The position numbers and the translations under genes are program-made. The notes under the pieces were generated by a model. The model was not told the DNA's origin. It saw only the letters and a list, made by a program, of their open reading frames with translations, and did no database searches. A stretch of 64,000 nt of DNA from Kaistia terrae (GTDB lineage Bacteria > Pseudomonadota > Alphaproteobacteria > Rhizobiales > Kaistiaceae): assembly GCF_026344005.1 (NCBI RefSeq), contig NZ_JAPKNH010000001.1:682001-746000 (forward strand). Direction: 5' to 3'. Of the stretch, positions 1-64,000 are shown in pieces; within the stretch, counting starts at the first letter, position 1, and every line of letters starts with the position of its first letter.

Positions 1-1184
1 AGGTCCGCTTCAAGGAATACATGCTGGCGTTCCTGGTGCTTGAGACGCTGATGATCGGCGTGTTCTGCGCGACCGATCTGGTGCTGTTCTACGTCTTCTT
101 CGAAGGCGGCCTGATCCCGATGTTCCTGATCATCGGCGTCTGGGGTGGCCAGCGTCGCGTTTATGCCGCGTTCAAGTTCTTCCTCTACACGCTGCTCGGC
201 TCGGTGCTGATGCTGCTCGCCATCATGGCGATGTACTGGCAGGCCGGCACGACCGATATCCCGACGCTGCTCGAGTACCAGTTCCCGGCCTCGATGCAGA
301 CCTGGCTCTGGATCGCCTTCTTCGCTTCCTTCGCGGTGAAGATGCCGATGTGGCCGGTTCACACCTGGCTCCCCGACGCGCACGTCGAGGCGCCGACGGC
401 CGGTTCTGTCATCCTGGCAGGCGTTCTGCTGAAGATGGGCGGCTACGGCTTCCTGCGCTTCTCGCTGCCGATGTTCCCGATCGCTTCGGCCGACTTCGCG
501 CCGCTGATCTACACGCTCTCCGTCGTCGCCATCATCTACACCTCCCTGGTGGCGCTCGTTCAGACGGACATGAAGAAGCTGATCGCCTACTCGTCCGTTG
601 CCCATATGGGCTATGTCACGATGGGCATCTTCACGATGAACGCCCAGGGCGTCGAAGGCGCGATCTTCCAGATGCTGTCGCACGGCATCGTCTCGGGTGC
701 GCTCTTCCTCTGCGTCGGCGTCATCTATGACCGGATGCACACCCGCGAGATCGCGGCCTATGGCGGCTTGGTCAACCGGATGCCGTTCTACGCGACCGCG
801 TTCCTCGTCTTCACGATGGCGAATGTCGGCCTGCCGGGCACCAGCGGCTTCGTCGGCGAATTCCTCGTGCTGGTCGGCATCTTCAAGGTCAACACCTGGG
901 TCGCCGCCTTCGCGGCTTCGGGCGTCATCCTGTCGGCAAGCTACGGCCTGTGGCTCTACCGCAAGGTGATCATGGGCGCGCTGGACAAGGCGAGCCTCAA
1001 GTCGATGTTTGACCTGTCGCGTCGCGAGATTGCCATTCTCGTCCCGCTCGTCGTGCTGACGATCTTCTTCGGCGTCTACCCGATGCCCGTCTTCAACGTG
1101 ACGGGGCAGGCGGTCGATAACTTGATCACCAACTATCAGGCTGCGCTTTCCGCTGCCGGCAAGCTCGCGCTGGCAGCGCAGTGA
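1..1184 (+). CDS. nuoM: NADH-quinone oxidoreductase subunit M (5' truncated)
   Basis: This is a proton-pumping membrane subunit of respiratory complex I, of the antiporter-like family. The reading frame is open from the window edge ([14 protein letters not shown], with the first full codon at position 3), so the true start lies upstream and the Met at 21 is internal. Many hydrophobic helices are visible. Conserved antiporter-fold motifs include [19 protein letters not shown], with its helix-breaking Pro and His residues, and the Lys-containing [16 protein letters not shown]. The stop at 1182-1184 lies 16 bases before nuoN, as expected at the 3' end of a nuo operon. Identity is sure; only the N-terminal part is missing. 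Confidence 0.97.
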
Positions 1185-1200
1185 GGAACTCGGACAGATC

Positions 1201-2640
1201 ATGATGGACCTCGCTACGTTCCCCTCGCTCATGCCCTTCCTGCCGGAGCTCACTCTGGCGGTTGGCGCTCTTGTCCTGCTGATGATCGGCGCCTTCGGCG
1301 GCGAGCGGACGACTTCGCTCGTCACGACGCTTTCGGTAATTCTGGTGCTGGTCGCGGCACTCGTCCTGATCTTCGGTGCTGAGGACGGCGTCACCTTCAA
1401 CGGCGCTTTCGTGCTCGATCCGTTCGCGCGCTTCATGAAGCTGCTGGCGCTGATCGGCTCCGGCTTCGCGATCATCATGTCGACCAGCTACACGAAGCAG
1501 GAAAAGATCGCCCGCTTCGAGTATCCGGTGCTGATCCTGCTCGCGACGCTGGGCATGATGCTGATGATCTCGGCAAATGACCTGATCGCGCTCTATCTCG
1601 GCCTCGAGCTGCAGTCGCTCGCGCTCTACGTCGTCGCTGCCAGCAACCGCGACTCGGTCAAGTCGACCGAAGCCGGCCTGAAGTACTTCGTGCTCGGCGC
1701 GCTTTCGTCCGGCATGCTGCTGTACGGCATCTCGCTGATCTACGGCTTCACCGGCCACACGCAGTTCCAGGGCGTGGCGACCGCGTTGGCCGCCGGTCCG
1801 GTCTCGGTCGGCGTCGTGTTCGGTCTGGTCTTCGTCATCGCCGGCCTTGCCTTCAAGGTCTCGGCCGTGCCGTTCCATATGTGGACGCCGGACGTCTATG
1901 AGGGCGCGCCGACTTCGGTCACGGCATTCTTTGCCGCGGCTCCGAAGGCCGCCGCCATGGCGCTTCTCGTTCGCGTACTGGTTGGGCCGCTTGGCCCGGC
2001 GGTTGCGGACTGGCAGCAGGTCATCACCTTCATCGCGATTGCCTCGATGATCCTCGGCGCCTTCGCCGCGATCGGTCAGCGCAACATCAAGCGACTGATG
2101 GCCTATTCGTCGATCGGCCATATGGGCTTCGCGCTTGTCGGCCTCGCCGCCGGCAATGAGTCGGGTGTGCAGGGCGTCCTGATCTACATGGCGGTCTATG
2201 TCGCCATGACGCTCGGCGCCTTCGCGGTCATCCTGTTCATGCGCCGCCAGGGCCAGATGGTCGAAGACACCAGCGATCTCGCCGGCATGTCGCGGACCCA
2301 TCCGGTCGTCGCTTTCATCTTCGCGATGATCCTGTTCTCGCTGGCGGGCATTCCGCCGCTGGCCGGCTTCTTCGCCAAGTTCTACGTCTTCCTCGCCGCC
2401 ATCGAGGCACAGCTCTACGTGCTGTCGGTGATCGGCGTGCTGTCGAGCGTGGTCGGCGCCTACTACTATCTCCGTCTCGTCAAGATCATGTATTTCGACG
2501 AGCCGGCCGAAGCCTTCGAGCCGATGCCGGGCGAGCTCCGCGTCGTTCTCGGTCTTTCAGGATTGTTCGTGATCCTCTTCGTCTTCCTCGCCGGGCCGCT
2601 CGGCACGGCGGCGAGCGTCGCGGCCAAGACGTTCTTCTGA
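1201..2640 (+). CDS. nuoN: NADH-quinone oxidoreductase subunit N
   Basis: This is a membrane-arm subunit of complex I and the last gene of the nuo operon. The protein has 479 residues, which is usual for the family, and consists almost entirely of transmembrane helices. Family motifs include [20 protein letters not shown] around residues 218-237 and the Lys-containing [18 protein letters not shown] around residue 300. The start is the first of two tandem ATG codons, 16 bases after nuoM, with GAGGAAC a little upstream. The next gene, birA, begins two bases after the stop. Confidence 0.97.
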
Positions 2641-2641
2641 T

Positions 2642-3481
2642 TTGACGGAGTTCAAGCTCGGCCGGGCCTCAAGCGACAGTCACTACCGCCTCAAGTTCTT
2701 TGAGACGACGGGGTCGACGAATGCCGAGGGCTTGGCGGCCGCGCGTGCCGGGGATCCCGGCCGCTGCTGGTTCGTGACGGCGCAGCAGACGGCGGGCAGG
2801 GGGCGCCGGGGACGGCCGTGGGCGATGCCCGTGGGCAACCTCGCCGCTAGCCTGCTCGTTGTCGTTCCCAATCACCCGGCAACCGCCGCGACGCTCGGCT
2901 TCGTGGCTGGTTTGTCACTCGACGAGGCGCTGCGTTCGGTCGCTCCCGATCTCGCGTTCCGCATCGGCCTGGATGGTGTTGAGGGTACCGGTGCTGCCGG
3001 CCGCCGCGATCGCCTTCGCCTCAAATGGCCGAATGACGTGTTGCTGGACGGCGGCAAGCTCGCTGGCATTCTCCTTGAAGCGGAACCGCTCCCGGATGAC
3101 CGACTGGCAGTCGTCATCGGCATCGGGGTGAATGTGGTCGCGGCGCCAGAAGGCTTGCCCTATCCTGCGACTGCGCTTGCCGATTTGGGCGTAGGGATCG
3201 ATGCGGCTCGCTTGTTCGAGGCGCTGTCGGATGCCTGGTCCAGCGTATCCCGTGTCTGGAATGAAGGACGCGGCTTCAAGTCCGTCAGAAAATTATGGCT
3301 CGATCGCGCGGCCGGTCTCGGGGAGACGGTAGCGGTTCGGGTAGGCGAACAGGTATTCTCTGGAGTATTCGAGACGATTGACGAGGAAGGCCGCCTTGTC
3401 ATCCGTTCTCCCGAGGGTTTGATCAGGACCATCGCCGCCGGCGAGGTCCATTTCGGTACAGTGGCGACGTCGAGACAATGA
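2642..3481 (+). CDS. birA: Biotin--[acetyl-CoA-carboxylase] ligase, catalytic type without DNA-binding domain
   Basis: This enzyme activates biotin with ATP and transfers it to a lysine of biotin carboxyl carrier protein. The 279-residue protein has the class I layout, with catalytic and C-terminal domains and no N-terminal helix-turn-helix, so it should not act as a repressor. Visible motifs are TGSTNAEG, the biotin/ATP loop QQTAGRGRRGRPW, and KWPNDVLLDGGKLAGILLE. The frame opens with TTG at 2642, one base after nuoN ends; no ATG fits the conserved N-terminus better, so translational coupling to nuoN is likely. The stop overlaps the start of rnj (ATGA). Position between nuo and rnj is typical of Hyphomicrobiales. 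Confidence 0.95.
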   Translation: MTEFKLGRASSDSHYRLKFFETTGSTNAEGLAAARAGDPGRCWFVTAQQTAGRGRRGRPWAMPVGNLAASLLVVVPNHPATAATLGFVAGLSLDEALRSVAPDLAFRIGLDGVEGTGAAGRRDRLRLKWPNDVLLDGGKLAGILLEAEPLPDDRLAVVIGIGVNVVAAPEGLPYPATALADLGVGIDAARLFEALSDAWSSVSRVWNEGRGFKSVRKLWLDRAAGLGETVAVRVGEQVFSGVFETIDEEGRLVIRSPEGLIRTIAAGEVHFGTVATSRQ

Positions 3482-5157
3482 GCGCAAAAAAAGCAGCGAC
3501 GGACGACTTCGTCTTCCTTCCCCTGGGTGGCGTTGGCGAGATCGGTATGAATCTCGCTCTCTATGGATATGGGCCTTCGAATCGCCGGCGCTGGATCGGC
3601 ATCGATTTCGGCATCAGCTTTGGCGGGCCGGACCTGCCGGGCGTCGACGTCGTACTTCCCGATATCCGCTATATGGTGGAAGAGCGCGATTTCATCGACG
3701 CGATCATCATAACCCATGCGCATGAAGACCATTTTGGCGCGCTGCTCGACCTGTGGCCGCGCCTGCGCGTGCCGGTCTATGCGAGCCCCTTCACCGCCGG
3801 ATTGCTGAACGCCAAGCGCGCAGCCCAGCCTGGCGCGCCTGAAATCCCGATCACCATCGTCAATCCTGGCGACCGCATCACGATCGGTGATTTCGAAGTC
3901 GAATTCATCGCGGTGGCGCATTCGATCCTGGAGCCGATGGCTCTGGCGATCCGCACGCCGCTGGGCACGGTGGTTCACACCGGCGACTGGAAGCTCGATC
4001 CCGAGCCTGTCATCGGTCCGCTGACCGATGCGGCGCGATTGGCGGCGATCGGCGACGAGGGCGTTCTCGCGCTTGTCTGCGATTCGACCAATGCCATGCG
4101 CGAAGGCCGCAGCCCTAGCGAGACGGAGGTTGGCCGCTCGCTGACCGAGATCGTCAAGGAAGCAACCGGCCGCGTCGCCTTCACGACCTTCGCGTCGAAT
4201 GTTGGCCGCATCAAGTCGATCGCCCTGGCCGCACAGGCTGCCGACCGGCAGGTTGTCGTCGTCGGGCGCGCGCTTCGCCGCGCCATCGAGGTAGCGACCG
4301 AGCTTGGCTACATGGAGGGCTTGCCGCCCTTCCTCGACGAGGAATCTTATGGCTATCTGCCACGCACCAAGGTCGTGGCGATCCTGACCGGCAGCCAGGG
4401 CGAGCCGCGCGCGGCCCTTGCCCGGATTGCCGAGGATGAACACAAGTTCGTCGGCCTTTCGCCCGGCGACACAGTGGTGTTCTCGGCGCGTCCGATTCCG
4501 GGCAATGAGAAGGCCATCGGCAACATCATCAATGCGCTCTGCGACCAGGGCATTGTCGTCATCACCGATCGCGACCGTCTCGTGCATGTCTCCGGACATC
4601 CGCGCCGCGACGAACTGGCGGAGATGTATGGCTGGGTTCGTCCCGAGATCGCCATTCCGGTTCACGGCGAGGCGATGCACCTCTGGGCCCATGCGGCGTT
4701 TGCCCGCGATATGGGCGTCAAGCAGGTCGTGCTGACGGAGAATGGCAACATTGTCCGTCTGGCGCCGGGACCGGCCGAAGAGATTGACGACGTACCGGTT
4801 GGTCGGCTGTTCAAGGATGGCATCATCATCGCCGACGAGGCGGGGGTGGGCGTTCCGGACCGTCGCAAGCTCGCCTTTGCCGGCCATGTCGCTATCTCCG
4901 TCGTGCTCGATTCCAAGGGCGGCATCGCCGTTGATCCCGAGATCGCGCTGACGGGCCTGCCGATCCAGGGTGTGTCCGGTCATCCGTTCGAGGAGACCGT
5001 GATGACGGCGGTTCTCGGCACGATCGAGAGCATCCCGCGCGCGCGGCGTCGCGACTCCGAACTCGTCCGCGAGGCGATCCGTCGGTCGGTTCGCGCCTCG
5101 GTGCGACAGGCTTGGGGCAAAAAGCCACTTTGCACGGTCTTCGTCGCAATCGTATGA
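3478..5157 (+). CDS. rnj: Ribonuclease J
   Basis: This is a metallo-beta-lactamase/beta-CASP ribonuclease acting in mRNA turnover and rRNA 5' maturation, with endonuclease and 5'-to-3' exonuclease activity known for the family. The 559-residue length is typical. The zinc motif THAHEDHFGA lies near residue 80, VVHTGDWKLDPEPV carries the next metal ligands, and the beta-CASP part includes VSGHPRRDEL and IPVHGEAMHL. The ATG at 3478 overlaps the birA stop by four bases, so the pair is probably co-translated. The C-terminal region after about residue 450 matches the family's extra domain. Confidence 0.95.
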   Translation: MSAKKAATDDFVFLPLGGVGEIGMNLALYGYGPSNRRRWIGIDFGISFGGPDLPGVDVVLPDIRYMVEERDFIDAIIITHAHEDHFGALLDLWPRLRVPVYASPFTAGLLNAKRAAQPGAPEIPITIVNPGDRITIGDFEVEFIAVAHSILEPMALAIRTPLGTVVHTGDWKLDPEPVIGPLTDAARLAAIGDEGVLALVCDSTNAMREGRSPSETEVGRSLTEIVKEATGRVAFTTFASNVGRIKSIALAAQAADRQVVVVGRALRRAIEVATELGYMEGLPPFLDEESYGYLPRTKVVAILTGSQGEPRAALARIAEDEHKFVGLSPGDTVVFSARPIPGNEKAIGNIINALCDQGIVVITDRDRLVHVSGHPRRDELAEMYGWVRPEIAIPVHGEAMHLWAHAAFARDMGVKQVVLTENGNIVRLAPGPAEEIDDVPVGRLFKDGIIIADEAGVGVPDRRKLAFAGHVAISVVLDSKGGIAVDPEIALTGLPIQGVSGHPFEETVMTAVLGTIESIPRARRRDSELVREAIRRSVRASVRQAWGKKPLCTVFVAIV

Positions 5158-5197
5158 AGCCTTTGCGGGCGTGATGCCTGCGGAAGGATCGTTTGCG

Positions 5198-5602
5198 ATG
5201 ATTGGCCGACTGAACCATGTAGCGATCGCGGTGTCCGATCTGGATGCCGCGACGCGGATTTACCGGGACACGCTCGGCGCGCGCGTTTCCGCGCCGTTGA
5301 GCCTGCCCGAACATGGCGTGATCACGGTCTTCGTCGAACTGCCCAACACCAAGATTGAGCTATTGGCGCCGCTGGGCGAGGATTCGCCGATCGCGAAATT
5401 TCTCGCCCGAAATCCGGATGGCGGCATCCACCACCTCAGCTATGAGGTGGACGACATCATCGCCGCGCGCGACCGGCTGAAGGCCGAGGGCGCACGCGTG
5501 CTTGGAAATGGTGAGCCGAAGATCGGCGCCCATGGCAAGCCCGTGCTGTTCCTGCATCCGAAGGATTTCTGCGGTACGCTGGTCGAACTTGAGGAGGCCT
5601 GA
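5198..5602 (+). CDS. mce: Methylmalonyl-CoA epimerase
   Basis: This enzyme interconverts (R)- and (S)-methylmalonyl-CoA in propionyl-CoA catabolism. It is a 134-residue VOC-fold protein, the normal family length, beginning MIGRLNHVAIAVSDL. Expected metal ligands are visible in NHVAIAV, GIHHLSYEVDD and the C-terminal LVELEEA. I chose the ATG at 5198 because GGAAGG lies about ten bases upstream and the conserved N-terminus starts there. A GTG at 5171 and an ATG at 5174 in the same frame would add eight or nine residues with no conserved content. It follows rnj closely and precedes a DUF1467 gene, a common alphaproteobacterial arrangement. Confidence 0.95.
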   Translation: MIGRLNHVAIAVSDLDAATRIYRDTLGARVSAPLSLPEHGVITVFVELPNTKIELLAPLGEDSPIAKFLARNPDGGIHHLSYEVDDIIAARDRLKAEGARVLGNGEPKIGAHGKPVLFLHPKDFCGTLVELEEA

Positions 5603-5607
5603 ACACC

Positions 5608-5868
5608 ATGCCGATCTACAGCATCTTTGCCGTCTATTTCATCGTCTGGTGGCTGGTGATTTTCATGGTGCTCCCGTTCGGGATTCGCACGCATGAGGAA
5701 GAGGGCAATGTCCTGCTCGGAACGACCTCGAGTGCGCCGGCTAACTTGCATCTGGCTCGCAAGGTGATCATCACCTCTGTTATCAGCGCCATCATCGTCT
5801 ATGGCATTTGGTACGGCTACGTGAAGATGGGCTGGACGGCGGAAGCGCTTAGCCACGTTTCCTTCTGA
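5608..5868 (+). CDS. DUF1467 family small membrane protein
   Basis: This 86-residue protein has two predicted transmembrane segments, about residues 5-24 and 49-70. Between them is the PFGIRTHEEEG loop that marks the DUF1467 family. No biochemical role is known to me. The family is widespread in Alphaproteobacteria and is often found next to mce, as here, with only five bases separating the two genes. The strong terminator at 5904-5935 closes the rnj-mce-DUF1467 unit. Confidence 0.9.
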   Translation: MPIYSIFAVYFIVWWLVIFMVLPFGIRTHEEEGNVLLGTTSSAPANLHLARKVIITSVISAIIVYGIWYGYVKMGWTAEALSHVSF

Positions 5869-5903
5869 TCCAGTCAAGAAACCCGGCAGTATCCGCAAAA
5901 AGA

Positions 5904-5936
5904 AAAAGGCAAGATCCTCGCGGATCTTGCCTTTTC
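5904..5936 (+). terminator. Rho-independent terminator after the birA-rnj-mce unit
   Basis: A perfect 14-bp stem pairs 5904-5917 with 5922-5935 around a TCGC loop. The arms are AAAAGGCAAGATCC and its complement, so a T tract follows the GC-rich core on either strand. It lies 35 bases after the DUF1467 stop. Confidence 0.93.
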
Positions 5937-6368
5937 TAGTTCGCGTTCAACCCCTCAGCCGAGCTTTTCGCTCGATTGGCTTTGATCGAGCTCATTATGG
6001 TGAGCTCGGCGGCAGCTGCTTTTCAGCGCGCCAGAGGGGGCTTCCTCCCAAGACCTAGACCGCGTGCCTTTGTTGGAGCCTCGCTTTACTGCGAGGTCCT
6101 TTATTGTGACCCGACGTTATCCAATGACTTCGCTCTTGTCATCTAATTGTGCATCGGTAGCCCAAATTTTTTGCGTCAGCATGACTGACCTTAGTCCCGG
6201 GATTGCGCCAATAGCCAATTTGGCCGTTCGAATGTGCGTCGATCACCTGGATACCCCGGCACGAGGCTCCTTCATTCGCCGCGACAAAGGCGCCAATTTC
6301 CGGGACTTGTGTTTTCGTCCGTCTATGGCTTGATGTGCGCCCATTCGACTCGCTGGAGCCCTTTTCTG
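5937..6368 (+). other. Intergenic region before proS with hairpins; possible small RNA
   Basis: No convincing gene was found in these 430 bases. An 8-bp inverted repeat (CGAGCTCA-N6-TGAGCTCG) lies at 5987-6008. A pyrimidine stretch complementary to a Shine-Dalgarno sequence (CTTCCTCCC) lies near 6040-6050. A short hairpin, CCTCGC-TTTACT-GCGAGG, at 6079-6096 is followed by TCCTTTATT, which resembles a weak terminator. This layout would fit a small RNA of roughly 100-120 nt, but no known family was recognised. The open frame at 6064-6333 looks spurious. Confidence 0.3.
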
Positions 6369-7691
6369 ATGCGCCTTTCCCGCTCATTCCTGCCGACCCT
6401 CCGCGAGACACCGAAGGAAGCCGAAATCGTTTCCCACCGGCTGATGCTCCGGGCCGGTCTTGTCCGCCAGCAGAGCGCGGGAATCTACTCCTGGTTGCCG
6501 CTTGGCCAGAAGGTTTTGGCCAATATCCAGCGCATCGTTCGCGAAGAGCAGAACCGGGCCGGCGCCATCGAGATCCTGATGCCGACGCTTCAGTCGGCCG
6601 ATCTCTGGCGCGAGAGTGGTCGTTACGAGGACTACGGCAAGGAGATGCTGCGTATCGAGGACCGGCAGGAGCGCGAGATGCTCTACGGCCCGACGAACGA
6701 GGAAATGGTCACCGACATTTTCCGCAGCTATGTGCGCTCCTACAAGGAGCTGCCGATGAATCTCTACCACATCCAGTGGAAGTTCCGCGACGAGCTCCGT
6801 CCGCGCTTTGGCGTCATGCGCGGTCGCGAATTCCTGATGAAGGATGCCTATTCCTTCGACATCGACGAGGCTTCTGCCCGCCGCGCCTACAACCGCATGT
6901 TCGTTGCCTATCTGCGCACCTTCGACCGTCTTGGCGTCAAGGCGATCCCGATGCGTGCCGATTCCGGCCCGATCGGCGGCGACGCGACGCATGAGTTCAT
7001 CGTGCTGGCGGCGACCGGCGAAAGCGCCGTGTTCCTCGACAAGCGGGCGCTTGATACACCGGTACCCGGTGACGATATCGACTTCTACGGCGATCTGACG
7101 CCGATCGTTTCGGCCTGGACCGAGAAGTACGCCGCGACCGAGGAAATGCACGACAAGGCCGCGTTCGAGGCTTTGCCGGAAGAGAACCGGGTCGAGGCGC
7201 GCGGCATCGAAGTCGGGCAGGTCTTCTATTTCGGCACGAAGTACTCGGAGCCGATGGGCGCCAAGGTTACCGGCCCGGACGGCGTGGATCACCCGGTCCA
7301 CATGGGCTCCTATGGCATTGGCGTCTCGCGTCTGGTCGCTGCCATCATCGAGGCGAGCCACGACGAGTCCGGCATCATCTGGCCGGAGAGCGTTGCTCCC
7401 TACAAGGTTGGCCTGATCAACCTCAAGGTCGGCGACGCCGCGACGGATCTGGCCTGCGACGGGCTGTACGAGCGCCTTACGAATGCCGGAATCGAAGTCC
7501 TCTACGATGATGTTGAGGGACGCGCCGGGGCGAAGTTTGCGACCATGGATCTGATCGGCCTGCCTTGGCAGCTGATCGTGGGTCCGAAGGGACTGGCGAG
7601 TGGTGAAGTTGAGATCAAGCGACGGGCGACGGGCGAGCGCGAATCCGTTAGCCTGGATACGGCAGTGGCCAAACTTCTGGGCAGCTCTTAA
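6369..7691 (+). CDS. proS: Prolyl-tRNA synthetase, short alphaproteobacterial type
   Basis: This class II aminoacyl-tRNA synthetase charges tRNA-Pro. The 440-residue length matches the alphaproteobacterial form that lacks the inserted YbaK-like editing domain of E. coli ProS. The N-terminus runs from [19 protein letters not shown] into motif 1. Motif 2 includes [20 protein letters not shown] and motif 3 [16 protein letters not shown], with the anticodon-binding domain C-terminal. The ATG at 6369 is chosen because the conserved start lies there and GGAG is about 12 bases upstream. The frame is open back to 6234, but that extension looks unlike the family. proS-lolC-lolD is a common order. Confidence 0.95.
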
Positions 7692-7719
7692 CGCGCGGCG
7701 CGCCGCGATCGGGACAGGA

Positions 7720-8988
7720 ATGGCTGAGCCGACCGGCACGAAACCGTTTTCAACGTTCGAATGGATGCTGGCGGGGCGCTATCTGCGCGCTCGCCGGCGC
7801 GAGACGTTCATCTCGATCATCGCGGGCTTTTCCTTCATCGGCATCATGCTCGGCGTTGCGACGCTGATCATCGTGATGTCGGTGATGAACGGCTTTCGCG
7901 GCGAACTGATCGGCAAGATCCTCGGCATCAACGGCCACGTTGTGCTGCAGCCCCTGGACACGCCGTTCACGGACTTTGCCGACGTCGCCACGCGGCTGTC
8001 GATGGTCAAGGGCGTCACAGCGGCCATTCCGCTGGTCGAGGGGCAGGTACTCGCTTCCGGGGCGAACAACTCGACGGGCGCCCTGGTTCGCGGTGTGCGG
8101 GCCGAGGATCTGCCCAGTCTTCCCAGCATCTCGAATAATGTGAAGCTCGGCACGCTCGACAATTTCGATGAAGCCGAAGGCGTGGCGATCGGCACGCGGC
8201 TCGCCACCAATATGGGCGTCTCGATCGGTGACAAGCTGACGCTGGTCTCGCCGCGCGGCAATGTCACCCCCATGGGGATGACGCCTCGGATCAAGGCTTA
8301 CCCCGTGGTGGCGATCTTCGAGATCGGCATGTCGGAGTACGACTCGTCCTTTGTCTTCCTGCCGTTCGCCGAAGCGCAGGCCTTCTTCAATTCGGACGAC
8401 AAGGCCTCGGCGATCGAGATCTATATCTCCGATGCCGATCAGACCGGAGCGATGCGCGAGGCGATCGAGGCGGCCGCCGGCCGGCCGGTTCTGCTGACCG
8501 ACTGGCGGGAGCGCAACATGACGTTCTTCTCGGCGCTCGAGGTCGAGCGGAACATGATGTTCATGATCCTGACGCTGATCGTCCTCGTCGCCGCGCTCAA
8601 CATCATCTCCGGCCTCACCATGCTGGTGAAGGACAAGAGCCACGACATCGCCATCCTGCGGACGATGGGCGCGACGCGGGGCTCGATCCTGCGCGTATTC
8701 TTCATAACCGGCGCGGCGATCGGCACGGTCGGCACCGCCTTCGGCGTGTTGCTCGGCACCGTCGTCTGCCTGAACATCGAGTCGATCCGGCAGTTTGTCT
8801 CCTGGCTGACGCGGACCGAAGTGTTCTCGCCGGAGCTGTATTTCCTTTCGAAGCTGCCGGCCGATATGAATCCCGGCGAAACGATTTCGATCGTCGTCAT
8901 GGCGCTCGTGCTCAGCTATCTCGCCACGATCTACCCGGCGTGGCGCGCGGCCCGGCTCGATCCGGTTGAGGCATTGCGATACGAATGA
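7720..8988 (+). CDS. lolC: Lipoprotein-releasing ABC transporter permease (LolC/LolE type)
   Basis: This inner-membrane permease of the Lol system extracts outer-membrane lipoproteins and passes them to LolA. The 422-residue protein has the family layout. One N-terminal helix follows the basic stretch [20 protein letters not shown], then comes a large periplasmic domain (about 60-280), and three C-terminal helices end in [18 protein letters not shown]. One gene serves here instead of the LolC/LolE pair, as is normal outside Gammaproteobacteria. The start is the ATG at 7720 with GGGACAGGA upstream; the longer open frame overlaps proS. The stop overlaps the lolD start (ATGA). Confidence 0.94.
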
Positions 8989-9713
8989 GTGATGCCGTGA
9001 CCGCAGAACGTCCGTCGCAAAGCGCGCCCGCCGCCGATACTCCCGCCCTTCGCCTCGTCGGCGTCGAGCGCCACTACAAGGAAGGCTCGGGCAAGCTCTC
9101 CATTCTCACCGGTGCGGATCTCGCGATCTATCCGGGCGAGATCGTCGCGCTCGTCGCGCCCTCGGGCGCCGGCAAGTCGACGGTCCTGCATATGGCCGGC
9201 CTGCTGGAACGGCCGGATGGCGGCGATGTCGAGATTGGCGGCCGGCTGGCCGGCTCGCTCGGCGACGCCGACCGTACGGCCATTCGCCGGCTCGAGATCG
9301 GCTTCGTCTACCAGTTCCATCATCTGTTGCCGGAATTCACCGCGCTTGAAAACGTGATGATGCCGCAGCTGATCCGTGGCCTTGGCCGCAAGGAAGCGGC
9401 GCGGCGCGCAGCGGAACTGCTCGCCTATATGAAGCTGGAAGCGCGCGTCACGCACCGCCCTTCCGAACTCTCGGGCGGCGAGCAGCAGCGCGTCGCCATC
9501 GCCCGCGCCGTTGCCAACGCACCGCGATTGCTCCTGGCCGATGAGCCGACCGGCAATCTCGATCCGAAGACGTCTCACTATGTCTTTGACGCGCTCGAAG
9601 CCCTCGTGCGCGCCTCGGGCCTCGCAGCCCTGTTCGTCACGCACAACATGGAGCTGGCGGAACGGATGGATCGGCGCATCACCCTCGAGGCGGGTAAGAT
9701 CGTCGAATTCTGA
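8985..9713 (+). CDS. lolD: Lipoprotein-releasing ABC transporter ATP-binding protein
   Basis: This is the ATPase partner of LolC, energising lipoprotein release from the inner membrane. The 242-residue protein carries Walker [13 protein letters not shown] (Ala replaces the usual Gly before Pro), Q-loop [18 protein letters not shown], signature [14 protein letters not shown], Walker [13 protein letters not shown], and an H-loop in [10 protein letters not shown]. The ATG overlaps the lolC stop by four bases, so the two are co-translated. No terminator hairpin with a T run is obvious before the next gene. Confidence 0.95.
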
Positions 9714-9881
9714 CCTTTCCGCCTTTTGTGCGCGGGGAGGGCCTTTCCTAGGACAGCCATCCTATCCGGGCCGGCAATTGAGATAACTGTTTCTCGAATG
9801 CCTTTCTGGCGCTTGCTACTTTGCTCATCCCATTCCTTGGCTAGGCTTCGTCCGCGCCAAAATCATGAGCAAGGAACCACG

Positions 9882-10886
9882 ATGCGTCGCCTTCCGGTTG
9901 TAACGGCTGCGGTCCTTTTTGCGCTCGGCGCGCTGCCGGCATTCGCCGAGGCGCCAAGCTCGATCCTCAATGCTTCCTATGACGTTTCGCGCGAGCTGTT
10001 TGTCGCCGTCAACAAGGAGTATGCCGCGAAATACCTGAAGGACACCGGCAAGACGCTGGAGATCAAGCAGTCGCACGCCGGCTCATCGAAGCAGGCTCGC
10101 TCGATCCTCGAGGGCCTCGACGCCGATGTCGTGACCTTCAACCAGGCAACCGACGTGCAGGTTCTGGCCGACAAGGGCTTTGTCGCCGCCAACTGGTCGG
10201 AAAAATTCCCGCATGGCGCGTCGCCCTTCTACTCGCTGCCGGTCTTCCTGGTTCGCGCGGGCAATCCCAAGGGCATCAAGGACTGGAACGATCTGGTCCG
10301 CGATGACGTCAAGCTCGTCTTCCCGAACCCCAAGACCTCCGGCAACGCCCGTTACACCTATCTGGCCGCCACTGCCTACGCGAAGGAAGCGTTCGGCAAT
10401 GACGAGGCCAAGGTCAACGAGTTCGTCAAGAAGTTCCTGGCCAATGTCGCGGTGTTCGACACTGGCGGCCGCGCGGCGACGACGACCTTCGTCGAGCGCG
10501 AGATTGGCGACGTTCTGATCACCTTCGAGACCGAGACGACCGGCATCCGCAAGGAATTCGGCACTGACAAGTTCGACGCCGTCGTTCCCTCCGTCAGCCT
10601 GCTCGCCGATTTCCCGGTCGCAGTCGTCGACAAGGTGGCCGAAAAGCGCGGCTCCACGGAGATCGCGACCGATTATCTGAACTTCCTGTATTCGCCGGAA
10701 GGCCAGACCATTCTCGCCGAGAACGGCAACCGCGTTCGTGACGAGGCGGTGGCCAAGAAGTTTGCCGCGTCGTTCCAGCCTGTCCGTCTCGTGACCGTTG
10801 ACGAAGTCTTCGGCGGCTGGCCGGCCGTCAACAAGACCTATTTCGGTTCTGACGGCCTGCTCGATCAGCAGCTCGCCGGCCAGTGA
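9882..10886 (+). CDS. Sulfate ABC transporter periplasmic substrate-binding protein
   Basis: This periplasmic receptor delivers sulfate or thiosulfate to the CysTW permease. The 334-residue product has a signal peptide (MRRLPVVTAAVLFALGA, cut near AFA-EA). It then shows Sbp/CysP hallmarks: LNASYDVSRELF, QSHAGSSKQARSI, DVVTFNQATDV, NPKTSGNARYTYL and DVLITFETE. The ATG at 9882 with AAGGAA upstream is preferred over an open extension to 9726, because the signal peptide begins there. It overlaps cysT by four bases. I cannot tell Sbp from CysP by reading. Upstream, TTGAGA and TCTCGAA half-sites at 9778-9797 form an imperfect inverted repeat. Confidence 0.93.
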   Translation: MRRLPVVTAAVLFALGALPAFAEAPSSILNASYDVSRELFVAVNKEYAAKYLKDTGKTLEIKQSHAGSSKQARSILEGLDADVVTFNQATDVQVLADKGFVAANWSEKFPHGASPFYSLPVFLVRAGNPKGIKDWNDLVRDDVKLVFPNPKTSGNARYTYLAATAYAKEAFGNDEAKVNEFVKKFLANVAVFDTGGRAATTTFVEREIGDVLITFETETTGIRKEFGTDKFDAVVPSVSLLADFPVAVVDKVAEKRGSTEIATDYLNFLYSPEGQTILAENGNRVRDEAVAKKFAASFQPVRLVTVDEVFGGWPAVNKTYFGSDGLLDQQLAGQ

Positions 10887-11779
10887 GTTCCGTCGGTTTA
10901 GACGGGGGCGGCGTCGCGGCGCTGTCGCGCGGCCGTCCATCGCAGGCAAATGGAAGAAAGCAAAGCCGGGTAGTTCCCGGCTTTCGCCTTTCGCTGGGCA
11001 TTACGCTTTTCTACGCCGCATTGATCATCTGCCTGCCTCTGGCGACGCTGATTCTGGTCGGCGCGCGATTGGGGCCGGCCGATTACTGGGCCGTCGTCAG
11101 TTCTCCGCGCGCGCTTGCCAGCTATCGCGTCACGCTGGGCGCCGCCGCGCTCGCGACGGTTTTCAATACCTTCTATGGCTTCGCGCTCGCCTGGGTGTTG
11201 GTGCGCTATGAATTCCCCGGGCGTCGGATCCTCGACGCCATTGTCGATCTGCCCTTCGCGCTGCCGACGGCCGTTGCCGGCGTCGCGCTGACGGCGATCT
11301 TCGCCAAGAATGGTTGGTTCGGGGAACCGCTGGGCGCGCTCGGCATCACGGTCGCCTATACGCCGATCGGCATCGCGCTCGCCATGGCGTTCACCAGCCT
11401 GCCCTTCATCGTGCGCACCTTGCAGCCGGTGATGGAGGAACTGGACGGCGAGATCGAGGAAGCGGCGAAAACCCTCGGTGCCAACAAGGTCACCATCTTC
11501 TTCCGCGTCGTCCTGCCAATTCTCGTGCCGGCGCTGCTGGCAGGCGTTTCGCTCGCCTTCGCACGCTGCCTCGGCGAGTTCGGCGCCGTGATCTTCATCG
11601 CCGGTAATCAGCCCTACAACACCGAGATAACGGCCTTGCTCGCCTTCATCCGCATCGAGGAATACGACTATCCGGCCGCCGCCGCGATCGCCACCGTGAT
11701 GCTGGGCACTGCCTTCGTCCTGCTCATCACCACCAACGCGCTGCAGGCCTATGCGCGTCGCCACGAGATTGCCCCATGA
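10883..11779 (+). CDS. cysT: Sulfate ABC transporter permease CysT (CysU)
   Basis: One of two permeases of the sulfate/thiosulfate importer. The 298-residue protein has about six transmembrane helices after a hydrophilic N-terminus of around 35 residues. The coupling EAA loop reads EEAAKTLGANKVTIFFRVVLP, and FARCLGEFGAVIFIAGN is typical of CysT. The GTG start at 10883 overlaps the stop of the binding-protein gene, and the stop overlaps cysW, so all three genes form a coupled operon. Confidence 0.94.
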   Translation: MSSVGLDGGGVAALSRGRPSQANGRKQSRVVPGFRLSLGITLFYAALIICLPLATLILVGARLGPADYWAVVSSPRALASYRVTLGAAALATVFNTFYGFALAWVLVRYEFPGRRILDAIVDLPFALPTAVAGVALTAIFAKNGWFGEPLGALGITVAYTPIGIALAMAFTSLPFIVRTLQPVMEELDGEIEEAAKTLGANKVTIFFRVVLPILVPALLAGVSLAFARCLGEFGAVIFIAGNQPYNTEITALLAFIRIEEYDYPAAAAIATVMLGTAFVLLITTNALQAYARRHEIAP

Positions 11780-12612
11780 GCGGTGCCTCCAACCTCGATC
11801 GCGCGACATCTCGCCAAGGCTGGTCGCGCTTCGTCTTGATTGGGGGCGTGCTCCTGGTCACGGCTCTCGTCATCGGCGCGCCGGTCGTCGCGGTTTTCAG
11901 CCAAGCCTTGTCCAAGGGGCTTGGCTACGCGCTCGAATCGCTGGCGCATCCCGATACGCGCGCCGCGATCTGGCTCAGCGTCACCGTCGCGATCGTCGTC
12001 GTGCCGATCAACACGGTGTTCGGCATCGCGGCTGCCTGGGCAATCGCCAAGTTCCGCTTCCCAGGCCGCAAGCTGCTGCTGGCCATCGTCGAATTGCCGT
12101 TCTCGGTCTCGCCGATCGTCGCCGGTATTTCCTATCTGTTCGTCTATGGCGGGCAGGGGCTCTTCGGGCCGTGGCTGGAGGCGCATGATCTGAAAATCAT
12201 GTTCGCGCTGCCGGGCATCATTCTCGCCACGACATTCGTGACGGCGCCCTTCGTGGCGCGCGAGCTGATCCCGCTGATGCAGCTTCAGGGCAATGGCGAC
12301 GAGGAAGTCGCGGCGACTCTCGGCGCGCGGGGCTGGCAGACATTCTTCCGCGTGACGCTGCCCAACATCCGCTGGGGCCTGCTCTATGGCGTCGTGCTCT
12401 GCAATGCGCGGGTGCTTGGCGAATTCGGCGCGGTGTCGATCGTCTCAGGCAATATCCGCGGCGAAACCAACACGCTGCCGCTGCATGTCGAGCTGCTGTA
12501 CCACGATTATAACGCGGCCGGCGCCTTCGCGGCAGCTGCGGTGTTGACGCTCGTGGCGCTTGTTACCCTTTTGGTCAAGACGCTTATGGAACGGGTCATA
12601 CGCAGCGCCTGA
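11776..12612 (+). CDS. cysW: Sulfate ABC transporter permease CysW
   Basis: This is the second permease of the sulfate importer, partner of CysT. It has 278 residues and about six membrane helices. The EAA loop is EEVAATLGARGWQTFFRVTLP, and NARVLGEFGAVSIVSGNIRG followed by TNTLPLHVELLYHDYN is the CysW signature. The ATG overlaps the cysT stop. The operon ends here: a cysA-type ATPase would normally follow, but the next gene is a convergent regulator 25 bases away. The ATPase must be encoded elsewhere. Confidence 0.94.
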   Translation: MSGASNLDRATSRQGWSRFVLIGGVLLVTALVIGAPVVAVFSQALSKGLGYALESLAHPDTRAAIWLSVTVAIVVVPINTVFGIAAAWAIAKFRFPGRKLLLAIVELPFSVSPIVAGISYLFVYGGQGLFGPWLEAHDLKIMFALPGIILATTFVTAPFVARELIPLMQLQGNGDEEVAATLGARGWQTFFRVTLPNIRWGLLYGVVLCNARVLGEFGAVSIVSGNIRGETNTLPLHVELLYHDYNAAGAFAAAAVLTLVALVTLLVKTLMERVIRSA

Positions 12613-12637
12613 TGAGTGACAGAGGGCCGGTGCACCT

Positions 12638-13336
12638 TCAGCAAAGGCTGAGGCGCTCCAGTTCGATGTGGCGCTTCAGAACCACGTGTCGGGAACTCGG
12701 CAGGGCGATGGTGCCGGCGCATTCCAGTTGGGTCATCGTACGGGATACGGTCTCTATCGTGAGCCCGAGATAGTCGGCTATGTCCTGGCGCGACATCGCC
12801 AGGTCGATCTCGTCGTCACAGCCTTGCCGTTCCGCCATCTCGCTCAGGAACGAGCCGATCTTCTCCAGCGCCGTCTTGCGACCCAGCAGCAGCGAGTGCT
12901 GCTGGCTGGCATCAAGGTTGCGCGCTGTGATGTCCCAGAGTGCGCGGGCGACCTCCGGTTCGCGTCCGGCAGCGGCGAAGGCGGCGCTGCGACTGATCAT
13001 GTGGACCGTGACATCCGTGATCGCTTCGGCGGCGAAGCAATGGGTATCGCGCGCCTCCATGCCGAAATAGTCGCCCTTCATCAGGAAAGCGCCGATCTGA
13101 CGGCGGCCGTTGCTGAGCAGCTTGCAGGTGCGCGCGGTGCCGCTGACGATCTGGTAGATGTACTCGGCCGGTTCTTCTTCCGCGAAGATCTCGGCGCCGC
13201 GCTCGTAGCGAACGGTGACGCCCATCAGGCCCAACACATTCGACGTCGCAAAGCGGGAGCCGGAGTGGATGACAGAGGCCGCGCGGTCCTTCATTTCCGA
13301 AACGATGTTTCGGGTCGTTGCAACCGACGTCAGCAT
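12638..13336 (-). CDS. Crp/Fnr-family transcription regulator, FixK-like
   Basis: This regulator has an N-terminal cyclic-nucleotide-binding-type beta roll (about residues 25-130) and a C-terminal helix-turn-helix (SRQDIADYLGLTIETVSRTM) of the FixK/Fnr type. The N-terminal Cys cluster that binds the Fe-S centre of Fnr is absent, so it is more like FixK, whose level is set by FixLJ. The ATG at 13336 has GAGGATGAC directly upstream and is preferred; an ATG at 13357 in frame would add seven residues with a weak ribosome site. It is divergent from fixL, with a perfect palindrome between them, which supports control by FixJ. Confidence 0.88.
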   Translation of the reverse strand: MLTSVATTRNIVSEMKDRAASVIHSGSRFATSNVLGLMGVTVRYERGAEIFAEEEPAEYIYQIVSGTARTCKLLSNGRRQIGAFLMKGDYFGMEARDTHCFAAEAITDVTVHMISRSAAFAAAGREPEVARALWDITARNLDASQQHSLLLGRKTALEKIGSFLSEMAERQGCDDEIDLAMSRQDIADYLGLTIETVSRTMTQLECAGTIALPSSRHVVLKRHIELERLSLC

Positions 13337-13411
13337 GTCGTCATCCTCGAATTTCATATGCGTTGACGCAGGATTAGGATGACGACTGGCGCTATGAAAT
13401 TCAGATCATGT

Positions 13412-13433
13412 ACCTAAGGGGTATCCCTTAGGT
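13412..13433. promoter_or_regulatory. Perfect inverted repeat between fixK-like gene and fixL
   Basis: The arms ACCTAAGGG (13412-13420) and CCCTTAGGT (13425-13433) are exact complements around a GTAT spacer. The site is in the divergent promoter region of the FixK-like regulator and fixLJ. It could bind the FixJ response regulator or the FixK-like protein itself; the sequence alone does not decide this. No classical TTGAT-N4-ATCAA FixK box was seen nearby. Confidence 0.6.
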
Positions 13434-13532
13434 CCTTGGGGCCGCGCGTGGGCTATTGTTATTGACGATGCGAACAGAGGTGGCCGGGATCGGCGCAGCC
13501 GCTGCGCGATGCTGGAGGTTGGCGGTTTGGCC

Positions 13533-15020
13533 ATGAAGCTGTTTTCCTGGCCTGTTACCGGGCGGCGCTGGCTCGTGCTGTCGACGCTCGCGGTAGCACT
13601 GCTGATTGCGCTTGCCTCGTGGCTGTCGTTGCAGCCGATCTTCCGCGCCCAGACGACCTTCCTCCTCTATATCCCGGCCGTCATCGTTGCCGCCGGCATC
13701 GGAGGTCTTTGGCCAGGGCTGGTCGCGACCGTGATCAGCCTGTCGCTCGGCATGCTGATCTTCGCGGGCTCCAGCGGGCTGGACCAGGCGCATGTCTGGA
13801 ATGGCGCTGCCTTCGCCGTCATCGGCGGCAGTCTGGTGGCGCTTGGCGAATGGCTGCGGCGGGTGCGCCGGCAACTCGCAACCGTAGCTGTCGACCTTCG
13901 TTACCGGGAGGCTCATCTTCGCTCGATCCTCGATACCATTCCGGATGCGATGATCGTCATCGACGAGGCGGGGTTGGTGCAATCGTTCAGCGCCGCGGCA
14001 CAGCGCATGTTCGGCTACACGGCGGATGAGATCGTCGGGAACAACGTCAAAAGGCTGATGCCATCGTCCTATCGCGAGCATCATGACGGCTATCTGGATC
14101 GCTACCGCAAGACGGGCGAGCGAAGGATCATCGGCATCGGCCGCATCGTCGTCGGCGAGCGCAAGGACGGTTCCACCTTTCCGATGGAGCTGGCCATAGG
14201 TGAGATGATCTCCGGTGAGCAGCGCTTTTTCACCGGCTTTATCCGCGATCTCTCCGAGCGGCAGCAGACGGAAGCCCGTCTGCAGGAATTGCAGGCGGAG
14301 TTGGTCCACATATCCCGCGTAACGGCAATGGGCGAGATCGCCTCGACCTTGGCGCATGAATTGAACCAGCCGCTTTCCGCCGTCGCCAATTATCTGCGCG
14401 GCTCGCGGCGCTTGCTCGAAAGCGGTACGGCCGAGAACATCCCCAAGGTGAGGGCGGCTCTCGCGAGCGCCGCCGACCAGGCGCTGCGGGCGGGCGAGAT
14501 CATCCGCCGGCTGCGCGATTTTCTGGCGCGCGGCGAGACGGAGAAGCGGGTCGAAAGCCTGGCGAGGCTGATCGAGGAGGCGAGCGCGCTGGCGCTTGTC
14601 GGCGCCAAGGAAAAGGGTATCCGCATCGGCTTCAAGCTCGATCCGGAGATCGACCTGCTGTTTGGCGACAGGGTTCAGATCCAGCAGGTCCTCGTCAATT
14701 TGATGCGCAACGCCATCGACGCTATGGAGGAGGGCGGCGGTCGGGACCTGGTCATCTCCAGCGCGCTGGAGCCTGACGACATGATCAAGGTACAGGTTTC
14801 CGATCGCGGTACGGGCATCACCCCGGAGATCATGGCTCGGCTTTTCCAGCCCTTCGTGACGACGAAACAGACCGGCATGGGCGTGGGGCTGTCCATCTGC
14901 CGGACCATCGTCGAGGCGCATGGCGGACGAATCTGGGCAGAGAACAACCCGGGCGGCGGCACCGTCTTCAACTTTACGGTGCCTGCGGTCCGCAATGAGG
15001 AGACAGAGCGTGTCAGTTGA
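13533..15020 (+). CDS. fixL: Oxygen-sensing histidine kinase FixL
   Basis: This membrane-bound haem kinase phosphorylates FixJ when oxygen is low. About four helices occupy the first 105 residues. A PAS domain (about 115-225) follows, then the dimerisation/phosphorylation helix with LAHELNQPL (His near residue 275) and an ATPase domain with [10 protein letters not shown] and [19 protein letters not shown]. In the PAS domain, [11 protein letters not shown] and IIGIGR align with the Bradyrhizobium FixL haem region. The proximal His200 (His about 184 here) and Arg220 are kept, while the His214 position is Arg. An ATG at 13509 is also possible; I prefer 13533 because GGAGG lies 14 bases upstream. 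The stop overlaps the fixJ start region. Confidence 0.93.
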
Positions 15021-15645
15021 GACCATCGTTCACGTCATCGATGACGATGATGCAGCGCGGGATTCCCTGGCCTTTCTGTTCGAGAGTGCTGATATCGCCG
15101 TCCGGACTTATGCTTCGGCGACTGAATTCCTGGCGGTTGCGCCGGGTCTGTCGGGTGGATGCATCGTCACCGATGTGCGGATGCCGGATATCAACGGCAT
15201 CGAGTTGCTGAAGCGGTTGAAGGCGCAGGGAATAGCCCTGCCGGTCATCGTCATCACCGGCCATGCCGATATCGCTCTGGCCGTCGAAGCGATGAAGAGT
15301 GGCGCCGTCGACTTCATGGAGAAGCCGTTCGACGACGAGGCGATGCTGCGCGCGGTACGGTCGGCTCTCCTGCGTCATGGCCGGACGCGCGAAGAAGGGC
15401 AGGAGCGGGCGGCAATCCGGCAGCGGCTTGCCATTCTTTCCAATCGCGAACAGCAGGTTCTCGAAGGGCTTGTGGCTGGGCACGCCAACAAGCGGATCGC
15501 GCATGATCTGGATATCAGCCCGCGTACCGTCGAGATCTATCGCGCGCATGTCATGACCAAGATGGCGGCGTCGAGCCTGTCCGAACTGGTGCGCATGGCG
15601 CTGATCACCGACGCCACAGGCAAGGTCGCTGCCTCCGAAGGATGA
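15010..15645 (+). CDS. fixJ: Response regulator FixJ (receiver plus LuxR-type HTH)
   Basis: FixJ is phosphorylated by FixL and activates microaerobic genes such as fixK. The 211-residue protein has a receiver domain with acidic pocket [13 protein letters not shown], phosphoacceptor Asp in [14 protein letters not shown] (near residue 54) and Lys in [10 protein letters not shown]-terminal LuxR-type helix-turn-helix follows ([20 protein letters not shown], then [16 protein letters not shown]). The GTG at 15010 is preceded by GAGGAGA; an in-frame ATG at 14995 lacks a ribosome site. The gene overlaps the end of fixL, so the pair is coupled. Confidence 0.94.
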
Positions 15646-15722
15646 GGCGCGACTTGCGATGGATCAATGCGGATAGGGCGCGACCGGGCATTCTCCGTAT
15701 TTTCCACGCGAACGTTTTACCG

Positions 15723-16151
15723 ATGGCAGTCCCGACAGCGCACGACCCTCAGCAGCATGGACTGGTCTTCATCGTCGACAGCGATGGCGCCGTCCGGCGC
15801 TCGCTCCGTTTCGCACTCGGCATCGATGGCTTTTCGGTCGAAACATTCGGCGATGCCGAGACGTTCCTGCGAATGGCCGACCCGCGATCTGGCGCCTGCA
15901 TCGTCGTCGACTACAATCTGAAGGGGATGAACGGGGTCGAGCTGATCGAGACGCTGCGCAAGCTCGAATGCCCGATACCCGCGATTCTCACGGTCACCAA
16001 CCCTTCGCCGGCGCTTGTCCGTCGGGTTGCCGCCGCGGGGGTCGCCCTGGTCGAAAAGCCGCTGCTCGGCTCTGCTCTCCTCGACAGCATTCGTGAGGCA
16101 TTTGCCGGCCGATCCTCGCTTCCCGATGGGCGTGGCCCTTTGGAGGGCTGA
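15723..16151 (+). CDS. Stand-alone receiver-domain protein of the fixLJ operon
   Basis: A 142-residue CheY-like protein with no output domain. It has VFIVDSDGAVRRSL (acidic pocket reduced to Asp-Ser-Asp), phosphoacceptor Asp in VVDYNLKGMNGVELI, a Thr in LTVTNPSP, and Lys in VEKPLLG. The frame is open from an ATG at 15642 that overlaps the fixJ stop, which would add 27 unconserved residues; I prefer the ATG at 15723, where receiver homology begins, though its ribosome site is weak. Its place directly after fixLJ suggests it competes for or drains FixL phosphate, but this is inference. Confidence 0.82.
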   Translation: MAVPTAHDPQQHGLVFIVDSDGAVRRSLRFALGIDGFSVETFGDAETFLRMADPRSGACIVVDYNLKGMNGVELIETLRKLECPIPAILTVTNPSPALVRRVAAAGVALVEKPLLGSALLDSIREAFAGRSSLPDGRGPLEG

Positions 16152-16295
16152 AACGCCAGTCCGTCGTGACGTCCGCAGGCGGCAGTGTCACGATGCCGGG
16201 CTACGGCTCGCGTATGGATTGCGCAGTCGAATCAGGCTTCGCGTGATACGACGCTATGCATCGATATCGCGACCATGACCCAGCTAGGTTTTGCA

Positions 16296-17360
16296 ATGAA
16301 CGAACCGTCCCGCACGACTGAACGCAGCCCGGTTCCGGCGCTGCTCGGGATCTGCACCGTGACCCTGATCCTGGCCGCGATGTACTGGGCGCAGACCGTG
16401 TTTGCGCCGATCTGCTTCGCGCTTCTGATCATCGCCATGGTCTGGCCGCTTCAGCGCGCTCTGCAGACGCGCGTGCCGCAGCTGGTGGCACTGCTGGTCT
16501 GCCTTGCCGGCACCATCGTCGTGATGACGATCTTCACCGTGCTGCTCGGCTGGAGCTTGAACCGCGTCGGCCTCTACGTGCTCAGCGATACGGCGCGTTT
16601 CCAGTCAATGTACAACGACCTCGCGGCTTGGCTGGAAGGGCATGGCGTCGCCGTTTCCGGCCTCTGGGAACAGCATTTCAACGTCAGCTGGATCCTGCGC
16701 ATCGTCCAGCAGGTCACCGGCCGCCTCAACAGCACCCTCACTTTTTCGCTGGTCGTGCTGATCTATGTCATGCTCGGCCTGCTCGAAGTCGGCGATGTCG
16801 GCCGCAAGCTGCGCCGTTTCAAGGCTGGCAGCATCGGCCAGGCTTTCCTCATCGGCAGCGGCGAAACCGGCGCCAAGCTGCGCCGCTACATGCTGGTGCG
16901 CACGCTGATGAGCATCATGACCGGCGTGCTCGTCTGGGGCCTGACCTACAGCGCTGGCCTCAGCCTCTCGGCCGAGTGGGGCGTGATCGCCTTTGCGCTC
17001 AACTACATCCCGGTGATCGGACCGCTCTTCGCCACCGTGCTGCCGACGCTGTTCGCCATCGCGCAGTTCGAGACCTGGCAGGCGGCCGTCCTGATCTTCG
17101 TCCTGCTGAACCTGATCCAGTTCCTCGTCGGCAGCTATCTCGAGCCGCGCATCGCCGGCAAGTCGCTGTCGATCTCGCCGGTCATGGTGCTGTTCGCGGT
17201 GTTCTTCGGCACGTTCCTGTGGGGCATTGCGGGCGCGTTCATCGGCGTGCCGATCGTCATCGCCATCGTGACGATCTGCGCCCACCACGAATCGAGCCGC
17301 TGGATCGCCGATATTCTCGGCGCCGGCCAAGCCGATCCGGCCGACGCGAACCGGGGTTAA
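16296..17360 (+). CDS. AI-2E family transporter
   Basis: This 354-residue polytopic membrane protein belongs to the AI-2E (UPF0118/PerM) family, whose members export small molecules; the substrate is unknown here. Helices are seen near residues 14-55, 65-90 and 145-165, with a C-terminal cluster. The family motif LNYIPVIGPLFATVLPTLF and the C-terminal FGTFLWGIAGAFIGVPIVI are clear. The ATG at 16296 is chosen; an ATG at 16275 (MTQLGFA) in frame is also possible. It converges with the phosphoesterase gene 26 bases downstream. Confidence 0.88.
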   Translation: MNEPSRTTERSPVPALLGICTVTLILAAMYWAQTVFAPICFALLIIAMVWPLQRALQTRVPQLVALLVCLAGTIVVMTIFTVLLGWSLNRVGLYVLSDTARFQSMYNDLAAWLEGHGVAVSGLWEQHFNVSWILRIVQQVTGRLNSTLTFSLVVLIYVMLGLLEVGDVGRKLRRFKAGSIGQAFLIGSGETGAKLRRYMLVRTLMSIMTGVLVWGLTYSAGLSLSAEWGVIAFALNYIPVIGPLFATVLPTLFAIAQFETWQAAVLIFVLLNLIQFLVGSYLEPRIAGKSLSISPVMVLFAVFFGTFLWGIAGAFIGVPIVIAIVTICAHHESSRWIADILGAGQADPADANRG

Positions 17361-17386
17361 CGCGCAGCCGGATTGGTAACGGTTCG

Positions 17387-19165
17387 TTAGCCCTGCGTCA
17401 GCGGCTGGACAATCGCGGGATGCGGCGCCGGAACGACGATCCGTTCCGGCCGCGCCAGCGCCAGTCCCTTGCCGTCGACATGCAGCGTGTGAATGTAGAA
17501 ATAGCTGTCGTCGGCATTGGTCCCCTCCATCACCGGCGAGGGGGCGGAGATGATGGGCAGGCCGCCGCTCTCGCCGATCCAGTCGACATGACGATGGCCG
17601 TGCAGGACGACGGCGCGCCCGGCAAAACGCGTCAGCCGACGCACGAACCAGCTGCCATTGATCAGCGCCGTCCCGATCCGCTCCGATAGCGCATGCGCCG
17701 GTTGCGGATATTCGACGACATGATGATGCAGCGCGACGATCCAGGACGCTTCCGGATAGTCCGCCTTTACCGCATCCATCGCCCGCGCCTGCTCCAGCGA
17801 CACCATGCCGAGCGCGTTGGTGAAGGAGAAATGCGTTTCGGCGTTCGAGTTCAGCACGATGATGCCGAGCCCGTCCGGGCGTGACGGCGGCTGGATCATC
17901 GGGAACGATGCTGTCCAGATATCCGAAATCGGTCGCCAGGCTCGGCGCGAGGCACGGTCGGCGAAGGCCTCGATCGAGGCTCGCTGCCGGTTCATCGCCT
18001 CGCCAAGCGTCTCGCCAAGGCGACGCTGGTCGCGGTCGACCAGCCGGTAGCGGTCGCCCTGCAGCACCTCCATCGCCGAGAGCGTGCGCAGCTGGCGCAA
18101 TCGCTTGTTCGGGCTGGTCGGCAGATCCATGCGGGCAGGGTTGTTACGATCGACGACGTTGACGTCGTGATTGCCCGGAAGAACCGTGATGTGCGCCAGC
18201 AGCTCCGTGAACGGCTCCAGCGCGTCAAAAAACTCGGCCCATTCGGTCGAGATCCCGGCATCGGTCATGTCGCCGGTGATCAGGATGGCGTCGAGCGGCT
18301 TTTTCGCATGAAGCTCGCGCAGTTTCTCCAGCGTTGCCTTGAATTTCTCGTTGCCGCGCGGGCCGACACGGCCGCTCTCGATGCGAAAGCCATAGCGCTC
18401 GCCGACGCAATGGATGTCGGAGAGATGGGCTACCCGCCAGTGTGGCGCATCCACAGGGGCGGGCCGAAAGCCGGTGAAGCTGCGCGGCTGCGCCATGGTG
18501 GCGTCGGCGATGCCCCAGATGAGGGCGGCGATGGCCAGATAGGCGCATAGCAGCAGCGTGCCGTTGGCGAGCGCGATGATGACGACGCGGCGCGGCGCGC
18601 TCAGATCGGCGAGGGTGCCGGTCCAGTGGGTGGCGGGCCAGACGAGACCGGCGATGCCGAGCGCCAGAATGCAGACGGTGAGCCCGGCGACCGCCGCCGT
18701 CATGGCGCGCGCCTTGGCAATCATCGCCGGCGGGGCATCGATGCGGCGAAGCAGGCGGTGCTCGATCAAATGGCGCAGCGTCTCGCGGCAAAGCGCATAG
18801 GCCGGCTGCACCGCGATCGAGTTCAGCGACCAGAAGCTGCTCTCGATCATCCGGAACAGCGGGCGGCCGCCGAACCAGGCGACCAGGCCGAGGATCGCCA
18901 GCAGGAGGACAGGCGCCAGGCCGGTATAGATCTCCGCCGCCTGGCGGGAGACCGTGCCGATCCAGATCGACAGGAAAAAGGGGATCAGCCCGAGCGCGAG
19001 CCCAGGCAGGCCCATCAGCAGGGTCCAGGCAAGGATCAGCTTCAGCGGGCTGATCTCGGCCAGGAGCGATCCGGCAATCGAAAACAGCGAACGCTGCTTT
19101 GTGCTGGATGCGTCATCTTCAATGTCGCCCTTGCGGGGATCGACGATCGGTTTCATCGGCGGCAC
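17387..19165 (-). CDS. Membrane-anchored calcineurin-like metallophosphoesterase
   Basis: The 592-residue protein has about four predicted helices in its first 220 residues, then a metallophosphoesterase domain. The domain carries the complete dimetal motif set in order: HLSDIHC (DxH, near residue 250), ITGDMTDAG, LPGNHDV, ALHHHVV and LHGHRHVD. All metal and catalytic residues look intact. The substrate is not evident; relatives act on cyclic nucleotides, phosphoproteins or UDP-diacylglucosamine, but LpxI is encoded elsewhere in the window, so a lipid A role is not needed. The first codon is GTG at 19165 with ATG at 19156 three codons later; neither has a good ribosome site. Confidence 0.85.
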   Translation of the reverse strand: MPPMKPIVDPRKGDIEDDASSTKQRSLFSIAGSLLAEISPLKLILAWTLLMGLPGLALGLIPFFLSIWIGTVSRQAAEIYTGLAPVLLLAILGLVAWFGGRPLFRMIESSFWSLNSIAVQPAYALCRETLRHLIEHRLLRRIDAPPAMIAKARAMTAAVAGLTVCILALGIAGLVWPATHWTGTLADLSAPRRVVIIALANGTLLLCAYLAIAALIWGIADATMAQPRSFTGFRPAPVDAPHWRVAHLSDIHCVGERYGFRIESGRVGPRGNEKFKATLEKLRELHAKKPLDAILITGDMTDAGISTEWAEFFDALEPFTELLAHITVLPGNHDVNVVDRNNPARMDLPTSPNKRLRQLRTLSAMEVLQGDRYRLVDRDQRRLGETLGEAMNRQRASIEAFADRASRRAWRPISDIWTASFPMIQPPSRPDGLGIIVLNSNAETHFSFTNALGMVSLEQARAMDAVKADYPEASWIVALHHHVVEYPQPAHALSERIGTALINGSWFVRRLTRFAGRAVVLHGHRHVDWIGESGGLPIISAPSPVMEGTNADDSYFYIHTLHVDGKGLALARPERIVVPAPHPAIVQPLTQG

Positions 19166-19190
19166 AGGAGCAAGGGCGACATCTGGTTCC

Positions 19191-19736
19191 TTAGCTCGTC
19201 GCGCCGGTGGAAGGCGTTGCTTCCGTTGCCGGAACTTCGGCGGGGGCGGCGGAGTGGTCGGCCAGGGCGGCGCGAAGCGCCTTTTCCTGCTCGTCGGTGA
19301 GCGAGGTCTGCATGACGGTGCCGCCGACGCCGCGCAGATCCGCCAATACCTTGTCGGTGGTCATCTTGCGGATCAGCAGGAAAAGGCCGGCATTGCCGGG
19401 CGCAAGCGACTGGGCCGCGTCCTTCATGAACTGGTCGTTGATGCCGATATCGGTCAGCTTGCCGCCGAGCGCGCCGGAAGCCGCGCCGATTGCCGTGCCG
19501 ACCAGCGGCATCAGGAAGATGAAGCCGATCAGCGTGCCCCAGAACGCGCCCGAAACCGCGCCGGTCGCGGTGGTGTTCACCAGCTGGTTCAGCTTGATCC
19601 GGCCGTTGGCATCGCGCACGGCGACGACCGCGTCACCCAGCTCGATCAGATATTCCTTCTGCATTTCCAGCACGCGGTCGCGGACTTCTTCGGCTTTCTG
19701 TTCGGTAGGGAAGGCAATGAAGACGAGATCGCTCAT
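19191..19736 (-). CDS. DUF1269 family membrane protein
   Basis: A 181-residue protein of the DUF1269/COG4803 type, beginning MSDLVFIAFPTEQKAEEVRD. A Gly/Ala-rich membrane-active segment (about 57-95, including GFIFLMPLVGTAIGAASGAL) is flanked by soluble alpha/beta parts, and the C-terminus is Ala/Pro/Thr-rich. The function is unknown. GGAG lies eight bases before the ATG. It reads in the same direction as the phosphoesterase gene 25 bases downstream, so the two may share a transcript. Confidence 0.85.
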   Translation of the reverse strand: MSDLVFIAFPTEQKAEEVRDRVLEMQKEYLIELGDAVVAVRDANGRIKLNQLVNTTATGAVSGAFWGTLIGFIFLMPLVGTAIGAASGALGGKLTDIGINDQFMKDAAQSLAPGNAGLFLLIRKMTTDKVLADLRGVGGTVMQTSLTDEQEKALRAALADHSAAPAEVPATEATPSTGATS

Positions 19737-20132
19737 TGGGAAACTCCATCGTTCGGGACGATTCTAAAACAGGGTGCCGGTTGGCCAGGACATCGATTGA
19801 TAGGTCATGGGCCGCCAGTCGGCCGACGACGCCCCGGAGGGCGCATCATTCGGCGATGCCACCATAGCGCGATGCCAGAATTTTGCGAGCGCCCGAAGTC
19901 CCACGGGAAGGCTTTGCGTTCCGAAATTTGGCCGTCCGCGCACTTGGGCTGAGATCGCACTTCACCGAACTCGCCTCGCGAGCGGGGAAACAGACTCACC
20001 CCAGTCCGCAGCAACGAGTCGTGCTCTCGTCGGGCTGGCAATGTCGGCTCCCAAACGCCAAGGCGGGACAAGGCTGGCTGAGGGGCCATGTGTCCTGCTA
20101 CCGCCGTGGAAATGCCCCTTCGACGATGGGGC

Positions 20133-20162
20133 TTGACCGATAGAACAAAACGTGAACATATG
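20133..20162 (+). promoter_or_regulatory. SOS-type promoter with alphaproteobacterial LexA box
   Basis: GAAC-N7-GAAC (20143-20157) matches the GTTC-N7-GTTC LexA operator of Alphaproteobacteria, read on the opposite strand. It lies between a good -35 (TTGACC, 20133-20138) and a plausible -10 (CATATG, 20157-20162), so bound LexA would block RNA polymerase. The first gene downstream is a small membrane-protein ORF with a strong ribosome site, then dnaE. No second box was found nearby. Between 19737 and 20132 no gene was recognised. Confidence 0.78.
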
Positions 20163-20192
20163 AGATATCGACAGTCCGATAAGGAGTTAGCC

Positions 20193-20291
20193 ATGACCGC
20201 CTATATCCGTGACGTTGCCGCCCTGGGTGCGCTGATGCTGTTCATCACGATGGTGAGCCTCTGGTCCGATCTGATCGCTCACGTCGTCTGA
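20193..20291 (+). CDS. Small single-pass membrane protein under LexA-type promoter
   Basis: A 32-residue peptide, MTAYIRDVAALGALMLFITM followed by VSLWSDLIAHVV. AAGGAG sits six bases before the ATG (20181-20186), one of the best ribosome sites in the window. One hydrophobic segment spans about residues 8-28. It starts roughly 25-35 bases after the predicted transcription start of the SOS-type promoter. By size, topology and control it resembles SidA of Caulobacter, a 29-residue SOS-induced division inhibitor that acts on the divisome; sequence homology is not claimed. Position before dnaE suggests the two genes may share the transcript. Confidence 0.72.
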   Translation: MTAYIRDVAALGALMLFITMVSLWSDLIAHVV

Positions 20292-20394
20292 CCCTCTCCC
20301 ATGCCCTGAGGCAGAGCGAGTTTGGGGGAAAGGCGGCGATGCGATGGACAGGCGCGGCGCTCTGGACGTAAATCAGGCGGAAGAGGATCGCCTG

Positions 20395-23300
20395 ATGAGT
20401 CAAATTGCCCGGGACGTCGGATTTGTGCATCTGCGCGTCCACTCCGCCTATTCGCTGCTCGAAGGCGCGCTGCCGCTGAAGACGCTGATCAAGCTGGCAG
20501 CGGCGGACAAGATGCCGGCGCTCGGCCTGACCGATACGGGCAATCTCTTCGGGGCGCTGGAATTCTCGGAAAAGACGGTCGAGACCGGCATCCAGCCGAT
20601 CATCGGCTGTCAGGTCGCGGTGCAGTTCGACGATGGCTTCGAGCCCTCGCGTCGACCGGTTCCCGGCCAGAAGAGCCTTTCCGATCTGATCATGATCGCC
20701 TCGAACGAGGAGGGGTACTGGAACCTCGTCCGCCTCGTGTCGCGCGCCTTCATGGAGACGGATGCCGGCGACAAGCCGCATATCAAGTTTGGTGATCTCG
20801 AAGGCGCGCATCAGGGTCTCATTGTCCTGACGGGTGGCGGCACCGGCCCGCTGGATCAGGCGATCCGGATCGGGCAGGGCGACTTTGCCGAGCGGCGGGT
20901 CGCGCGCATGGCGGGCCTGCTGGGCGATCGGCTCTATGTCGAATTGCAGCGGCACCACACGATCGAGCAGCAGCGCGCCGAACCGGAACTGATCGATCTC
21001 GCCTATCGCCATGGTTTGCCGTTGGTCGCGACCAATGAGGCGTTCTTCCCCAAGCGCGACGATTATGAAGCGCATGACGCGCTGGTCGCGATCGCGGAAG
21101 GCTCGGTGGTTGCCGACGAGAAGCGGCGGCGGCTGACGCCGGAGCATTATTTCAAGTCGCGCGCCGAGATGGTCGAGTTGTTCGGCGATCTCAGGGAAGC
21201 GACCGACAATTCGGTCGAGATCGCGCTGCGCTGTTCTTATCGCGCCATGAAGCGCAAGCCGATCCTGCCGCGCTTCGCCGGCGCCGATGCCGACGCGGAG
21301 GAGGCGGAGCGCGCCGAGGTCAAGGCGTTGCGCGATCTGGCGACATCAGGCCTGGAAAAGCGGCTGGCCTTCCATGGCCTCGCGCCGGGCCTGACCGACA
21401 AGGATTATTGGGATCGGCTCGAATTCGAGCTCTCCGTCATCGAGAAGATGAAGTTCCCCGGCTACTTCCTGATCGTGGCCGACTTCATTCAATGGGCGAA
21501 GCTGCAGGGAATCCCCGTGGGGCCGGGCCGTGGTTCGGGCGCGGGCTCGCTCGTCGCCTGGTCGCTCACCATCACCGATCTCGACCCGATGCGCTTCGCG
21601 CTGCTGTTCGAGCGCTTCCTCAATCCCGAGCGCGTCTCGATGCCGGATTTCGACATCGACTTTTGTCAGGACCGGCGCGGCGAAGTCATCGACTACGTCC
21701 AGCAGAAATACGGCGCCGCCCAGGTGGCGCAGATCATCACGTTTGGAACGCTGCAGGCCCGCGCCGTGCTGCGCGACGTCGGCCGCGTGTTGCAGATGCC
21801 CTATGGCCAGGTCGACCGGCTCTGCAAGATGGTGCCGCAGAACCCGGCCAATCCGGTGTCGCTGGCGCAGGCGCTGATCGATGAGTCGCGCTTGCGCGAG
21901 GCTCGCGACGAGGATCCGGCGGTCGCCCAGTTGCTCGCCATGGCGCAGAAGCTCGAAGGGCTCTATCGCCACGCCTCGACGCACGCCGCCGGTATCGTGA
22001 TCGGCGACAGGCGCCTTGATGCGTTGGTGCCGCTCTACCGCGATCCGCGCTCGACCATGCCCGTCACCCAGTTCAATATGAAATGGGTCGAAAGCGCCGG
22101 TCTTGTGAAGTTCGACTTCCTCGGCCTGAAGACGCTGACCGTCATCGATACGGCGGTCAAGCTGATCGCCAAGCGCGGCATCGCCGTGGACATGGCCGCC
22201 ATCCCGCTCGACGACAAGCGCTCCTACGAGATGCTGGCGCGCGGCGAGACGGTCGGCGTGTTCCAGCTGGAAAGCCAGGGCATGCGCAAGGCCCTGATGG
22301 GCATGAAGCCGGACCGTTTCGAGGACATCATCGCGCTCGTGGCGCTCTATCGCCCGGGTCCGATGGACAACATCCCGACCTACAACGCCCGCAAGCACGG
22401 CGAGGAGAAGCCCGACTACTATCATCCGCTGATCGAGGTCGTGCTGAAGGAAACGCACGGCGTTGTCATCTACCAGGAACAGGTGATGCAGATCGCGCAG
22501 ATCCTGTCCGGCTATTCGCTCGGCGAAGCCGACATGCTGCGCCGCGCGATGGGTAAGAAGATCAAGGCGGAGATGGACGCCCAGCGCGACCGTTTCGTCG
22601 TCGGCGCCATCAAGCAGGGCCTGACCAAGGATCACGCCGACACGATCTTCGACATGCTGGCGAAGTTCGCCGACTACGGCTTCAACAAGAGCCACGCGGC
22701 CGCCTACGCCCTCGTCGCCTACCAGACCGCCTATCTGAAGGCGAACTACCCGGTTGAATTCCTCGCCGCGTCGATGACGCTCGACATGGGCAACACCGAG
22801 AAGCTGAACGACTTTCGTCGCGAGGCGATGCGGCTCGACTTCACCGTCGATCTGCCCTCGGTTAATCGTTCGGGCGCCGTGTTCGACGTCGAGGATGGCC
22901 GCATCCTTTATTCGCTGGCCGCCATCAAGGGCGTCGGCAGCCAGGCGGTGGAGCATCTGGTCGAGAGCCGTGGCGACAGGCCGTTCCGTGATCTCGCCGA
23001 TTTCGCCAACCGCATCAATCCGCGCGTCTTGAACAAGCGCACGCTGGAAAGTCTGATCTGCGCTGGTGCGTTCGATGGTTTCACACCGGACCGCGCCCGC
23101 GTCATGGCTGGCGTCGAGCGCATCATGGCGATCGGCAGCCGCGCGGTCGAAGGCGCGGCGATCGGCCAGGATGAGCTTTTTGGCGGTGGCGGGCAGGGCG
23201 AGTCGCTCACCTTGCCCTTTGCCGATGCGTGGCTGCCCTCGGAGCGGTTGCAGCGCGAGCACGCCGTCGTGGGCTTTTATCTGAGCGCGCATCCGCTGGA

Positions 23301-23856
23301 TGAATATACGCCGATCCTGAAGCGGCTGCGCGTGCAGACCTGGGCGGAGTTTTCCGAGGCTGTCCGGCTCGGCTCGGCCGCCGGCCGTCTCGCCGGCACG
23401 GTGACGACAAGGCAGGAGCGCAGGACGAAGTCCGGCAACAAGATGGGCATCGTCCAGTTCTCGGACCCGACCGGTCAGTTCGAAGCGATCATGTTCTCCG
23501 AGACGCTGAACGAATATCGCGACAAGCTGGAGCCGGGCCAGTCGGTGATCGTCCAGGTCGCAGCCGAAGACCGCCCCGAGGGCATCAGCGTTCGCATCGT
23601 CACGGTGAAGCCGCTCGACCAGATGACGACGGGCCTGAAGCAACTCCGCATCTTCATGCGCGACGATGAGCCCTTGAAGAGCATCGAGCGGCATCTTTCG
23701 CGCGGCAAGGGGGATGGGGATGTCAGCCTCGTCCTGATGCTGGACAAGGGCCAGCGCGAGGTCGAGGTGCAATTGCCCGGCCGCTACCTGCTCTCGCCGC
23801 AGATCGCCGGCGCCCTTCGCGCCGTCAGCGGCGTGGTGCAGGTCGAACTGGTTTAG
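20395..23856 (+). CDS. dnaE: DNA polymerase III subunit alpha (DnaE1)
   Basis: This is the replicative polymerase catalytic subunit, about 1150 residues, the length of DnaE1 rather than error-prone DnaE2. An N-terminal PHP domain starts FVHLRVHSAYSLLEGA. The palm holds GPGRGSGAGSL and the catalytic Asp pair in PDFDIDF (near residue 417). A helix-hairpin-helix region follows, then a clamp-binding motif QDELFGG (near residue 924) and an OB-fold (LAGTVTTRQERRTKSGNKMG). The ATG at 20395 has GAGGA seven bases upstream; an in-frame ATG at 20344 would add 17 residues and is also possible. The gene follows a LexA-type promoter and a small ORF by about 100 bases, so part of its transcription may be DNA-damage-inducible. 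Confidence 0.95.
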   Translation: MSQIARDVGFVHLRVHSAYSLLEGALPLKTLIKLAAADKMPALGLTDTGNLFGALEFSEKTVETGIQPIIGCQVAVQFDDGFEPSRRPVPGQKSLSDLIMIASNEEGYWNLVRLVSRAFMETDAGDKPHIKFGDLEGAHQGLIVLTGGGTGPLDQAIRIGQGDFAERRVARMAGLLGDRLYVELQRHHTIEQQRAEPELIDLAYRHGLPLVATNEAFFPKRDDYEAHDALVAIAEGSVVADEKRRRLTPEHYFKSRAEMVELFGDLREATDNSVEIALRCSYRAMKRKPILPRFAGADADAEEAERAEVKALRDLATSGLEKRLAFHGLAPGLTDKDYWDRLEFELSVIEKMKFPGYFLIVADFIQWAKLQGIPVGPGRGSGAGSLVAWSLTITDLDPMRFALLFERFLNPERVSMPDFDIDFCQDRRGEVIDYVQQKYGAAQVAQIITFGTLQARAVLRDVGRVLQMPYGQVDRLCKMVPQNPANPVSLAQALIDESRLREARDEDPAVAQLLAMAQKLEGLYRHASTHAAGIVIGDRRLDALVPLYRDPRSTMPVTQFNMKWVESAGLVKFDFLGLKTLTVIDTAVKLIAKRGIAVDMAAIPLDDKRSYEMLARGETVGVFQLESQGMRKALMGMKPDRFEDIIALVALYRPGPMDNIPTYNARKHGEEKPDYYHPLIEVVLKETHGVVIYQEQVMQIAQILSGYSLGEADMLRRAMGKKIKAEMDAQRDRFVVGAIKQGLTKDHADTIFDMLAKFADYGFNKSHAAAYALVAYQTAYLKANYPVEFLAASMTLDMGNTEKLNDFRREAMRLDFTVDLPSVNRSGAVFDVEDGRILYSLAAIKGVGSQAVEHLVESRGDRPFRDLADFANRINPRVLNKRTLESLICAGAFDGFTPDRARVMAGVERIMAIGSRAVEGAAIGQDELFGGGGQGESLTLPFADAWLPSERLQREHAVVGFYLSAHPLDEYTPILKRLRVQTWAEFSEAVRLGSAAGRLAGTVTTRQERRTKSGNKMGIVQFSDPTGQFEAIMFSETLNEYRDKLEPGQSVIVQVAAEDRPEGISVRIVTVKPLDQMTTGLKQLRIFMRDDEPLKSIERHLSRGKGDGDVSLVLMLDKGQREVEVQLPGRYLLSPQIAGALRAVSGVVQVELV

Positions 23857-23893
23857 CGAGATCGGGTTCGGGGGCAGGTAGAAAGCAAGCAAG

Positions 23894-24003
23894 ACCCTCA
23901 CCCTCTCCCGCAAGCGGGCGAGGGCTTTGGGGCCGGTGTTGGGTGTAAGGCCGGGCTCGGTCAATTCCCTCTCCCGCGAGCGGGAGAGGGTTGGGGTGAG
24001 GGG
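23894..24003. repeat. Intergenic palindromic repeat, family R1b
   Basis: Two hairpin units lie in tandem: CCCTCTCCCGCAAGCGGGCGAGGG, then CCCTCTCCCGCGAGCGGGAGAGGG with GTTGGGGTGAGGGG following. Closely related units recur at 43527-43565 and 57584-57697. The strong GC stems may also end dnaE transcription, though no T run follows. Confidence 0.75.
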
Positions 24004-24059
24004 CTTTCCTGACAGGGCTTCTCGCCAGCCCGTCTGGCGCTTGCTGCAAACCGCATGAT

Positions 24060-24240
24060 CATCCTCCTGAGGTGCCCGGCAAAGCCGGGCCTCGAAGGAG
24101 GGGCCAGATGTCTCCTTGCCTGCGTGCATCCGACGGTTCCTGACAGCTAGCCACAGGATGCGGCGCTCGCAGTCGAGGTTCCGGAGCTTCGCTGGACCCT
24201 CCTTCGAGGCTTCGCTCACGCGAAGCACCTCAGGGTGATG
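24060..24240. repeat. Intergenic inverted repeat pair, family R2
   Basis: The left copy (CATCCTCCTGAGGTGC, CCTCGAAGGAGG) and right copy (CCTCCTTCGAGGCTTCGC, GCACCTCAGGGTGATG) face each other across about 100 bases. The same paired arrangement recurs at 51065-51194. No gene lies here. Confidence 0.65.
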
Positions 24241-24385
24241 GGGAGGGATTAGCGACTGGCACTCCATACTGTCTGGACGACAGCGACATCCTGAGCCTGT
24301 GCCTGGGAAAATGGACCTGGCTCCGGCAGGGTGGCGCGCGCCGTCCGCGATCCCCATCTTGTGTTGCGTCAGGGCAGCGAAACCC

Positions 24386-24414
24386 TTGCGCTCTGGCCTT
24401 GGCCCGCCTATAAG
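24386..24414 (+). promoter_or_regulatory. Housekeeping promoter for rpsB
   Basis: TTGCGC (24386-24391) and TATAAG (24409-24414) are separated by 17 bases, a near-ideal sigma-70 promoter. Transcription would start near 24421, giving a leader of about 118 nt before rpsB. The leader holds ACCGGT at two places (near 24478 and 24514), a self-complementary hexamer that could fold the leader for S2 feedback control; that is a guess. Confidence 0.7.
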
Positions 24415-24538
24415 GCGCGCATTCCACACGTGGGGCTCGGGCTCCGGCGGCGAATTTTCATTCGTCCGACGGGACCCACCGGTGTCGCAATCGCGGCTTT
24501 CCCCACGGAGGCTGAACCGGTAAAAAGGAGATAGGGCT

Positions 24539-25342
24539 ATGGCTCTTCCGGATTTTTCTATGCGTCAGTTGCTTGAGGCAGGCGTTCACTTCGGTCACCA
24601 GAAGCATCGCTGGAACCCGAAGATGGCTCCGCACCTCTATGGCGTGCGTAACAACATCCACATCATCGACCTGGCCCAGACCGTGCCGATGCTGCATCGC
24701 GCCCTTCAGGCTGTCAGCGACACCGTCGCCGGCGGCGGCCGCGTTCTGTTCGTCGGCACCAAGCGCCAGGCTTCCGAGCCGGTCGCTGCGGCTGCCAAGC
24801 GTTGCGCCCAGTATTACGTCAATTCGCGTTGGCTCGGCGGCATGCTGACCAACTGGAAGACGATCTCCAATTCGATCCAGCGCCTGCGTCACCTCGACGA
24901 ACTGCTTTCGTCGGATGTCCAGGGCCTGACGAAGAAGGAGCGTCTGACGCTGACGCGCGAGCGCGACAAGCTTGAGAACGCTCTCGGCGGCATCAAGGAC
25001 ATGGGCGGCATTCCGGACCTCCTGTTCGTCATCGACACGAACAAGGAAGCCCTGGCGATCCAGGAAGCCCGTCGTCTGAACATCCCGGTCGCGGCGATCA
25101 TCGATTCGAACTCCGATCCCGATGGCATCACCTACCCGATCCCCGGCAATGACGACGCCGGCCGCGCCCTGACGCTCTATGGCGACCTGATCGCCCGTGC
25201 AGCGCTCGACGGCATCATGCGCGCTTCGGGTGGCGCTGGCGTCGATCTCGGCGCTCAGGAAGAAGTCTACGAAGAGGCTCTCGGCGAGGAAGTTTCGGCT
25301 GAAGCTGCTGCCGAGGAAGTCCCGGCTGCTCCGGCCGCCTGA
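24539..25342 (+). CDS. rpsB: 30S ribosomal protein S2
   Basis: This small-subunit ribosomal protein has 267 residues. The N-terminus [20 protein letters not shown], the stretch [16 protein letters not shown] and the C-terminal [20 protein letters not shown] are S2 signatures. An acidic, Ala-rich tail ([20 protein letters not shown]) extends past the conserved core, as usual in Alphaproteobacteria. AAGGAGATAGG precedes the ATG. A terminator-like hairpin separates it from tsf. Confidence 0.98.
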
Positions 25343-25391
25343 TTTCTGCCGCTGCTGCGCTCCTGCGTAGCGACGAAATGACCAATTAAAT

Positions 25392-25422
25392 CAGCCGGGC
25401 GCTTTTGCCCGGCTGTTCTTTA
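25392..25422 (+). terminator. Terminator-like hairpin between rpsB and tsf
   Basis: CAGCCGGGC (25392-25400) pairs perfectly with GCCCGGCTG (25407-25415) around GCTTTT, followed by TTCTTTA. It probably lowers, rather than stops, read-through into tsf, since no clear separate tsf promoter was recognised in the remaining 25 bases. Confidence 0.8.
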
Positions 25423-25447
25423 GACAACGAGAAAAACGAGGCAGACG

Positions 25448-26374
25448 ATGACCATTTCCGCTTCGATGGTGAAGGACCTGCGCGAGAAGACCGGCGCGGG
25501 CATGATGGATTGCAAGGCGGCGCTGATCGAGAACGGCGGCGACGTCGAGGCTTCGATCGATTGGCTGCGGACCAAGGGTCTCGCCAAGGCTGCGAAGAAG
25601 GCTGGCCGCGTCGCGGCTGAAGGTCTCGTCGGCGTCGCGTCGGAAGGCACCAAGGCTGTCGTCGTCGAAGTCAACTCCGAGACCGACTTCGTCGCCCGCA
25701 ACGCCGCCTTCCAGGAAGTCGTTTCGAGCGTCGCCCAGGCGGCTCTCGGCACGGACGGTTCGGTCGCAGCGGTTGCTGCAGCCAACTATCCCGGCTCCGA
25801 CAAGACGGTCGAGGCTTCGATCACGACCGCTGTCGCGACGATCGGCGAGCACATGAACCTGCGCCGTTCGGCCGCCGTCACGGTGACCGATGGCGTTGTT
25901 GCCTCCTACGTCCACTCGGCCGTCGCGCCGAACCTCGGCAAGATCGGCGTTCTCGTCGGCCTGCAGTCGACGGGCGACAAGGACAAGCTGGTTGCGCTCG
26001 GTCGCCAGATCGCGATGCACATCGCCGCCACCAACCCGCTTTCGGTTCGCAGCGATGAGCTCGACGCCGAGGTGGTTGCGCGCGAGCGTGCCGTTTACGC
26101 CGAGACTGCTCGCGAGTCGGGCAAGCCGGAAGCCATCATCGAGAAGATGGTCGAGGGTCGCATCCGCAAGTTCTACGAGGAAGTCGTCCTTCTCTCGCAG
26201 GCTTTCGTGATCAACCCCGACCTGACCGTCGAGAAGGCGCTCCAGGCGGCTGAGGCCGATGTCGGCGCGCCGATCGAGCTCACCACCTTCGTCTCCTTCC
26301 GCCTCGGCGAAGGCGTCGAGAAGGAAGAGTCCGATTTCGCGGCCGAAGTGGCTGCGGCTGCTGGCACGAAATAA
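25448..26374 (+). CDS. tsf: Translation elongation factor Ts
   Basis: EF-Ts exchanges GDP for GTP on EF-Tu. The 308-residue protein begins with a UBA-like domain ([20 protein letters not shown], then [12 protein letters not shown]). The EF-Tu-contacting region has [12 protein letters not shown] near residue 75, followed by the two-part dimerisation/core domain. Length and motifs are standard. It lies after rpsB in the conserved rpsB-tsf-pyrH-frr order; GAGG lies nine bases before the ATG. Confidence 0.98.
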
Positions 26375-26409
26375 TTCGGGGAACATCTGTTCCTTTCCAA
26401 GAAAAGACA

Positions 26410-26435
26410 GGGCGCCGGATGACATCCCGGCGCCC
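26410..26435 (+). terminator. Hairpin between tsf and pyrH
   Basis: GGGCGCCGG (26410-26418) pairs with CCGGCGCCC (26427-26435) across an 8-base loop. The following bases (TTCGTGTATC) are not T-rich, so it may be a weak attenuator or an mRNA-stabilising stem rather than a full terminator. Confidence 0.55.
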
Positions 26436-26481
26436 TTCGTGTATCCGAAGGCGCCTTTCATAAAGCGAAGAGGAAGCAAAC

Positions 26482-27204
26482 ATGACGGAGTCGGTCCGTT
26501 TTCGACGTGTCCTCCTCAAGGTATCAGGCGAAGCCCTTCTCGGTGATCAGCCCTTCGGCATCGATGAAAAAGTCATCGACCGGATCGCCGGTGAAGTCGG
26601 TCAGGCCGTCGAACTGGGCGTCGAAGTCGGCCTGGTTGTCGGCGGTGGTAATATTTTCCGTGGCATGACGATCGCCAAGGCAGGCGGCAACCGCGTCGCC
26701 GGCGACCATATGGGCATGCTGGCGACCGTGATGAACGCCATCGGCATGCATGAGGCGCTGGAGCGCCGCGGCATCTCCTCGCGCGTTTTCTCGGCCGTGC
26801 CGATGCCGACGATCTGCGAGACCTTCAGCCAGCAGCGCGCCGAACGGGCGCTCAAGCGGTCGAAGGTCGTGCTGTTCGCCGGCGGCACCGGCAACCCGTT
26901 CTTCACGACGGATTCGGGCGCGGCTCTGCGCGCAGCGGAAATGGGCTGCGACGCGCTGTTCAAGGGCACGCAGGTCGACGGTATCTATTCCGCCGATCCC
27001 CGCAAGGATCCGACCGCCATTCGCTTCGAGCGCATCACCCACGCCGAAGTTCTGGCGCGCGGACTGCAGGTCATGGATACGGCCGCCGTGGCGCTCGCTC
27101 GTGACAACGGCATTCCGCTTGTCGTATTTTCGATCCAGGAACCGAACGCGTTTGTCGACATTCTGCGCGGCAAGGGCCGTGCGACGATTGTCGCTGACGA
27201 ATGA
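26482..27204 (+). CDS. pyrH: Uridylate kinase (UMP kinase)
   Basis: This hexameric bacterial enzyme of the amino-acid-kinase family phosphorylates UMP to UDP in pyrimidine synthesis. The 240-residue length is standard. Visible motifs are RVLLKVSGEALLGD (ATP-binding Lys), GLVVGGGNIFRG, a nucleotide-binding stretch FAGGTGNPFFTTDSGAALRA, and KGTQVDGIYSADPRKDP. GAGGAAG precedes the ATG. Gene order pyrH-frr-uppS-cdsA is conserved across bacteria. Confidence 0.97.
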   Translation: MTESVRFRRVLLKVSGEALLGDQPFGIDEKVIDRIAGEVGQAVELGVEVGLVVGGGNIFRGMTIAKAGGNRVAGDHMGMLATVMNAIGMHEALERRGISSRVFSAVPMPTICETFSQQRAERALKRSKVVLFAGGTGNPFFTTDSGAALRAAEMGCDALFKGTQVDGIYSADPRKDPTAIRFERITHAEVLARGLQVMDTAAVALARDNGIPLVVFSIQEPNAFVDILRGKGRATIVADE

Positions 27205-27251
27205 TGCACGCATCGGTAAACTCCGACGCGCACCAGAATTAAGAGGATGCC

Positions 27252-27800
27252 ATGAACTTGGACGACCTGAAACGCCGAATGGACGGCGCCATCTCGGTCC
27301 TGAGGACAGACCTCGCCGGCCTTCGTACCGGCCGCGCTTCATCGGGAATGCTCGACCCGATCATGGTCAATGCCTATGGCTCGCACATGCCGATCACGCA
27401 GCTTGCGACGATCAGCGTGCCGGAACCGCGCCTGATCATGGTGCAGGTCTGGGACCGCGCCACGGCATCGGCCGTCGAGAAGGCGATCCGCGAGTCGAGC
27501 CTCGGGCTCAACCCGGTCGTCGAAGGCCAGGTTTTCCGCATTCCGATCCCGGAGCTCAACACCGAGCGCCGCATGGAATTCGTCAAGGTTGCGCACAAAT
27601 ACGCCGAGTCGGCCCGCATTTCGGTTCGCCATGTCCGTCGCGACGGCATTGACGGGCTGAAGAAGGCGGAGAAGGACGGCAGCATGAGCGAGGACGACAG
27701 CCGCCGTATGGCTGAAAAGGTCCAGAAGCTCACCGACGACACCATCGCCGAGATCGACGCGATTCTCGCGGCGAAGGAAGCGGAGATCAGCCAGATCTGA
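27252..27800 (+). CDS. frr: Ribosome recycling factor
   Basis: RRF, with EF-G, splits post-termination ribosomes. The 182-residue protein is close to the usual 185. It shows [20 protein letters not shown] near residue 23, the [20 protein letters not shown] helix and the C-terminal [17 protein letters not shown] helix of the three-helix bundle. AAGAGGATGCC precedes the ATG. It follows pyrH by 47 bases. Confidence 0.97.
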
Positions 27801-27816
27801 GCAGGGCGGTAAAGCC

Positions 27817-28602
27817 ATGAACTCGAATGCCGACGATTCGGGCGCCGAGCTTCTGGCGAAGCCCTCTGACATGGCGGTAACCCCGCTCAGCGTGCCGCGT
27901 CACGTTGCCATCATCATGGATGGCAACGGTCGCTGGGCGCAGGGGCGGGGCCTCACTCGCACCGAAGGCCATCGCCGCGGCATGGAGGCGGTACGCGCCG
28001 CCGTCGAGACGTCGCGCGAACTGGGCGTCTCCTATCTGACGCTGTTCAGCTTCTCCTCGGAAAATTGGTCGCGGCCGCCTCTGGAGATCCAGTTCCTGTT
28101 CGGCCTGCTGCGCCTGTTCATCCAGCGCGACCTGGCCGACTTGCATCGCAACAAGGTGCGCGTCACCGTCATCGGCGACCGCGTGCGCCTCTCGGCCGAT
28201 ATACGCTCGCTGCTGGAACAGGCCGAGAAGCTCACCCGCGACAACACGGGTCTTCGGCTCGTCATCGCCTTCAATTACGGCGCGCGCGACGAAATCACCC
28301 GCGCCGTTCGCCGGCTTGGCGAGGAAATCGCCAACGGCACGCTCAGCCCGGACGCGATCGACGAGAATGCGATCCGTGCGCGGCTCGACACCGCCGACAT
28401 GCCGGATCCCGATCTCGTCATCCGCACCAGCGGCGAGATGCGGCTTTCCAATTTCCTGCTTTGGCAGGCGGCTTACGCCGAACTGGTATTTCTGCCGGCC
28501 TATTGGCCTGATTTCGACCGCGCTGCCTATGTGCAGGCGCTCGAGGAATATTCGCGTCGTGCGCGGCGCTTTGGCGGAATTGCCGCCCGGAGGAGCGGTT
28601 GA
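27817..28602 (+). CDS. uppS: Undecaprenyl diphosphate synthase (isoprenyl transferase)
   Basis: This cis-prenyltransferase makes the C55 lipid carrier for peptidoglycan and O-antigen. The 261-residue protein has catalytic Asp and phosphate-binding residues in HVAIIMDGNGRWAQGRGL near residue 30, GHRRGMEAV, FSSENWSRP, and the C-terminal DLVIRTSGEMRLSNFLLWQ. The ATG at 27817 has GGGCGG upstream and is preferred over the in-frame ATG at 27871, which has no ribosome site. The stop overlaps the TTG start of cdsA. Confidence 0.96.
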   Translation: MNSNADDSGAELLAKPSDMAVTPLSVPRHVAIIMDGNGRWAQGRGLTRTEGHRRGMEAVRAAVETSRELGVSYLTLFSFSSENWSRPPLEIQFLFGLLRLFIQRDLADLHRNKVRVTVIGDRVRLSADIRSLLEQAEKLTRDNTGLRLVIAFNYGARDEITRAVRRLGEEIANGTLSPDAIDENAIRARLDTADMPDPDLVIRTSGEMRLSNFLLWQAAYAELVFLPAYWPDFDRAAYVQALEEYSRRARRFGGIAARRSG

Positions 28603-29462
28603 AATCCCTGGATCCCGTGGGCTCACCCGCGAATGACGGCAAACCGCGACGAAGCGATCTGGTGCTTCGGCTCTGGTCGGCCGCGGTTCTTGTTCCCGTC
28701 GCCCTTCTCATCACCTGGTGGGGCGGCCTGCCGTCCTTCCTGCTGGTGGCACTTGTTTCGGCCATCGTATTCGCCGAATGGGCCAACATCGTCGGTCGTT
28801 CGCCGCGCCTTCTTCCCACCACGCCGGATGTCTCGATAGGCGTGGCCTTTGTCGCGCTCTCGGCCATCGTCGCCGGCCTGCAGGGGATTGGCGCCGGTCT
28901 CGCCGTGCTGGTCGCTGGTCTTGTCGGCGTCGCGCTGATCTCGCGCTCGGCCTGGCTCGCCGCCGGCGTTGTCTATGCCGGCCTGCTCGGTGTCTGTCTT
29001 GCATCGCTCCGCAGCGACAGCGCTTCCGGCCTGTGCGCCGTGGTCGTGATTCTCGTGCTGGTCTGGGGCACCGACAGCTTCGCCTATTTCGCCGGTCGCA
29101 CGCTCGGTGGCCCCAAGCTCTGGCCCCGCGTTTCACCGAAGAAGACCTGGTCGGGTTCGATTGGCGGCCTGATTGGCGGCGTCATCATCGCCTCGATCAC
29201 GGCGGCGCTTTTCGGCGTCCGCGTCGGGCCGCTGCTGGTTTTCTGCCTGGTGCTGCTATCCATCGCCTCGCAGGCAGGCGACCTGTTTGAATCCGCCATC
29301 AAGCGCCACTTCGACAAGAAGGATTCCGGCTGCATCATCCCCGGACATGGCGGCATGATGGACCGGGTCGATGGCCTGATCTTCGCAGCGATTGGCGCCG
29401 CGCTGATCGGCTGGGCCAATGGCGGCGACCATCATCTCGGCCAGGGACTGCTTACATGGTGA
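28599..29462 (+). CDS. cdsA: Phosphatidate cytidylyltransferase (CDP-diglyceride synthase)
   Basis: This membrane enzyme makes CDP-diacylglycerol from phosphatidic acid and CTP, the branch point for phospholipids. It has 287 residues with multiple helices and the family signatures SPKKTWSGSIGGLIGG and SAIKRHFDKKDSGCIIPGHG followed by GMMDRVDGL. The start is TTG at 28599 inside the uppS stop (TTGA), with GGAGGAG five bases upstream. Its stop overlaps the dxr start by seven bases, so uppS-cdsA-dxr are tightly coupled. Confidence 0.95.
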   Translation: MKSLDPVGSPANDGKPRRSDLVLRLWSAAVLVPVALLITWWGGLPSFLLVALVSAIVFAEWANIVGRSPRLLPTTPDVSIGVAFVALSAIVAGLQGIGAGLAVLVAGLVGVALISRSAWLAAGVVYAGLLGVCLASLRSDSASGLCAVVVILVLVWGTDSFAYFAGRTLGGPKLWPRVSPKKTWSGSIGGLIGGVIIASITAALFGVRVGPLLVFCLVLLSIASQAGDLFESAIKRHFDKKDSGCIIPGHGGMMDRVDGLIFAAIGAALIGWANGGDHHLGQGLLTW

Positions 29463-30685
29463 GAAGCCCCGCTTTGCCGGAGGGGCGCACCCGCGCTGAA
29501 AAAGCCCGCCGTACCCTCTCGATCTTCGGAGCCACTGGCTCGATCGGCCGCAGCACGGCCGATGTCGTGCTCCAGCATCGCGACGCCTTCGACGTCGACG
29601 TGGTGACGGCGCAAAGCCGGGTCGAGGAACTGGCGCAGACGGCGATCCAGCTTGGCGCCAGGCTCGCGGTCATTGGCGACGCCACCCTCCATGAAACACT
29701 GCGCGCCCGACTGGCGGGAACCGGTATCGCCGTCGCCGCCGGGCAAAAGGCCATCGTCGAGGCGGCGTCGCATCCGGTCGATCTCGTCGTCGCCGCGATT
29801 GTCGGCGCGGCCGGGCTGGAGCCAACGCTGGCGGCGATCGAAGCCGGGGCGGATATCGCGCTCGCCAACAAGGAATGCATGGTTTGCGCCGGGGCGTTGT
29901 TCAATCGCCGGGCGGCCGCGGCCTCGGTTCGCGTCTTGCCGGTCGATTCCGAGCATGACGCGATCTTCCAGTCGCTGGAGGCCAACAACCTCCATGCCGT
30001 CGAGCGGATCACCATCACCGCTTCCGGCGGGCCGTTCCGCACCGCCACGCTCGACGAGATGCGCCGCGCCACGCCCGAACAGGCGTTGAAGCATCCGCGC
30101 TGGGCGATGGGGCCGAAGATCTCGATCGATTCGGCGACGATGATGAACAAGGGCCTCGAACTGATCGAGGCGCACCACCTGTTCGATATCGAATCCGCAC
30201 GGCTCGACGTGCTCGTGCATGCGCAGTCGATCGTGCATGGCTTTGTCACGTATGCCGATGGTTCGGTCATCGCGCAGCTCGGCGCTGCCGACATGCGCAT
30301 TCCCATTTCTCATTGCCTGAACTGGCCACGCCGGGTCCTGACGGCAACGCCGCGGCTCGATCTTGCTTCCGTTGGGACGCTAACCTTCGAAAAGCCGGAT
30401 TTGGAGCGCTTTCCAGCGCTCGTGATCGCACGGGCCGCGCTGGAAAATGGCGACTGGGCAACCAATATTCTGAATGCTGCCAATGAGGTCGCCGTGGCGG
30501 CGTTCCTCGAAGGCGCCATCGGTTTCCTGGAAATCGCGGCGACGGTCGAGGCGGTACTGGATCGGGCGACCGCCACGGTCGGCGGGACGGTGTTCGACAC
30601 GGTTGAAACCGTCCTGGCGCTGGATGGCGAAGGGCGGCGACTGGCCGCCGAGCAAATTGAATTCCGAGGACGGCGCGCCCTCTGA
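29456..30685 (+). CDS. dxr: 1-deoxy-D-xylulose-5-phosphate reductoisomerase
   Basis: This NADPH enzyme forms 2-C-methyl-D-erythritol 4-phosphate, the first committed MEP-pathway step for isoprenoids, which feed UppS encoded just upstream. The 409-residue protein has the NADPH fold motif IFGATGSIGRST, LANKECMVCAG, the metal site PVDSEHDAIFQ, SGGPFR, and substrate motifs HPRWAMGPKISIDSATMMNK and VLVHAQSIVHGF. The ATG at 29456 overlaps the end of cdsA. All catalytic motifs look intact. Confidence 0.97.
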   Translation: MVRSPALPEGRTRAEKARRTLSIFGATGSIGRSTADVVLQHRDAFDVDVVTAQSRVEELAQTAIQLGARLAVIGDATLHETLRARLAGTGIAVAAGQKAIVEAASHPVDLVVAAIVGAAGLEPTLAAIEAGADIALANKECMVCAGALFNRRAAAASVRVLPVDSEHDAIFQSLEANNLHAVERITITASGGPFRTATLDEMRRATPEQALKHPRWAMGPKISIDSATMMNKGLELIEAHHLFDIESARLDVLVHAQSIVHGFVTYADGSVIAQLGAADMRIPISHCLNWPRRVLTATPRLDLASVGTLTFEKPDLERFPALVIARAALENGDWATNILNAANEVAVAAFLEGAIGFLEIAATVEAVLDRATATVGGTVFDTVETVLALDGEGRRLAAEQIEFRGRRAL

Positions 30686-30722
30686 TGGCGCTGCACGCGA
30701 AAGCGGAAAGGTAATGTGAGGA

Positions 30723-31868
30723 ATGGACTTTCTGGCTCCCTTGGGACAATTCGGATCGAGTACGCTCGGCTACCTGATACCGTTCCTCTTCGTTCTGACC
30801 ATCGTCGTGTTCTTCCACGAGCTGGGCCATTTCCTCGTCGCCCGCTGGTGCGGTGTGCGGGTCAAGGCGTTCTCCATCGGCTTCGGTCCCGAACTGATCG
30901 GCTTCAACGACAAGCGCGGCACGCGCTGGAAGATCTCGGCCATTCCGCTTGGCGGCTACGTCAAGTTCCTCGGCGACGAGGACGCGGCCAGCACGCCGAG
31001 CCGCAACGCCATTGACGCCATGCCGGAGGAGGACCGCAAGGACACCTTCTTCGCCAAGAACGTCTGGCAGCGGGCGGCCATCGTCGCCGCCGGGCCGATT
31101 GCCAATTTCATCCTCGCCATCGTCATCTTCGCCGGCATCTTCACGCTGTATGGCCGTGAAGTAACGAGCGCCCGCGTCGACCAGGTGGTTTCCGGCGGCG
31201 CCGCGGAAGCGGCCGGCTTCCAGGTCGGCGATCTCGTGCTGTCGATCGACGGCAGCGAGATTTCCTCCTTCAACGACCTGCAGCGGATCGTCAGCGCCAG
31301 CGCCGACCGTCCGCTTTCGATTCGCGTCGAGCGGGCCGGCGGCGAGCTGACACTCGAAGCGACGCCGCAGCGGCGCGAGATCACCGACCGATTCGGCAAT
31401 GTCCACAAGATCGGCCAGCTCGGTCTTTCGCGCAGCGCCAGCAGCGCCGATGTGAAGCTGGAGCGATTCTCGCCGCCGCAGGCCGTCTGGGAGGGCGCGA
31501 AGGAGACGTGGTTCATCGTCACCCGGACCTTCGACTATATCGGCGGCATCTTTTCCGGCCGCGAGTCGACGGAAGAGCTTGGCGGACCGATTCGAGTGGC
31601 CCAGGTTTCGGGGCAGGTGGCCACGCTCGGCGTGGTTGCATTGATCAATCTGGCAGCAATCCTGTCGGTCTCGATTGGTCTGCTCAATCTTTTCCCGGTG
31701 CCCATGCTCGATGGCGGGCACCTGATGTTCTATCTCTTCGAGATCGTTCGCGGTCGTCCCTTGAGCGAAAGGGCGCAGGACATGGGCTTCCGCATCGGCC
31801 TCGCCGCCGTGCTCATGCTGATGATCTTCACAACGTGGAACGATATCATCCACTTGAGTTCGCTTTGA
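30723..31868 (+). CDS. rseP: Site-2 intramembrane metalloprotease RseP
   Basis: This zinc protease cleaves transmembrane segments, for example of anti-sigma factors in envelope stress signalling. The 381-residue protein has HExxH in FFHELGHFLVARWCGV near residue 30 and a PDZ domain around residues 125-200 (AAEAAGFQVGDLVLSIDG). The third metal ligand lies in the C-terminal NLFPVPMLDGGHLMFYLFE. One PDZ domain is evident where E. coli RseP has two, consistent with its shorter length. GAGG lies just before the ATG. The order dxr-rseP-bamA is conserved. Confidence 0.95.
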   Translation: MDFLAPLGQFGSSTLGYLIPFLFVLTIVVFFHELGHFLVARWCGVRVKAFSIGFGPELIGFNDKRGTRWKISAIPLGGYVKFLGDEDAASTPSRNAIDAMPEEDRKDTFFAKNVWQRAAIVAAGPIANFILAIVIFAGIFTLYGREVTSARVDQVVSGGAAEAAGFQVGDLVLSIDGSEISSFNDLQRIVSASADRPLSIRVERAGGELTLEATPQRREITDRFGNVHKIGQLGLSRSASSADVKLERFSPPQAVWEGAKETWFIVTRTFDYIGGIFSGRESTEELGGPIRVAQVSGQVATLGVVALINLAAILSVSIGLLNLFPVPMLDGGHLMFYLFEIVRGRPLSERAQDMGFRIGLAAVLMLMIFTTWNDIIHLSSL

Positions 31869-32038
31869 GTGAGCGTGGCCCGTTGGCAACGGACCGTTAA
31901 ATTCCGTTGTGTCACTATGGGGCTCGGCTTGCGAACGGTCTGGGCGCGTGCCACAAAGCTGCAGTCAATCAGTCCGGTACGAATCCCGTTTCGGGGCTCG
32001 GTCTGGGAAGTCAGAATAGAGCAGGGCGTTTGAACCCA

Positions 32039-34390
32039 ATGAATTCCTTCAAGACTTTCACGCGGGGAGCGGCCCGTGCCGCGGCCATCACAGTGGCCGT
32101 CCCGGTTCTCGCCGCGCAAATGTCCGTCATTGGGGCAACGCAAGCCCATGCTGACGTAGTGCGTAACATCGTCGTGCAGGGCAACTCGCGCGTCGATCCC
32201 GAGACCGTCCGCAACTACCTCACGATCGAACCGGGCCGGAACTTCGGCGCAGGCGAGATCAACGAATCCGTCAAGGCGCTCTACGGCACCGGATTGTTCT
32301 CCGACGTGAAGATCACGCGTCAGGGCAACAACCTGGTCGTCAGCGTCAAGGAAAACAACGTCGTCGGCACCGTGCGCTTCCAGGGCAACAAGAAGCTCAA
32401 GAAGGACATGCTGCAGCCGATCATCGAGACGAAATCTCGTGGGGTGTTGACCCAGGAGAAGCTCGATGGCGACGTTGAGCGCATCAAGGAAGCGTATCGC
32501 CGCAACGGCCGTTCCGAGGCTGGCGTCACGGTCCAGACGACGCCGCGCGACAATGGCCGTATCGACGTCACCTTCGTGATCAACGAAGGCACGCGTACCG
32601 GCATCGCTAGCATCGACTTCGTCGGCAACAAGCACTTCTCGCGGACCCGTCTTCGCGACGTGATGACGACCAAGCGGACGAACATCACCAGCTGGCTGTC
32701 CAAGCGCGACACGTTCGACGAAGCACGCTTTCAGTCGGACCAGGAACTCATCCGCCGTCTCTACATGCGTAACGGCTTCGCCGATTTCCGCATCGTTTCG
32801 GCCGAGGCGAACTTCGACGAGGCGGCCAACCGCTATCGTCTGGTGATCACCGTTGATGAAGGCGCGCGCTACCGTTTCGGCGCCATCAACGTCGATTCGT
32901 CGATCCCGGAAGTCGATGCCGCCAATCTCAAGGGCCTGGTTCGTACCCGTGAAGGTCGCGTCTTCAACTCGACCCTGATCGAGCGCACCACCGAGGACCT
33001 GAACACGGCTGTCGCCCGCCAGGGTTACTCCTTCGCGCAGATCCGTCCGCGTGGCGATCGCAATTACGAAAACCACACGATCGACGTCACCTATCTGATC
33101 GATGAAGGTCCGCGTCTGTATGTCGAGCGCATCAATGTGCAAGGCAACACCCGTACGCGTGACTATGTCATCCGTCGTGAATTCGACCTGTCCGAAGGCG
33201 ATGCATTCAATCGCGTCATCATCGACAAGGCCGAGCGTCGCCTGCGCAATCTCGGCTACTTCAAGACGGTTGCCGTCACGACCCAGCCGGGCAGCACGCC
33301 CGACAAGGTTGTCATCAACGTCCAGGTCGAAGACCAGTCGACCGGTTCGTTCCAGGTTGGCGGTGGCTACACCACCGATCAGGGCGGCGGCTTCATCGCT
33401 TCCGTCTCGATGACCGAGAAGAACTTCCTGGGCCGCGGTCAGTACCTCAAGGCTTCGGTCGGCGGCGGTGTCGACGATCGTACCGTGAACCTGTCGTTCA
33501 CCGAGCCGTACTTCCTCGGTCGTCGCATGTCGCTCGGCTTCGACGTGTTCTACAACCAGGCCAAGGATACGGATTTCCGTCCGTACAACATGGATAGCTG
33601 GGGTGGCACGGTCCGTTTGGGCCTGCCGATCACCGACGACTTCAACGTCCAGTTCAACTACAAGCTGGTGCAGCGCGACGTCACGTCGTACGGCAGCAAC
33701 TATCAGCAGGACATCAACAGCGGTCTGCTGGAGACGCTCTATCCGCTCGGTTCGGAGATCAACTCGTCGGTTGGCTACATGCTGACCTACTCGACGATCG
33801 ACAACCTGCAGGATCCCCGCGACGGCGTGTTCCTGCGCTTCGCGCAGGACTTCGCCGGTGTCGGCGGCGACGGCCAGTTCGTGCGCAGCATCATCGATGC
33901 GCGCATGTACAAGGAGCTGTGGCCGGATTCGGGTGTCGTCGGCTTCGTCAAGGGCGGCGCCGGTAACATCACCGGTTACGGAAGCGATGACGTCGCGGTC
34001 CTCGACAACTTCTTCCGCGGTGGCGAGACGATCCGTGGCTTCCAGTCGTTCGGTTACGGCGGTCGCGTACAGGGTGCCAACGACGACTACGCCATCGGCG
34101 GTCAGAACTACTGGAATGTGACGGCGGAAGCTCAGTTCCCGCTGCCGCTGTTCCCGGAAGAGTTCGGTCTGCGCGGCGCCGTGTTCGCCGATGCCGGTTC
34201 GCTCTGGGGTCACGACGATCTTCAGGGGCTCGACGTTCAGGACAGCTCGATGGTCCGCTCGTCCGTCGGCGCCTCGGTCATCTGGAACTCGCCGTTCGGT
34301 CTGCTGCGCGCAGACTTCGCGGAAGCGCTTACGAAGGCTGACTACGACAAGACCCAGGTGTTCCGCTTCAGCGCTGGCACCCAGTTCTAA
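32039..34390 (+). CDS. bamA: Outer membrane protein assembly factor BamA
   Basis: BamA is the core of the machine that inserts beta-barrel proteins into the outer membrane. The 783-residue precursor has a signal peptide of about 38 residues ending ATQAHA-D. POTRA repeats follow to about residue 410, beginning VRNIVVQGNSRVDPETVRNY. The C-terminal barrel carries the lid motif in GGETIRGFQSFGYGGR (near residue 665) and ends FRFSAGTQF with the terminal Phe signal for outer-membrane insertion. The ATG at 32039 is chosen from the signal peptide; the frame is open back to 31907. The 170 bases after rseP hold only a short hairpin (CCGTTG-G-CAACGG near 31880). Confidence 0.96.
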   Translation: MNSFKTFTRGAARAAAITVAVPVLAAQMSVIGATQAHADVVRNIVVQGNSRVDPETVRNYLTIEPGRNFGAGEINESVKALYGTGLFSDVKITRQGNNLVVSVKENNVVGTVRFQGNKKLKKDMLQPIIETKSRGVLTQEKLDGDVERIKEAYRRNGRSEAGVTVQTTPRDNGRIDVTFVINEGTRTGIASIDFVGNKHFSRTRLRDVMTTKRTNITSWLSKRDTFDEARFQSDQELIRRLYMRNGFADFRIVSAEANFDEAANRYRLVITVDEGARYRFGAINVDSSIPEVDAANLKGLVRTREGRVFNSTLIERTTEDLNTAVARQGYSFAQIRPRGDRNYENHTIDVTYLIDEGPRLYVERINVQGNTRTRDYVIRREFDLSEGDAFNRVIIDKAERRLRNLGYFKTVAVTTQPGSTPDKVVINVQVEDQSTGSFQVGGGYTTDQGGGFIASVSMTEKNFLGRGQYLKASVGGGVDDRTVNLSFTEPYFLGRRMSLGFDVFYNQAKDTDFRPYNMDSWGGTVRLGLPITDDFNVQFNYKLVQRDVTSYGSNYQQDINSGLLETLYPLGSEINSSVGYMLTYSTIDNLQDPRDGVFLRFAQDFAGVGGDGQFVRSIIDARMYKELWPDSGVVGFVKGGAGNITGYGSDDVAVLDNFFRGGETIRGFQSFGYGGRVQGANDDYAIGGQNYWNVTAEAQFPLPLFPEEFGLRGAVFADAGSLWGHDDLQGLDVQDSSMVRSSVGASVIWNSPFGLLRADFAEALTKADYDKTQVFRFSAGTQF

Positions 34391-34412
34391 TAGCCTTTAT
34401 AGACATCTGAGG

Positions 34413-34445
34413 GGCCGCCGGGTGAGCCGGCGGCCTTTCTATTTG
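34413..34445 (+). terminator. Rho-independent terminator after bamA
   Basis: GGCCGCCGG (34413-34421) pairs perfectly with CCGGCGGCC (34427-34435), loop GTGAG, followed by TTTCTATTT. It lies between bamA and lpxD, 15 bases before the lpxD ATG, so lpxD either has its own promoter within or before this stem or relies on read-through. Confidence 0.85.
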
Positions 34446-34459
34446 TGGACCTCCGCGGC

Positions 34460-35527
34460 ATGACAGATCCCGTCTTTTTCGCTCCGTCAGGCCCGATCTC
34501 GCTCGATGACATTGTTGCCCTTACGGGGGCCCGGATCGCGAATGGCGTCGACGGACGCCGGCTGGTCCTCGGTGTCGCGCCGCTCGATCAGGCGCGTTCG
34601 TCGGACCTGACCTTCATCGACAATCCGCGCTACACGCCGCTTCTGGCCGGCACCCAGGCCGCTGCCTGCTTCTGCTCGCCCAAGCAGAGCGCTTCCGTTC
34701 CGGCCGACGTCGCGGCGCTGGAAGTCGACAAGCCGCACGACGCTTACGTCGCGGTTCAGATCAAGCTTTACCCATCCGCGCTGCGGCCCGCCTTCGTCTA
34801 TGGCGAGGGCATTTCGCCGGCAGCCCATATCCACCCATCCGCCCGCATCGAAGCCGGCGCGACGGTCGAGCCCGGCGCCGTCATCGGCGCCGATGCCGAG
34901 ATCGGCTCCGGCACGCTGATCGGCCCCGGCGCCGTCATTGGCGCGAGCGTCCGCATCGGCCGCGATTGTTCGATCGCTGCATCAACGACGGTCACCAACG
35001 CCTTGATCGGAAACAGAGTTATCCTGCATCCGGGCGTGCGCATCGGCCAGGATGGCTTCGGCTACCAGATGAGCGCCAAGGGCCATATCAAGGTGCCGCA
35101 GATCGGCCGCGTCGTCATTCAGGACGATGTGGAAGTCGGCGCCAATACGACGATCGATCGCGGCGCCAACCGCGATACCGTGATCGGCGAGGGCACCAAG
35201 ATCGATAACCAGGTGCAGATCGGTCACAACGCGACCGTCGGACGGCATTGCATCATCATCTCGCAGGTCGCGCTCGCCGGCAGCGCCACGCTGGGCGACT
35301 TCGTCGTGCTGGGCGGCAAGTCGGGCGTGCTCGGCCATGTCACGGTCGGTTCCGGCGCGCAGGTCGCGGCGACGGCCAGCGTCAAGGATGATCTCGCGCC
35401 CGGTGGCCGCTATGGCGGTGCGCCCGCGCGCAATGTCCGTGATTGGTACCGCGAGGAGGTGGCGATTCGCCGCCTCGCACAGCGTGAAATCAAAGCCGGA
35501 CACAACAGGGACAACAAGGGGGAATAA
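34460..35527 (+). CDS. lpxD: UDP-3-O-(3-hydroxyacyl)glucosamine N-acyltransferase
   Basis: LpxD adds the second acyl chain in lipid A synthesis. The 355-residue protein has the N-terminal uridine-binding domain ([14 protein letters not shown]) and a long left-handed beta helix built of hexapeptide repeats (for example [20 protein letters not shown]). The catalytic His is in QIGHNATVG, and a C-terminal helix follows. The ATG at 34460 is preferred to an in-frame GTG at 34445 that falls within the terminator tail. It starts the lpxD-fabZ-lpxA-lpxI-lpxB cluster. Confidence 0.96.
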
Positions 35528-35531
35528 GCCC

Positions 35532-35993
35532 ATGACCGAAGACGCCAAGGTTCTGGCCACGGCCGATATCCAGAAAATCCTGGAGCTGTTGCCGCATCGC
35601 TATCCGTTCCTCATGGTGGATCGCATCGTCGATATCGACCGCGACGAAAGCGCCAAGGGAATCAAGAACGTCTCCTTCAATGAGCCGCATTTTCAGGGTC
35701 ACTTCCCGGGGCATCCGGTTATGCCGGGTGTGTTGATCCTCGAGGGCATGGCGCAGACGGCCGGTGCAATCTGCATCGCCAATGCCGGCACGGACGGCCC
35801 GCCGAAGATTGTCTATCTGATGACGATCGACGCCGCGAAGTTCCGCAGGCCGGTGGTTCCCGGCGATGTGCTCGAATATCACGTCCGCAAGACGCGTTCG
35901 CGCGGCGCGGTCTGGAAGTTCGAGTGCGAGGGGATCGTCGCAGGCACCAAAGTCGCAGAAGCGCAGATCAGCGCCATGCTGATCGAGAAGTGA
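35532..35993 (+). CDS. fabZ: 3-hydroxyacyl-ACP dehydratase FabZ
   Basis: FabZ dehydrates 3-hydroxyacyl-ACP in fatty acid elongation and shares its substrate pool with LpxA and LpxD. The 153-residue hot-dog-fold protein has [12 protein letters not shown], the catalytic His in [14 protein letters not shown] and the catalytic Glu in LEGMAQ. The ATG at 35532 follows AAGGGGGAATAAGCCC; the open frame extending upstream overlaps lpxD and is unlike the family. Confidence 0.97.
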
Positions 35994-36003
35994 ACGGAGC
36001 TTC

Positions 36004-36822
36004 ATGAGCAACATTCATCCCACCGCCGTCATCGAGGACGGAGCGCGTCTTGGCGCCGATGTCCGCGTCGGCGCGTTTTCCCTCATCGGCCGTGACGTCG
36101 TTCTCGGCGACGGCGTGGTGGTCCATAACCACGTCTCGATCGCCGCCCATACGACGATCGGCGAGGGGACAACGGTTCACCCGTTCGCCTCGCTCGGCGG
36201 CAATCCCCAGTCCGTCCACTACAAGGGCGAAGTGGGACTGGTGACGATCGGCAAGAACTGCGTCATCCGCGAAAACGTCACGATCAGCATCGGCTCTGTC
36301 GGCGAGCGGCGCGAGACCAAAGTCGGTGATCGCTGCTTCCTGATGACCGGCGTGCACATCGCGCATGATTGCCAGCTCGGCAACGACGTCATCATGGCGA
36401 ACTGCGCGACGCTGGGCGGCCATGTCGAGATCGGCAACAACGTCTTCCTCGGCGGCCTGTGCGCGCTGCACCAGTTCGTGCGCGTCGGCGATCAGGCGAT
36501 CATCGGCGGCCTCTGCCCGATCTGGCACGATGTCATCCCGTTCGGTGCCGTTCGCGAAGGCGCGGAAGGCCTGGGCGGTCTCAACATCATCGGCCTGAAG
36601 CGTCGCGGTTTCGACCGTCCGGCGATCCAGCGCCTGCGCGCGGCCTATCGCGACCTGTTCTTCGGTCCCGGCCAGTTGGCCGAGCGCATCGAGACGGTTG
36701 CGGAGCGCTATGTCGACGACGCCAACGTCATGCATGTCATCAACTTCATCCACAATCGCGGCAAGCGCCGGCTGACGACGCCGCGCGCCGCTGCGACCGA
36801 ACACCACGATTCGGACGCGTGA
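36004..36822 (+). CDS. lpxA: Acyl-ACP--UDP-N-acetylglucosamine O-acyltransferase
   Basis: LpxA makes the first acyl transfer of lipid A synthesis. The 272-residue protein is a trimeric left-handed beta helix. It starts NIHPTAVIEDGARLGADVRV and has the catalytic His in HIAHDCQLGNDVIM, the substrate-contacting GGNPQSVHYKG and a C-terminal helical domain from about residue 195. GGAG lies five bases before the ATG. It is ten bases downstream of fabZ. Confidence 0.97.
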   Translation: MSNIHPTAVIEDGARLGADVRVGAFSLIGRDVVLGDGVVVHNHVSIAAHTTIGEGTTVHPFASLGGNPQSVHYKGEVGLVTIGKNCVIRENVTISIGSVGERRETKVGDRCFLMTGVHIAHDCQLGNDVIMANCATLGGHVEIGNNVFLGGLCALHQFVRVGDQAIIGGLCPIWHDVIPFGAVREGAEGLGGLNIIGLKRRGFDRPAIQRLRAAYRDLFFGPGQLAERIETVAERYVDDANVMHVINFIHNRGKRRLTTPRAAATEHHDSDA

Positions 36823-36832
36823 GAGGTTGGCC

Positions 36833-37705
36833 GTGACAGAAACGGCCCAGACAGCGCCGAGCGCGCCGGATCCCGGCACGCTCGGCATCATTTGCGGTGG
36901 CGGGGCGTTTCCCACCGTGGTCGCGGAAGCCGCGCTAAAAGCCGGTCGAAAGGTTTTCCTGCTGCCGATCCATGGCTACGCCGAAGCTGCCGCCGTCGCG
37001 CGCTATCCGCATGAATGGATCCATATCGGCGCCTTCGGCAGGCTTTCCTCGGTGCTCCGGCGCAATGGCTGCCGCCAGGTTGTCTTCGTCGGCACGGTGC
37101 TGCGACCCAGCATCACCAAGCTGCGCGTCGATTGGGGTTCGCTGAAGCTGATACCGCGCGTGCTCGGCATGTTCCGCGGCGGCGACGATCATCTCCTGAC
37201 CGCGGTCGGACGCATTTTCGAGGAAAACGGGTTCGAGCTGGTCGGTGCGCATGAAATCGCGCCGGAGCTTCTCGTGCCTGTCGGCGCGTTCGGCGCCCAT
37301 CAACCCAGCGCCAGCGATCTCGCCGATGCGCATTTCGGCTTTGAGGTCGTGCGTGCGCTCGGGCGATATGACATCGGCCAGGGCGTCGTCGTCGGCAGCC
37401 GTCATGTGCTGGCGGTCGAAGCGGCCGAAGGCACGGATCTCATGCTGGAGCGGTGTCGCGAACTGCGCGCGAATGGCCGTATCCGGCGGCATGGCAAGGC
37501 GGGTGTGCTGGTGAAGGCGCCGAAGCCCGGACAGGATCGCCGGCTGGATCTGCCGTCGATAGGCCCGCGCACCATCGAACTCGCGGCCGAGGCTGGCCTT
37601 GCCGGCGTGGCTGTCGAGGCGGGCGGCGTCATTGCCGCCGAAATCGAGGCCATCGTGCGGATCGCCGACGAAAAAGGCCTGTTCATCATCGGACTCGACT
37701 CATGA
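36833..37705 (+). CDS. lpxI: UDP-2,3-diacylglucosamine diphosphatase LpxI
   Basis: LpxI hydrolyses UDP-2,3-diacylglucosamine to lipid X, the step done by LpxH in enterics. The 290-residue protein has the DUF1009-type domains, with LGIICGGGAFPTVVAEAA at the N-terminus. VVGSRHVLAVEAAEGTDLML and LDLPSIGPRTIELAAEAGLA lie in the C-terminal catalytic half. The start is GTG at 36833 with GAGAGG six bases upstream; a TTG at 36827 in frame is less likely. The stop overlaps the lpxB ATG. Confidence 0.94.
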   Translation: MTETAQTAPSAPDPGTLGIICGGGAFPTVVAEAALKAGRKVFLLPIHGYAEAAAVARYPHEWIHIGAFGRLSSVLRRNGCRQVVFVGTVLRPSITKLRVDWGSLKLIPRVLGMFRGGDDHLLTAVGRIFEENGFELVGAHEIAPELLVPVGAFGAHQPSASDLADAHFGFEVVRALGRYDIGQGVVVGSRHVLAVEAAEGTDLMLERCRELRANGRIRRHGKAGVLVKAPKPGQDRRLDLPSIGPRTIELAAEAGLAGVAVEAGGVIAAEIEAIVRIADEKGLFIIGLDS

Positions 37706-38874
37706 CGTTGCCGGCCAGCAAGCCGCTCGACCTGTTCATCATCGCGGGCGAGGAATCGGGCGACATTCTCGGCGCCGGCCTGATGCGGGCTATCGCGGCC
37801 AAGCGCGGCGGCCCGATCGCCTATCGCGGCGTCGGCGGCCATCGCATGGCGGAATCGGGCCTCGCAAGCCTCTATGCGATGGACGATCTGACGGCGATGG
37901 GTTTTGGCGCGGTGATCGGCAAGCTGCCGACCATCCTCAAGCGGATGCGCCAGACCGTCGAGGCGATCGTTTCCAACCCGCCGGATGTCCTGATCCTGGT
38001 CGATGCGCCGGATTTCACCCACCGCGTCGCGGCGCGGGTGCGAAAGCGCCTGCCCAATCTGCTGATCGTGAAATATGTGGCGCCGACGGTCTGGGTATGG
38101 CGGCCTGGTCGCGCCCGCGCCATGCACGGCTCGATCGACCATGTGCTGGCGGTGCTGCCCTTCGAGCCCGAGGTGATGCATCGCCTCGGCGGACCGGATA
38201 CGACCTATGTCGGCCATCCGCTGCTGAGCGAGATCCCGCAATTGCAGCCGACGGCGGCCGATCTGGCGCTGCGCAATGGCGAGCCGCCGATCCTGCTGGT
38301 TCTGCCGGGCAGCCGTCGCATGGAGCTGAAGCGGCTCGGCGAGCCGTTCGGCAAGGCACTCGACCTGCTCAAGGCGCGTGGACACGATTTCCAGCTGGTG
38401 CTGCCGACGCTGCCGCGCATGGTCGATGTCGTGACGGAGACGACGAGCCACTGGTCCGTCCGCCCTTATATCGTTTCCGGCGAGGCGGCGAAGCTGGCGG
38501 CGTTCCGCTCGGCTCGGGTGGCGCTTGCCGCGTCCGGCACCGTGACGCTGGAGCTGGCGCTTGCCGGCGTGCCGTTCGCCGCCGCCTACCGGGTCCGCGA
38601 ATGGGAAGCGCGCCTTCTCAGCATGATCATCACCACCCGCATGGCGACGCTGCCCAACATCATCCTGAACGAGATGCTGGTGCCGGAACTGATCCAGCAT
38701 GATTGCACGCCGGAAAAGCTGGCGGACGCCCTGGAGCCGTTGATTGCGGACGGGCCCGCGCGTCAGCGCCAGCTGGACGGTTTTGCGCGGTTGGACGCGA
38801 TCATGAGCACCGATGGCGTCGCGCCGTCCGACCGCGCGGCAGAGACGGTTCTGGAGCTGCTGGCAGCGCGCTGA
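37702..38874 (+). CDS. lpxB: Lipid-A-disaccharide synthase
   Basis: This glycosyltransferase joins lipid X and UDP-2,3-diacylglucosamine into the lipid A disaccharide. The 390-residue protein begins LDLFIIAGEESGDILGAGLM and contains YVAPTVWVWRPGRARAM, TYVGHPLLSE, LLVLPGSRRMELKRL and VALAASGTVTLELALAGVP, all LpxB signatures. The ATG at 37702 overlaps the lpxI stop (ATGA). It is the last gene of the lipid A cluster. Confidence 0.96.
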   Translation: MTLPASKPLDLFIIAGEESGDILGAGLMRAIAAKRGGPIAYRGVGGHRMAESGLASLYAMDDLTAMGFGAVIGKLPTILKRMRQTVEAIVSNPPDVLILVDAPDFTHRVAARVRKRLPNLLIVKYVAPTVWVWRPGRARAMHGSIDHVLAVLPFEPEVMHRLGGPDTTYVGHPLLSEIPQLQPTAADLALRNGEPPILLVLPGSRRMELKRLGEPFGKALDLLKARGHDFQLVLPTLPRMVDVVTETTSHWSVRPYIVSGEAAKLAAFRSARVALAASGTVTLELALAGVPFAAAYRVREWEARLLSMIITTRMATLPNIILNEMLVPELIQHDCTPEKLADALEPLIADGPARQRQLDGFARLDAIMSTDGVAPSDRAAETVLELLAAR

Positions 38875-38912
38875 GGTCGGGGCTCTTTCACGCTGCCGGC
38901 CCCCCGCGCTCT

Positions 38913-39015
38913 CCGTCATCCCGGGCGGAGACCCGGGATCCATTCAGCCGGGTTTTGCGTCGCGGCGTGGCAAACATCCCGGCTGCATGGGTCCCCGCTT
39001 TCGCGGGGATGACGG
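38913..39015. repeat. Intergenic inverted repeat, family R3
   Basis: The left part has CCGTCATCCCGGGCGGAGAC followed by CCGGGATCCAT. The right part has CATGGGTCCCCGCTTTCGCG followed by GGGATGACGG, so the ends (GTCATCCC and GGGATGAC) form an inverted repeat. A related unit lies at 51299-51348. It sits between convergent lpxB and the lactonase gene and may help end both transcripts. Confidence 0.65.
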
Positions 39016-39038
39016 CGAGGAATGGGCTACCTCACCCC

Positions 39039-39923
39039 TTACCCCTTGAACGGCACCAGCGGCAGGCCTTTGACGCCGACGTCGAGGGCGAACAGGCCGC
39101 CGGGGTTTTGCTGGCCCGCGAGCTGATCCGGCGTACGATTGTAGATCGCCGTCGTTACATAGAGTGTATCGAGATCCCGCCCGCCGAACTCGCAGCAGGT
39201 CGGCAGGTCCGTCGGTAGTTCGATGGTGCGCACCAGCTTTCCAGCCGGGTCGAAGCGCAGCACCTTGCCCTGGAACGGGATCGTCGCCCAGTAGCCGCCC
39301 TCGGCATCTACCGTGGAGCCATCGACGACACCACCGCCCATTTCCGAGAGATCGAAATACGGCCTGCGGTTTTCGACATCGCCGGTCAGTGGGTCAAAGT
39401 CCCAGGCCCAGACGACCGGGCCGTGGCTGTCGGTGTAGTACATCGTCCGGCTGTCGGGGCTCCAGGCGAGCCCGTTCGAGCAGCCGATACCCTCGACGAT
39501 TCGGTGGACCGAGAGATCGGCATCCATCCGGTAGAGCGAGGCGTTCTTTACCACCGGCTTGCCCGGCGCCTCGAACATCGAGCCGGACCAGAACCGGCCC
39601 TGCCGGTCGGTCTTGCCGTCATTGAAGCGGTTGTCCGGCAGGCTTTCTTCCGGATCGGTGATCTTGTCGAAGTGGCCGGTCGTGGAATCGAAGAAATAGA
39701 ACCCGCTCGCCATCGTCAGCACCAGCCCGCCGCGCTCGCGCACGGCAATGCAGCCGAGCAGTTCGGGTGCGATGTGGGTTTCCGTCTGGCGCGATACCGG
39801 ATCGAAGCGGTGGATCGCCTTCTGGTAGATGTCGATCCACCAGAGCGCTTCCGTCGTCGGGTCCCAATAGGTGCTTTCGCCGAGCTGTGCCTTGGCGTCA
39901 ACGACGCATTCGATGTCGGTCAT
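39039..39923 (-). CDS. SMP-30/gluconolactonase-type sugar lactonase
   Basis: This cytoplasmic six-bladed propeller probably opens a sugar acid lactone. The 294-residue protein has the metal-site Glu in LGESTYWDP near residue 15, RFNDGKTDRQGRFW, SNGLAWSPDS and DGSTVDAEGGYW, matching the Glu/Asn/Asp ligands of the SMP-30 family. The exact lactone is not evident. It is the last gene of the GntR-linked sugar importer unit, ten bases after the second permease. This suggests the imported sugar is oxidised at C1 by a dehydrogenase, possibly one of the SDR proteins in this locus. Confidence 0.9.
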   Translation of the reverse strand: MTDIECVVDAKAQLGESTYWDPTTEALWWIDIYQKAIHRFDPVSRQTETHIAPELLGCIAVRERGGLVLTMASGFYFFDSTTGHFDKITDPEESLPDNRFNDGKTDRQGRFWSGSMFEAPGKPVVKNASLYRMDADLSVHRIVEGIGCSNGLAWSPDSRTMYYTDSHGPVVWAWDFDPLTGDVENRRPYFDLSEMGGGVVDGSTVDAEGGYWATIPFQGKVLRFDPAGKLVRTIELPTDLPTCCEFGGRDLDTLYVTTAIYNRTPDQLAGQQNPGGLFALDVGVKGLPLVPFKG

Positions 39924-39932
39924 GAGGATCTC

Positions 39933-40913
39933 TCAGGCGGCTGGGCCGCGCTGCCGGCCGAAGCGGGGCAGGGCGGCGAAAAGGCTCGATAGGGCTTCGC
40001 TGGCGAGCGAGACGGTGACGAGGATGACCACGCCATAAACGATCAGCAGCGCGCCGCTGGAGAGGTTCAGCGCCGGCAGCAGCCCGGTCAGGATCGTCAG
40101 CACGAGGGCGCCGGCGATGGTGCCGATATAGTGGCCCGTGCCGCCGAGGATCGATGCGCCGCCAATCGCCACCGCCGCGATCGAGGTGAAGAGATAGGGA
40201 TCGCCCATGCCGAGATAGGCCTGCGCCGTGTAGCCGGTCAAAAGCATCCCGGCGAGCGCTGCCGTGAAGCCGGACAGCGTATAGGCGAGCACGGTGGTGC
40301 GCAGCGTCGGCACGCCGGAGAACTCGGCCACCGTGGCGCTCGTGCCGACGGCATAGAGATGCCGGCCGAACGCCGTCTTCGACAGCAGGATGGTGGCGAA
40401 GGCGGCGAGCACGATCCACAGGATCAGCACGACCGGGAAGCCGGCGATGCGGCCGACGGCGAGGAACTGGATCGCTTTTGGCGCGGTCGAGGTCGGTGCA
40501 CCGCCGGTATAGACGAGGATGCCGCCCTGCAGGATGACGTTGACGGCGAGCGTCATGATGATCGGCGGCACACCGAAGATGGCGACGCCGAGGCCGTTGA
40601 TCATGCCGACCAGCGCGCCGGCGGCGAGCAGCATCGGCACGATCCAGAGCAGCGGCGCGTCCTGGCTGTTGGCGAGCAGCGTCATCAGCACGGCGGCCGA
40701 ATTCAGCACCCAGGGCACCGACAGATCGATGCCGCCGCCGATGATGACGAAGGTCTGGCCAAGCGCGACGATGCCGATGAAGGCAGCGAGCACGGCCGTG
40801 CTGCGCAGGTGCGTCGCCGACAGGAAGCCGGGTGCTACGACGCTGGTCAGCAGCAGTAGGATGATCATGCCGAGATAGGCAAGCAGGATGGCGCGATGCC
40901 GGCGGATGTTCAT
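39933..40913 (-). CDS. Sugar ABC transporter permease, importer 1, second subunit
   Basis: A CUT2-class (ribose/xylose type) permease of 326 residues with around eight to ten helices. GQTFVIIGGGIDLSVPWVLN near residue 55 is the family hallmark, and the C-terminal VAIGGASILGGTGHYIGTIA marks the coupling region. The ATG at 40913 overlaps the stop of the first permease (ATGA). The open frame continues upstream to 41483, but that part only shadows the other permease. Two different permease genes suggest a heterodimeric channel. Confidence 0.93.
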   Translation of the reverse strand: MNIRRHRAILLAYLGMIILLLLTSVVAPGFLSATHLRSTAVLAAFIGIVALGQTFVIIGGGIDLSVPWVLNSAAVLMTLLANSQDAPLLWIVPMLLAAGALVGMINGLGVAIFGVPPIIMTLAVNVILQGGILVYTGGAPTSTAPKAIQFLAVGRIAGFPVVLILWIVLAAFATILLSKTAFGRHLYAVGTSATVAEFSGVPTLRTTVLAYTLSGFTAALAGMLLTGYTAQAYLGMGDPYLFTSIAAVAIGGASILGGTGHYIGTIAGALVLTILTGLLPALNLSSGALLIVYGVVILVTVSLASEALSSLFAALPRFGRQRGPAA

Positions 40914-41953
40914 GAGAGGCTCCGTCGCGCGGATTTCTCGGCGATCGAGCTGGCCAGGACGGCGACGAGCAGGATGATGCCGGAAACGATGGGCTGCCAG
41001 TAGCTCGAGACTTCGAGCACGAAGACGAGATTGCCTATGATGGTCAGGATGAAGGCGCCGATGATGGTGCCGACCAGCCCGCCGCGACCGCCGAACAGGC
41101 TGATGCCGCCGATCACCGCCGCCGCCACCGAGGGCAGGATGTAGTCCTTGCCGATGGTGGGTGAGCCGGCGCCGGTTTGGGTGGTCAGATACAGCGCGGC
41201 GAGCGCGGCGAAGATGCCGGAGAGGCCGTAGGTCGCGATGTTGATGCCGATCGGCGAGACGCCAGAGAGGAAGGCCGAGCGCTCGTTGGAGCCGGTGGCG
41301 CGGATGGCGATGCCGAGGCGGGTGCGCTTGAACCAGATCCAGAACACCAGCAGCACGGCGAGCAGCCAGACCGAACTGGAAAGGCCGAGCTTGGTCGAGA
41401 CGCCGAACATCGTCCAGCCGGAGGGCAGGCTGCCGCCATCGGTCGGCAAAATGATCATCGCCGTGCCGGAAAGGATCGACCATGTGGCGAGCGTGACCAG
41501 GAATGGTTGCAGCCGCAGCGCCGTGATCAGGATGCCGTTCAGCGCGCCGACGAGGCCGCCGATGGCGACGATACCGAAGGCCCAGGCGGCGGCCTGCGCC
41601 GGGTCCGTTCCGAAGCGGGTGGCCGCCAGCACGGTGCCGAGGCTGATCATGCCGCCGATCGAGAGATCAATGCCGCCGCGCAGAAGCACGATGGTCTGGC
41701 CGGTCGCGGCGAGGATCAGCGTCATGGCCGCCGCCGTGTCGAGGTTCAGCTCGTCGAGCGTGAAGACGCCGTCGCGCAGCGACGCATAGACCAGCAGCAG
41801 GCCTATTAGCATCACGCAGGGGATGATCAGCGAGGCGCGGTCCAGCAGGGCCGACTTCCAGATCGCCGCGCGGGACGGGCGGTGAGCCAGCTCGCTGGGG
41901 CTGGATGTTGCGACCGTCATTTTCAAAGGGCTCATCGGGTCCGCGACGCTCAT
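40910..41953 (-). CDS. Sugar ABC transporter permease, importer 1, first subunit
   Basis: A 347-residue CUT2-class permease with a hydrophilic N-terminus of about 40 residues. It has GQTIVLLRGGIDLSIGGMIS near residue 85 and the C-terminal AVIGGISLFGGRGGLVGTII, both diagnostic. It overlaps the ATPase gene upstream and the second permease downstream by four bases each, so the three are translated as a unit. Confidence 0.93.
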   Translation of the reverse strand: MSVADPMSPLKMTVATSSPSELAHRPSRAAIWKSALLDRASLIIPCVMLIGLLLVYASLRDGVFTLDELNLDTAAAMTLILAATGQTIVLLRGGIDLSIGGMISLGTVLAATRFGTDPAQAAAWAFGIVAIGGLVGALNGILITALRLQPFLVTLATWSILSGTAMIILPTDGGSLPSGWTMFGVSTKLGLSSSVWLLAVLLVFWIWFKRTRLGIAIRATGSNERSAFLSGVSPIGINIATYGLSGIFAALAALYLTTQTGAGSPTIGKDYILPSVAAAVIGGISLFGGRGGLVGTIIGAFILTIIGNLVFVLEVSSYWQPIVSGIILLVAVLASSIAEKSARRSLS

Positions 41954-43455
41954 GCCGCCCTCGTCTCTAGCATTGCGGCGCGCAAAATCTGACGCTCGGA
42001 ATTCTGCTCGCCTTCGAGAATGGCGGCGAGGCGGCCATTGCGCAGCACGGCGACGCGGTCGGCGACATGCACGAGTTCGGCGAGGTCGCTCGAATAGAAC
42101 AGGATGGCGTAGCCCTTGGCGGCGAGGTCGCGCATCAGCTGGAAGATCTCACCCTTGGTGCCGACATCGATGCCGCGCGTCGGGTCATAGAGCAGCAGGA
42201 TGCGCGCCTCGGTCAGCAGCATCTTGCCGAAAATCACCTTCTGCTGGTTGCCGCCGGAAAGGGTCCCGGCCAGTTGCTCCGGCGTGCCCGTCTTGATCTT
42301 CAGCGTGGCGATCATTTCGTCGACCAATGCGCCCTCGCGCCTGGGATCGGTGATGCCGAAGCGGGTGAAGCGCTGGATGACCGAAAGGGTGAGGTTTTCG
42401 CGCACGCTCTTGGCCAGCAGCAGGCCGTGATTGCGCCGGTCCTCCGGCACCAGCGCCAGCCCGTCGCGGCCGGTCAGCGCCTGGCGCGGGCTGCGGATGG
42501 TCTTGGGCTTGCCCCAGACATCGACCGTGCCGCGCGAGCCGCCAATGCCGAACAGCGCCTGGAACAGTTCGCGCTGGCCATGGCCCTGCATGCCGGCGAC
42601 GCCCAGCACTTCGCCCTCGCGCAGATCGAGATCGATATCGCTCAGGCGATGATCGACGCCGAAGCCGCGCAGGCCGAGCGCGACGGTATCGGTCGAGGTC
42701 TTCTTCCGTTCCGGATAGAGCCGGTCCATGCGCCGGCCGAGCATGTCGGTGATGATCGTCTCGTCGTCGACAGCCTGGGTGTCATAGGCGGCGACCGTCG
42801 CGCCATTGCGGAACACGGTGATGCGGTCGGCGATCTCTCGCACTTCGCCGAGGCGGTGCGAGATGTAGATCACCAGCGAGCCGGCATCGGCGAGGCCCCT
42901 TGCGAGGCCTAGCAGCCACTCCGTCTCCTGCGGACCGAGCGCCGAAGTCGCCTCGTCGAGGATCAGCACTTTTGGATCGCGCGACAGCGCCTTGGCGATC
43001 TCGATCACCTGACGTTCGGCCAGGGTAAGCCGGCGCAATTCCTGATCCGGACGGATCGAGGGAAATCGATGCCGGGCGAAAAGTTCCAGCGTCGCCTCGC
43101 GCATGGCGCGGGCGCGCACCGTACGGACGGCCGAAAGCGGTTCGTGGCGAAACCAGATGTTCTCCTCGACCGTCAGATCGGGCACCAGCGACAATTCCTG
43201 GAACACCGGCGCAATGCCGGATCGCTGCGCTTCCTGCGGATCGCGCGGCCGGTAAGGTGAACCGGCGAGCGTCACCGTGCCGCCATCGGGCCGGACAGCG
43301 CCGGCCAGGATCTGGATGAAGGTGCTCTTGCCTGCGCCATTTTCGCCCAGCAGCGCATGGACCTCACCGGCGCGCGCGGAAAAATCGGCCCGGCTCAAGG
43401 CGGTGATGCCGCCATAGCGCTTGGTGATGGCCGTTGCGTTCAGAAGTTCGGTCAT
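41950..43455 (-). CDS. Sugar ABC transporter ATP-binding protein, importer 1 (tandem-domain)
   Basis: A 501-residue double ATPase of the RbsA/XylG/MglA type that powers the two neighbouring permeases. The first domain has Walker A LLGENGAGKST, signature LTLAERQVIEIAKAL and Walker B VLILDEATSAL. The second, as usual for the family, has a divergent Walker A (VLGVAGMQGHGQRE), signature LSGGNQQKVIFGKML and LLLYDPTRGIDVG. In the second Walker B, Tyr stands where Leu is usual, and the expected Glu after Asp is replaced (DPTRG), a known family variation. A gap of 315 bases with repeats separates it from the binding-protein gene. Confidence 0.94.
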   Translation of the reverse strand: MTELLNATAITKRYGGITALSRADFSARAGEVHALLGENGAGKSTFIQILAGAVRPDGGTVTLAGSPYRPRDPQEAQRSGIAPVFQELSLVPDLTVEENIWFRHEPLSAVRTVRARAMREATLELFARHRFPSIRPDQELRRLTLAERQVIEIAKALSRDPKVLILDEATSALGPQETEWLLGLARGLADAGSLVIYISHRLGEVREIADRITVFRNGATVAAYDTQAVDDETIITDMLGRRMDRLYPERKKTSTDTVALGLRGFGVDHRLSDIDLDLREGEVLGVAGMQGHGQRELFQALFGIGGSRGTVDVWGKPKTIRSPRQALTGRDGLALVPEDRRNHGLLLAKSVRENLTLSVIQRFTRFGITDPRREGALVDEMIATLKIKTGTPEQLAGTLSGGNQQKVIFGKMLLTEARILLLYDPTRGIDVGTKGEIFQLMRDLAAKGYAILFYSSDLAELVHVADRVAVLRNGRLAAILEGEQNSERQILRAAMLETRAA

Positions 43456-43526
43456 GGAGGGCCGGACCTTCAGTCAGGAATTTCAGGAACAAGTTATGTT
43501 TCGGCAGTCGAGATTGGCTCGGTCTG

Positions 43527-43565
43527 CTCCCTCTCCCGCTGGCGGGAGAGGGCTGGGGTGAGGGG
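43527..43565. repeat. Intergenic palindromic repeat, family R1b
   Basis: CTCCCTCTCCCGCTGGCGGG with AGAGGGCTGGGGTGAGGGG: the same hairpin and tail as at 23894-24003. It lies between the ATPase and binding-protein genes of importer 1. Confidence 0.7.
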
Positions 43566-43629
43566 CTTCCTCACTTTCCGATCTTCCGAGGCAAGACCCT
43601 CAGGCTACATCTGGTTGGAAGCGCCATTC

Positions 43630-43755
43630 TTCACCTCTCCCTCAGGGAGAGGTCGACGCACGAAGGGCGGCGGGTGAGGGTTTACGGCCTCACCGGATGG
43701 TTTCCTAAACCCTCACCCGGAGCTTCGCTCCGACCTCTCCCTCAGGGAGAGGTGA
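43630..43755. repeat. Long intergenic palindromic repeat, family R1
   Basis: A roughly 125-bp element whose ends are inverted copies (TTCACCTCTCCCTCAGGGAG at the left, ACCTCTCCCTCAGGGAGAGG at the right). Inner segments GGGTGAGGGTTTACGGCCTC and TAAACCCTCACCCGGAGCTT also pair. Near-identical elements are at 46933-47056, 54090-54248 and 54988-55116. Confidence 0.8.
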
Positions 43756-43770
43756 GAACGAGTGCCGCCC

Positions 43771-44838
43771 TTACGTACCGGCGGCTTCCTGCGGGGTGAT
43801 TTCGACCCAGTCGGGCGAGATCGGCAGCGACAGGCCGGGAGCCAGATCCGGGAAGGCGGTCTTGCCAATCTCGATCTGCTGCATCTTCACGTCCGGATAG
43901 AGCTTGGACGGAGCCGGATGCGTCGACTGGAATGGCCCATAGACGAAGATGTGCTTTTCCTTGGCTTCCTTGCCGTCGAGGATGTCGACCGCGAGCTTGA
44001 TCGCCTCGGCCGAGAGATAGGCCGGGTTGGTCTCGAGGATGCACTGCGCGCCCTCCGTCTGGGCGCAGACGAGCGAGGCCGAGTTGTAGCCGCCGCCGGC
44101 GACGGGGACGAGCGGCCGGCCGGCATCCTGCAGCGCCTTGATCGCGCCGGAGCCATAGCCCTGGGTCAGGATCGCATCGACCTGCGGATGGGCGGCGAGC
44201 AGCGAGGCGACGCCTTCCTGCTCCGGTCCGAGCGCGTAATTGCCGTTGAAGTAGCCGACGATCTCGATGCCGGGATAGGTCTTCAGCACCTTCTCGAAGC
44301 CCGACTGCAACTGCTCGGAGATCGGCGCGCCGGCGAGGCCGCGATCGACGAACACCTTGCCCTTGCCGCCGATCTTCTCGGCGATCCACTCGGCCTGGAC
44401 GGCCGGGAGCATGTTCCAGTCGGATTCGACCTTGTAGGCGCAATCGGCCGTGACGACCTGGTCAAAGGAGATGACCAGGATGCCGGCGGCGCAGGCCTTT
44501 TCGAGGGTCGGATTGAGCGCGGTCGGCGAGCCGGCATCGACCAGGATCGCGTCCGGCTTGGTGCGGATGATGTTGTTGAGCGAGTTGATCTGCGCCTGCG
44601 TCGTCGTCTCGACATTCTCGATCTTGAGATCGACGCGGCCGAGGAGTGGCGGCTTCTTCACGACGGTTTCGGCGATGCGCAGCATCTGCTGGCGCCAATC
44701 ATTGCCGACGAAGTTGTTGGACAGATAGATCTTGTAGGTCTTGCCTTCGGCCATGGCGGGCGGGGCGACGACCCCGGATATGGCGGCGGAAAGGCTGATT
44801 GCCGACAAGGCGGCGAATGCGGCGGCTGTGCGCTTCAC
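43771..44838 (-). CDS. Sugar ABC transporter periplasmic substrate-binding protein, importer 1
   Basis: A 355-residue periplasmic sugar receptor of the Peripla_BP_4/ribose-binding type. A signal peptide (MKRTAAAFAALSAISLSAAI, cut near AMA-EG) is followed by YKIYLSNNFVGNDWRQQMLR, KPDAILVDAGSPTALNPTLE and GGKGKVFVDRGLAGAPI. The start is GTG at 44838 with GGAGGAAATTCC upstream, a strong ribosome site; an in-frame extension to 44913 lacks signal-peptide character. It is the first gene of importer 1. An operator-like site lies about 150 bases upstream. Confidence 0.92.
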   Translation of the reverse strand: MKRTAAAFAALSAISLSAAISGVVAPPAMAEGKTYKIYLSNNFVGNDWRQQMLRIAETVVKKPPLLGRVDLKIENVETTTQAQINSLNNIIRTKPDAILVDAGSPTALNPTLEKACAAGILVISFDQVVTADCAYKVESDWNMLPAVQAEWIAEKIGGKGKVFVDRGLAGAPISEQLQSGFEKVLKTYPGIEIVGYFNGNYALGPEQEGVASLLAAHPQVDAILTQGYGSGAIKALQDAGRPLVPVAGGGYNSASLVCAQTEGAQCILETNPAYLSAEAIKLAVDILDGKEAKEKHIFVYGPFQSTHPAPSKLYPDVKMQQIEIGKTAFPDLAPGLSLPISPDWVEITPQEAAGT

Positions 44839-44987
44839 GGAATTTCCTCCCTCAAGGAACGTTTTTTGGACGTATGCGTGCGGATGCTTCGGACAACCGA
44901 AGGCATCCGTCATGGCGACGCGTCATTCCCCTCCCGTTCGAGCGTCTTCCCGCCCTGAACGGTCGCAGCTGATCCTCATCGCTGCGA

Positions 44988-45005
44988 TGAAATGTATGTT
45001 ATTAT
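44988..45005. promoter_or_regulatory. Operator-like site C, upstream of importer 1
   Basis: On the minus strand the sequence reads ATAATAACATACATTTCA. It keeps the left half (ATAATA, then CAT after one changed base) of the sites at 50297-50314 and 59924-59941, and the right half is degenerate. It lies between the GntR gene end and the binding-protein start, so it could control importer 1 apart from the regulator gene. Confidence 0.45.
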
Positions 45006-45040
45006 AATCTCTTGGGTGTGTCCAGATACGCCGCTGGTTC

Positions 45041-45778
45041 TCAGACCAGATCGTTGGGGGCGTCGTAGGAGAGGCTGAACAGATCGGCGCGGTTCTTGTT
45101 GATCGTCAGTTCGACGGGTTCGCCCGCGGTCGAGAGATAGAGCATTTCGATGACGAGGATCGGGCCGCCGACCCTGTAGTCGAGCGTCTTGGCGAGCGCC
45201 TCGTCGGCAATGTCGGCCCGGACGGTGATCTTGGCGCCGGAAAGCTGGATGCCGAGATGGCGCTGGACCGCACGGAAGACGACGACATCGTCGAAATCGG
45301 TGCGCTTCAGCCGCGCGCCGATGGCGGGCGGGAAGTAGAAGGTCGTCTGGCCGGTCGGGCCATCCTTCTGATGCAGGGTGGCGCGCAGGCAGTGGCACGT
45401 CTCATCCGGCTTGAGGTCGAAGGCGGCGCTGGCAGCGGCGGAGCGCTCCCTGCGGTAGGAATGGATCTCCAGCGCGCGGCCCTTGGTCGAGTCGGCAATC
45501 TGCGCAAAGCTGCGGAAGGCGAAGCTCGGCAAGGCCGGCGCTTCCGGCGCGACGACAATGGCCGGCTTCGCGGCGCGCTTCTTGATCAGGCCGTCATTTT
45601 CGAGATCGCGCAGCGCCTGGCGCACGGTGATCAGGCTGACGCTGAAGCGATCCGCGAGATCGGCCTCGCGCGGCAGCGAGGTTCCCGGAACCAGCGTGCC
45701 ATTGGCAATCGGTTCGCGCAGGATGACGGCGAGCTGTCGGTAAAGCGGCCCGTCGTCGCGCGAAAGGGCGCGCGGCAT
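45041..45778 (-). CDS. GntR/HutC-family transcription regulator
   Basis: A ligand-responsive repressor of about 245 residues with an N-terminal winged helix (PLYRQLAVILREPIANGTLV, FSVSLITVRQALRDLENDG) and a C-terminal UTRA effector domain (LHQKDGPTGQTTFYFP to LTINKNRADLFSLSYD). UTRA domains bind sugars, amino acids or their phosphates. I chose the ATG at 45778, just before the conserved region; a TTG at 45865 in frame would add 29 residues but has its GAGGA directly against the start codon. It is divergent from the SDR at 46053, and AT-rich operator-like sites lie at four promoters of the locus. Confidence 0.88.
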   Translation of the reverse strand: MPRALSRDDGPLYRQLAVILREPIANGTLVPGTSLPREADLADRFSVSLITVRQALRDLENDGLIKKRAAKPAIVVAPEAPALPSFAFRSFAQIADSTKGRALEIHSYRRERSAAASAAFDLKPDETCHCLRATLHQKDGPTGQTTFYFPPAIGARLKRTDFDDVVVFRAVQRHLGIQLSGAKITVRADIADEALAKTLDYRVGGPILVIEMLYLSTAGEPVELTINKNRADLFSLSYDAPNDLV

Positions 45779-45987
45779 GAAGCTTTCGAGAGAAGCGACG
45801 AGGCCTGCTGCCTCGGACTCGTTCTGGGCCGCTTGTCCGGTCTTGCTTGCTTTCAACCTGATCAATCCTCAGAATCGTATTTGTTCGCATCTCAAATTAG
45901 CGAAACTTTACCCGACATACTATTCGACCGAGAGCGCGGCGAACGGCGCCGAACGCCGGGTCGAACGGTTGCTGGCCTCCATATTAG

Positions 45988-46005
45988 ATTATAGTATCAT
46001 AATAT
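45988..46005. promoter_or_regulatory. Operator-like site D, GntR/SDR divergent promoter
   Basis: ATTATAGTATCATAATAT shares 13 of 18 positions with site A (50297-50314) and contains the inverted repeat ATTAT-N6-ATAAT. It lies 48 bases before the SDR ATG and upstream of the GntR gene, a typical place for an autoregulated GntR operator. Confidence 0.55.
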
Positions 46006-46052
46006 ATCAATAAGTCCGGCCGGTTCGGACGAATGCCGGGGAGGGCAGGCGC

Positions 46053-46832
46053 ATGCGCAGCGATTTGACGGGGAAGGTCGCCTTCGTGACGGGGGCAGCC
46101 GGCGGCATCGGGCGCGGTATCGTCAGCCGGCTGGCGGCGAATGGCGCGTCGATCGTCGTCGCCGACATCAACGAGGAGGGCGCGCGCGACGTGGCGGCCA
46201 GCCTGCCGGACGCGCTGCCGGTAACGGTCGACATCCGCGACGCGGATTCGATCGACCGGGCGGTTTCCAGGACTATCGAGACCTATGGCCGGCTCGACAT
46301 TCTCGTCAACAATGCCGGCGTCAACACGCAGGCGCACCGGGTCAATGTCGACACGTTCCCGATCGAGGAATGGCATCGCATCGTCGGCATCGATCTCGAC
46401 GGACTGTTCTTCATGACCCAACGCGCGCTGGAGCCGATGCTGGCGGCGGGCCGGGGCGGCCGGGTCGTCAACATCGCCTCGGTCGTCGGCCTCGCGGCGA
46501 TGCGGTTGCAAAGCCCCTTCGTCGCCGCCAAGGCCGGCATGATCCATCTGACCCGCTCGATGGCGCTGGAACTGGGGCCGAAGGGCATCGCAACCAACGC
46601 TATCGCGCCCGGATCGATCATGACCGAGGCGACGAAGCTGTTGTTCTATGGCGAGAAGGGCCAGTTCCAGAGCAAGACCGCAGCGTTCATGAAACACATC
46701 CCGCTCGGCCGTCCCGGTACGCCGGAAGAGATCGGCGAGGCGGTACTGTTCCTGTCATCGCCGGAGTCTTCCTACATCAACGGCCAGGTTCTCGCAGTCG
46801 ATGGCGGCTGGACCGCCGGGTACATGATGTGA
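46053..46832 (+). CDS. SDR-family oxidoreductase with altered active site (Tyr to Phe)
   Basis: A 259-residue short-chain dehydrogenase fold. The NAD(P) motif TGAAGGIG and NNAG are intact, and the C-terminus ends VDGGWTAGYMM. The active-site Ser is present (Ser143 in NIASVVG) and Lys160 is kept. The catalytic Tyr, expected at 156 in YxxxK, is Phe (PFVAAK), and the structural Asn before the active site is Asp114. This would cripple ordinary SDR chemistry unless another residue takes over. GGGGAGGGC precedes the ATG. A strong terminator follows, so it is a single-gene unit divergent from gntR. It shares its C-terminal sequence style (AVDGGWT.GY) with the 189-residue SDR-like protein at 50434. 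Confidence 0.88.
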   Translation: MRSDLTGKVAFVTGAAGGIGRGIVSRLAANGASIVVADINEEGARDVAASLPDALPVTVDIRDADSIDRAVSRTIETYGRLDILVNNAGVNTQAHRVNVDTFPIEEWHRIVGIDLDGLFFMTQRALEPMLAAGRGGRVVNIASVVGLAAMRLQSPFVAAKAGMIHLTRSMALELGPKGIATNAIAPGSIMTEATKLLFYGEKGQFQSKTAAFMKHIPLGRPGTPEEIGEAVLFLSSPESSYINGQVLAVDGGWTAGYMM

Positions 46833-46847
46833 GTCTTTGACGGAATG

Positions 46848-46885
46848 AAAAGGGGCCGGCGCATGAACAGCGCCGGCCCCTTTTT
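46848..46885. terminator. Strong bidirectional terminator after the SDR gene
   Basis: A perfect 15-bp stem (46848-46862 with 46870-46884, GGGGCCGGCGC core, 7-base loop) is flanked by A4 on one side and T5 on the other. It can end transcription from either direction. Confidence 0.93.
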
Positions 46886-46932
46886 GCTTGTGTAGCTTGG
46901 CTGTGCAGACCGGCACGAAACACCGACTTTCC

Positions 46933-47056
46933 TTCACCTCTCCCTGAGGGAGAGGTCGACGGCGTAGCCGGCGGGTGAGGGTTTACGGCCTCACCGGATA
47001 GTTCCCTAAACCCTCACCCGGAGCTTCGCTCCGACCTCTCCCTCAGGGAGAGGTGA
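46933..47056. repeat. Long intergenic palindromic repeat, family R1
   Basis: About 124 bp with inverted ends (TTCACCTCTCCCTGAGGGAG and its partner ending AGAGGTGAA). It is nearly identical to 43630-43755, including the inner CTAAACCCTCACCCGGAGCT followed by TCGCTCCGACC. Confidence 0.8.
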
Positions 47057-47069
47057 AGGAGAGCGCTTC

Positions 47070-47762
47070 TCAGACCAGCAGGCGCAGCGGCGCTTCGATC
47101 AGGTCGCGGAAACCGGTCAGGATGCTACCGGCATCGACTTCGGAGATCGCCTCCGCGTCATGAATCACCAGCGCTTCCGCCGCCGTTGCGTCATCGCTGG
47201 CGACGACCAGGATGCGCAGATCGACGCCTGAAGGCAGGCTGCCGGCGACTGGCCGCACGCCCTTCGCCGCCAGCCTTGAGACGACCATCACCTTGTCCGC
47301 TGAGACGGAGACATTGGCATCCGACCCGATCAGCCGGTCGATTTCCGTCGGCGCCAGGGCCACAGCGCGCGCGAGCGTCACCGCGCCCCCTTCCGGCCTC
47401 ATCCAGCGAATGGATGTGGCATGGGCGCCAGCGCTGCGCGCCGCCGCCTTGATGACAAAGGCGTCGATCGACAGGCCGGTTCCGGACGCGGTGATGAACG
47501 CGGCCAGCGGCGCCAGATCGATCGTCGCGGCAAAGGCCGAGATCGAACGAGCCGGCGCGAAGGCGGGCGCTGGTGCCGGGGCCGCCATCGGAGCCGCGAC
47601 GGCTGCCGGGGCTGGTTCCGGAGCTGCGACCGCAACAATCCGCAAGAGATCGTCGGCGACAATGCGGCCGTTCGGTCCTGTGCCGGTGACGAGCGACAGA
47701 GTCACGCCGCGCTCGCGGGCGAGGCGCTTCGCATAAGGCGAGGCGAGGGTTCGGGCGTTCAT
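47070..47762 (-). CDS. E2-like protein: peripheral-subunit-binding domain plus degenerate acyltransferase core
   Basis: A 230-residue relative of dihydrolipoamide acyltransferase. The first 40 residues form a normal subunit-binding domain (ASPYAKRLARERGV, GTGPNGRIVADDLL), followed by an Ala/Pro linker. The C-terminal part is a shortened acyltransferase fold that ends like true E2 (DAGSILTGFRDLIEAPLRLL). The catalytic HRxxDG motif is gone: aligned from the end, His falls on Ala and Asp on Ser (VIHDAEAISEVDAG). No lipoyl domain is present; one is fused to the E1 gene ten bases upstream. It may hold the complex together, recruiting E3, rather than transfer acyl groups. No E3 gene lies in the window. 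Confidence 0.82.
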   Translation of the reverse strand: MNARTLASPYAKRLARERGVTLSLVTGTGPNGRIVADDLLRIVAVAAPEPAPAAVAAPMAAPAPAPAFAPARSISAFAATIDLAPLAAFITASGTGLSIDAFVIKAAARSAGAHATSIRWMRPEGGAVTLARAVALAPTEIDRLIGSDANVSVSADKVMVVSRLAAKGVRPVAGSLPSGVDLRILVVASDDATAAEALVIHDAEAISEVDAGSILTGFRDLIEAPLRLLV

Positions 47763-47772
47763 GGCGTTCCCC

Positions 47773-50223
47773 TCAGCGCCGGACGCTGCCGATGCGGCCG
47801 CCCATCGGCACGACCGTGCCCTTGGGCTGCTCGATCGGGCCGAGCGTGCCGTCGATTGGCGCTTCGATCTCGACCACGGCCTTGTCGGTCTCGATCTCGG
47901 CGACGATCTCGCCGGCCTTGACCGCGTCGCCTTCCTTTTTCAGCCAGCCGACGATCGTGCCTTCGCTGATCGTCAGATCGCCGAACGGCATGGTGATCGG
48001 TTCGCCGTCGCCGACTGCAACCGGAGCGGCGGCTACTGGAGCGGGTGCTGGCGGCGTAACAGCCTTGGGTGCTGCCGGTGCGACCGCCACAGGGGCGGGA
48101 GCCGACTGGCCGCCGAGATAGCGCCAGTGTTTCGGCACCGGCGGCTTGCCGTCCAGAACGCCCTTGGCGCCCGCGACGATCTTGTCGGCATCGACCAGCA
48201 TGGCGCGTTCCAGCGCTGGGGCGAGGGGATGCGGCTGCGGATCGGTATGCAGCCGGCCAACCGGCGCATCGAGATCGTCGAAAGCGAGCTCGTTCATCGC
48301 CTGCGCCACCTCGGCGCCGACGCCGAACGCGCCCCAGCCTTCATCGACCACCAGCAGCCGGTGCGTCTTGGCAACCGATTTCGCCACCGTGCCGACATCG
48401 AGCGGCATGATGGTTCTGAGGTCGATCACCTCGGCCGAGATATCTTCGGCTGCCAGCTTTTCCGCCGCCTCCAGCGCGCGGTGCACCAGCTGTCCGGCCG
48501 CGACGATGGTGATGTCGGCTCCTTCGCGGGCAATCCGCGCCAGGCCGAACGGCACGAAATGCTCGGCGGTGGGTACTTCGCCCTTGGTGGCGAACAGCGC
48601 CTTCGGCTCCAGCATCAGGACGGGATCGCCGGCCCGCAGCGCCGTCTTCATCAGGCCCTTGGCGTCGGCGGGCGTCGAGGGCATGCAGACGATCAGGCCC
48701 GGAATATTGGCCCAGCTCGGATGATAGGTGCCACTATGGTGGGGACCGGCCGAGCGCACCGCGCCGGAGCCGACGCGCACCACCATCGGCGCGTTCATCT
48801 GGCCGTTCGACATGTAGCGCAATTTTGCCGCCTGCAGCACGATCTGGCCGGCCGCCTCGAAGACGAAATCGGCGAACATCAGGTCGGCGATGGTGCGCGA
48901 TCCCGTCGCCGAAGCGCCGATCGCCGCCCCCGTAAAACCCTGCTCGGAGATCGGCGTATCGACCATCCGGTTCGGGCCGAATTCGGTCCAGAGGTTCTTG
49001 GTGTGTGCGAACGTGCCGCCGCGCTCGCCGGTGCCTTCGCCGAAATAGAGGATGTGCTTGTCGCGTCGCATCTCTTCGGCGATGCCGTCGCGCACCGCGT
49101 CGAGCCAGCTCTGCGTCACGGTCGCCGTCGGGGCGGCCTGCACCAGCGCATCGGCCGGGTTGATCGGCTCGGCATAGACATAGAGCGAACTGGTCGTCGC
49201 GTCCGGCTCCGGCGAATTCCTTGCGAATTCAAGCGATTCGGCGACGATCTTGTCGATCTTCGCGTCGATCGCGCCCAGCTCGTCGGCCGATGCGGTGCCG
49301 AAATCATCCAGGATACGCGCGCGGAACAGGTTGATCGGGTCGCGCTTCAGCCAGAGGTCGACTTCCGCCTGCGTGCGGTAGGTGCCGGTGACGTGGTCGC
49401 CTTCATGGTGGCCGACGGTGCGATAGGTCTTGGCCTCGATCAGCGTCGGGCCTTCGCCGGAACGGGCGCGGGCGATCGCGTCGGCCATGACCTGCCAGAC
49501 GGCGATGACGTCATTGCCGTCGACGGCGATGCCGGGAATGCCATAGGCTGCCGCGCGGGTGGCGATCTCCGGGTTCAGAGTCGCCGAGGCGAGCGGCGTC
49601 GCGGTGGCGTACAGGTTGTTTTCGCAGACGAGGACGGCGGGCGCCTTCTGGATGCCGGCGAAATTCAGCGACTCGTGAAAACCGCCATGGTTGGTCGCGC
49701 CATCGCCGAAGAAGGCGACGCCAACGCCGTCCTTGCCCTGGGTCCGGGCGGAAATGCCGGCGCCGACGGCGTGGCTGATGCCGGCGGCGACGATGCCGTT
49801 GGTGCCGAAAAGCCCGGTCTTGCGGTCATAGAGATGCATGGTGCCGCCGCGCCCGCCACAGCAGCCGTCGCGCTTGCCGAACAACTCAGCCATCAGGATG
49901 TTGGGCTCCATGCCCTTGGCCAGCGCATGGCCATGGCCGCGATGCGTCGAGGTGATCCAGTCGGTCGGGCGAAGATGCGCGCAGACGCCGACGGCGGTCG
50001 CTTCCTCGCCGATATAGAGATGCAGGAAGCCGGGCGTCTCGCCCTTGCGGCAGGCGGTCTGCGCCACGCTCTCGAATCGGCGCAACAGCACCATCCGCTC
50101 GTAAAGCTCCAGCAAAGCGGCGGCCGTCAGCCCGGCCGGGACAATCTTGCCGGGCGCGCTGCGAAAGACCGGATTGTGGATTTCCGGGGCGCGGATCGCC
50201 GGATTCATCACTTGAGCGCTCAT
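47773..50223 (-). CDS. Thiamine-diphosphate-dependent E1alpha-E1beta-lipoyl fusion dehydrogenase
   Basis: An 816-residue fusion in this order: E1alpha (about 20-345), E1beta (about 385-705), an Ala/Pro linker, and a lipoyl domain (about 740-816) with the lipoylation Lys in EIETDKAVVEIEAP (near residue 781). The thiamine motif is GDGATNHGGFHESLN to CENN, and LGRLHTD-type E1beta C-terminal features are present. The E1alpha part most resembles acetoin/branched-chain types, not pyruvate dehydrogenase. It should decarboxylate or cleave a 2-oxo acid or alpha-hydroxyketone and load the acyl group onto its own lipoyl arm. The second of tandem ATGs (50223) best fits GGGAGGG. Operator site A lies upstream. 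Confidence 0.87.
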   Translation of the reverse strand: MSAQVMNPAIRAPEIHNPVFRSAPGKIVPAGLTAAALLELYERMVLLRRFESVAQTACRKGETPGFLHLYIGEEATAVGVCAHLRPTDWITSTHRGHGHALAKGMEPNILMAELFGKRDGCCGGRGGTMHLYDRKTGLFGTNGIVAAGISHAVGAGISARTQGKDGVGVAFFGDGATNHGGFHESLNFAGIQKAPAVLVCENNLYATATPLASATLNPEIATRAAAYGIPGIAVDGNDVIAVWQVMADAIARARSGEGPTLIEAKTYRTVGHHEGDHVTGTYRTQAEVDLWLKRDPINLFRARILDDFGTASADELGAIDAKIDKIVAESLEFARNSPEPDATTSSLYVYAEPINPADALVQAAPTATVTQSWLDAVRDGIAEEMRRDKHILYFGEGTGERGGTFAHTKNLWTEFGPNRMVDTPISEQGFTGAAIGASATGSRTIADLMFADFVFEAAGQIVLQAAKLRYMSNGQMNAPMVVRVGSGAVRSAGPHHSGTYHPSWANIPGLIVCMPSTPADAKGLMKTALRAGDPVLMLEPKALFATKGEVPTAEHFVPFGLARIAREGADITIVAAGQLVHRALEAAEKLAAEDISAEVIDLRTIMPLDVGTVAKSVAKTHRLLVVDEGWGAFGVGAEVAQAMNELAFDDLDAPVGRLHTDPQPHPLAPALERAMLVDADKIVAGAKGVLDGKPPVPKHWRYLGGQSAPAPVAVAPAAPKAVTPPAPAPVAAAPVAVGDGEPITMPFGDLTISEGTIVGWLKKEGDAVKAGEIVAEIETDKAVVEIEAPIDGTLGPIEQPKGTVVPMGGRIGSVRR

Positions 50224-50290
50224 CATCCCTCCCTGACCCCCGCTCCTGCAGGGCGATGCGTCCTCTAGCCCGGTGATGGACATCGCATCT

Positions 50291-50315
50291 AAAATTATAA
50301 TAGCATGATGTTATG
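50291..50315. promoter_or_regulatory. Operator-like site A, E1 operon / SDR-like divergent promoter
   Basis: Core 50297-50314 reads ATAATAGCATGATGTTAT, an imperfect palindrome centred on CATG. The full 25 bases recur exactly, inverted, at 59923-59947. It sits between the divergent E1 fusion gene and the SDR-like gene and would cover the E1 promoter region. Confidence 0.7.
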
Positions 50316-50433
50316 TTATCGAGCCGTGCCTTGCCAAGGTCTAATCGTGGGTCCGGCTCAATTCACAGGCGGGACGTCGGGCGTTGCGAGAAACCGGCCG
50401 ATGCCGCATAGGTCCGTTCGGGGGGAACTAGTC

Positions 50434-51003
50434 ATGGAAATCGAGATCTCAGGCCAATCGGTGCGCATCGTGGGCGAGGACAACGCCATCCTGGCGGCCG
50501 TCGTCGCGGCGCTCACCGCCAATGGCGCGCTGGTCTCGCGCGAGGCGGGCGAGGGCGCGCCGGACATTCTTATTCTCTCGCACCCGCTCACCCCCGATGC
50601 GAGCTACCGGCCGGAAGCCTTGGCGGCGCAAGCGGAATCAGTCGCGAGCGCGATGGTCTCGCGAGGAACGGGCCGCATCGTCCATCTCGCCTCGGCCGCC
50701 GGTCTCGTGCCTATGCGTCGCCATCCCGCCTGGTCGGCGGCGATGGCCTCGGTGCTTTCGAGCGTGCGCGCGCTGGCGATGGTTTCTGGGCCAGCCGTGC
50801 TGGTCAACGCCGTCGCGGTCGGCCGCGTCGACGAGGCGGGCGACGAGGCGATGCTCTCCCATGTGCCATCCGGCCAGGCCGGCAAGGCGGAAGACGTCGC
50901 CAATGCCGTGCTGTTCCTGGTCGATCCGCTCAACAGCTACACGACCGGCCAGTCCCTCGCCGTCGATGGCGGCTGGACGACGGGCTACGGCCGCAATTTC
51001 TGA
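50434..51003 (+). CDS. Short SDR-like protein lacking cofactor and catalytic motifs
   Basis: A 189-residue protein whose second half follows the SDR fold (RIVHLASAAGLVPM, then AEDVANAVLFLVD and SLAVDGGWTTGYG). The glycine-rich TGxxxGxG nucleotide motif is absent. Ser87 is in place, but the Tyr and Lys positions are Trp100 and Met104 (AWSAAM). It should be unable to act as a dehydrogenase alone. GGGGGAAC precedes the ATG at 50434; the open frame extends to 50305 without conserved content. It is divergent from the E1 fusion and resembles the C-terminus of the SDR at 46053, so the two may pair; that is inference. Confidence 0.8.
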   Translation: MEIEISGQSVRIVGEDNAILAAVVAALTANGALVSREAGEGAPDILILSHPLTPDASYRPEALAAQAESVASAMVSRGTGRIVHLASAAGLVPMRRHPAWSAAMASVLSSVRALAMVSGPAVLVNAVAVGRVDEAGDEAMLSHVPSGQAGKAEDVANAVLFLVDPLNSYTTGQSLAVDGGWTTGYGRNF

Positions 51004-51064
51004 ATTTTGGGGACGGTTTCGGGTGGGGGGCGTCCCAAGGCGGTCATGCAGTACCCCCCATGCC

Positions 51065-51194
51065 CATCATCCAGAGGTGCTTCGCGCCAGCGAAGCCTCG
51101 AAGAACGCACGGCCTATCGGCGGGGAGGGCTTCCGTCTTGCACGAGCGCTGTGCGTCCTTCGAGGCCGCCTTGAGGCGGCACCTCAGGATGATG
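51065..51194. repeat. Intergenic inverted repeat pair, family R2
   Basis: A left copy (CATCATCCAGAGGTGCTTCG, AAGCCTCGAAGAACG) faces a right copy (CGTCCTTCGAGGC, GCACCTCAGGATGATG), the same layout as at 24060-24240. Confidence 0.65.
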
Positions 51195-51298
51195 AAGGCC
51201 GGGATTTGCAGGAAAGTCGGTAGCCGCATGAGCTTCTTACGAAGAAGCGTAGCGGCACGATCCATCCCGCGTCGCCCCCAGCCGCCAGTCCACGCTCG

Positions 51299-51348
51299 CC
51301 GTCATCCCGGGCAAGCGTAGCGCGACCCGGGATCCATGCAACTGGGTT
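51299..51348. repeat. Intergenic repeat, family R3
   Basis: CCGTCATCCCGGGC and GACCCGGGATCCATGC form a short stem matching the left part of the repeat at 38913-39015. No gene lies between 51004 and 51472. Confidence 0.6.
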
Positions 51349-51472
51349 GTCGGCGGCATGGCTCAACAGGCCGACCGTCCGGATCGCGCGCAACTTCCAT
51401 TTTTCGACCCACTCAGCACGGCGGGCTCGCTACCATCGCCACAACCAACAAGCCGCCTCAGGAAACGCCAGC

Positions 51473-52342
51473 ATGATCGAACTCGCCGCCGGAGACTTGA
51501 CCCTCGTCCTCGCGCCGGAGATCGGCGGCTCGATCGCCGCTTTCCGGAAAAGCGGCATCGACATCTTTCGCGCGCTGACGCCGGATCGCGCGGCTGCGGG
51601 CGATGTGCTCGGCGTCGGCTCGTTCCCGATGCTGCCCTATGCCAACCGCATCGACGGCAACGCCTTCACCTTCGACGGCGTCACCTATCGCTTCAAGCCC
51701 AATAACGGTACCGAGCGTTTCAACGTGCATGGCACCGGCTGGCAGTCGGAATGGCAGGTCGAGGAAGCGTCCAAAACCTCGGCGCGGCTGACGCTGGAAC
51801 GCCGCGTTGCCGGCGAGCCGTTCCTCTACCGCGCGACCCAGCATTTTGCGCTGGCGCCCGAGGGGCTGACGCTGACGACGAGCCTCGAAAACCTTGGCTT
51901 CGTCCGCATGCCGTTCGGCTTCGGCCATCACCCCTGGTTCGAGCGCGACGCCGATACGGAACTTCGCTTCAAGGCCAGCCACTTTTGGCTCGAAGCCCCG
52001 GACGGCGTCGCCGGCTCGCGCATCCAGCTTGCGCCCGAACTCGATTTTTCAAACGGCGCGCCGCTGCCAAGCCATTGGCGCAACAACAATTACTCCGGCT
52101 GGGACGGCCTCGCCGAACTGCGCTTTCCCACGCGCGGCGTGACGCTGACGATCGAGGCCGACCCGATTTTCCAAAACCTGATGCTCTACGCCGACCCGAA
52201 GCAGAGCTTCTTCTGCCTGGAACCCCAGACCAACGTCCCCTGCGCGGTGAACAAGTTTGAAGCCGGCGAGGAAGGGCTGGGGCTGGTGGTGCTCGCACCG
52301 GGTGAGGGGATGTGGGGGGTGGTTCGGTTCGGGGTGGGGTGA
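51473..52342 (+). CDS. Aldose 1-epimerase family protein
   Basis: A 289-residue galactose-mutarotase-fold protein that should interconvert sugar anomers. It has FPMLPYANRIDGNAF (substrate-site Arg), VHGTGWQSEWQV, a catalytic His in FGHHPWFERD near residue 150 and a catalytic Glu in CLEPQTNVP near residue 250. The ATG at 51473 has AGGAAACG upstream; the longer open frame to 51347 runs through repeat sequence. In this locus it may prepare the imported sugar for a dehydrogenase. The importer substrate is not known. Confidence 0.9.
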   Translation: MIELAAGDLTLVLAPEIGGSIAAFRKSGIDIFRALTPDRAAAGDVLGVGSFPMLPYANRIDGNAFTFDGVTYRFKPNNGTERFNVHGTGWQSEWQVEEASKTSARLTLERRVAGEPFLYRATQHFALAPEGLTLTTSLENLGFVRMPFGFGHHPWFERDADTELRFKASHFWLEAPDGVAGSRIQLAPELDFSNGAPLPSHWRNNNYSGWDGLAELRFPTRGVTLTIEADPIFQNLMLYADPKQSFFCLEPQTNVPCAVNKFEAGEEGLGLVVLAPGEGMWGVVRFGVG

Positions 52343-52448
52343 TCTGGTCAGGTTCTATTTGTAGTTGAACCTGAGGGTATTCGCCTATATTGGGTGTATC
52401 TGAGTATCTACTCATTGGGATCGAGCTTCGCTGAAATGGTGAGCTAAA

Positions 52449-53048
52449 TTGCAGTTCAGAATCCTGACAGCTCTAGCTATATTCTTGGGATCGTACCTAC
52501 CTCTGAGCTTTATTTTGCTTGCTCAAGATTTTGCCTACGAGAACCTCAGTGGGCAGATATGCTGGGCTCCCTGGCGGGATGATTGCGCGCTTCCTTTCAA
52601 GAATCCATTTTTCTCGATTGGTATATTTCTTGCTTGCGTGATGTGTTTGATTGTCACGCTGGTGAGCTTGAGGTTGATTAAACCAAAGCAAGAGATATTA
52701 ATCAAAGAAGCTAAGCATGTTCCGTCTGATCTGATGAACTATACTTTGCCTTACGTTGTTTCATTCATGAGTATAAGCTATCAGGATTCGGGAAAATTTG
52801 TTGGATTTGTCGTATTTTTAGTATGGATGTTTTGGATATCATATAAATCGGGTCAGATAATTCTTAATCCAATGCTGATTGTATTGAACTGGCGTCTTTA
52901 TGACGTCTCATATGAATATGTCGGCGGGTCTGGCGTGCAGAAGGCAAATGTCTTGTCAAAGGGCAGTATAGAGGCCGGAAAGCGTTATTTTCAGGTCCCG
53001 ATTCAAGAAATTCTCGTGATAACCGATACCGATTCGTCGGGGGGATGA
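52449..53048 (+). CDS. kwaA: Kiwa anti-phage system membrane protein KwaA
   Basis: A 199-residue protein with four predicted transmembrane segments (about 4-26, 53-76, 96-112 and 117-134) and a soluble C-terminus, the topology of KwaA. The call rests mainly on this topology and on the DUF4868 partner one base downstream. Start is TTG at 52449, preceded by GGTGAG. Base composition is clearly richer in A and T than its neighbours (many ATA, TTA, AAA codons), a sign of transfer. Upstream, a 7-bp inverted repeat (CAGGTTC-N11-GAACCTG, 52349-52373) overlaps a possible -35 (TTGAAC), with TATATT at 52386. Confidence 0.75.
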   Translation: MQFRILTALAIFLGSYLPLSFILLAQDFAYENLSGQICWAPWRDDCALPFKNPFFSIGIFLACVMCLIVTLVSLRLIKPKQEILIKEAKHVPSDLMNYTLPYVVSFMSISYQDSGKFVGFVVFLVWMFWISYKSGQIILNPMLIVLNWRLYDVSYEYVGGSGVQKANVLSKGSIEAGKRYFQVPIQEILVITDTDSSGG

Positions 53049-53049
53049 T

Positions 53050-53970
53050 ATGCCGCTGCCGGAATCTTTTCAGAATTTCGATATAGAAAATTCTAGCGTA
53101 CAGATTTGGCTGTTCAAGAAGTGGAGCCAGCCAGATGGATTATTACGTTTTTCCGGGCGATGGATTGATACTGATGACGACTTAGACCAAGCCCTGAAGC
53201 AGGCGATTGCGTTTAAACGTCAGAGCATTTTGGAGGTTAGTGACTACACGCTGCTAGCCGCGGCCAATGATGGTATTGCGCTACGAATCGATGCGCTGGC
53301 CACTCATGCCGGTGTGGTCGCCGCCGAGGCCGCCAACCCTCTTCCTGCTCGAAAAATACGATCTCTCGACGATGTACAGAATACGAAGTTTTACGTGATC
53401 AAATTGACCAGTGGCGACAACGTCTTGTACGCGGTCCGGAAGACGGATGCCACATGGCAGTCCAGGCGAGTTAGTGGCTTTCTATCTGTAATATATTCTG
53501 ATGACCGTCTTGGTCTAAATGAGAATCCGGGATTCAATATTTCGAGAGATATTGATTTTTTTATCATTGAAGATGATGTTGTTATTACCAATAAGCCTGC
53601 ATTCGAATCTGTTCTTAGCTATAAAGAGGCGCATGTTGCCGACTTTAATCTGCTTCAAGCAGACGATGAATTTTCATCACTCTTCTCTGATCTTGGTCCG
53701 CTGATTGATTTCATTGGAGTGAATAAGCTTCATTTGAGGCGCGCGTGCGCAATTCACCAGAAGGGACACTATCGTGATGCAGCGTTCATGACGAGATTGC
53801 GCCAACGACATGCTCAATGCGGACTGCAGCTCGTATTCGACGATCAAGGGCGCATAGTAGCTACGCTGGAGAGTTGTTCTGATATCATGCGCGCACTGCT
53901 CGACCATCGATTGTCATCGCTCTTCTCTGAAAACAACTATGACGTACCTGATGCAACGGTTGTGGCTTAG
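53050..53970 (+). CDS. kwaB: Kiwa anti-phage system protein KwaB (DUF4868)
   Basis: A 306-residue soluble protein of the DUF4868 type, the effector partner of KwaA. The central region (FKVIKL-like strands, RDIDFFIIEDDVVITNKPAF) and C-terminal half (HLRRACAIHQKGHYRDAAFM, LESCSDIMRALLDHRLSS) follow the family pattern. In the known system KwaA senses phage at the membrane and KwaB acts on phage DNA late in infection. GGGGGATGAT precedes the ATG, one base after kwaA. The gene shares the AT-rich composition of kwaA. It ends 14 bases before a remnant of a host SDR gene. Confidence 0.8.
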   Translation: MPLPESFQNFDIENSSVQIWLFKKWSQPDGLLRFSGRWIDTDDDLDQALKQAIAFKRQSILEVSDYTLLAAANDGIALRIDALATHAGVVAAEAANPLPARKIRSLDDVQNTKFYVIKLTSGDNVLYAVRKTDATWQSRRVSGFLSVIYSDDRLGLNENPGFNISRDIDFFIIEDDVVITNKPAFESVLSYKEAHVADFNLLQADDEFSSLFSDLGPLIDFIGVNKLHLRRACAIHQKGHYRDAAFMTRLRQRHAQCGLQLVFDDQGRIVATLESCSDIMRALLDHRLSSLFSENNYDVPDATVVA

Positions 53971-53983
53971 GTCGAGTTGCTCC

Positions 53984-54088
53984 CTAAGGTAACGGTGCCG
54001 TCAGGCTGCCATCCGCCGTAAAGGCGCTGTCGGTGATGAAGGACGTGTCGTCGGCGAGCAGGAAGGCGATGGCGCGGGCGAGCTCGCC
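53984..54088 (-). pseudogene. SDR gene 3' fragment 1
   Basis: On the minus strand this encodes ELARAIAFLLADDTSFITDS followed by AFTADGSLTAPLP and a stop. It matches the last 30 or so residues of the intact SDR at 55205-55984 (ELAKAIAFLISDDASFVTGS). Nothing upstream of it continues the gene; an R1 repeat abuts it at 54090. It is a decayed partial copy. Confidence 0.75.
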
Positions 54089-54089
54089 T

Positions 54090-54248
54090 TTCACCTCTCC
54101 CTGAGGGAGAGGTCAGCGCGGAGCGCCGGGTGAGGGGTTAGGGAACCCTCCGGATAAGGCGTACTGCCGCAGGGTGGTGTGCCGGTGACGCCGTAAACCC
54201 TCACCCGCCGGCCTTCGGCCGTCGACCTCTCCCTCAGGGAGAGGTGAA
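54090..54248. repeat. Long intergenic palindromic repeat, family R1 (expanded)
   Basis: Ends match the other R1 elements (TTCACCTCTCCCTGAGGGAG, CCTCTCCCTCAGGGAGAGGT). The centre holds about 35 extra bases (TAAGGCGTACTGCCGCAGGG region), making it longer than its relatives. Confidence 0.75.
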
Positions 54249-54340
54249 GAGGGGCGCGATCCGGCGCGTGCGCCAATCGCCTGGGCCGATTTCTTGGTGC
54301 GAACAATCGCTTGCCGCTGCCGATCCTCGTGAAGCGCGCA

Positions 54341-54510
54341 CAACAGCAGCGCCTTAAGCGCGCCATCCGCCGTGAAGGCGCTCCACGTCACAGGCGAGGC
54401 GTCGTCAGAGAGCAGGCAGCCGATAGCCTTGGCGAGTTCGGGTAGATCGGCGACGCGCGTGGCCTTGCGTTCGTCGAAGTAGAGCCCTGCCGCCTCGACC
54501 CTTTCTCTAT
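54341..54510 (-). pseudogene. SDR gene 3' fragment 2
   Basis: The minus strand encodes VEAAGLYFDERKATRVADLP, ELAKAIGCLLSDDASPVTWS and AFTADGALKALLL, matching the C-terminal 55 residues of the SDR at 55205-55984. The stop codon position has been lost (TGA to TGT) and no N-terminal part exists. It is a second, longer relic of the same gene end. Confidence 0.8.
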
Positions 54511-54519
54511 TTCGAACGC

Positions 54520-54888
54520 TCAGGCGTTCGCTGCCTTCCTCCCCCGGATCCCGATGGAATTGCCCCACGGATCGCGAAACTGCGCCATCCATTCGGCGGC
54601 GTCGATTTCCATCGGGCCGCGATAGAGTTTTGCGCCGACTGACTGGAAATGGGTTAGCGCGCGGTCGAAATCTGCGACGGCCCAATAGACCACCGAGCCG
54701 GCAGCGCCGCTTGCCACCTTTTCGTCGGCCTGGACCAGTTCGAGCTGGATCGGGCCGATGGCGAGATAGCGGAAGCCGGAGGGTTCGCTCGTCTCGATCC
54801 GCGCTTCCGGGAAGGCGTTTGCGTACCAGGCGAGGCCCGCTTCCGGGTCGGCGACATGCACGAGAATGGCGGAGATGAAGTTCGTCAC
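54520..54888 (-). CDS. VOC-family (glyoxalase/bleomycin-resistance fold) protein
   Basis: A 122-residue single VOC-domain protein: MTNFISAILVHVADPEAGLA, WYANAFPEARIE, then GPIQLELVQADEKV and FRDPWGNSIGIRGRK. The pattern (AWYANAFP, RDPWGNSIGI) is that of the broad glyoxalase-like group; no specific substrate can be given. The start is GTG at 54888 with AGGGACC upstream. It lies between a decayed SDR fragment and an R1 repeat, with no obvious operon partner. Confidence 0.82.
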   Translation of the reverse strand: MTNFISAILVHVADPEAGLAWYANAFPEARIETSEPSGFRYLAIGPIQLELVQADEKVASGAAGSVVYWAVADFDRALTHFQSVGAKLYRGPMEIDAAEWMAQFRDPWGNSIGIRGRKAANA

Positions 54889-54987
54889 GGTCGGTCCCTG
54901 GCTGCGCTGGCGGCGAGGTTCGATGTCGCAAAAGTGGCGCGCGAGATCAACCGGCGGGCGAGGGCGCTCTCGCGCCGGGTGCGGTGC

Positions 54988-55116
54988 TTCACCTCTCCCT
55001 GAGGGAGAGGTCGGAGCGAAGCTCCGGGTGAGGGTTTAGGAAACCATCCGGAGAGGCCGTAAACCCTCACCCGCCGGCCTGCGGCCGTCGACCTCTCCCG
55101 TGAGGCGAGAGGTGAA
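54988..55116. repeat. Long intergenic palindromic repeat, family R1
   Basis: About 129 bp with inverted ends; the left end matches 46933-47056, and the right end carries the variant CTCTCCCGTGAGGCGAGAGG also seen at 57584-57610. Confidence 0.8.
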
Positions 55117-55204
55117 GAGGGGTGAGCCGGCGAGGCGGGCCGGTGTTGCTACCCTCTACCAAAAAACTCCCCCACAAGGAGAGGCGAAGTGCCGAGCCTT
55201 GCCC

Positions 55205-55984
55205 TCAGAGCAGCAGCGCCGTCAGGCCGCCATCGACGACAAAGCCGCTGCCGGTGACGAAGGAGGCGTCGTCGGAGATGAGGAAGGCGATCGCCTTGGC
55301 GAGCTCGAGCGGGTCGGCGACGCGCGGCACTTTTCGTTCGTCGAAATAGAGGCCCGCCGCCTCGACCTTTTCGCGCGCGTCCGGCGCGTCGCCGAGCGTC
55401 ATCCGGGTGGCGACCGAGCCGACGATGACGGCGTTGACGCGGATGCGGTCGCAAGCATAGTCGAGCGCCATCTGCTTCGACAGGCCGACGACGGCGGCCT
55501 TGGTCGCGGCATAGGCCGGCACGCCGGGGACGGTGGCGACCGCATGCACGGAGGCAAGGTTGACCACCGAGCCGCCGCCCGAGGCGCGGATCAGCGGCAG
55601 GCTCGCACGGCAGACGCGAAAAATCGCGGTCAGGTTTATCGCGACGGTCAGGTCCCATTCGGCATCGGAAACGTCTTCCAGCCTCTTGCCTGTGGCGTAG
55701 ATGCCGGCGCAATTGACGACGGCGTCGAGCCGGCCATGCTCGTGGTGGCAGGCGGCGACGGCGGCGCGCACCGCCGCGTCATCGGTCAGGTCGACCTCGC
55801 GGAACGACAGCGGCAGGTTTTTGGCCGCTGAGGCCGCGTCGAGCGCGCGGCCGGCGTCGCCATCAAGGCCGATGCCGAAGACGCTGGCACCTTGCGAGAC
55901 GAGATATTCCGCCGTGGCGCGGCCGATGCCGGTTGCAGCGCCGGTAACGAGGACGACCTTGCCGTCGAAGCGTCCCGCCATCAT
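55205..55984 (-). CDS. SDR-family NAD(P)-dependent dehydrogenase
   Basis: A 259-residue classical short-chain dehydrogenase with all motifs intact: TGAATGIG (cofactor), NCAG, Ser in NLASVHAV, and YAATK as the catalytic Tyr/Lys pair. It probably oxidises a sugar or polyol. It begins with tandem ATGs (55984, 55981) overlapping the stop of the importer 2 ATPase gene, so it is the last gene of the importer 2 operon. With the lactonase of importer 1 it could make and open a sugar lactone. The last part of this gene has been copied twice nearby (53984-54088, 54341-54510). Confidence 0.92.
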   Translation of the reverse strand: MMAGRFDGKVVLVTGAATGIGRATAEYLVSQGASVFGIGLDGDAGRALDAASAAKNLPLSFREVDLTDDAAVRAAVAACHHEHGRLDAVVNCAGIYATGKRLEDVSDAEWDLTVAINLTAIFRVCRASLPLIRASGGGSVVNLASVHAVATVPGVPAYAATKAAVVGLSKQMALDYACDRIRVNAVIVGSVATRMTLGDAPDAREKVEAAGLYFDERKVPRVADPLELAKAIAFLISDDASFVTGSGFVVDGGLTALLL

Positions 55985-57558
55985 GCGCGTCCCGCGCCGG
56001 CGGCGAGCGCCTGTTGCTGCAGGGTGGCCTGCGCCGTCGTGATCGAGCGCAGCACCTTGTCCTCGCTGCCTTCGCCGCGCGTGAACTCGTCGACGATGCG
56101 GCCATCGGCGACCACCAGGCAGCGGTCGGCGAGGCCGATCACTTCCTCCAGCTCCGAGGCGACAACGACCAGCGCCACGCCCTTGTCGGCGAGGTCGACG
56201 ATCAGCCGGTAGATCTCATGCCGCGTGCCGGCGTCGACGCCCTTGGTCGGTTCATCGAGCAGCAACACGCGCGGCGCGCTCATCAGCACGCGGGCGAACA
56301 GCAGCTTCTGCTGGTTGCCGCCGGAGAGATGGGCGACGGAGGCCTGCGGCGAGCGCGCCTTGACGTTGAGCGCCCGCATGGCGGCGAGCACGGCGCTTTT
56401 CTCGCGGCCCTCGCGCACCATGCCGTGGCTCGACAGCGGCGCCAGATTGCCGATGGTGATGTTGGCGCCGACCGGCAGGTTGAACAGCAGGCCGTCGCGC
56501 TTGCGGTCCTCGGTCAGGAGCGCCACGCCGGCGGCGCGCGCGTCGGCCGAGCGCTGGATCGCGACGGGGCTGCCGTCGATCTCGATCTCGCCGGAGAACG
56601 GGATGCGGCCGTAGATGGCGTGCAAGATTTCCGTCCGGCCGGAGCCGAGCAGGCCGGCGAGGCCGAGGATTTCGCCGGGGCGCACATCGAACGAGACGTC
56701 GCTGACGCCGCGATTGACGCCGAAACGGCCGGCGATCGAAAGGTTTTTTACGGAGAGAAGGGGCGGGGTCTTGGCCGGCGGAGCGACGTGGTCGGGATAG
56801 AGGCGCTGCAGCTTCTGGCCGGACATGGCGAAGATGAAGTGTTCCTCGTCAAAATGCTCGCGGTCGATCTCGGCGGCGACGCGACCATCGCGCAGCACGG
56901 TGGCGCGGTCGCAGATCGCGAGCACTTCCGGCAGGCGGTGGGTAATGAAGATCATCGTCTTGCCCTGCGCCTTGAGCCGGCGGAGCACGGAAAACAGCCG
57001 CTCGACCTCGACGCCCGAGAGCGAGGCCGTCGGCTCGTCCAGCATCAGCACGCGGGGCTTGAAGGAGAGGGCGCGGGCGATCATGACGAGATGGCGCTGC
57101 GCTGATGTCAGGCTTGCGACCAGCATGCGCGGATCGATGGCGAGGCCGAGATCCTGGAACAGGGCGCGGGCTTCGGCTTCCATGCGGCGGCGGTTGATGA
57201 TCGGGCCGCGGCCGAGGCCGGTATGGCCGGCAAAGACGTTTTCGGCGACCGAGAGCTGTTCGAGAACCTCGATCTCCTGCGGCACATAGCCGACGCCCTC
57301 GGCGCGGGCGGCCGAGGTGGAGGCGAAGGCGACCGGCTTGCCGTCGACGAGGATTTCGCCCGAATAGGAGCCGGCCTTGTGGACGCCGTTCAGGATCTTG
57401 ACGAGGGTCGATTTTCCGGCGCCGTTCTGGCCGAGCAGGGCATGGATCTCGCCCGGATGAACCGCGAAATCGACGCCGCGCAGCGCCTGCACGCCGGAGA
57501 AGCTCTTGATGATGGCGCGGGTCTGGATGACCGGCGGGGCAGTGATTGGGTCGGTCAT
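55981..57558 (-). CDS. Sugar ABC transporter ATP-binding protein, importer 2 (tandem-domain)
   Basis: A 525-residue double ATPase of the RbsA/MglA type. Domain 1 has LLGQNGAGKST, LTSAQRHLVMIARAL and VLMLDEPTASL; domain 2 has ILGLAGLLGSGRTE, LSGGNQQKLLFARVL and LLLDEPTKGVDAG. The ATG at 57558 follows GGGGACCAACGAC; the longer open frame runs into R1-type repeat. It is the third gene of importer 2 (permease, binding protein, ATPase, SDR). Confidence 0.94.
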   Translation of the reverse strand: MTDPITAPPVIQTRAIIKSFSGVQALRGVDFAVHPGEIHALLGQNGAGKSTLVKILNGVHKAGSYSGEILVDGKPVAFASTSAARAEGVGYVPQEIEVLEQLSVAENVFAGHTGLGRGPIINRRRMEAEARALFQDLGLAIDPRMLVASLTSAQRHLVMIARALSFKPRVLMLDEPTASLSGVEVERLFSVLRRLKAQGKTMIFITHRLPEVLAICDRATVLRDGRVAAEIDREHFDEEHFIFAMSGQKLQRLYPDHVAPPAKTPPLLSVKNLSIAGRFGVNRGVSDVSFDVRPGEILGLAGLLGSGRTEILHAIYGRIPFSGEIEIDGSPVAIQRSADARAAGVALLTEDRKRDGLLFNLPVGANITIGNLAPLSSHGMVREGREKSAVLAAMRALNVKARSPQASVAHLSGGNQQKLLFARVLMSAPRVLLLDEPTKGVDAGTRHEIYRLIVDLADKGVALVVVASELEEVIGLADRCLVVADGRIVDEFTRGEGSEDKVLRSITTAQATLQQQALAAGAGRA

Positions 57559-57583
57559 GTCGTTGGTCCCCGGATACTTTCTT

Positions 57584-57697
57584 TTACCTCTCCCGTGAGG
57601 CGAGAGGTGAAGGGTAGAAAGTCCCTCACCCAACCCTCTCCCGCAAGCGGGCGAGGGCCAAGGGAGCAAGACCCTCTCCCGCGTGGCGGGAGAGGGC
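57584..57697. repeat. Intergenic palindromic repeats, families R1/R1b
   Basis: TTTACCTCTCCCGTGAGGCG with AGAGGTGAAG is an R1 end; it is followed by two R1b hairpins (CCCTCTCCCGCAAGCGGGCG, CCCTCTCCCGCGTGGCGGGA). The element lies inside the importer 2 operon, between the binding protein and ATPase genes. Confidence 0.75.
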
Positions 57698-57714
57698 AAG
57701 GCAGGTTCGCGGGC

Positions 57715-58692
57715 TTACTGGCCGGCGCTGTCGAGCATCCTGTAGTAGGGCTCGAGGTCGGCGGCGGTGATGACGCCGGCCGGCAGCGGGTTCAGATAGG
57801 TGACCGTCTTGCCTTCGGCGAGGTCGTTGGCGAGTTCGGCCGTCTTGGCGCTTTCCTCGTAAAGCGGCTGGGCGACGACGCCATAGGCAGCGCCTGATTT
57901 CACCAGGTCGAGGTTCTGGCGGATGTAGTCCATGCCGATGATGACGAGCGGGCGGTCCGCCTTGCGGGCGGCGCCCGACCAGGTCTGCGCGCCGTTGCCG
58001 GTGGTCGAGAAGGCGGCGTTGACGTCCGGATTGCCCTGCAGCAGCGCGACGGCCTTGCCTTCGGCGGCGGAGGGCTCGAAGCCTTCCATCTGCGTCTCGA
58101 GGATTTTGATGTCTGGATACTTTTCAGCGATCGTCTTGCGGAACGAGTCCGCCATGACGTTCTCGGTATCGTTGGACGAGCCCTGCGTCAGGGCGATGAC
58201 ACCCTTGCCGCCGAGTTTCTCGCCCATGGCGAGGGCGGCCGAATTGCCGGCGCTCGGAATGTCCTCGCCGACGGCTGCCTTCAGGCCCGGGACGGAACCT
58301 TCCGGCGGCAGCACGTGCCAGGTGACGACCGGGAAACCTTCACGGCCGAGCTTGCCGATGAACGGGAAGATTTCGGGGCCGGGGCCATAGACGGCGATGG
58401 CGTCGAACTTGGTGCGGGCCATGGCCGCTTCAGCGAGCGGGATCGACGAGGAGACGTCGTAATTGGTCGCGCTCGGATTGCCGACGATCTCGCAGGTGTT
58501 GCCGAGTTCCTTGCACTTGTTGAGGAAGCCGGCCTGCATGAGGCGATGCACCGGATGGTCGCGCATCGGCTGCACCCAGAGGATGTTCTTGCCGGCGGCA
58601 AGGCTGGCGTCCGGCACGGCAAGCAGGCCGCCCGTCATGGCGACGGTAGCGAGCAGCGCGGTCTTCATCAGGCTGGAAATACGGATCTTCAT
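57715..58692 (-). CDS. Sugar ABC transporter periplasmic substrate-binding protein, importer 2
   Basis: A 325-residue Peripla_BP_4 receptor. The signal peptide begins MKIRISSLMKTALLATVAMT and is cut near SLA-AG. The mature protein starts GKNILWVQPMRDHPVHRLMQ and has DAIAVYGPGPEIFPFIG, GGKGVIALTQGSSNDTENVM and PLVIIGMDYIRQNLDLVKSG. GGGAGGA lies seven bases before the ATG at 58692. It differs clearly from the importer 1 receptor, so the two importers likely take different sugars or different forms of one sugar. Confidence 0.92.
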   Translation of the reverse strand: MKIRISSLMKTALLATVAMTGGLLAVPDASLAAGKNILWVQPMRDHPVHRLMQAGFLNKCKELGNTCEIVGNPSATNYDVSSSIPLAEAAMARTKFDAIAVYGPGPEIFPFIGKLGREGFPVVTWHVLPPEGSVPGLKAAVGEDIPSAGNSAALAMGEKLGGKGVIALTQGSSNDTENVMADSFRKTIAEKYPDIKILETQMEGFEPSAAEGKAVALLQGNPDVNAAFSTTGNGAQTWSGAARKADRPLVIIGMDYIRQNLDLVKSGAAYGVVAQPLYEESAKTAELANDLAEGKTVTYLNPLPAGVITAADLEPYYRMLDSAGQ

Positions 58693-58786
58693 GAGTAGTC
58701 CTCCCTCTGGTCGACCGGCCTTGTGACCGGCCATTTTCGATCCTTCGCGTCGTCCGGGCGCAGGCTCCTCCCTGGCCCGAACTAGC

Positions 58787-59839
58787 TCAGGATGGATTGC
58801 TTGGTGTTTCGGCGACGGGCGCGGAGCTGGAACCGGCGATGAAATAGCGGCGGCGCAGGATGTCGAGGCCGACGGCCAGCACCATGATCACGCCGACGGC
58901 GATCTGCTGCCAGTTGGCGTTGACGCCGACGACGACGAGGCCGCTGGTGACGACCTGCAGCAGCAGGACGCCGATCAGCCCGCCGGCCATCGTGCCGGCG
59001 CCGCCGAACAGGCTGACGCCGCCGACGACGACGCCGGCAATGACGTTCAGCTCCCAGCCGCTGCCGATCGAGGTGGTGCCGGAAGCGAGGTCGGCCATGA
59101 CGAACATGCCGGCGACGGCGGCGAGCGCGCCAACCGTCATGAAGGCGCCGATCTTGTAACGGGCGGTGTCGATGCCGACGAGGCGGGCGACTTCCGGGTT
59201 GCCGCCGGTCGCATACATGTTGCGGCCGAGCACGGTCCGGCGAAGCACGAAGTCGGCGATCAGGGCCGCCGCGATGAAGAAGACGAAGCTCCAGCCGAGC
59301 CCGAACAGGAAGTCTGCATAGCCGATCTCGGTGATCACAGGCGGCAGCGGATAGACCGGATAGCCGTTGGTGACGACTTGGATCAGGCCCTGGCCGATGA
59401 ACAGCATGCCGAGCGTCTGGATGAAGGCCGGGATCTTGAGCTTGACGACGACGAGGCCGTTGACGAGGCCGACACCGGCGCCAACCAGCACGCCGCCGAG
59501 AAGCGCCAGCGGCACCGGCAGGGCGAGCGCTGTCATCAGCTTGGCGCTGCAGACGGCCGAAAGGCCGGCGACCGCGCCGACAGAAAGGTCGAACTCGCCG
59601 CTGACGAGCAGGATGGTCTGGCCGATGGCGATGATGCCGATGAACGAGACGACGCGCAGGATGGCGCGGATGTTGCGCTCCGACAGGAACGCCGGCTCCA
59701 TGATGTAGAAAAAGGTGACCAGCACGATCAGCGCGAGCAAGACGCCCACTTCGCCCACCGCGACAAAGCGGGTCAAACGATCGCGCATCGCGCGGCCAGA
59801 TCCCTCGAAGCCGGAATCCCGCTCAACGGTACGTTCCAT
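58787..59839 (-). CDS. Sugar ABC transporter permease, importer 2
   Basis: A 350-residue CUT2-class permease with GQTILLVSGEFDLSVGAVAG near residue 85 (Glu where ribose permeases have Gly before the Asp) and VVVGGVSLFGGAGTMAGGLI near the end. Being the only permease gene here, it probably forms a homodimer. GGGAGGAACAT precedes the ATG at 59839. It is the first gene of importer 2; operator-like site B lies about 85 bases upstream. Confidence 0.93.
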   Translation of the reverse strand: MERTVERDSGFEGSGRAMRDRLTRFVAVGEVGVLLALIVLVTFFYIMEPAFLSERNIRAILRVVSFIGIIAIGQTILLVSGEFDLSVGAVAGLSAVCSAKLMTALALPVPLALLGGVLVGAGVGLVNGLVVVKLKIPAFIQTLGMLFIGQGLIQVVTNGYPVYPLPPVITEIGYADFLFGLGWSFVFFIAAALIADFVLRRTVLGRNMYATGGNPEVARLVGIDTARYKIGAFMTVGALAAVAGMFVMADLASGTTSIGSGWELNVIAGVVVGGVSLFGGAGTMAGGLIGVLLLQVVTSGLVVVGVNANWQQIAVGVIMVLAVGLDILRRRYFIAGSSSAPVAETPSNPS

Positions 59840-59922
59840 ATGTTCCTCCCTTTCCACCAGGCGCGTCCTCCTCGACACGGTCCTCGGCGGGGCTCCTTCA
59901 GAACGTTGAAGGGGCCAGATGA

Positions 59923-59947
59923 CATAACATCATGCTATTATAATTTT
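59923..59947. promoter_or_regulatory. Operator-like site B, upstream of importer 2
   Basis: These 25 bases are the exact reverse complement of 50291-50315. The core, 59924-59941, is ATAACATCATGCTATTAT. It lies in the promoter region of the importer 2 operon. Between 59948 and 60259 I see no gene or other feature. Confidence 0.7.
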
Positions 59948-60259
59948 ATCAACGTTCCGCATTGGGCCGCCCCCGAAAAAATATGCGTCGGGCGTTGGGC
60001 TGCAAGGCGGGCGCCACGCGCCAGGCGGATGCCGCGGCATGGGGGGCGAAGGTTCGTCGCGATCGACGAGCGAGATGGGTTGGACGTGAGCGCCGCTTGT
60101 TTCAGGTCGCGATGACCGGAGCCGAGGCAAGCCCTCCGCTCACGCCAGTGGACGAGGGCTTTTCGACCCGTAGTCGGCGATGCCTCGGGGCATGCGGCCC
60201 ATCGACCGTCCGGCCCGATCGGTGCGCGCACTCGACGGCTCATCAAGCCGCTACCGCCC

Positions 60260-60299
60260 AAAAAAAATCCGGCGGGGGCCAAATGACCAACCCGCCGGA
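60260..60299 (-). terminator. Rho-independent terminator of pgi
   Basis: On the minus strand TCCGGCGGG (60299-60291) pairs with CCCGCCGGA (60276-60268) across a 14-base loop and is followed by eight T residues (60267-60260). It lies 65 bases after the pgi stop. Confidence 0.9.
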
Positions 60300-60364
60300 C
60301 CAATGTGTGGGCCGCCTATGCCGCCGCTCGTGAGCGGAGGCGAGGGACGTCGGCCGCAGCTAGC

Positions 60365-62017
60365 CTAGCGCAGGCTTGCCGCCGCCTGGATGAGGCCGGC
60401 GGTGGAGGAGTCGCGCGACGAGGCGTCGGCGCGGCCATCGACCATCGGCAGCAGCTGCATGGCGAGCTGCTTGCCGAGCTCAACGCCCCACTGGTCGAAC
60501 GAATCGATGCCCCAGATCGCGCCCTGCACGAAGACCTGATGCTCGTAGAGGGCGATCAGGCGGCCGAGCGTGAAGGGATCGAGTGTCTTGTAGAGGATCG
60601 TGTTCGACGGCCGGTTGCCCGGGAAAGTCTTGTGCGTTGCCAGACGCTCGACTTCCGTCGGCACCTTGCCTTCGGCTGCCAGCTCGGCTCGCGCCTCATC
60701 CGTCGTGCGGCCGCGCATCAACGCTTCCGTCTGGGCGAAGCAGTTGGCGAGCAGCAAGGCGTGGTGAACCTTGTCGGTTTCATGCGCCGTCGCCGCGATC
60801 AGGAAATCGCAGGGGATGACGTCGGTGCCTTGATGGATCAGCTGGTAGAAGGCGTGCTGGCCGTTCGTGCCGGGTTCGCCCCAGACGAGGGGACCGGTCG
60901 CGAGCGTCACGGCATTGCCCTCGAGGGTCACGCGCTTGCCGTTCGATTCCATGTCGAGCTGCTGCAGATAGGCTGCGAACCGCTCCAGGCGCTGGTCATA
61001 GGGCAGCACGGCCTTGGCCGGGAAGCCGAGGACGTTGCGGTTCCAGATGCCGATCAGCGCCAGGATGACCGGAACGTTGCGGTCGAGCGGCGCGGTGCGG
61101 AAATGCTGGTCCATCGAATGAGCGCCAGCCAGGAACTCGCGGAAATTCTTGGAGCCGATGGCAATCATCACCGGCAGGCCGATCGCCGACCAGACGGAAT
61201 AGCGACCGCCGACCCAATCCCAGAAGCCGAACGCGCGCGAGACGTCGATGCCGAAGGCGCTGACCTTGTCGAGGGCGGTCGACATGGCCGCGAAATGCGC
61301 GCCGACAGCCGCCTCGCCCAATGCCGCGACGATCCAGGCCCGCGCCGTGCCGGCGTTGGTCATTGTCTCGATGGTGGTGAAGGTCTTGGAGGCGACCAGG
61401 AACAGGGTGGTGGCCGGGTCGAGGCCTTCCAGCGTGTCGTGGATATGCGCGCCGTCGACATTCGAGACGAAATGCAGGCGCGGACCGTCATGATAGGGGC
61501 TGAGCGCGCGGGTCACCATGGCGGGGCCGAGGTCAGAGCCGCCGATGCCGATATTCACGACATCCGTGAAGCGGCCGCCGACGCCGGCAATCGAGCCGTC
61601 GCGGATGCCTTCGGCAAAGGCGGACATGGCGGCGAGCACCGAATGCACGTCATCCACGACATTCTTGCCGTCGACGAGATATCTCTCGTCCGCTGTGGCG
61701 CGGAGCGCGACATGCAGGACGGCGCGGTTCTCGGTGACGTTGATCTTCTCGCCGGCGAACATGGCGTCGCGGCGCTCCTCGACACCGGCGGTGCGGGCAA
61801 GATCCAGCAGCGCCACTACGGCGGCGGCGTCGATGCGGTTCTTCGAATAATCAAGCAGCAGGTCGTCAGCACTTACCGAAAGTCGGCTGAAACGTGCGGG
61901 ATCGGCGGCGAACATCTCACGCATGGTCTGTGCTTCAACGCGGTCGCGATGGCTGCGAAGCGTGGCAAAGGCATCGGAGATAGCTGCCGCCGTAGCGGCG
62001 GTTCGGGCGACGGTCAT
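60365..62017 (-). CDS. pgi: Glucose-6-phosphate isomerase
   Basis: This enzyme interconverts glucose 6-phosphate and fructose 6-phosphate. The 550-residue length is typical. Seen are [28 protein letters not shown], the catalytic Glu in [19 protein letters not shown] (with its His) and the catalytic Lys in [13 protein letters not shown] near the C-terminus. The ATG at 62017 has AAGGACG upstream. It is divergent from a ROK regulator and has its own terminator; a link to the sugar importers is possible but not shown. Confidence 0.96.
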
Positions 62018-62186
62018 GTTCGGACGTCCTTCGAAGCGATGGGCCTACGGGGCAGAGGACGACATACGACGGCATCATCGTCGCGGCAAGTCCGCCTCCC
62101 TTTTGAGCGGGTGGACATTACATCGCCACTCTCACTTGCAAAAATTGGTATTCATTGCTGATGTTCGCAAAGAAGAGCGCCTGGGA

Positions 62187-62199
62187 ATCAATTATTGAT
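62187..62199. promoter_or_regulatory. Palindrome in the pgi/ROK divergent promoter
   Basis: ATCAAT-T-ATTGAT is a perfect 13-base palindrome 30 bases before the ROK GTG start. It could be the regulator's own operator; no second copy was found between the two genes. Confidence 0.4.
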
Positions 62200-62228
62200 A
62201 GGCCATTCTGCGGGCGCGGAGAAAACTA

Positions 62229-63515
62229 GTGCAGAGCAAAGCCGACACCGAACTCGTGCGTCGCCAGAACCGAGGCCTGGTCCTGGGAGCGCTGCGGCGT
62301 GCCGGACCTTTGGCGCGGGTCGAACTCGGCCGCGAGACGGGGCTGAGCCCCGCCACGATCTCGGCCATTACCGGCGATCTTCTGTCCGAACACATTCTCG
62401 TGGCCGCCGATATCGACGAGCGCGCCGAACGGCCGCTGGGTCGCGGCCGGCCGCGCGTGGCGCTGACGCTGAACGACGACGCCGCCTACGTGCTGGGCGT
62501 CAAGATCGCGCTCAACACGGTGACGCTTCTCCTCAGCGACTATTCCGGCCATCTGCGCGACAGCCGCCGTCACACCGTCTCGACGATGGGGCTGGATGCC
62601 CCAGCCTTCGTGGCGCGCCTGATCGACATCATCCGGGGCTATCTTGCCGATCGGGAGATTGCGCCTTCGCGCGTCTCGGAGATTTCGATCGCCATTCCCG
62701 GCACAGTCGACGAGACGACCGGCACCTTGCTCTGGAGCCCGACGGTTGCCGTCGATGTCGGGGCGATCCCCGGCCCGGTTTCCGAAGCGCTCGGCATTCG
62801 TGCGTCGATGACCAATGACGTCAACATGATCGCGCAGGCGCTGCATTCGCGCGATCCGGTTCGTTTCGGCGGCACCTTCGCCACCATCTTCATCGCCTAT
62901 GGCGTCGGCATGGGGCTCTATATCAACGGGCGGATGTTTACCGGCGCCTATGGAGCGGGCGCCGAGTTCGGCCATGCCAATCACATGCCCGGCGGCGCGC
63001 TGTGTCGCTGCGGCCGGCGCGGCTGCATAGAAGCGTATGTCGCCGATTATGCGATCTATCGCGCGGTCGAGGACCTGCCGCCGGATCTGTCGCCGACCGA
63101 GATCGATCCCGACGCCGAGACGATGGCCAAGCTCGAGGCCAGGGCGCGAGCGGGTGAGGATCGCGTGAAAATGGCCTATCATCAGGCAGGCTTGGCGCTG
63201 GGTTATGGCCTGTCGCGGTTGATCGCGCTGCTCAACCCGCAGCGCGTCGCCTTCACCGGGCGCGGCGTCGCCGCCTTCGACCTGATGGAAGCGGGCTTTC
63301 GTGCCGGCCTCGATGAGGGGTTGGTGCCCGAGCTGGCGCGCATGACCGAGATCGAGGTTTCCTCCGCCGAGGACGATCTGGTCGATGTCGGCATTCTTGC
63401 CGGCGCCATGCAGCGGCTCGACCGCGAGGTTTTTGCCAGTTCCGACCATGATCCGGTCGTGCTGCCGAAGCCGGCGGTTACGCTGCACGCACCGGCCGAA
63501 TCCGCCAAAGCCTGA
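62229..63515 (+). CDS. ROK-family transcription regulator
   Basis: A 428-residue NagC/Mlc/XylR-type regulator. An N-terminal winged helix (VRRQNRGLVLGALRRAGPLA, SPATISAITGDLL) is followed by a sugar-kinase-like ROK domain with the zinc motif CRCGRRGCIE near residue 260 and AYGAGAEFGHANH. Members bind sugars or sugar phosphates and repress uptake or catabolic genes. The GTG at 62229 has GGAG eight bases upstream. It is divergent from pgi, a possible target, and could also respond to the importers' sugars. Confidence 0.92.
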   Translation: MQSKADTELVRRQNRGLVLGALRRAGPLARVELGRETGLSPATISAITGDLLSEHILVAADIDERAERPLGRGRPRVALTLNDDAAYVLGVKIALNTVTLLLSDYSGHLRDSRRHTVSTMGLDAPAFVARLIDIIRGYLADREIAPSRVSEISIAIPGTVDETTGTLLWSPTVAVDVGAIPGPVSEALGIRASMTNDVNMIAQALHSRDPVRFGGTFATIFIAYGVGMGLYINGRMFTGAYGAGAEFGHANHMPGGALCRCGRRGCIEAYVADYAIYRAVEDLPPDLSPTEIDPDAETMAKLEARARAGEDRVKMAYHQAGLALGYGLSRLIALLNPQRVAFTGRGVAAFDLMEAGFRAGLDEGLVPELARMTEIEVSSAEDDLVDVGILAGAMQRLDREVFASSDHDPVVLPKPAVTLHAPAESAKA

Positions 63516-63519
63516 TCAT

Positions 63520-64000
63520 TCAGGCTAGCCAGTTCTCCAGCCGCTCGGCCGCTTCGGCGATTTCCGTCGTCGCGCCGGCGAAGGAAAAGCGGATATGGGC
63601 CGGGCCGTGGATGCGGTCGAAATCCGCGCCCGGCGTGGCCGAAATGCCGGCCTCGGCAAGCATCTTCTGCGCGAAATCGGCCGAATCGTTCGAGAAGCGG
63701 CGCACCGACGCGTAGATGTAGAAGGCGCCATCGACGGGGAAATAGTCGTCGAAGCCGATCTTCGGCAGCTTTTCGAGCAGCAGCTTGCGGTTGGCGGCAT
63801 AGCCGGCCTTGATGATTTCCAGTTCGTCGGTCGCATCGAACGCGGCAAGGGCGGCGCGCTGCGACAGGTCCGGCGCGGAGATGTAGAGGCTCTGGGCGAT
63901 CCGCTCGATCGGGCGCACCAGAATTTCCGGCAGCACCATCCAGCCGATCCGCCAGCCGGTCATGCAGTAATATTTCGAGAACGAGTTGATGACGATGGCG
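63520..64000 (-). CDS. PLP-dependent class I/II aminotransferase (5' end outside window)
   Basis: The C-terminal 160 residues of a fold-type I aminotransferase. The frame stays open to the window edge, and SFSKYYCMTGWRIGW holds the pyridoxal-phosphate Lys and the following Arg of the phosphate cup. The rest (PVDGAFYIYASVRRFSNDSA, ATPGADFDRIHGPAHIRFSF) matches the aspartate/alanine-type aminotransferase end, including the substrate carboxylate Arg. The specific substrate cannot be told. It converges with the ROK gene four bases away. Confidence 0.9.
   Translation of the reverse strand, partial: AIVINSFSKYYCMTGWRIGWMVLPEILVRPIERIAQSLYISAPDLSQRAALAAFDATDELEIIKAGYAANRKLLLEKLPKIGFDDYFPVDGAFYIYASVRRFSNDSADFAQKMLAEAGISATPGADFDRIHGPAHIRFSFAGATTEIAEAAERLENWLA

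Follow-up and report, generated by a model that had tools for sequence, protein, structure and literature searches.

A candidate GntR/HutC-type regulon with an AT-rich putative operator at a sugar locus of Kaistia terrae

Within the GntR family of regulators the UTRA domain marks the HutC subfamily, and another member of the family, BioR, acts on biotin genes. In the accessible text of Suvorova et al. (2015, PMC4494728) the HutC-subfamily consensus is given as NyGTMTAKACNy, 4 nt separating GT from AC in most members, the exceptions FarR, NagQ and SdhR are not alignable with the main group, and BioR is assigned to the FadR subfamily with the site TTATMKATAA. NagR (YvoA) of Bacillus subtilis is a GntR/HutC repressor of sugar-utilisation genes with dre-sites as operators, where Arg38 and Arg48 read G-5 and G-4, according to the accessible text of PMC4333415.

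NagR (4u0v) is the best solved relative by sequence (E 1.8e-13) of a GntR/HutC-type protein encoded in the window, the whole 64,000-nt stretch of Kaistia terrae DNA that was analysed. Judging from sequence comparison, four sites in the window are probably (about 0.8) operators of this protein, one in front of its own gene and one at each of three further promoters of the sugar locus. Among the papers listed in the literature search there was none on this regulator and none combining Kaistia and GntR, and a paper containing only the DNA string would not surface in such a search.

The locus and its candidate operators

The product of gntR has the N-terminal winged helix-turn-helix of the GntR family (PF00392, 4.2e-15) and a C-terminal UTRA effector domain (PF07702, 2.7e-13), and it stays below the NCBIfam equivalog cut-offs, the best of the 24 families scored, which include HutC, PhnF, PhnR and Rv0792c, being TIGR02018 HutC with 65.1 bits vs 220. 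The gntR ORF opens with TTG at 45865 and a TTG near 45856 is the more likely start. Importer 1 has the gene order perm1-pbp1-abc1-SDR_B, with the permease leading and its ATG at 59839 preceded by GGGAGGA; importer 2 is ordered pbp2-abc2-permeases-SMP30 lactonase and is led by pbp2, with a probable GTG start at 44838, also preceded by GGGAGGA. The E1 component comprises the Pfam domains E1_dh, Transket_pyr, Transketolase_C and Biotin_lipoyl and starts at ATG 50226 or 50223, preceded by GGGAGGG. The alignments of the E2-like subunit show an E3-binding domain and a shortened C-terminal region, and a catalytic domain was not detectable by Pfam or in these alignments. SDR_C starts at ATG 50434, an alternative ATG at 50305 falling within operator 3, and is not a pseudogene. 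A ROK gene is located at 62229, close to operator 4. The solved relatives of both binding proteins, of the lactonase and of a dehydratase are broad and single out no substrate.

Table 1. Candidate operators and genes of the sugar locus, in window coordinates
Feature	Position	Strand	Description
Operator 1, ATTATAATAACATACA	44993..45008	-	Before importer 2, ~155 bp upstream of pbp2; PWM 24.6
Operator 2, ATTATAGTATCATAAT	45988..46003	+	gntR / SDR_A divergent promoter; PWM 34.5
Operator 3, ATTATAATAGCATGAT	50294..50309	+	E1 / SDR_C divergent promoter; PWM 40.9
Operator 4, ATTATAATAGCATGAT	59929..59944	-	Before importer 1; PWM 40.9
pbp2	43771..44838	-	Importer 2 substrate-binding protein; Pfam Peripla_BP_4 7.5e-50
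gntR	45041..45865	-	GntR/HutC-type regulator; GntR wHTH + UTRA
SDR_A	46053..46832	+	Short-chain dehydrogenase, divergent from gntR; Pfam adh_short_C2 2.9e-63
E2-like subunit	47070..47762	-	Pfam E3_binding 2.3e-15 only
E1 component	47773..50226	-	Fused alpha + beta + lipoyl domain (Pfam)
SDR_C	50434..51003	+	Short SDR-like protein; Pfam adh_short_C2 3.7e-18
perm1	58787..59839	-	Importer 1 permease; Pfam BPD_transp_2 4.5e-44

The initial annotation had described an exact inverted recurrence of 25 bp, which is borne out and in fact extends over 27 bp, 50290-50316 being the reverse complement of 59922-59948 and including operators 3 and 4. It had also named two weaker relatives: the one at 45988-46005 does have the 13/18 identity claimed for it but was framed 3 bp off the register kept in relatives (45988-46003), and the one at 44988-45005 belongs to a real site but holds only part of it, the true position being 44993-45008 on the minus strand. 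The motif search over these promoters and orthologous loci, which had been proposed at the same time, was performed with a position weight matrix (PWM) trained on relatives only (58 sites, 15 related genomes), and it singled out exactly four places in the window that are independent of one another, with scores of 40.9, 40.9, 34.5 and 24.6, the next independent place scoring 9.2 and the top score over 100 resampled windows being 15.4. The 18-mer core with up to three mismatches was found twice in the window vs 0 times in each of 100 shuffles, and twice in the whole 5.59 Mb genome, where the reversed control gave 0. Operators 2 and 3 (ATTATAGTATCATAAT and ATTATAATAGCATGAT) are TA-centred even dyads with AT-rich arms, as HutC operators are.

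Conservation of the sites and of the regulator

The exact 13-mer ATTATAATAGCAT is present in 17/17 genomes of the Kaistia family that have this GntR (K. terrae included) and in 0/11 of those without it, and all 35 family matches lie within ~21 kb of gntR. This co-occurrence, together with the sites at the corresponding promoters of the 15 mapped relatives wherever their stretch reaches the promoter, lends comparative support to the earlier proposal of one GntR regulon over the four promoters. At the operator 1 promoter all 15 aligned relatives carry the better form ATTATAATAGCAT. The operator 2 promoter has ATTATAGTATCAT in 9 of 12 aligned relatives, with variants in G001, G004 and G012, and a two-mismatch scan did not find the site in G016, G026 and G027. 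Operator 3 is kept in 14/14 aligned relatives, two of them with the first base changed, a count that omits G001, whose E1 promoter falls beyond its stretch; operator 4, in 11 aligned relatives, is exact over 13 bp in four and has one change in seven.

In the whole K. terrae genome NTTATADTAKYATNNT has three exact matches, every one at the sugar locus. One-mismatch matches outside the locus number five vs eight for the reversed control in this genome, and eight elsewhere in the family, plus two on one G020 contig, vs six control matches; outside the locus the one-mismatch patterns do not clearly exceed the reversed controls. A class-wide search of 289 genomes found the exact 13-mer in 15 genomes besides that of K. 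terrae, and we read these matches as chance because the reversed control pattern occurred in 12 genomes; none of the 15 is among the other E1-fusion genomes (G155, G205, G258 and G301), which come from scoring at most the best three candidates per genome.

Outside the family, with 20 window proteins as queries, gntR, SDR_A and E1 recur in most loci, and gntR is the only one of the three that encodes a DNA-binding protein. Since the three genes are mostly found together, it takes exceptions like the Comamonadaceae locus L045, which has gntR with a site and no E1 match in 20.7 kb, for gene presence to link the motif to gntR. In the Comamonadaceae similar sites go with the regulator, beside other importers, and precede other transport and enzyme genes. 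Among 24 E1 loci with sufficient upstream DNA and a GntR of the Leu/Met type (named after residue 48 of its recognition helix, see below), the half-site TTATAATAG precedes the first aligned base of E1 by 77-143 bp in 19, of which 8 are family genomes already counted; the remaining loci have a site at the operon head (three) or before an SDR gene (two). For 12 of 31 Leu/Met-type loci the best score fails to exceed all resamples, and most of these stop short of the E1 promoter or retain the left half-site only (L054, L056, L064 and L070); L050, also of this type, has no site in 18.4 kb without an E1 match. Genes kept without the motif, which the initial annotation had regarded as speaking against its proposal, were encountered among the E1 loci examined only at five outgroup loci, with TTATAATAG upstream of E1 in 0/5, and the four of them whose helix was seen have a GntR that keeps Arg, not Leu. 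The canonical GTNTANAC, sought in six outgroup loci, is absent from five, and its one match in L112 (position 4603) falls within the SDR gene going by coordinates. L112, L115 and L116 have in common an AT-rich block, TGATATTATGATAAT, adjoining gntR.

It is quite improbable that another regulator of the locus, such as the ROK protein encoded at 62229 or a LacI-type protein, binds the sites and that GntR is a mere neighbour. The nearness of the ROK gene to operator 4 would agree with this, as would the finding, in a relative, of an ORF close to importer 1 that encodes a LacI-type sugar-binding domain, but a ROK homologue (E 1e-25) occurs in only 3 of 16 family loci (the window, G017 and G018; some stretches are shorter), whereas the motif occurs in 16/16. 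Moreover, the motif loci in Comamonadaceae and in Acetobacterales/Rhodospirillales contain this gntR, and the gntR promoter region has a site of its own. We rejected the ROK regulator as the binder, as it is not conserved among the loci compared.

We likewise give little credence to the block being a promoter element, for strong promoters or an alternative sigma factor, and not a repressor operator. The consensus -10 hexamer TATAAT is present on both strands of ATTATAAT, in the Kaistia family pbp2, perm1 and the SDR genes all have the block in the same orientation, some Acetobacterales/Rhodospirillales loci retain this half only, and suggestive -35/-10 pairs overlap the block, their registers being set by eye and 8-9/12 matches being common by chance. 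However, the Kaistia block is longer than TATAAT and occurs in the 5.6 Mb genome at this locus only, none of the 11 family genomes that lack this GntR has its exact 13-mer, its register differs between promoters, and its orientation before the next gene is reversed in L039, L040, L045 and L047. A mobile or duplicated 27-bp repeat, or a chance resemblance of AT-rich sites, is highly improbable: the copy at E1 does match the one at importer 1 in all 27 bp, but shuffling predicts none, relatives have near-identical copies at both promoters with diverged flanks, and the mobile-element reading was rejected on finding no further core copies with up to three mismatches in the genome and sites kept promoter by promoter.

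The recognition helix and the proposed mode of regulation

The recognition helix of the Kaistia GntR is VSLITVRQA, and in a phmmer alignment the positions of NagR Arg38 and Arg48 are occupied by Ala and Leu, residues 68 and 78 of the 274-aa ORF, so that the helix lacks the arginine that reads a G in NagR (Arg48) and in FadR (Arg45). At position 48, 45 distinct orthologs have Leu (44) or Met (1), and 24 of 26 other GntR sequences have Arg; at the Arg38 position Ala is found in 16 of these 26 as well. In the tree a single label change separates Arg from Leu, in 98% of bootstrap trees, and six Comamonadaceae rows are nested within the Kaistia rows. The correlation of Arg or Leu with the operator thus amounts to one evolutionary change, and clade membership explains it equally well.

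On this evidence we read the Kaistia GntR as a presumptive HutC-type repressor with a re-targeted operator. On balance, though by a modest degree of confidence, we favour a HutC specificity switch in which Arg to Leu, on top of Ala, would have moved GT-N4-AC to an AT-only operator in the same dyad frame; it would have occurred once, the Kaistia family and Acetobacterales/Rhodospirillales would have retained it together with the catabolic module, and horizontal transfer would have brought it into Comamonadaceae. A GntR dimer would bind the 16-bp imperfect dyad, with the best form ATTATAATAGCATNAT, at the promoters of gntR itself, of the two ABC importers and of the E1 operon and the SDR gene divergent from it, in a locus probably devoted to catabolism of a sugar or sugar acid. 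Most likely it would repress by covering core promoter elements and be released when a pathway intermediate binds to the UTRA domain. Binding, repression, the inducer and the causal step from residue to operator are what we infer.

In these terms an unannotated locus becomes a candidate for a defined regulon of two importers, a lactonase, three SDR genes and a fused E1 dehydrogenase, to which some relatives add one more importer, the third, located next to a split transketolase and a dehydratase of the sugar-acid type, and such a definition helps substrate finding. The locus would also offer a clean test of a change in DNA specificity in the GntR family, with one Arg-to-Leu difference and one clade-wide operator difference.

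Comparison with described GntR-family systems

The Kaistia sites resemble those of the HutC regulons in the accessible text of Suvorova et al. (PMC4494728) in lying in divergons with the regulator gene and in having a TA-centred dyad, and the centre ATAG of the E1 and importer 1 sites fits the MTAK of the consensus. They differ in that GT...AC is missing, the best-form sites TTATANTANCATNA departing from NyGTMTAKACNy with TA in place of GT at -4/-3 and CA in place of AC at +3/+4; the Kaistia motif is absent from the HutC motifs printed in the same text. With BioR, as described there, the regulator shares the GntR family and an AT-rich, GT-less palindrome starting TTAT, but BioR belongs to the FadR subfamily and has a 10-bp palindrome, whereas the Kaistia protein is of the HutC subfamily and its palindrome spans 14-16 bp.

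NagR, in the accessible text of PMC4333415, has the same combination of a GntR winged helix-turn-helix, an effector domain and an operator dyad. It differs from the Kaistia GntR in having Arg38 and Arg48 where the latter has Ala and Leu, and the Kaistia operator has A/T at the positions of G-5 and G-4 when the two are aligned on their centres, a distant match. An operator that is almost all A/T, TA-centred and without GT-N4-AC fits a regulator in which both guanine-reading arginines are replaced.

Operator-like sites and neighbouring genes of the sugar locus

The initial annotation had described a sequence recurring exactly, in inverted orientation, at two promoters of the sugar locus, and this recurrence was borne out with a length of 27 bp. 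Two weaker relatives at two further promoters exist as claimed, and only their registers had to be corrected, to those listed in the table. With up to three mismatches the core occurs twice in the window, where none is expected, and only twice in the 5.59-Mb Kaistia genome, of which the window spans positions 682001-746000 on contig C1. The sequence NTTATADTAKYATNNT has three exact matches genome-wide, every one inside the sugar locus; with one mismatch it gives 5 matches genome-wide compared to 8 for the reversed control, so that the weight rests on the exact matches.

Features of the window and related sites in other genomes
Feature	Position	Strand	Sequence or remark
Importer 2 site (weaker)	44993-45008	-	ATTATAATAACATACA
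gntR/SDR_A site (weaker)	45988-46003	+	ATTATAGTATCATAAT
E1/SDR_C site, 27-bp identity	50290-50316	+	reverse complement of 59922-59948
Importer 1 site, 27-bp identity	59922-59948	-	reverse complement of 50290-50316
Conserved arm, E1 site	50307-50316		GATGTTATGT
Conserved arm, importer 1 site	59922-59931		GATGTTATGT
E2-like partner of fused E1	47070-47762	-	E3-binding domain present
Kiwa defence pair	52449-53970	+	PADLOC KwaA 3.3e-76, KwaB 3.3e-116
618-aa ORF	60305-62161	+	adjoins importer 1
Fifth site, relative G015	L096:13685		TTATAATAGTATG or similar
Block of Arg-type orthologs	L112:4782; L115:1417; L116:2277		TGATATTATGATAAT

A matrix of 30.4 bits was built, leaving the window out, from 58 sites (44 different 22-mers) of 15 related genomes, chosen via eye-guided mapping from a motif scan. 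On the window it scored four independent places at 40.9, 40.9, 34.5 and 24.6, the remaining high rows overlapping these; the next independent place reached 9.2 and the top of 100 resampled windows 15.4.

Among the 15 relatives, sites were found at the matching promoters wherever the available stretch covers them (15 relatives aligned for importer 2, 12 for gntR/SDR_A, 14 for E1/SDR_C and 11 for importer 1). A two-mismatch scan did not find the gntR/SDR site in the relatives G016, G026 and G027; in the first two this promoter carries the variant TGTGATAGTATAAT. The arm to the right of the dyad, kept at the E1 site in 10 of 14 relatives and at the importer 1 site in 7 of 11, is perhaps another half-site or else a -10 element. 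A further operator-like site lies upstream of a third ABC importer in six relatives, as the tabulated sequence or a similar one in G014, G015, G016, G021 and G026 and as TTATAATAGCATA in G001, and the matrix detected none such in the window. The binding protein of this importer in G015 is SBP_bac_3, with a two-gene (split) transketolase nearby, and in G021 an enolase-superfamily dehydratase precedes the site.

Neighbouring genes were also inspected. No acyltransferase domain was detected in the E2-like protein, which is 70 aa shorter than a Comamonas E2 (locus L047, PF00198 7.7e-75) and lacks the DHRVTEG motif in the alignment; its AlphaFold model has a mean pLDDT of 79.9, residues 70-230 have no sequence relative in PDB, and it is possibly a shrunken, non-catalytic E2. 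The Kiwa pair is placed between the epimerase and SDR_B, and kwaA/kwaB had no match at E 1e-25 in the stretches of the 15 mapped relatives. The 618-aa ORF had no match in Pfam, NCBIfam or PADLOC; of the mapped relatives, G017 and G018 were the only ones with homologues (E 1e-25).

Co-occurrence of site, regulator and E1

In a family set of 28 genomes, own included, a GntR ortholog (at least 50% identity, E below 1e-70) is present in 17 and absent from 11. The exact 13-mer ATTATAATAGCAT occurs in 17/17 genomes with the ortholog and in 0/11 without, with none of its 35 exact matches farther than about 21 kb from gntR. Allowing one mismatch, there are 8 more matches elsewhere in the family (one in G008, a genome without the regulator) and 2 on a separate G020 contig; the reversed control gives 6. 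The fused E1 (at least 75% identity) is present in 16 of the 17 genomes with gntR and none of the 11 without; it was not found in G022, whose gntR occupies a 4.5-kb contig. The E1 matches of G005 and G006, both without gntR, reach just 43-44% with internal stops, and gntR, E1 and motif are absent together from G023, of the same genus.

Orthologs were typed by the recognition-helix residue matching NagR Arg48. An E1 gene start (at least 60% identity) is available in 31 loci, 26 of them with a Leu/Met-type GntR; two (L048, L053) had too little upstream DNA, leaving 24. The half-site TTATAATAG lies 77-143 bp ahead of the first aligned E1 base in 19 of these, eight being family genomes already counted and 11 Acetobacterales/Rhodospirillales-type records. 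In three others (L039, L040, L047) the site stands at the head of the operon, and in two (L055, L056) it precedes an SDR gene rather than E1; the L056 site is weak (3/50 resamples equally high). No half-site was found upstream of E1 in the five outgroup loci (L069, L111-L114), whose GntR is of the Arg type in the four where this residue was covered (L069, L111-L113; that of L113 on another contig). The Arg-type orthologs of L112, L115 and L116 share another AT-rich block, directly downstream of gntR and preceding the SDR gene wherever the contig includes it, which is possibly their own operator.

Six Comamonadaceae loci (L039, L040, L041, L043, L045, L047) carry the regulator at 60-67% identity, and in all six a matrix match exceeds 50 resamples, that of L041 being only a partial likeness to the site. 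In L039 and L040 an SDR-E1 pair follows the site at a distance of about 96 and 99 bp, and in L047 the site heads a run of FAD oxidase, enolase-superfamily dehydratase, 2-hydroxyacid dehydrogenase, GntR, TRAP transporters, SDR, E1 and E2. Locus L045 has gntR with sites and no E1 match within the 20.7 kb examined, showing that the motif is separable from E1. When loci L039-L081 (43 in total) were scored, the top matrix match exceeded all 50 resamples in 19/31 of the Leu/Met type and 0/12 others; three of the 19 (L042, L044, L046) are training genomes, giving an independent count of 16/28, and the L065 match does not resemble the site. Most of the 12 failing Leu/Met-type loci stop short of the E1 promoter or retain the half-site only; L050 (Leu/Met type, 18.4 kb, no E1 match) has no site by the matrix.

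In a GntR tree of 57 rows (42 Leu, 1 Met, 12 Arg and 2 unlabelled, both reading SLIT), the Leu/Met type lies to one side of a single branch (support 99/94) and 98% of bootstrap trees need one Arg/Leu label change, read with a program warning on long branches among distant Arg rows. Six Comamonadaceae rows are nested within the Kaistia rows (98/89), and together with the single branch this suggests that regulator, enzyme genes and site were probably moved jointly by horizontal transfer.

Proposed mode of control and substrate

The co-occurrence of the sites with the GntR protein and their place at matching promoters support the main interpretation of the initial annotation, that one GntR regulon would extend over the sugar locus. 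The importer 2 site overlaps TGGACA-N17-TAGCAT or TAACAT (8-9/12 matches, fixed register) in 15/16 genomes, window included; TTGATA-N17-TGTTAT surrounds the importer 1 site (9/12 matches in 11/12 genomes), and TCGATA-N17-TATAAT at E1, the best of a search, has 10/12 matches in 7/15 genomes. Scores of this order are not uncommon by chance, so this overlap with plausible core promoters is only suggestive. In the simplest model, the regulator would repress by covering core promoter elements, control its own gene through the gntR/SDR_A site and be released by a pathway intermediate; NagR, according to PMC4333415, blocks transcription until effector is bound. The gene content suggests a sugar or sugar acid as substrate class: sugar-type ABC importers, an SMP-30 lactonase, SDR/epimerase genes and, in relatives, the enolase-superfamily dehydratase.

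Comparison with NagR, FadR and HutC

The best solved relative of the Kaistia GntR is NagR/YvoA (4u0v, 2wv0). PMC4333415 describes G-5 as read by Arg38 and G-4 by Arg48 in the NagR-DNA structure, with Arg35 and Arg45 of FadR used alike. When the Kaistia protein is aligned by phmmer, Arg38 is replaced by Ala (LPREADLA) and Arg48 by Leu (VSLITVR). At the position of Arg48, 44 of 45 distinct ortholog segments hold Leu and the remaining one Met; of 26 other GntR segments, 24 have Arg there, one Pro and one Gln. The position of Arg38 is Ala in 45/45 ortholog segments but also in 16/26 others, and Leu is therefore the change that marks the clade. The HutC consensus of Suvorova et al. (PMC4494728) is NyGTMTAKACNy. 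Placed on this HutC frame through the TA centre, an alignment by symmetry and not by structure, the Kaistia site keeps this centre (ATAG fits MTAK at the E1/SDR_C and importer 1 sites) and is without GT and AC. We infer that the missing guanine-reading residues may be linked to the AT-only operator; a single evolutionary change underlies this correlation. The proposed regulon is a new one, of a known type, and its unusual part, as read from the sequences, is that the guanine contacts appear absent from protein and operator in matched fashion.
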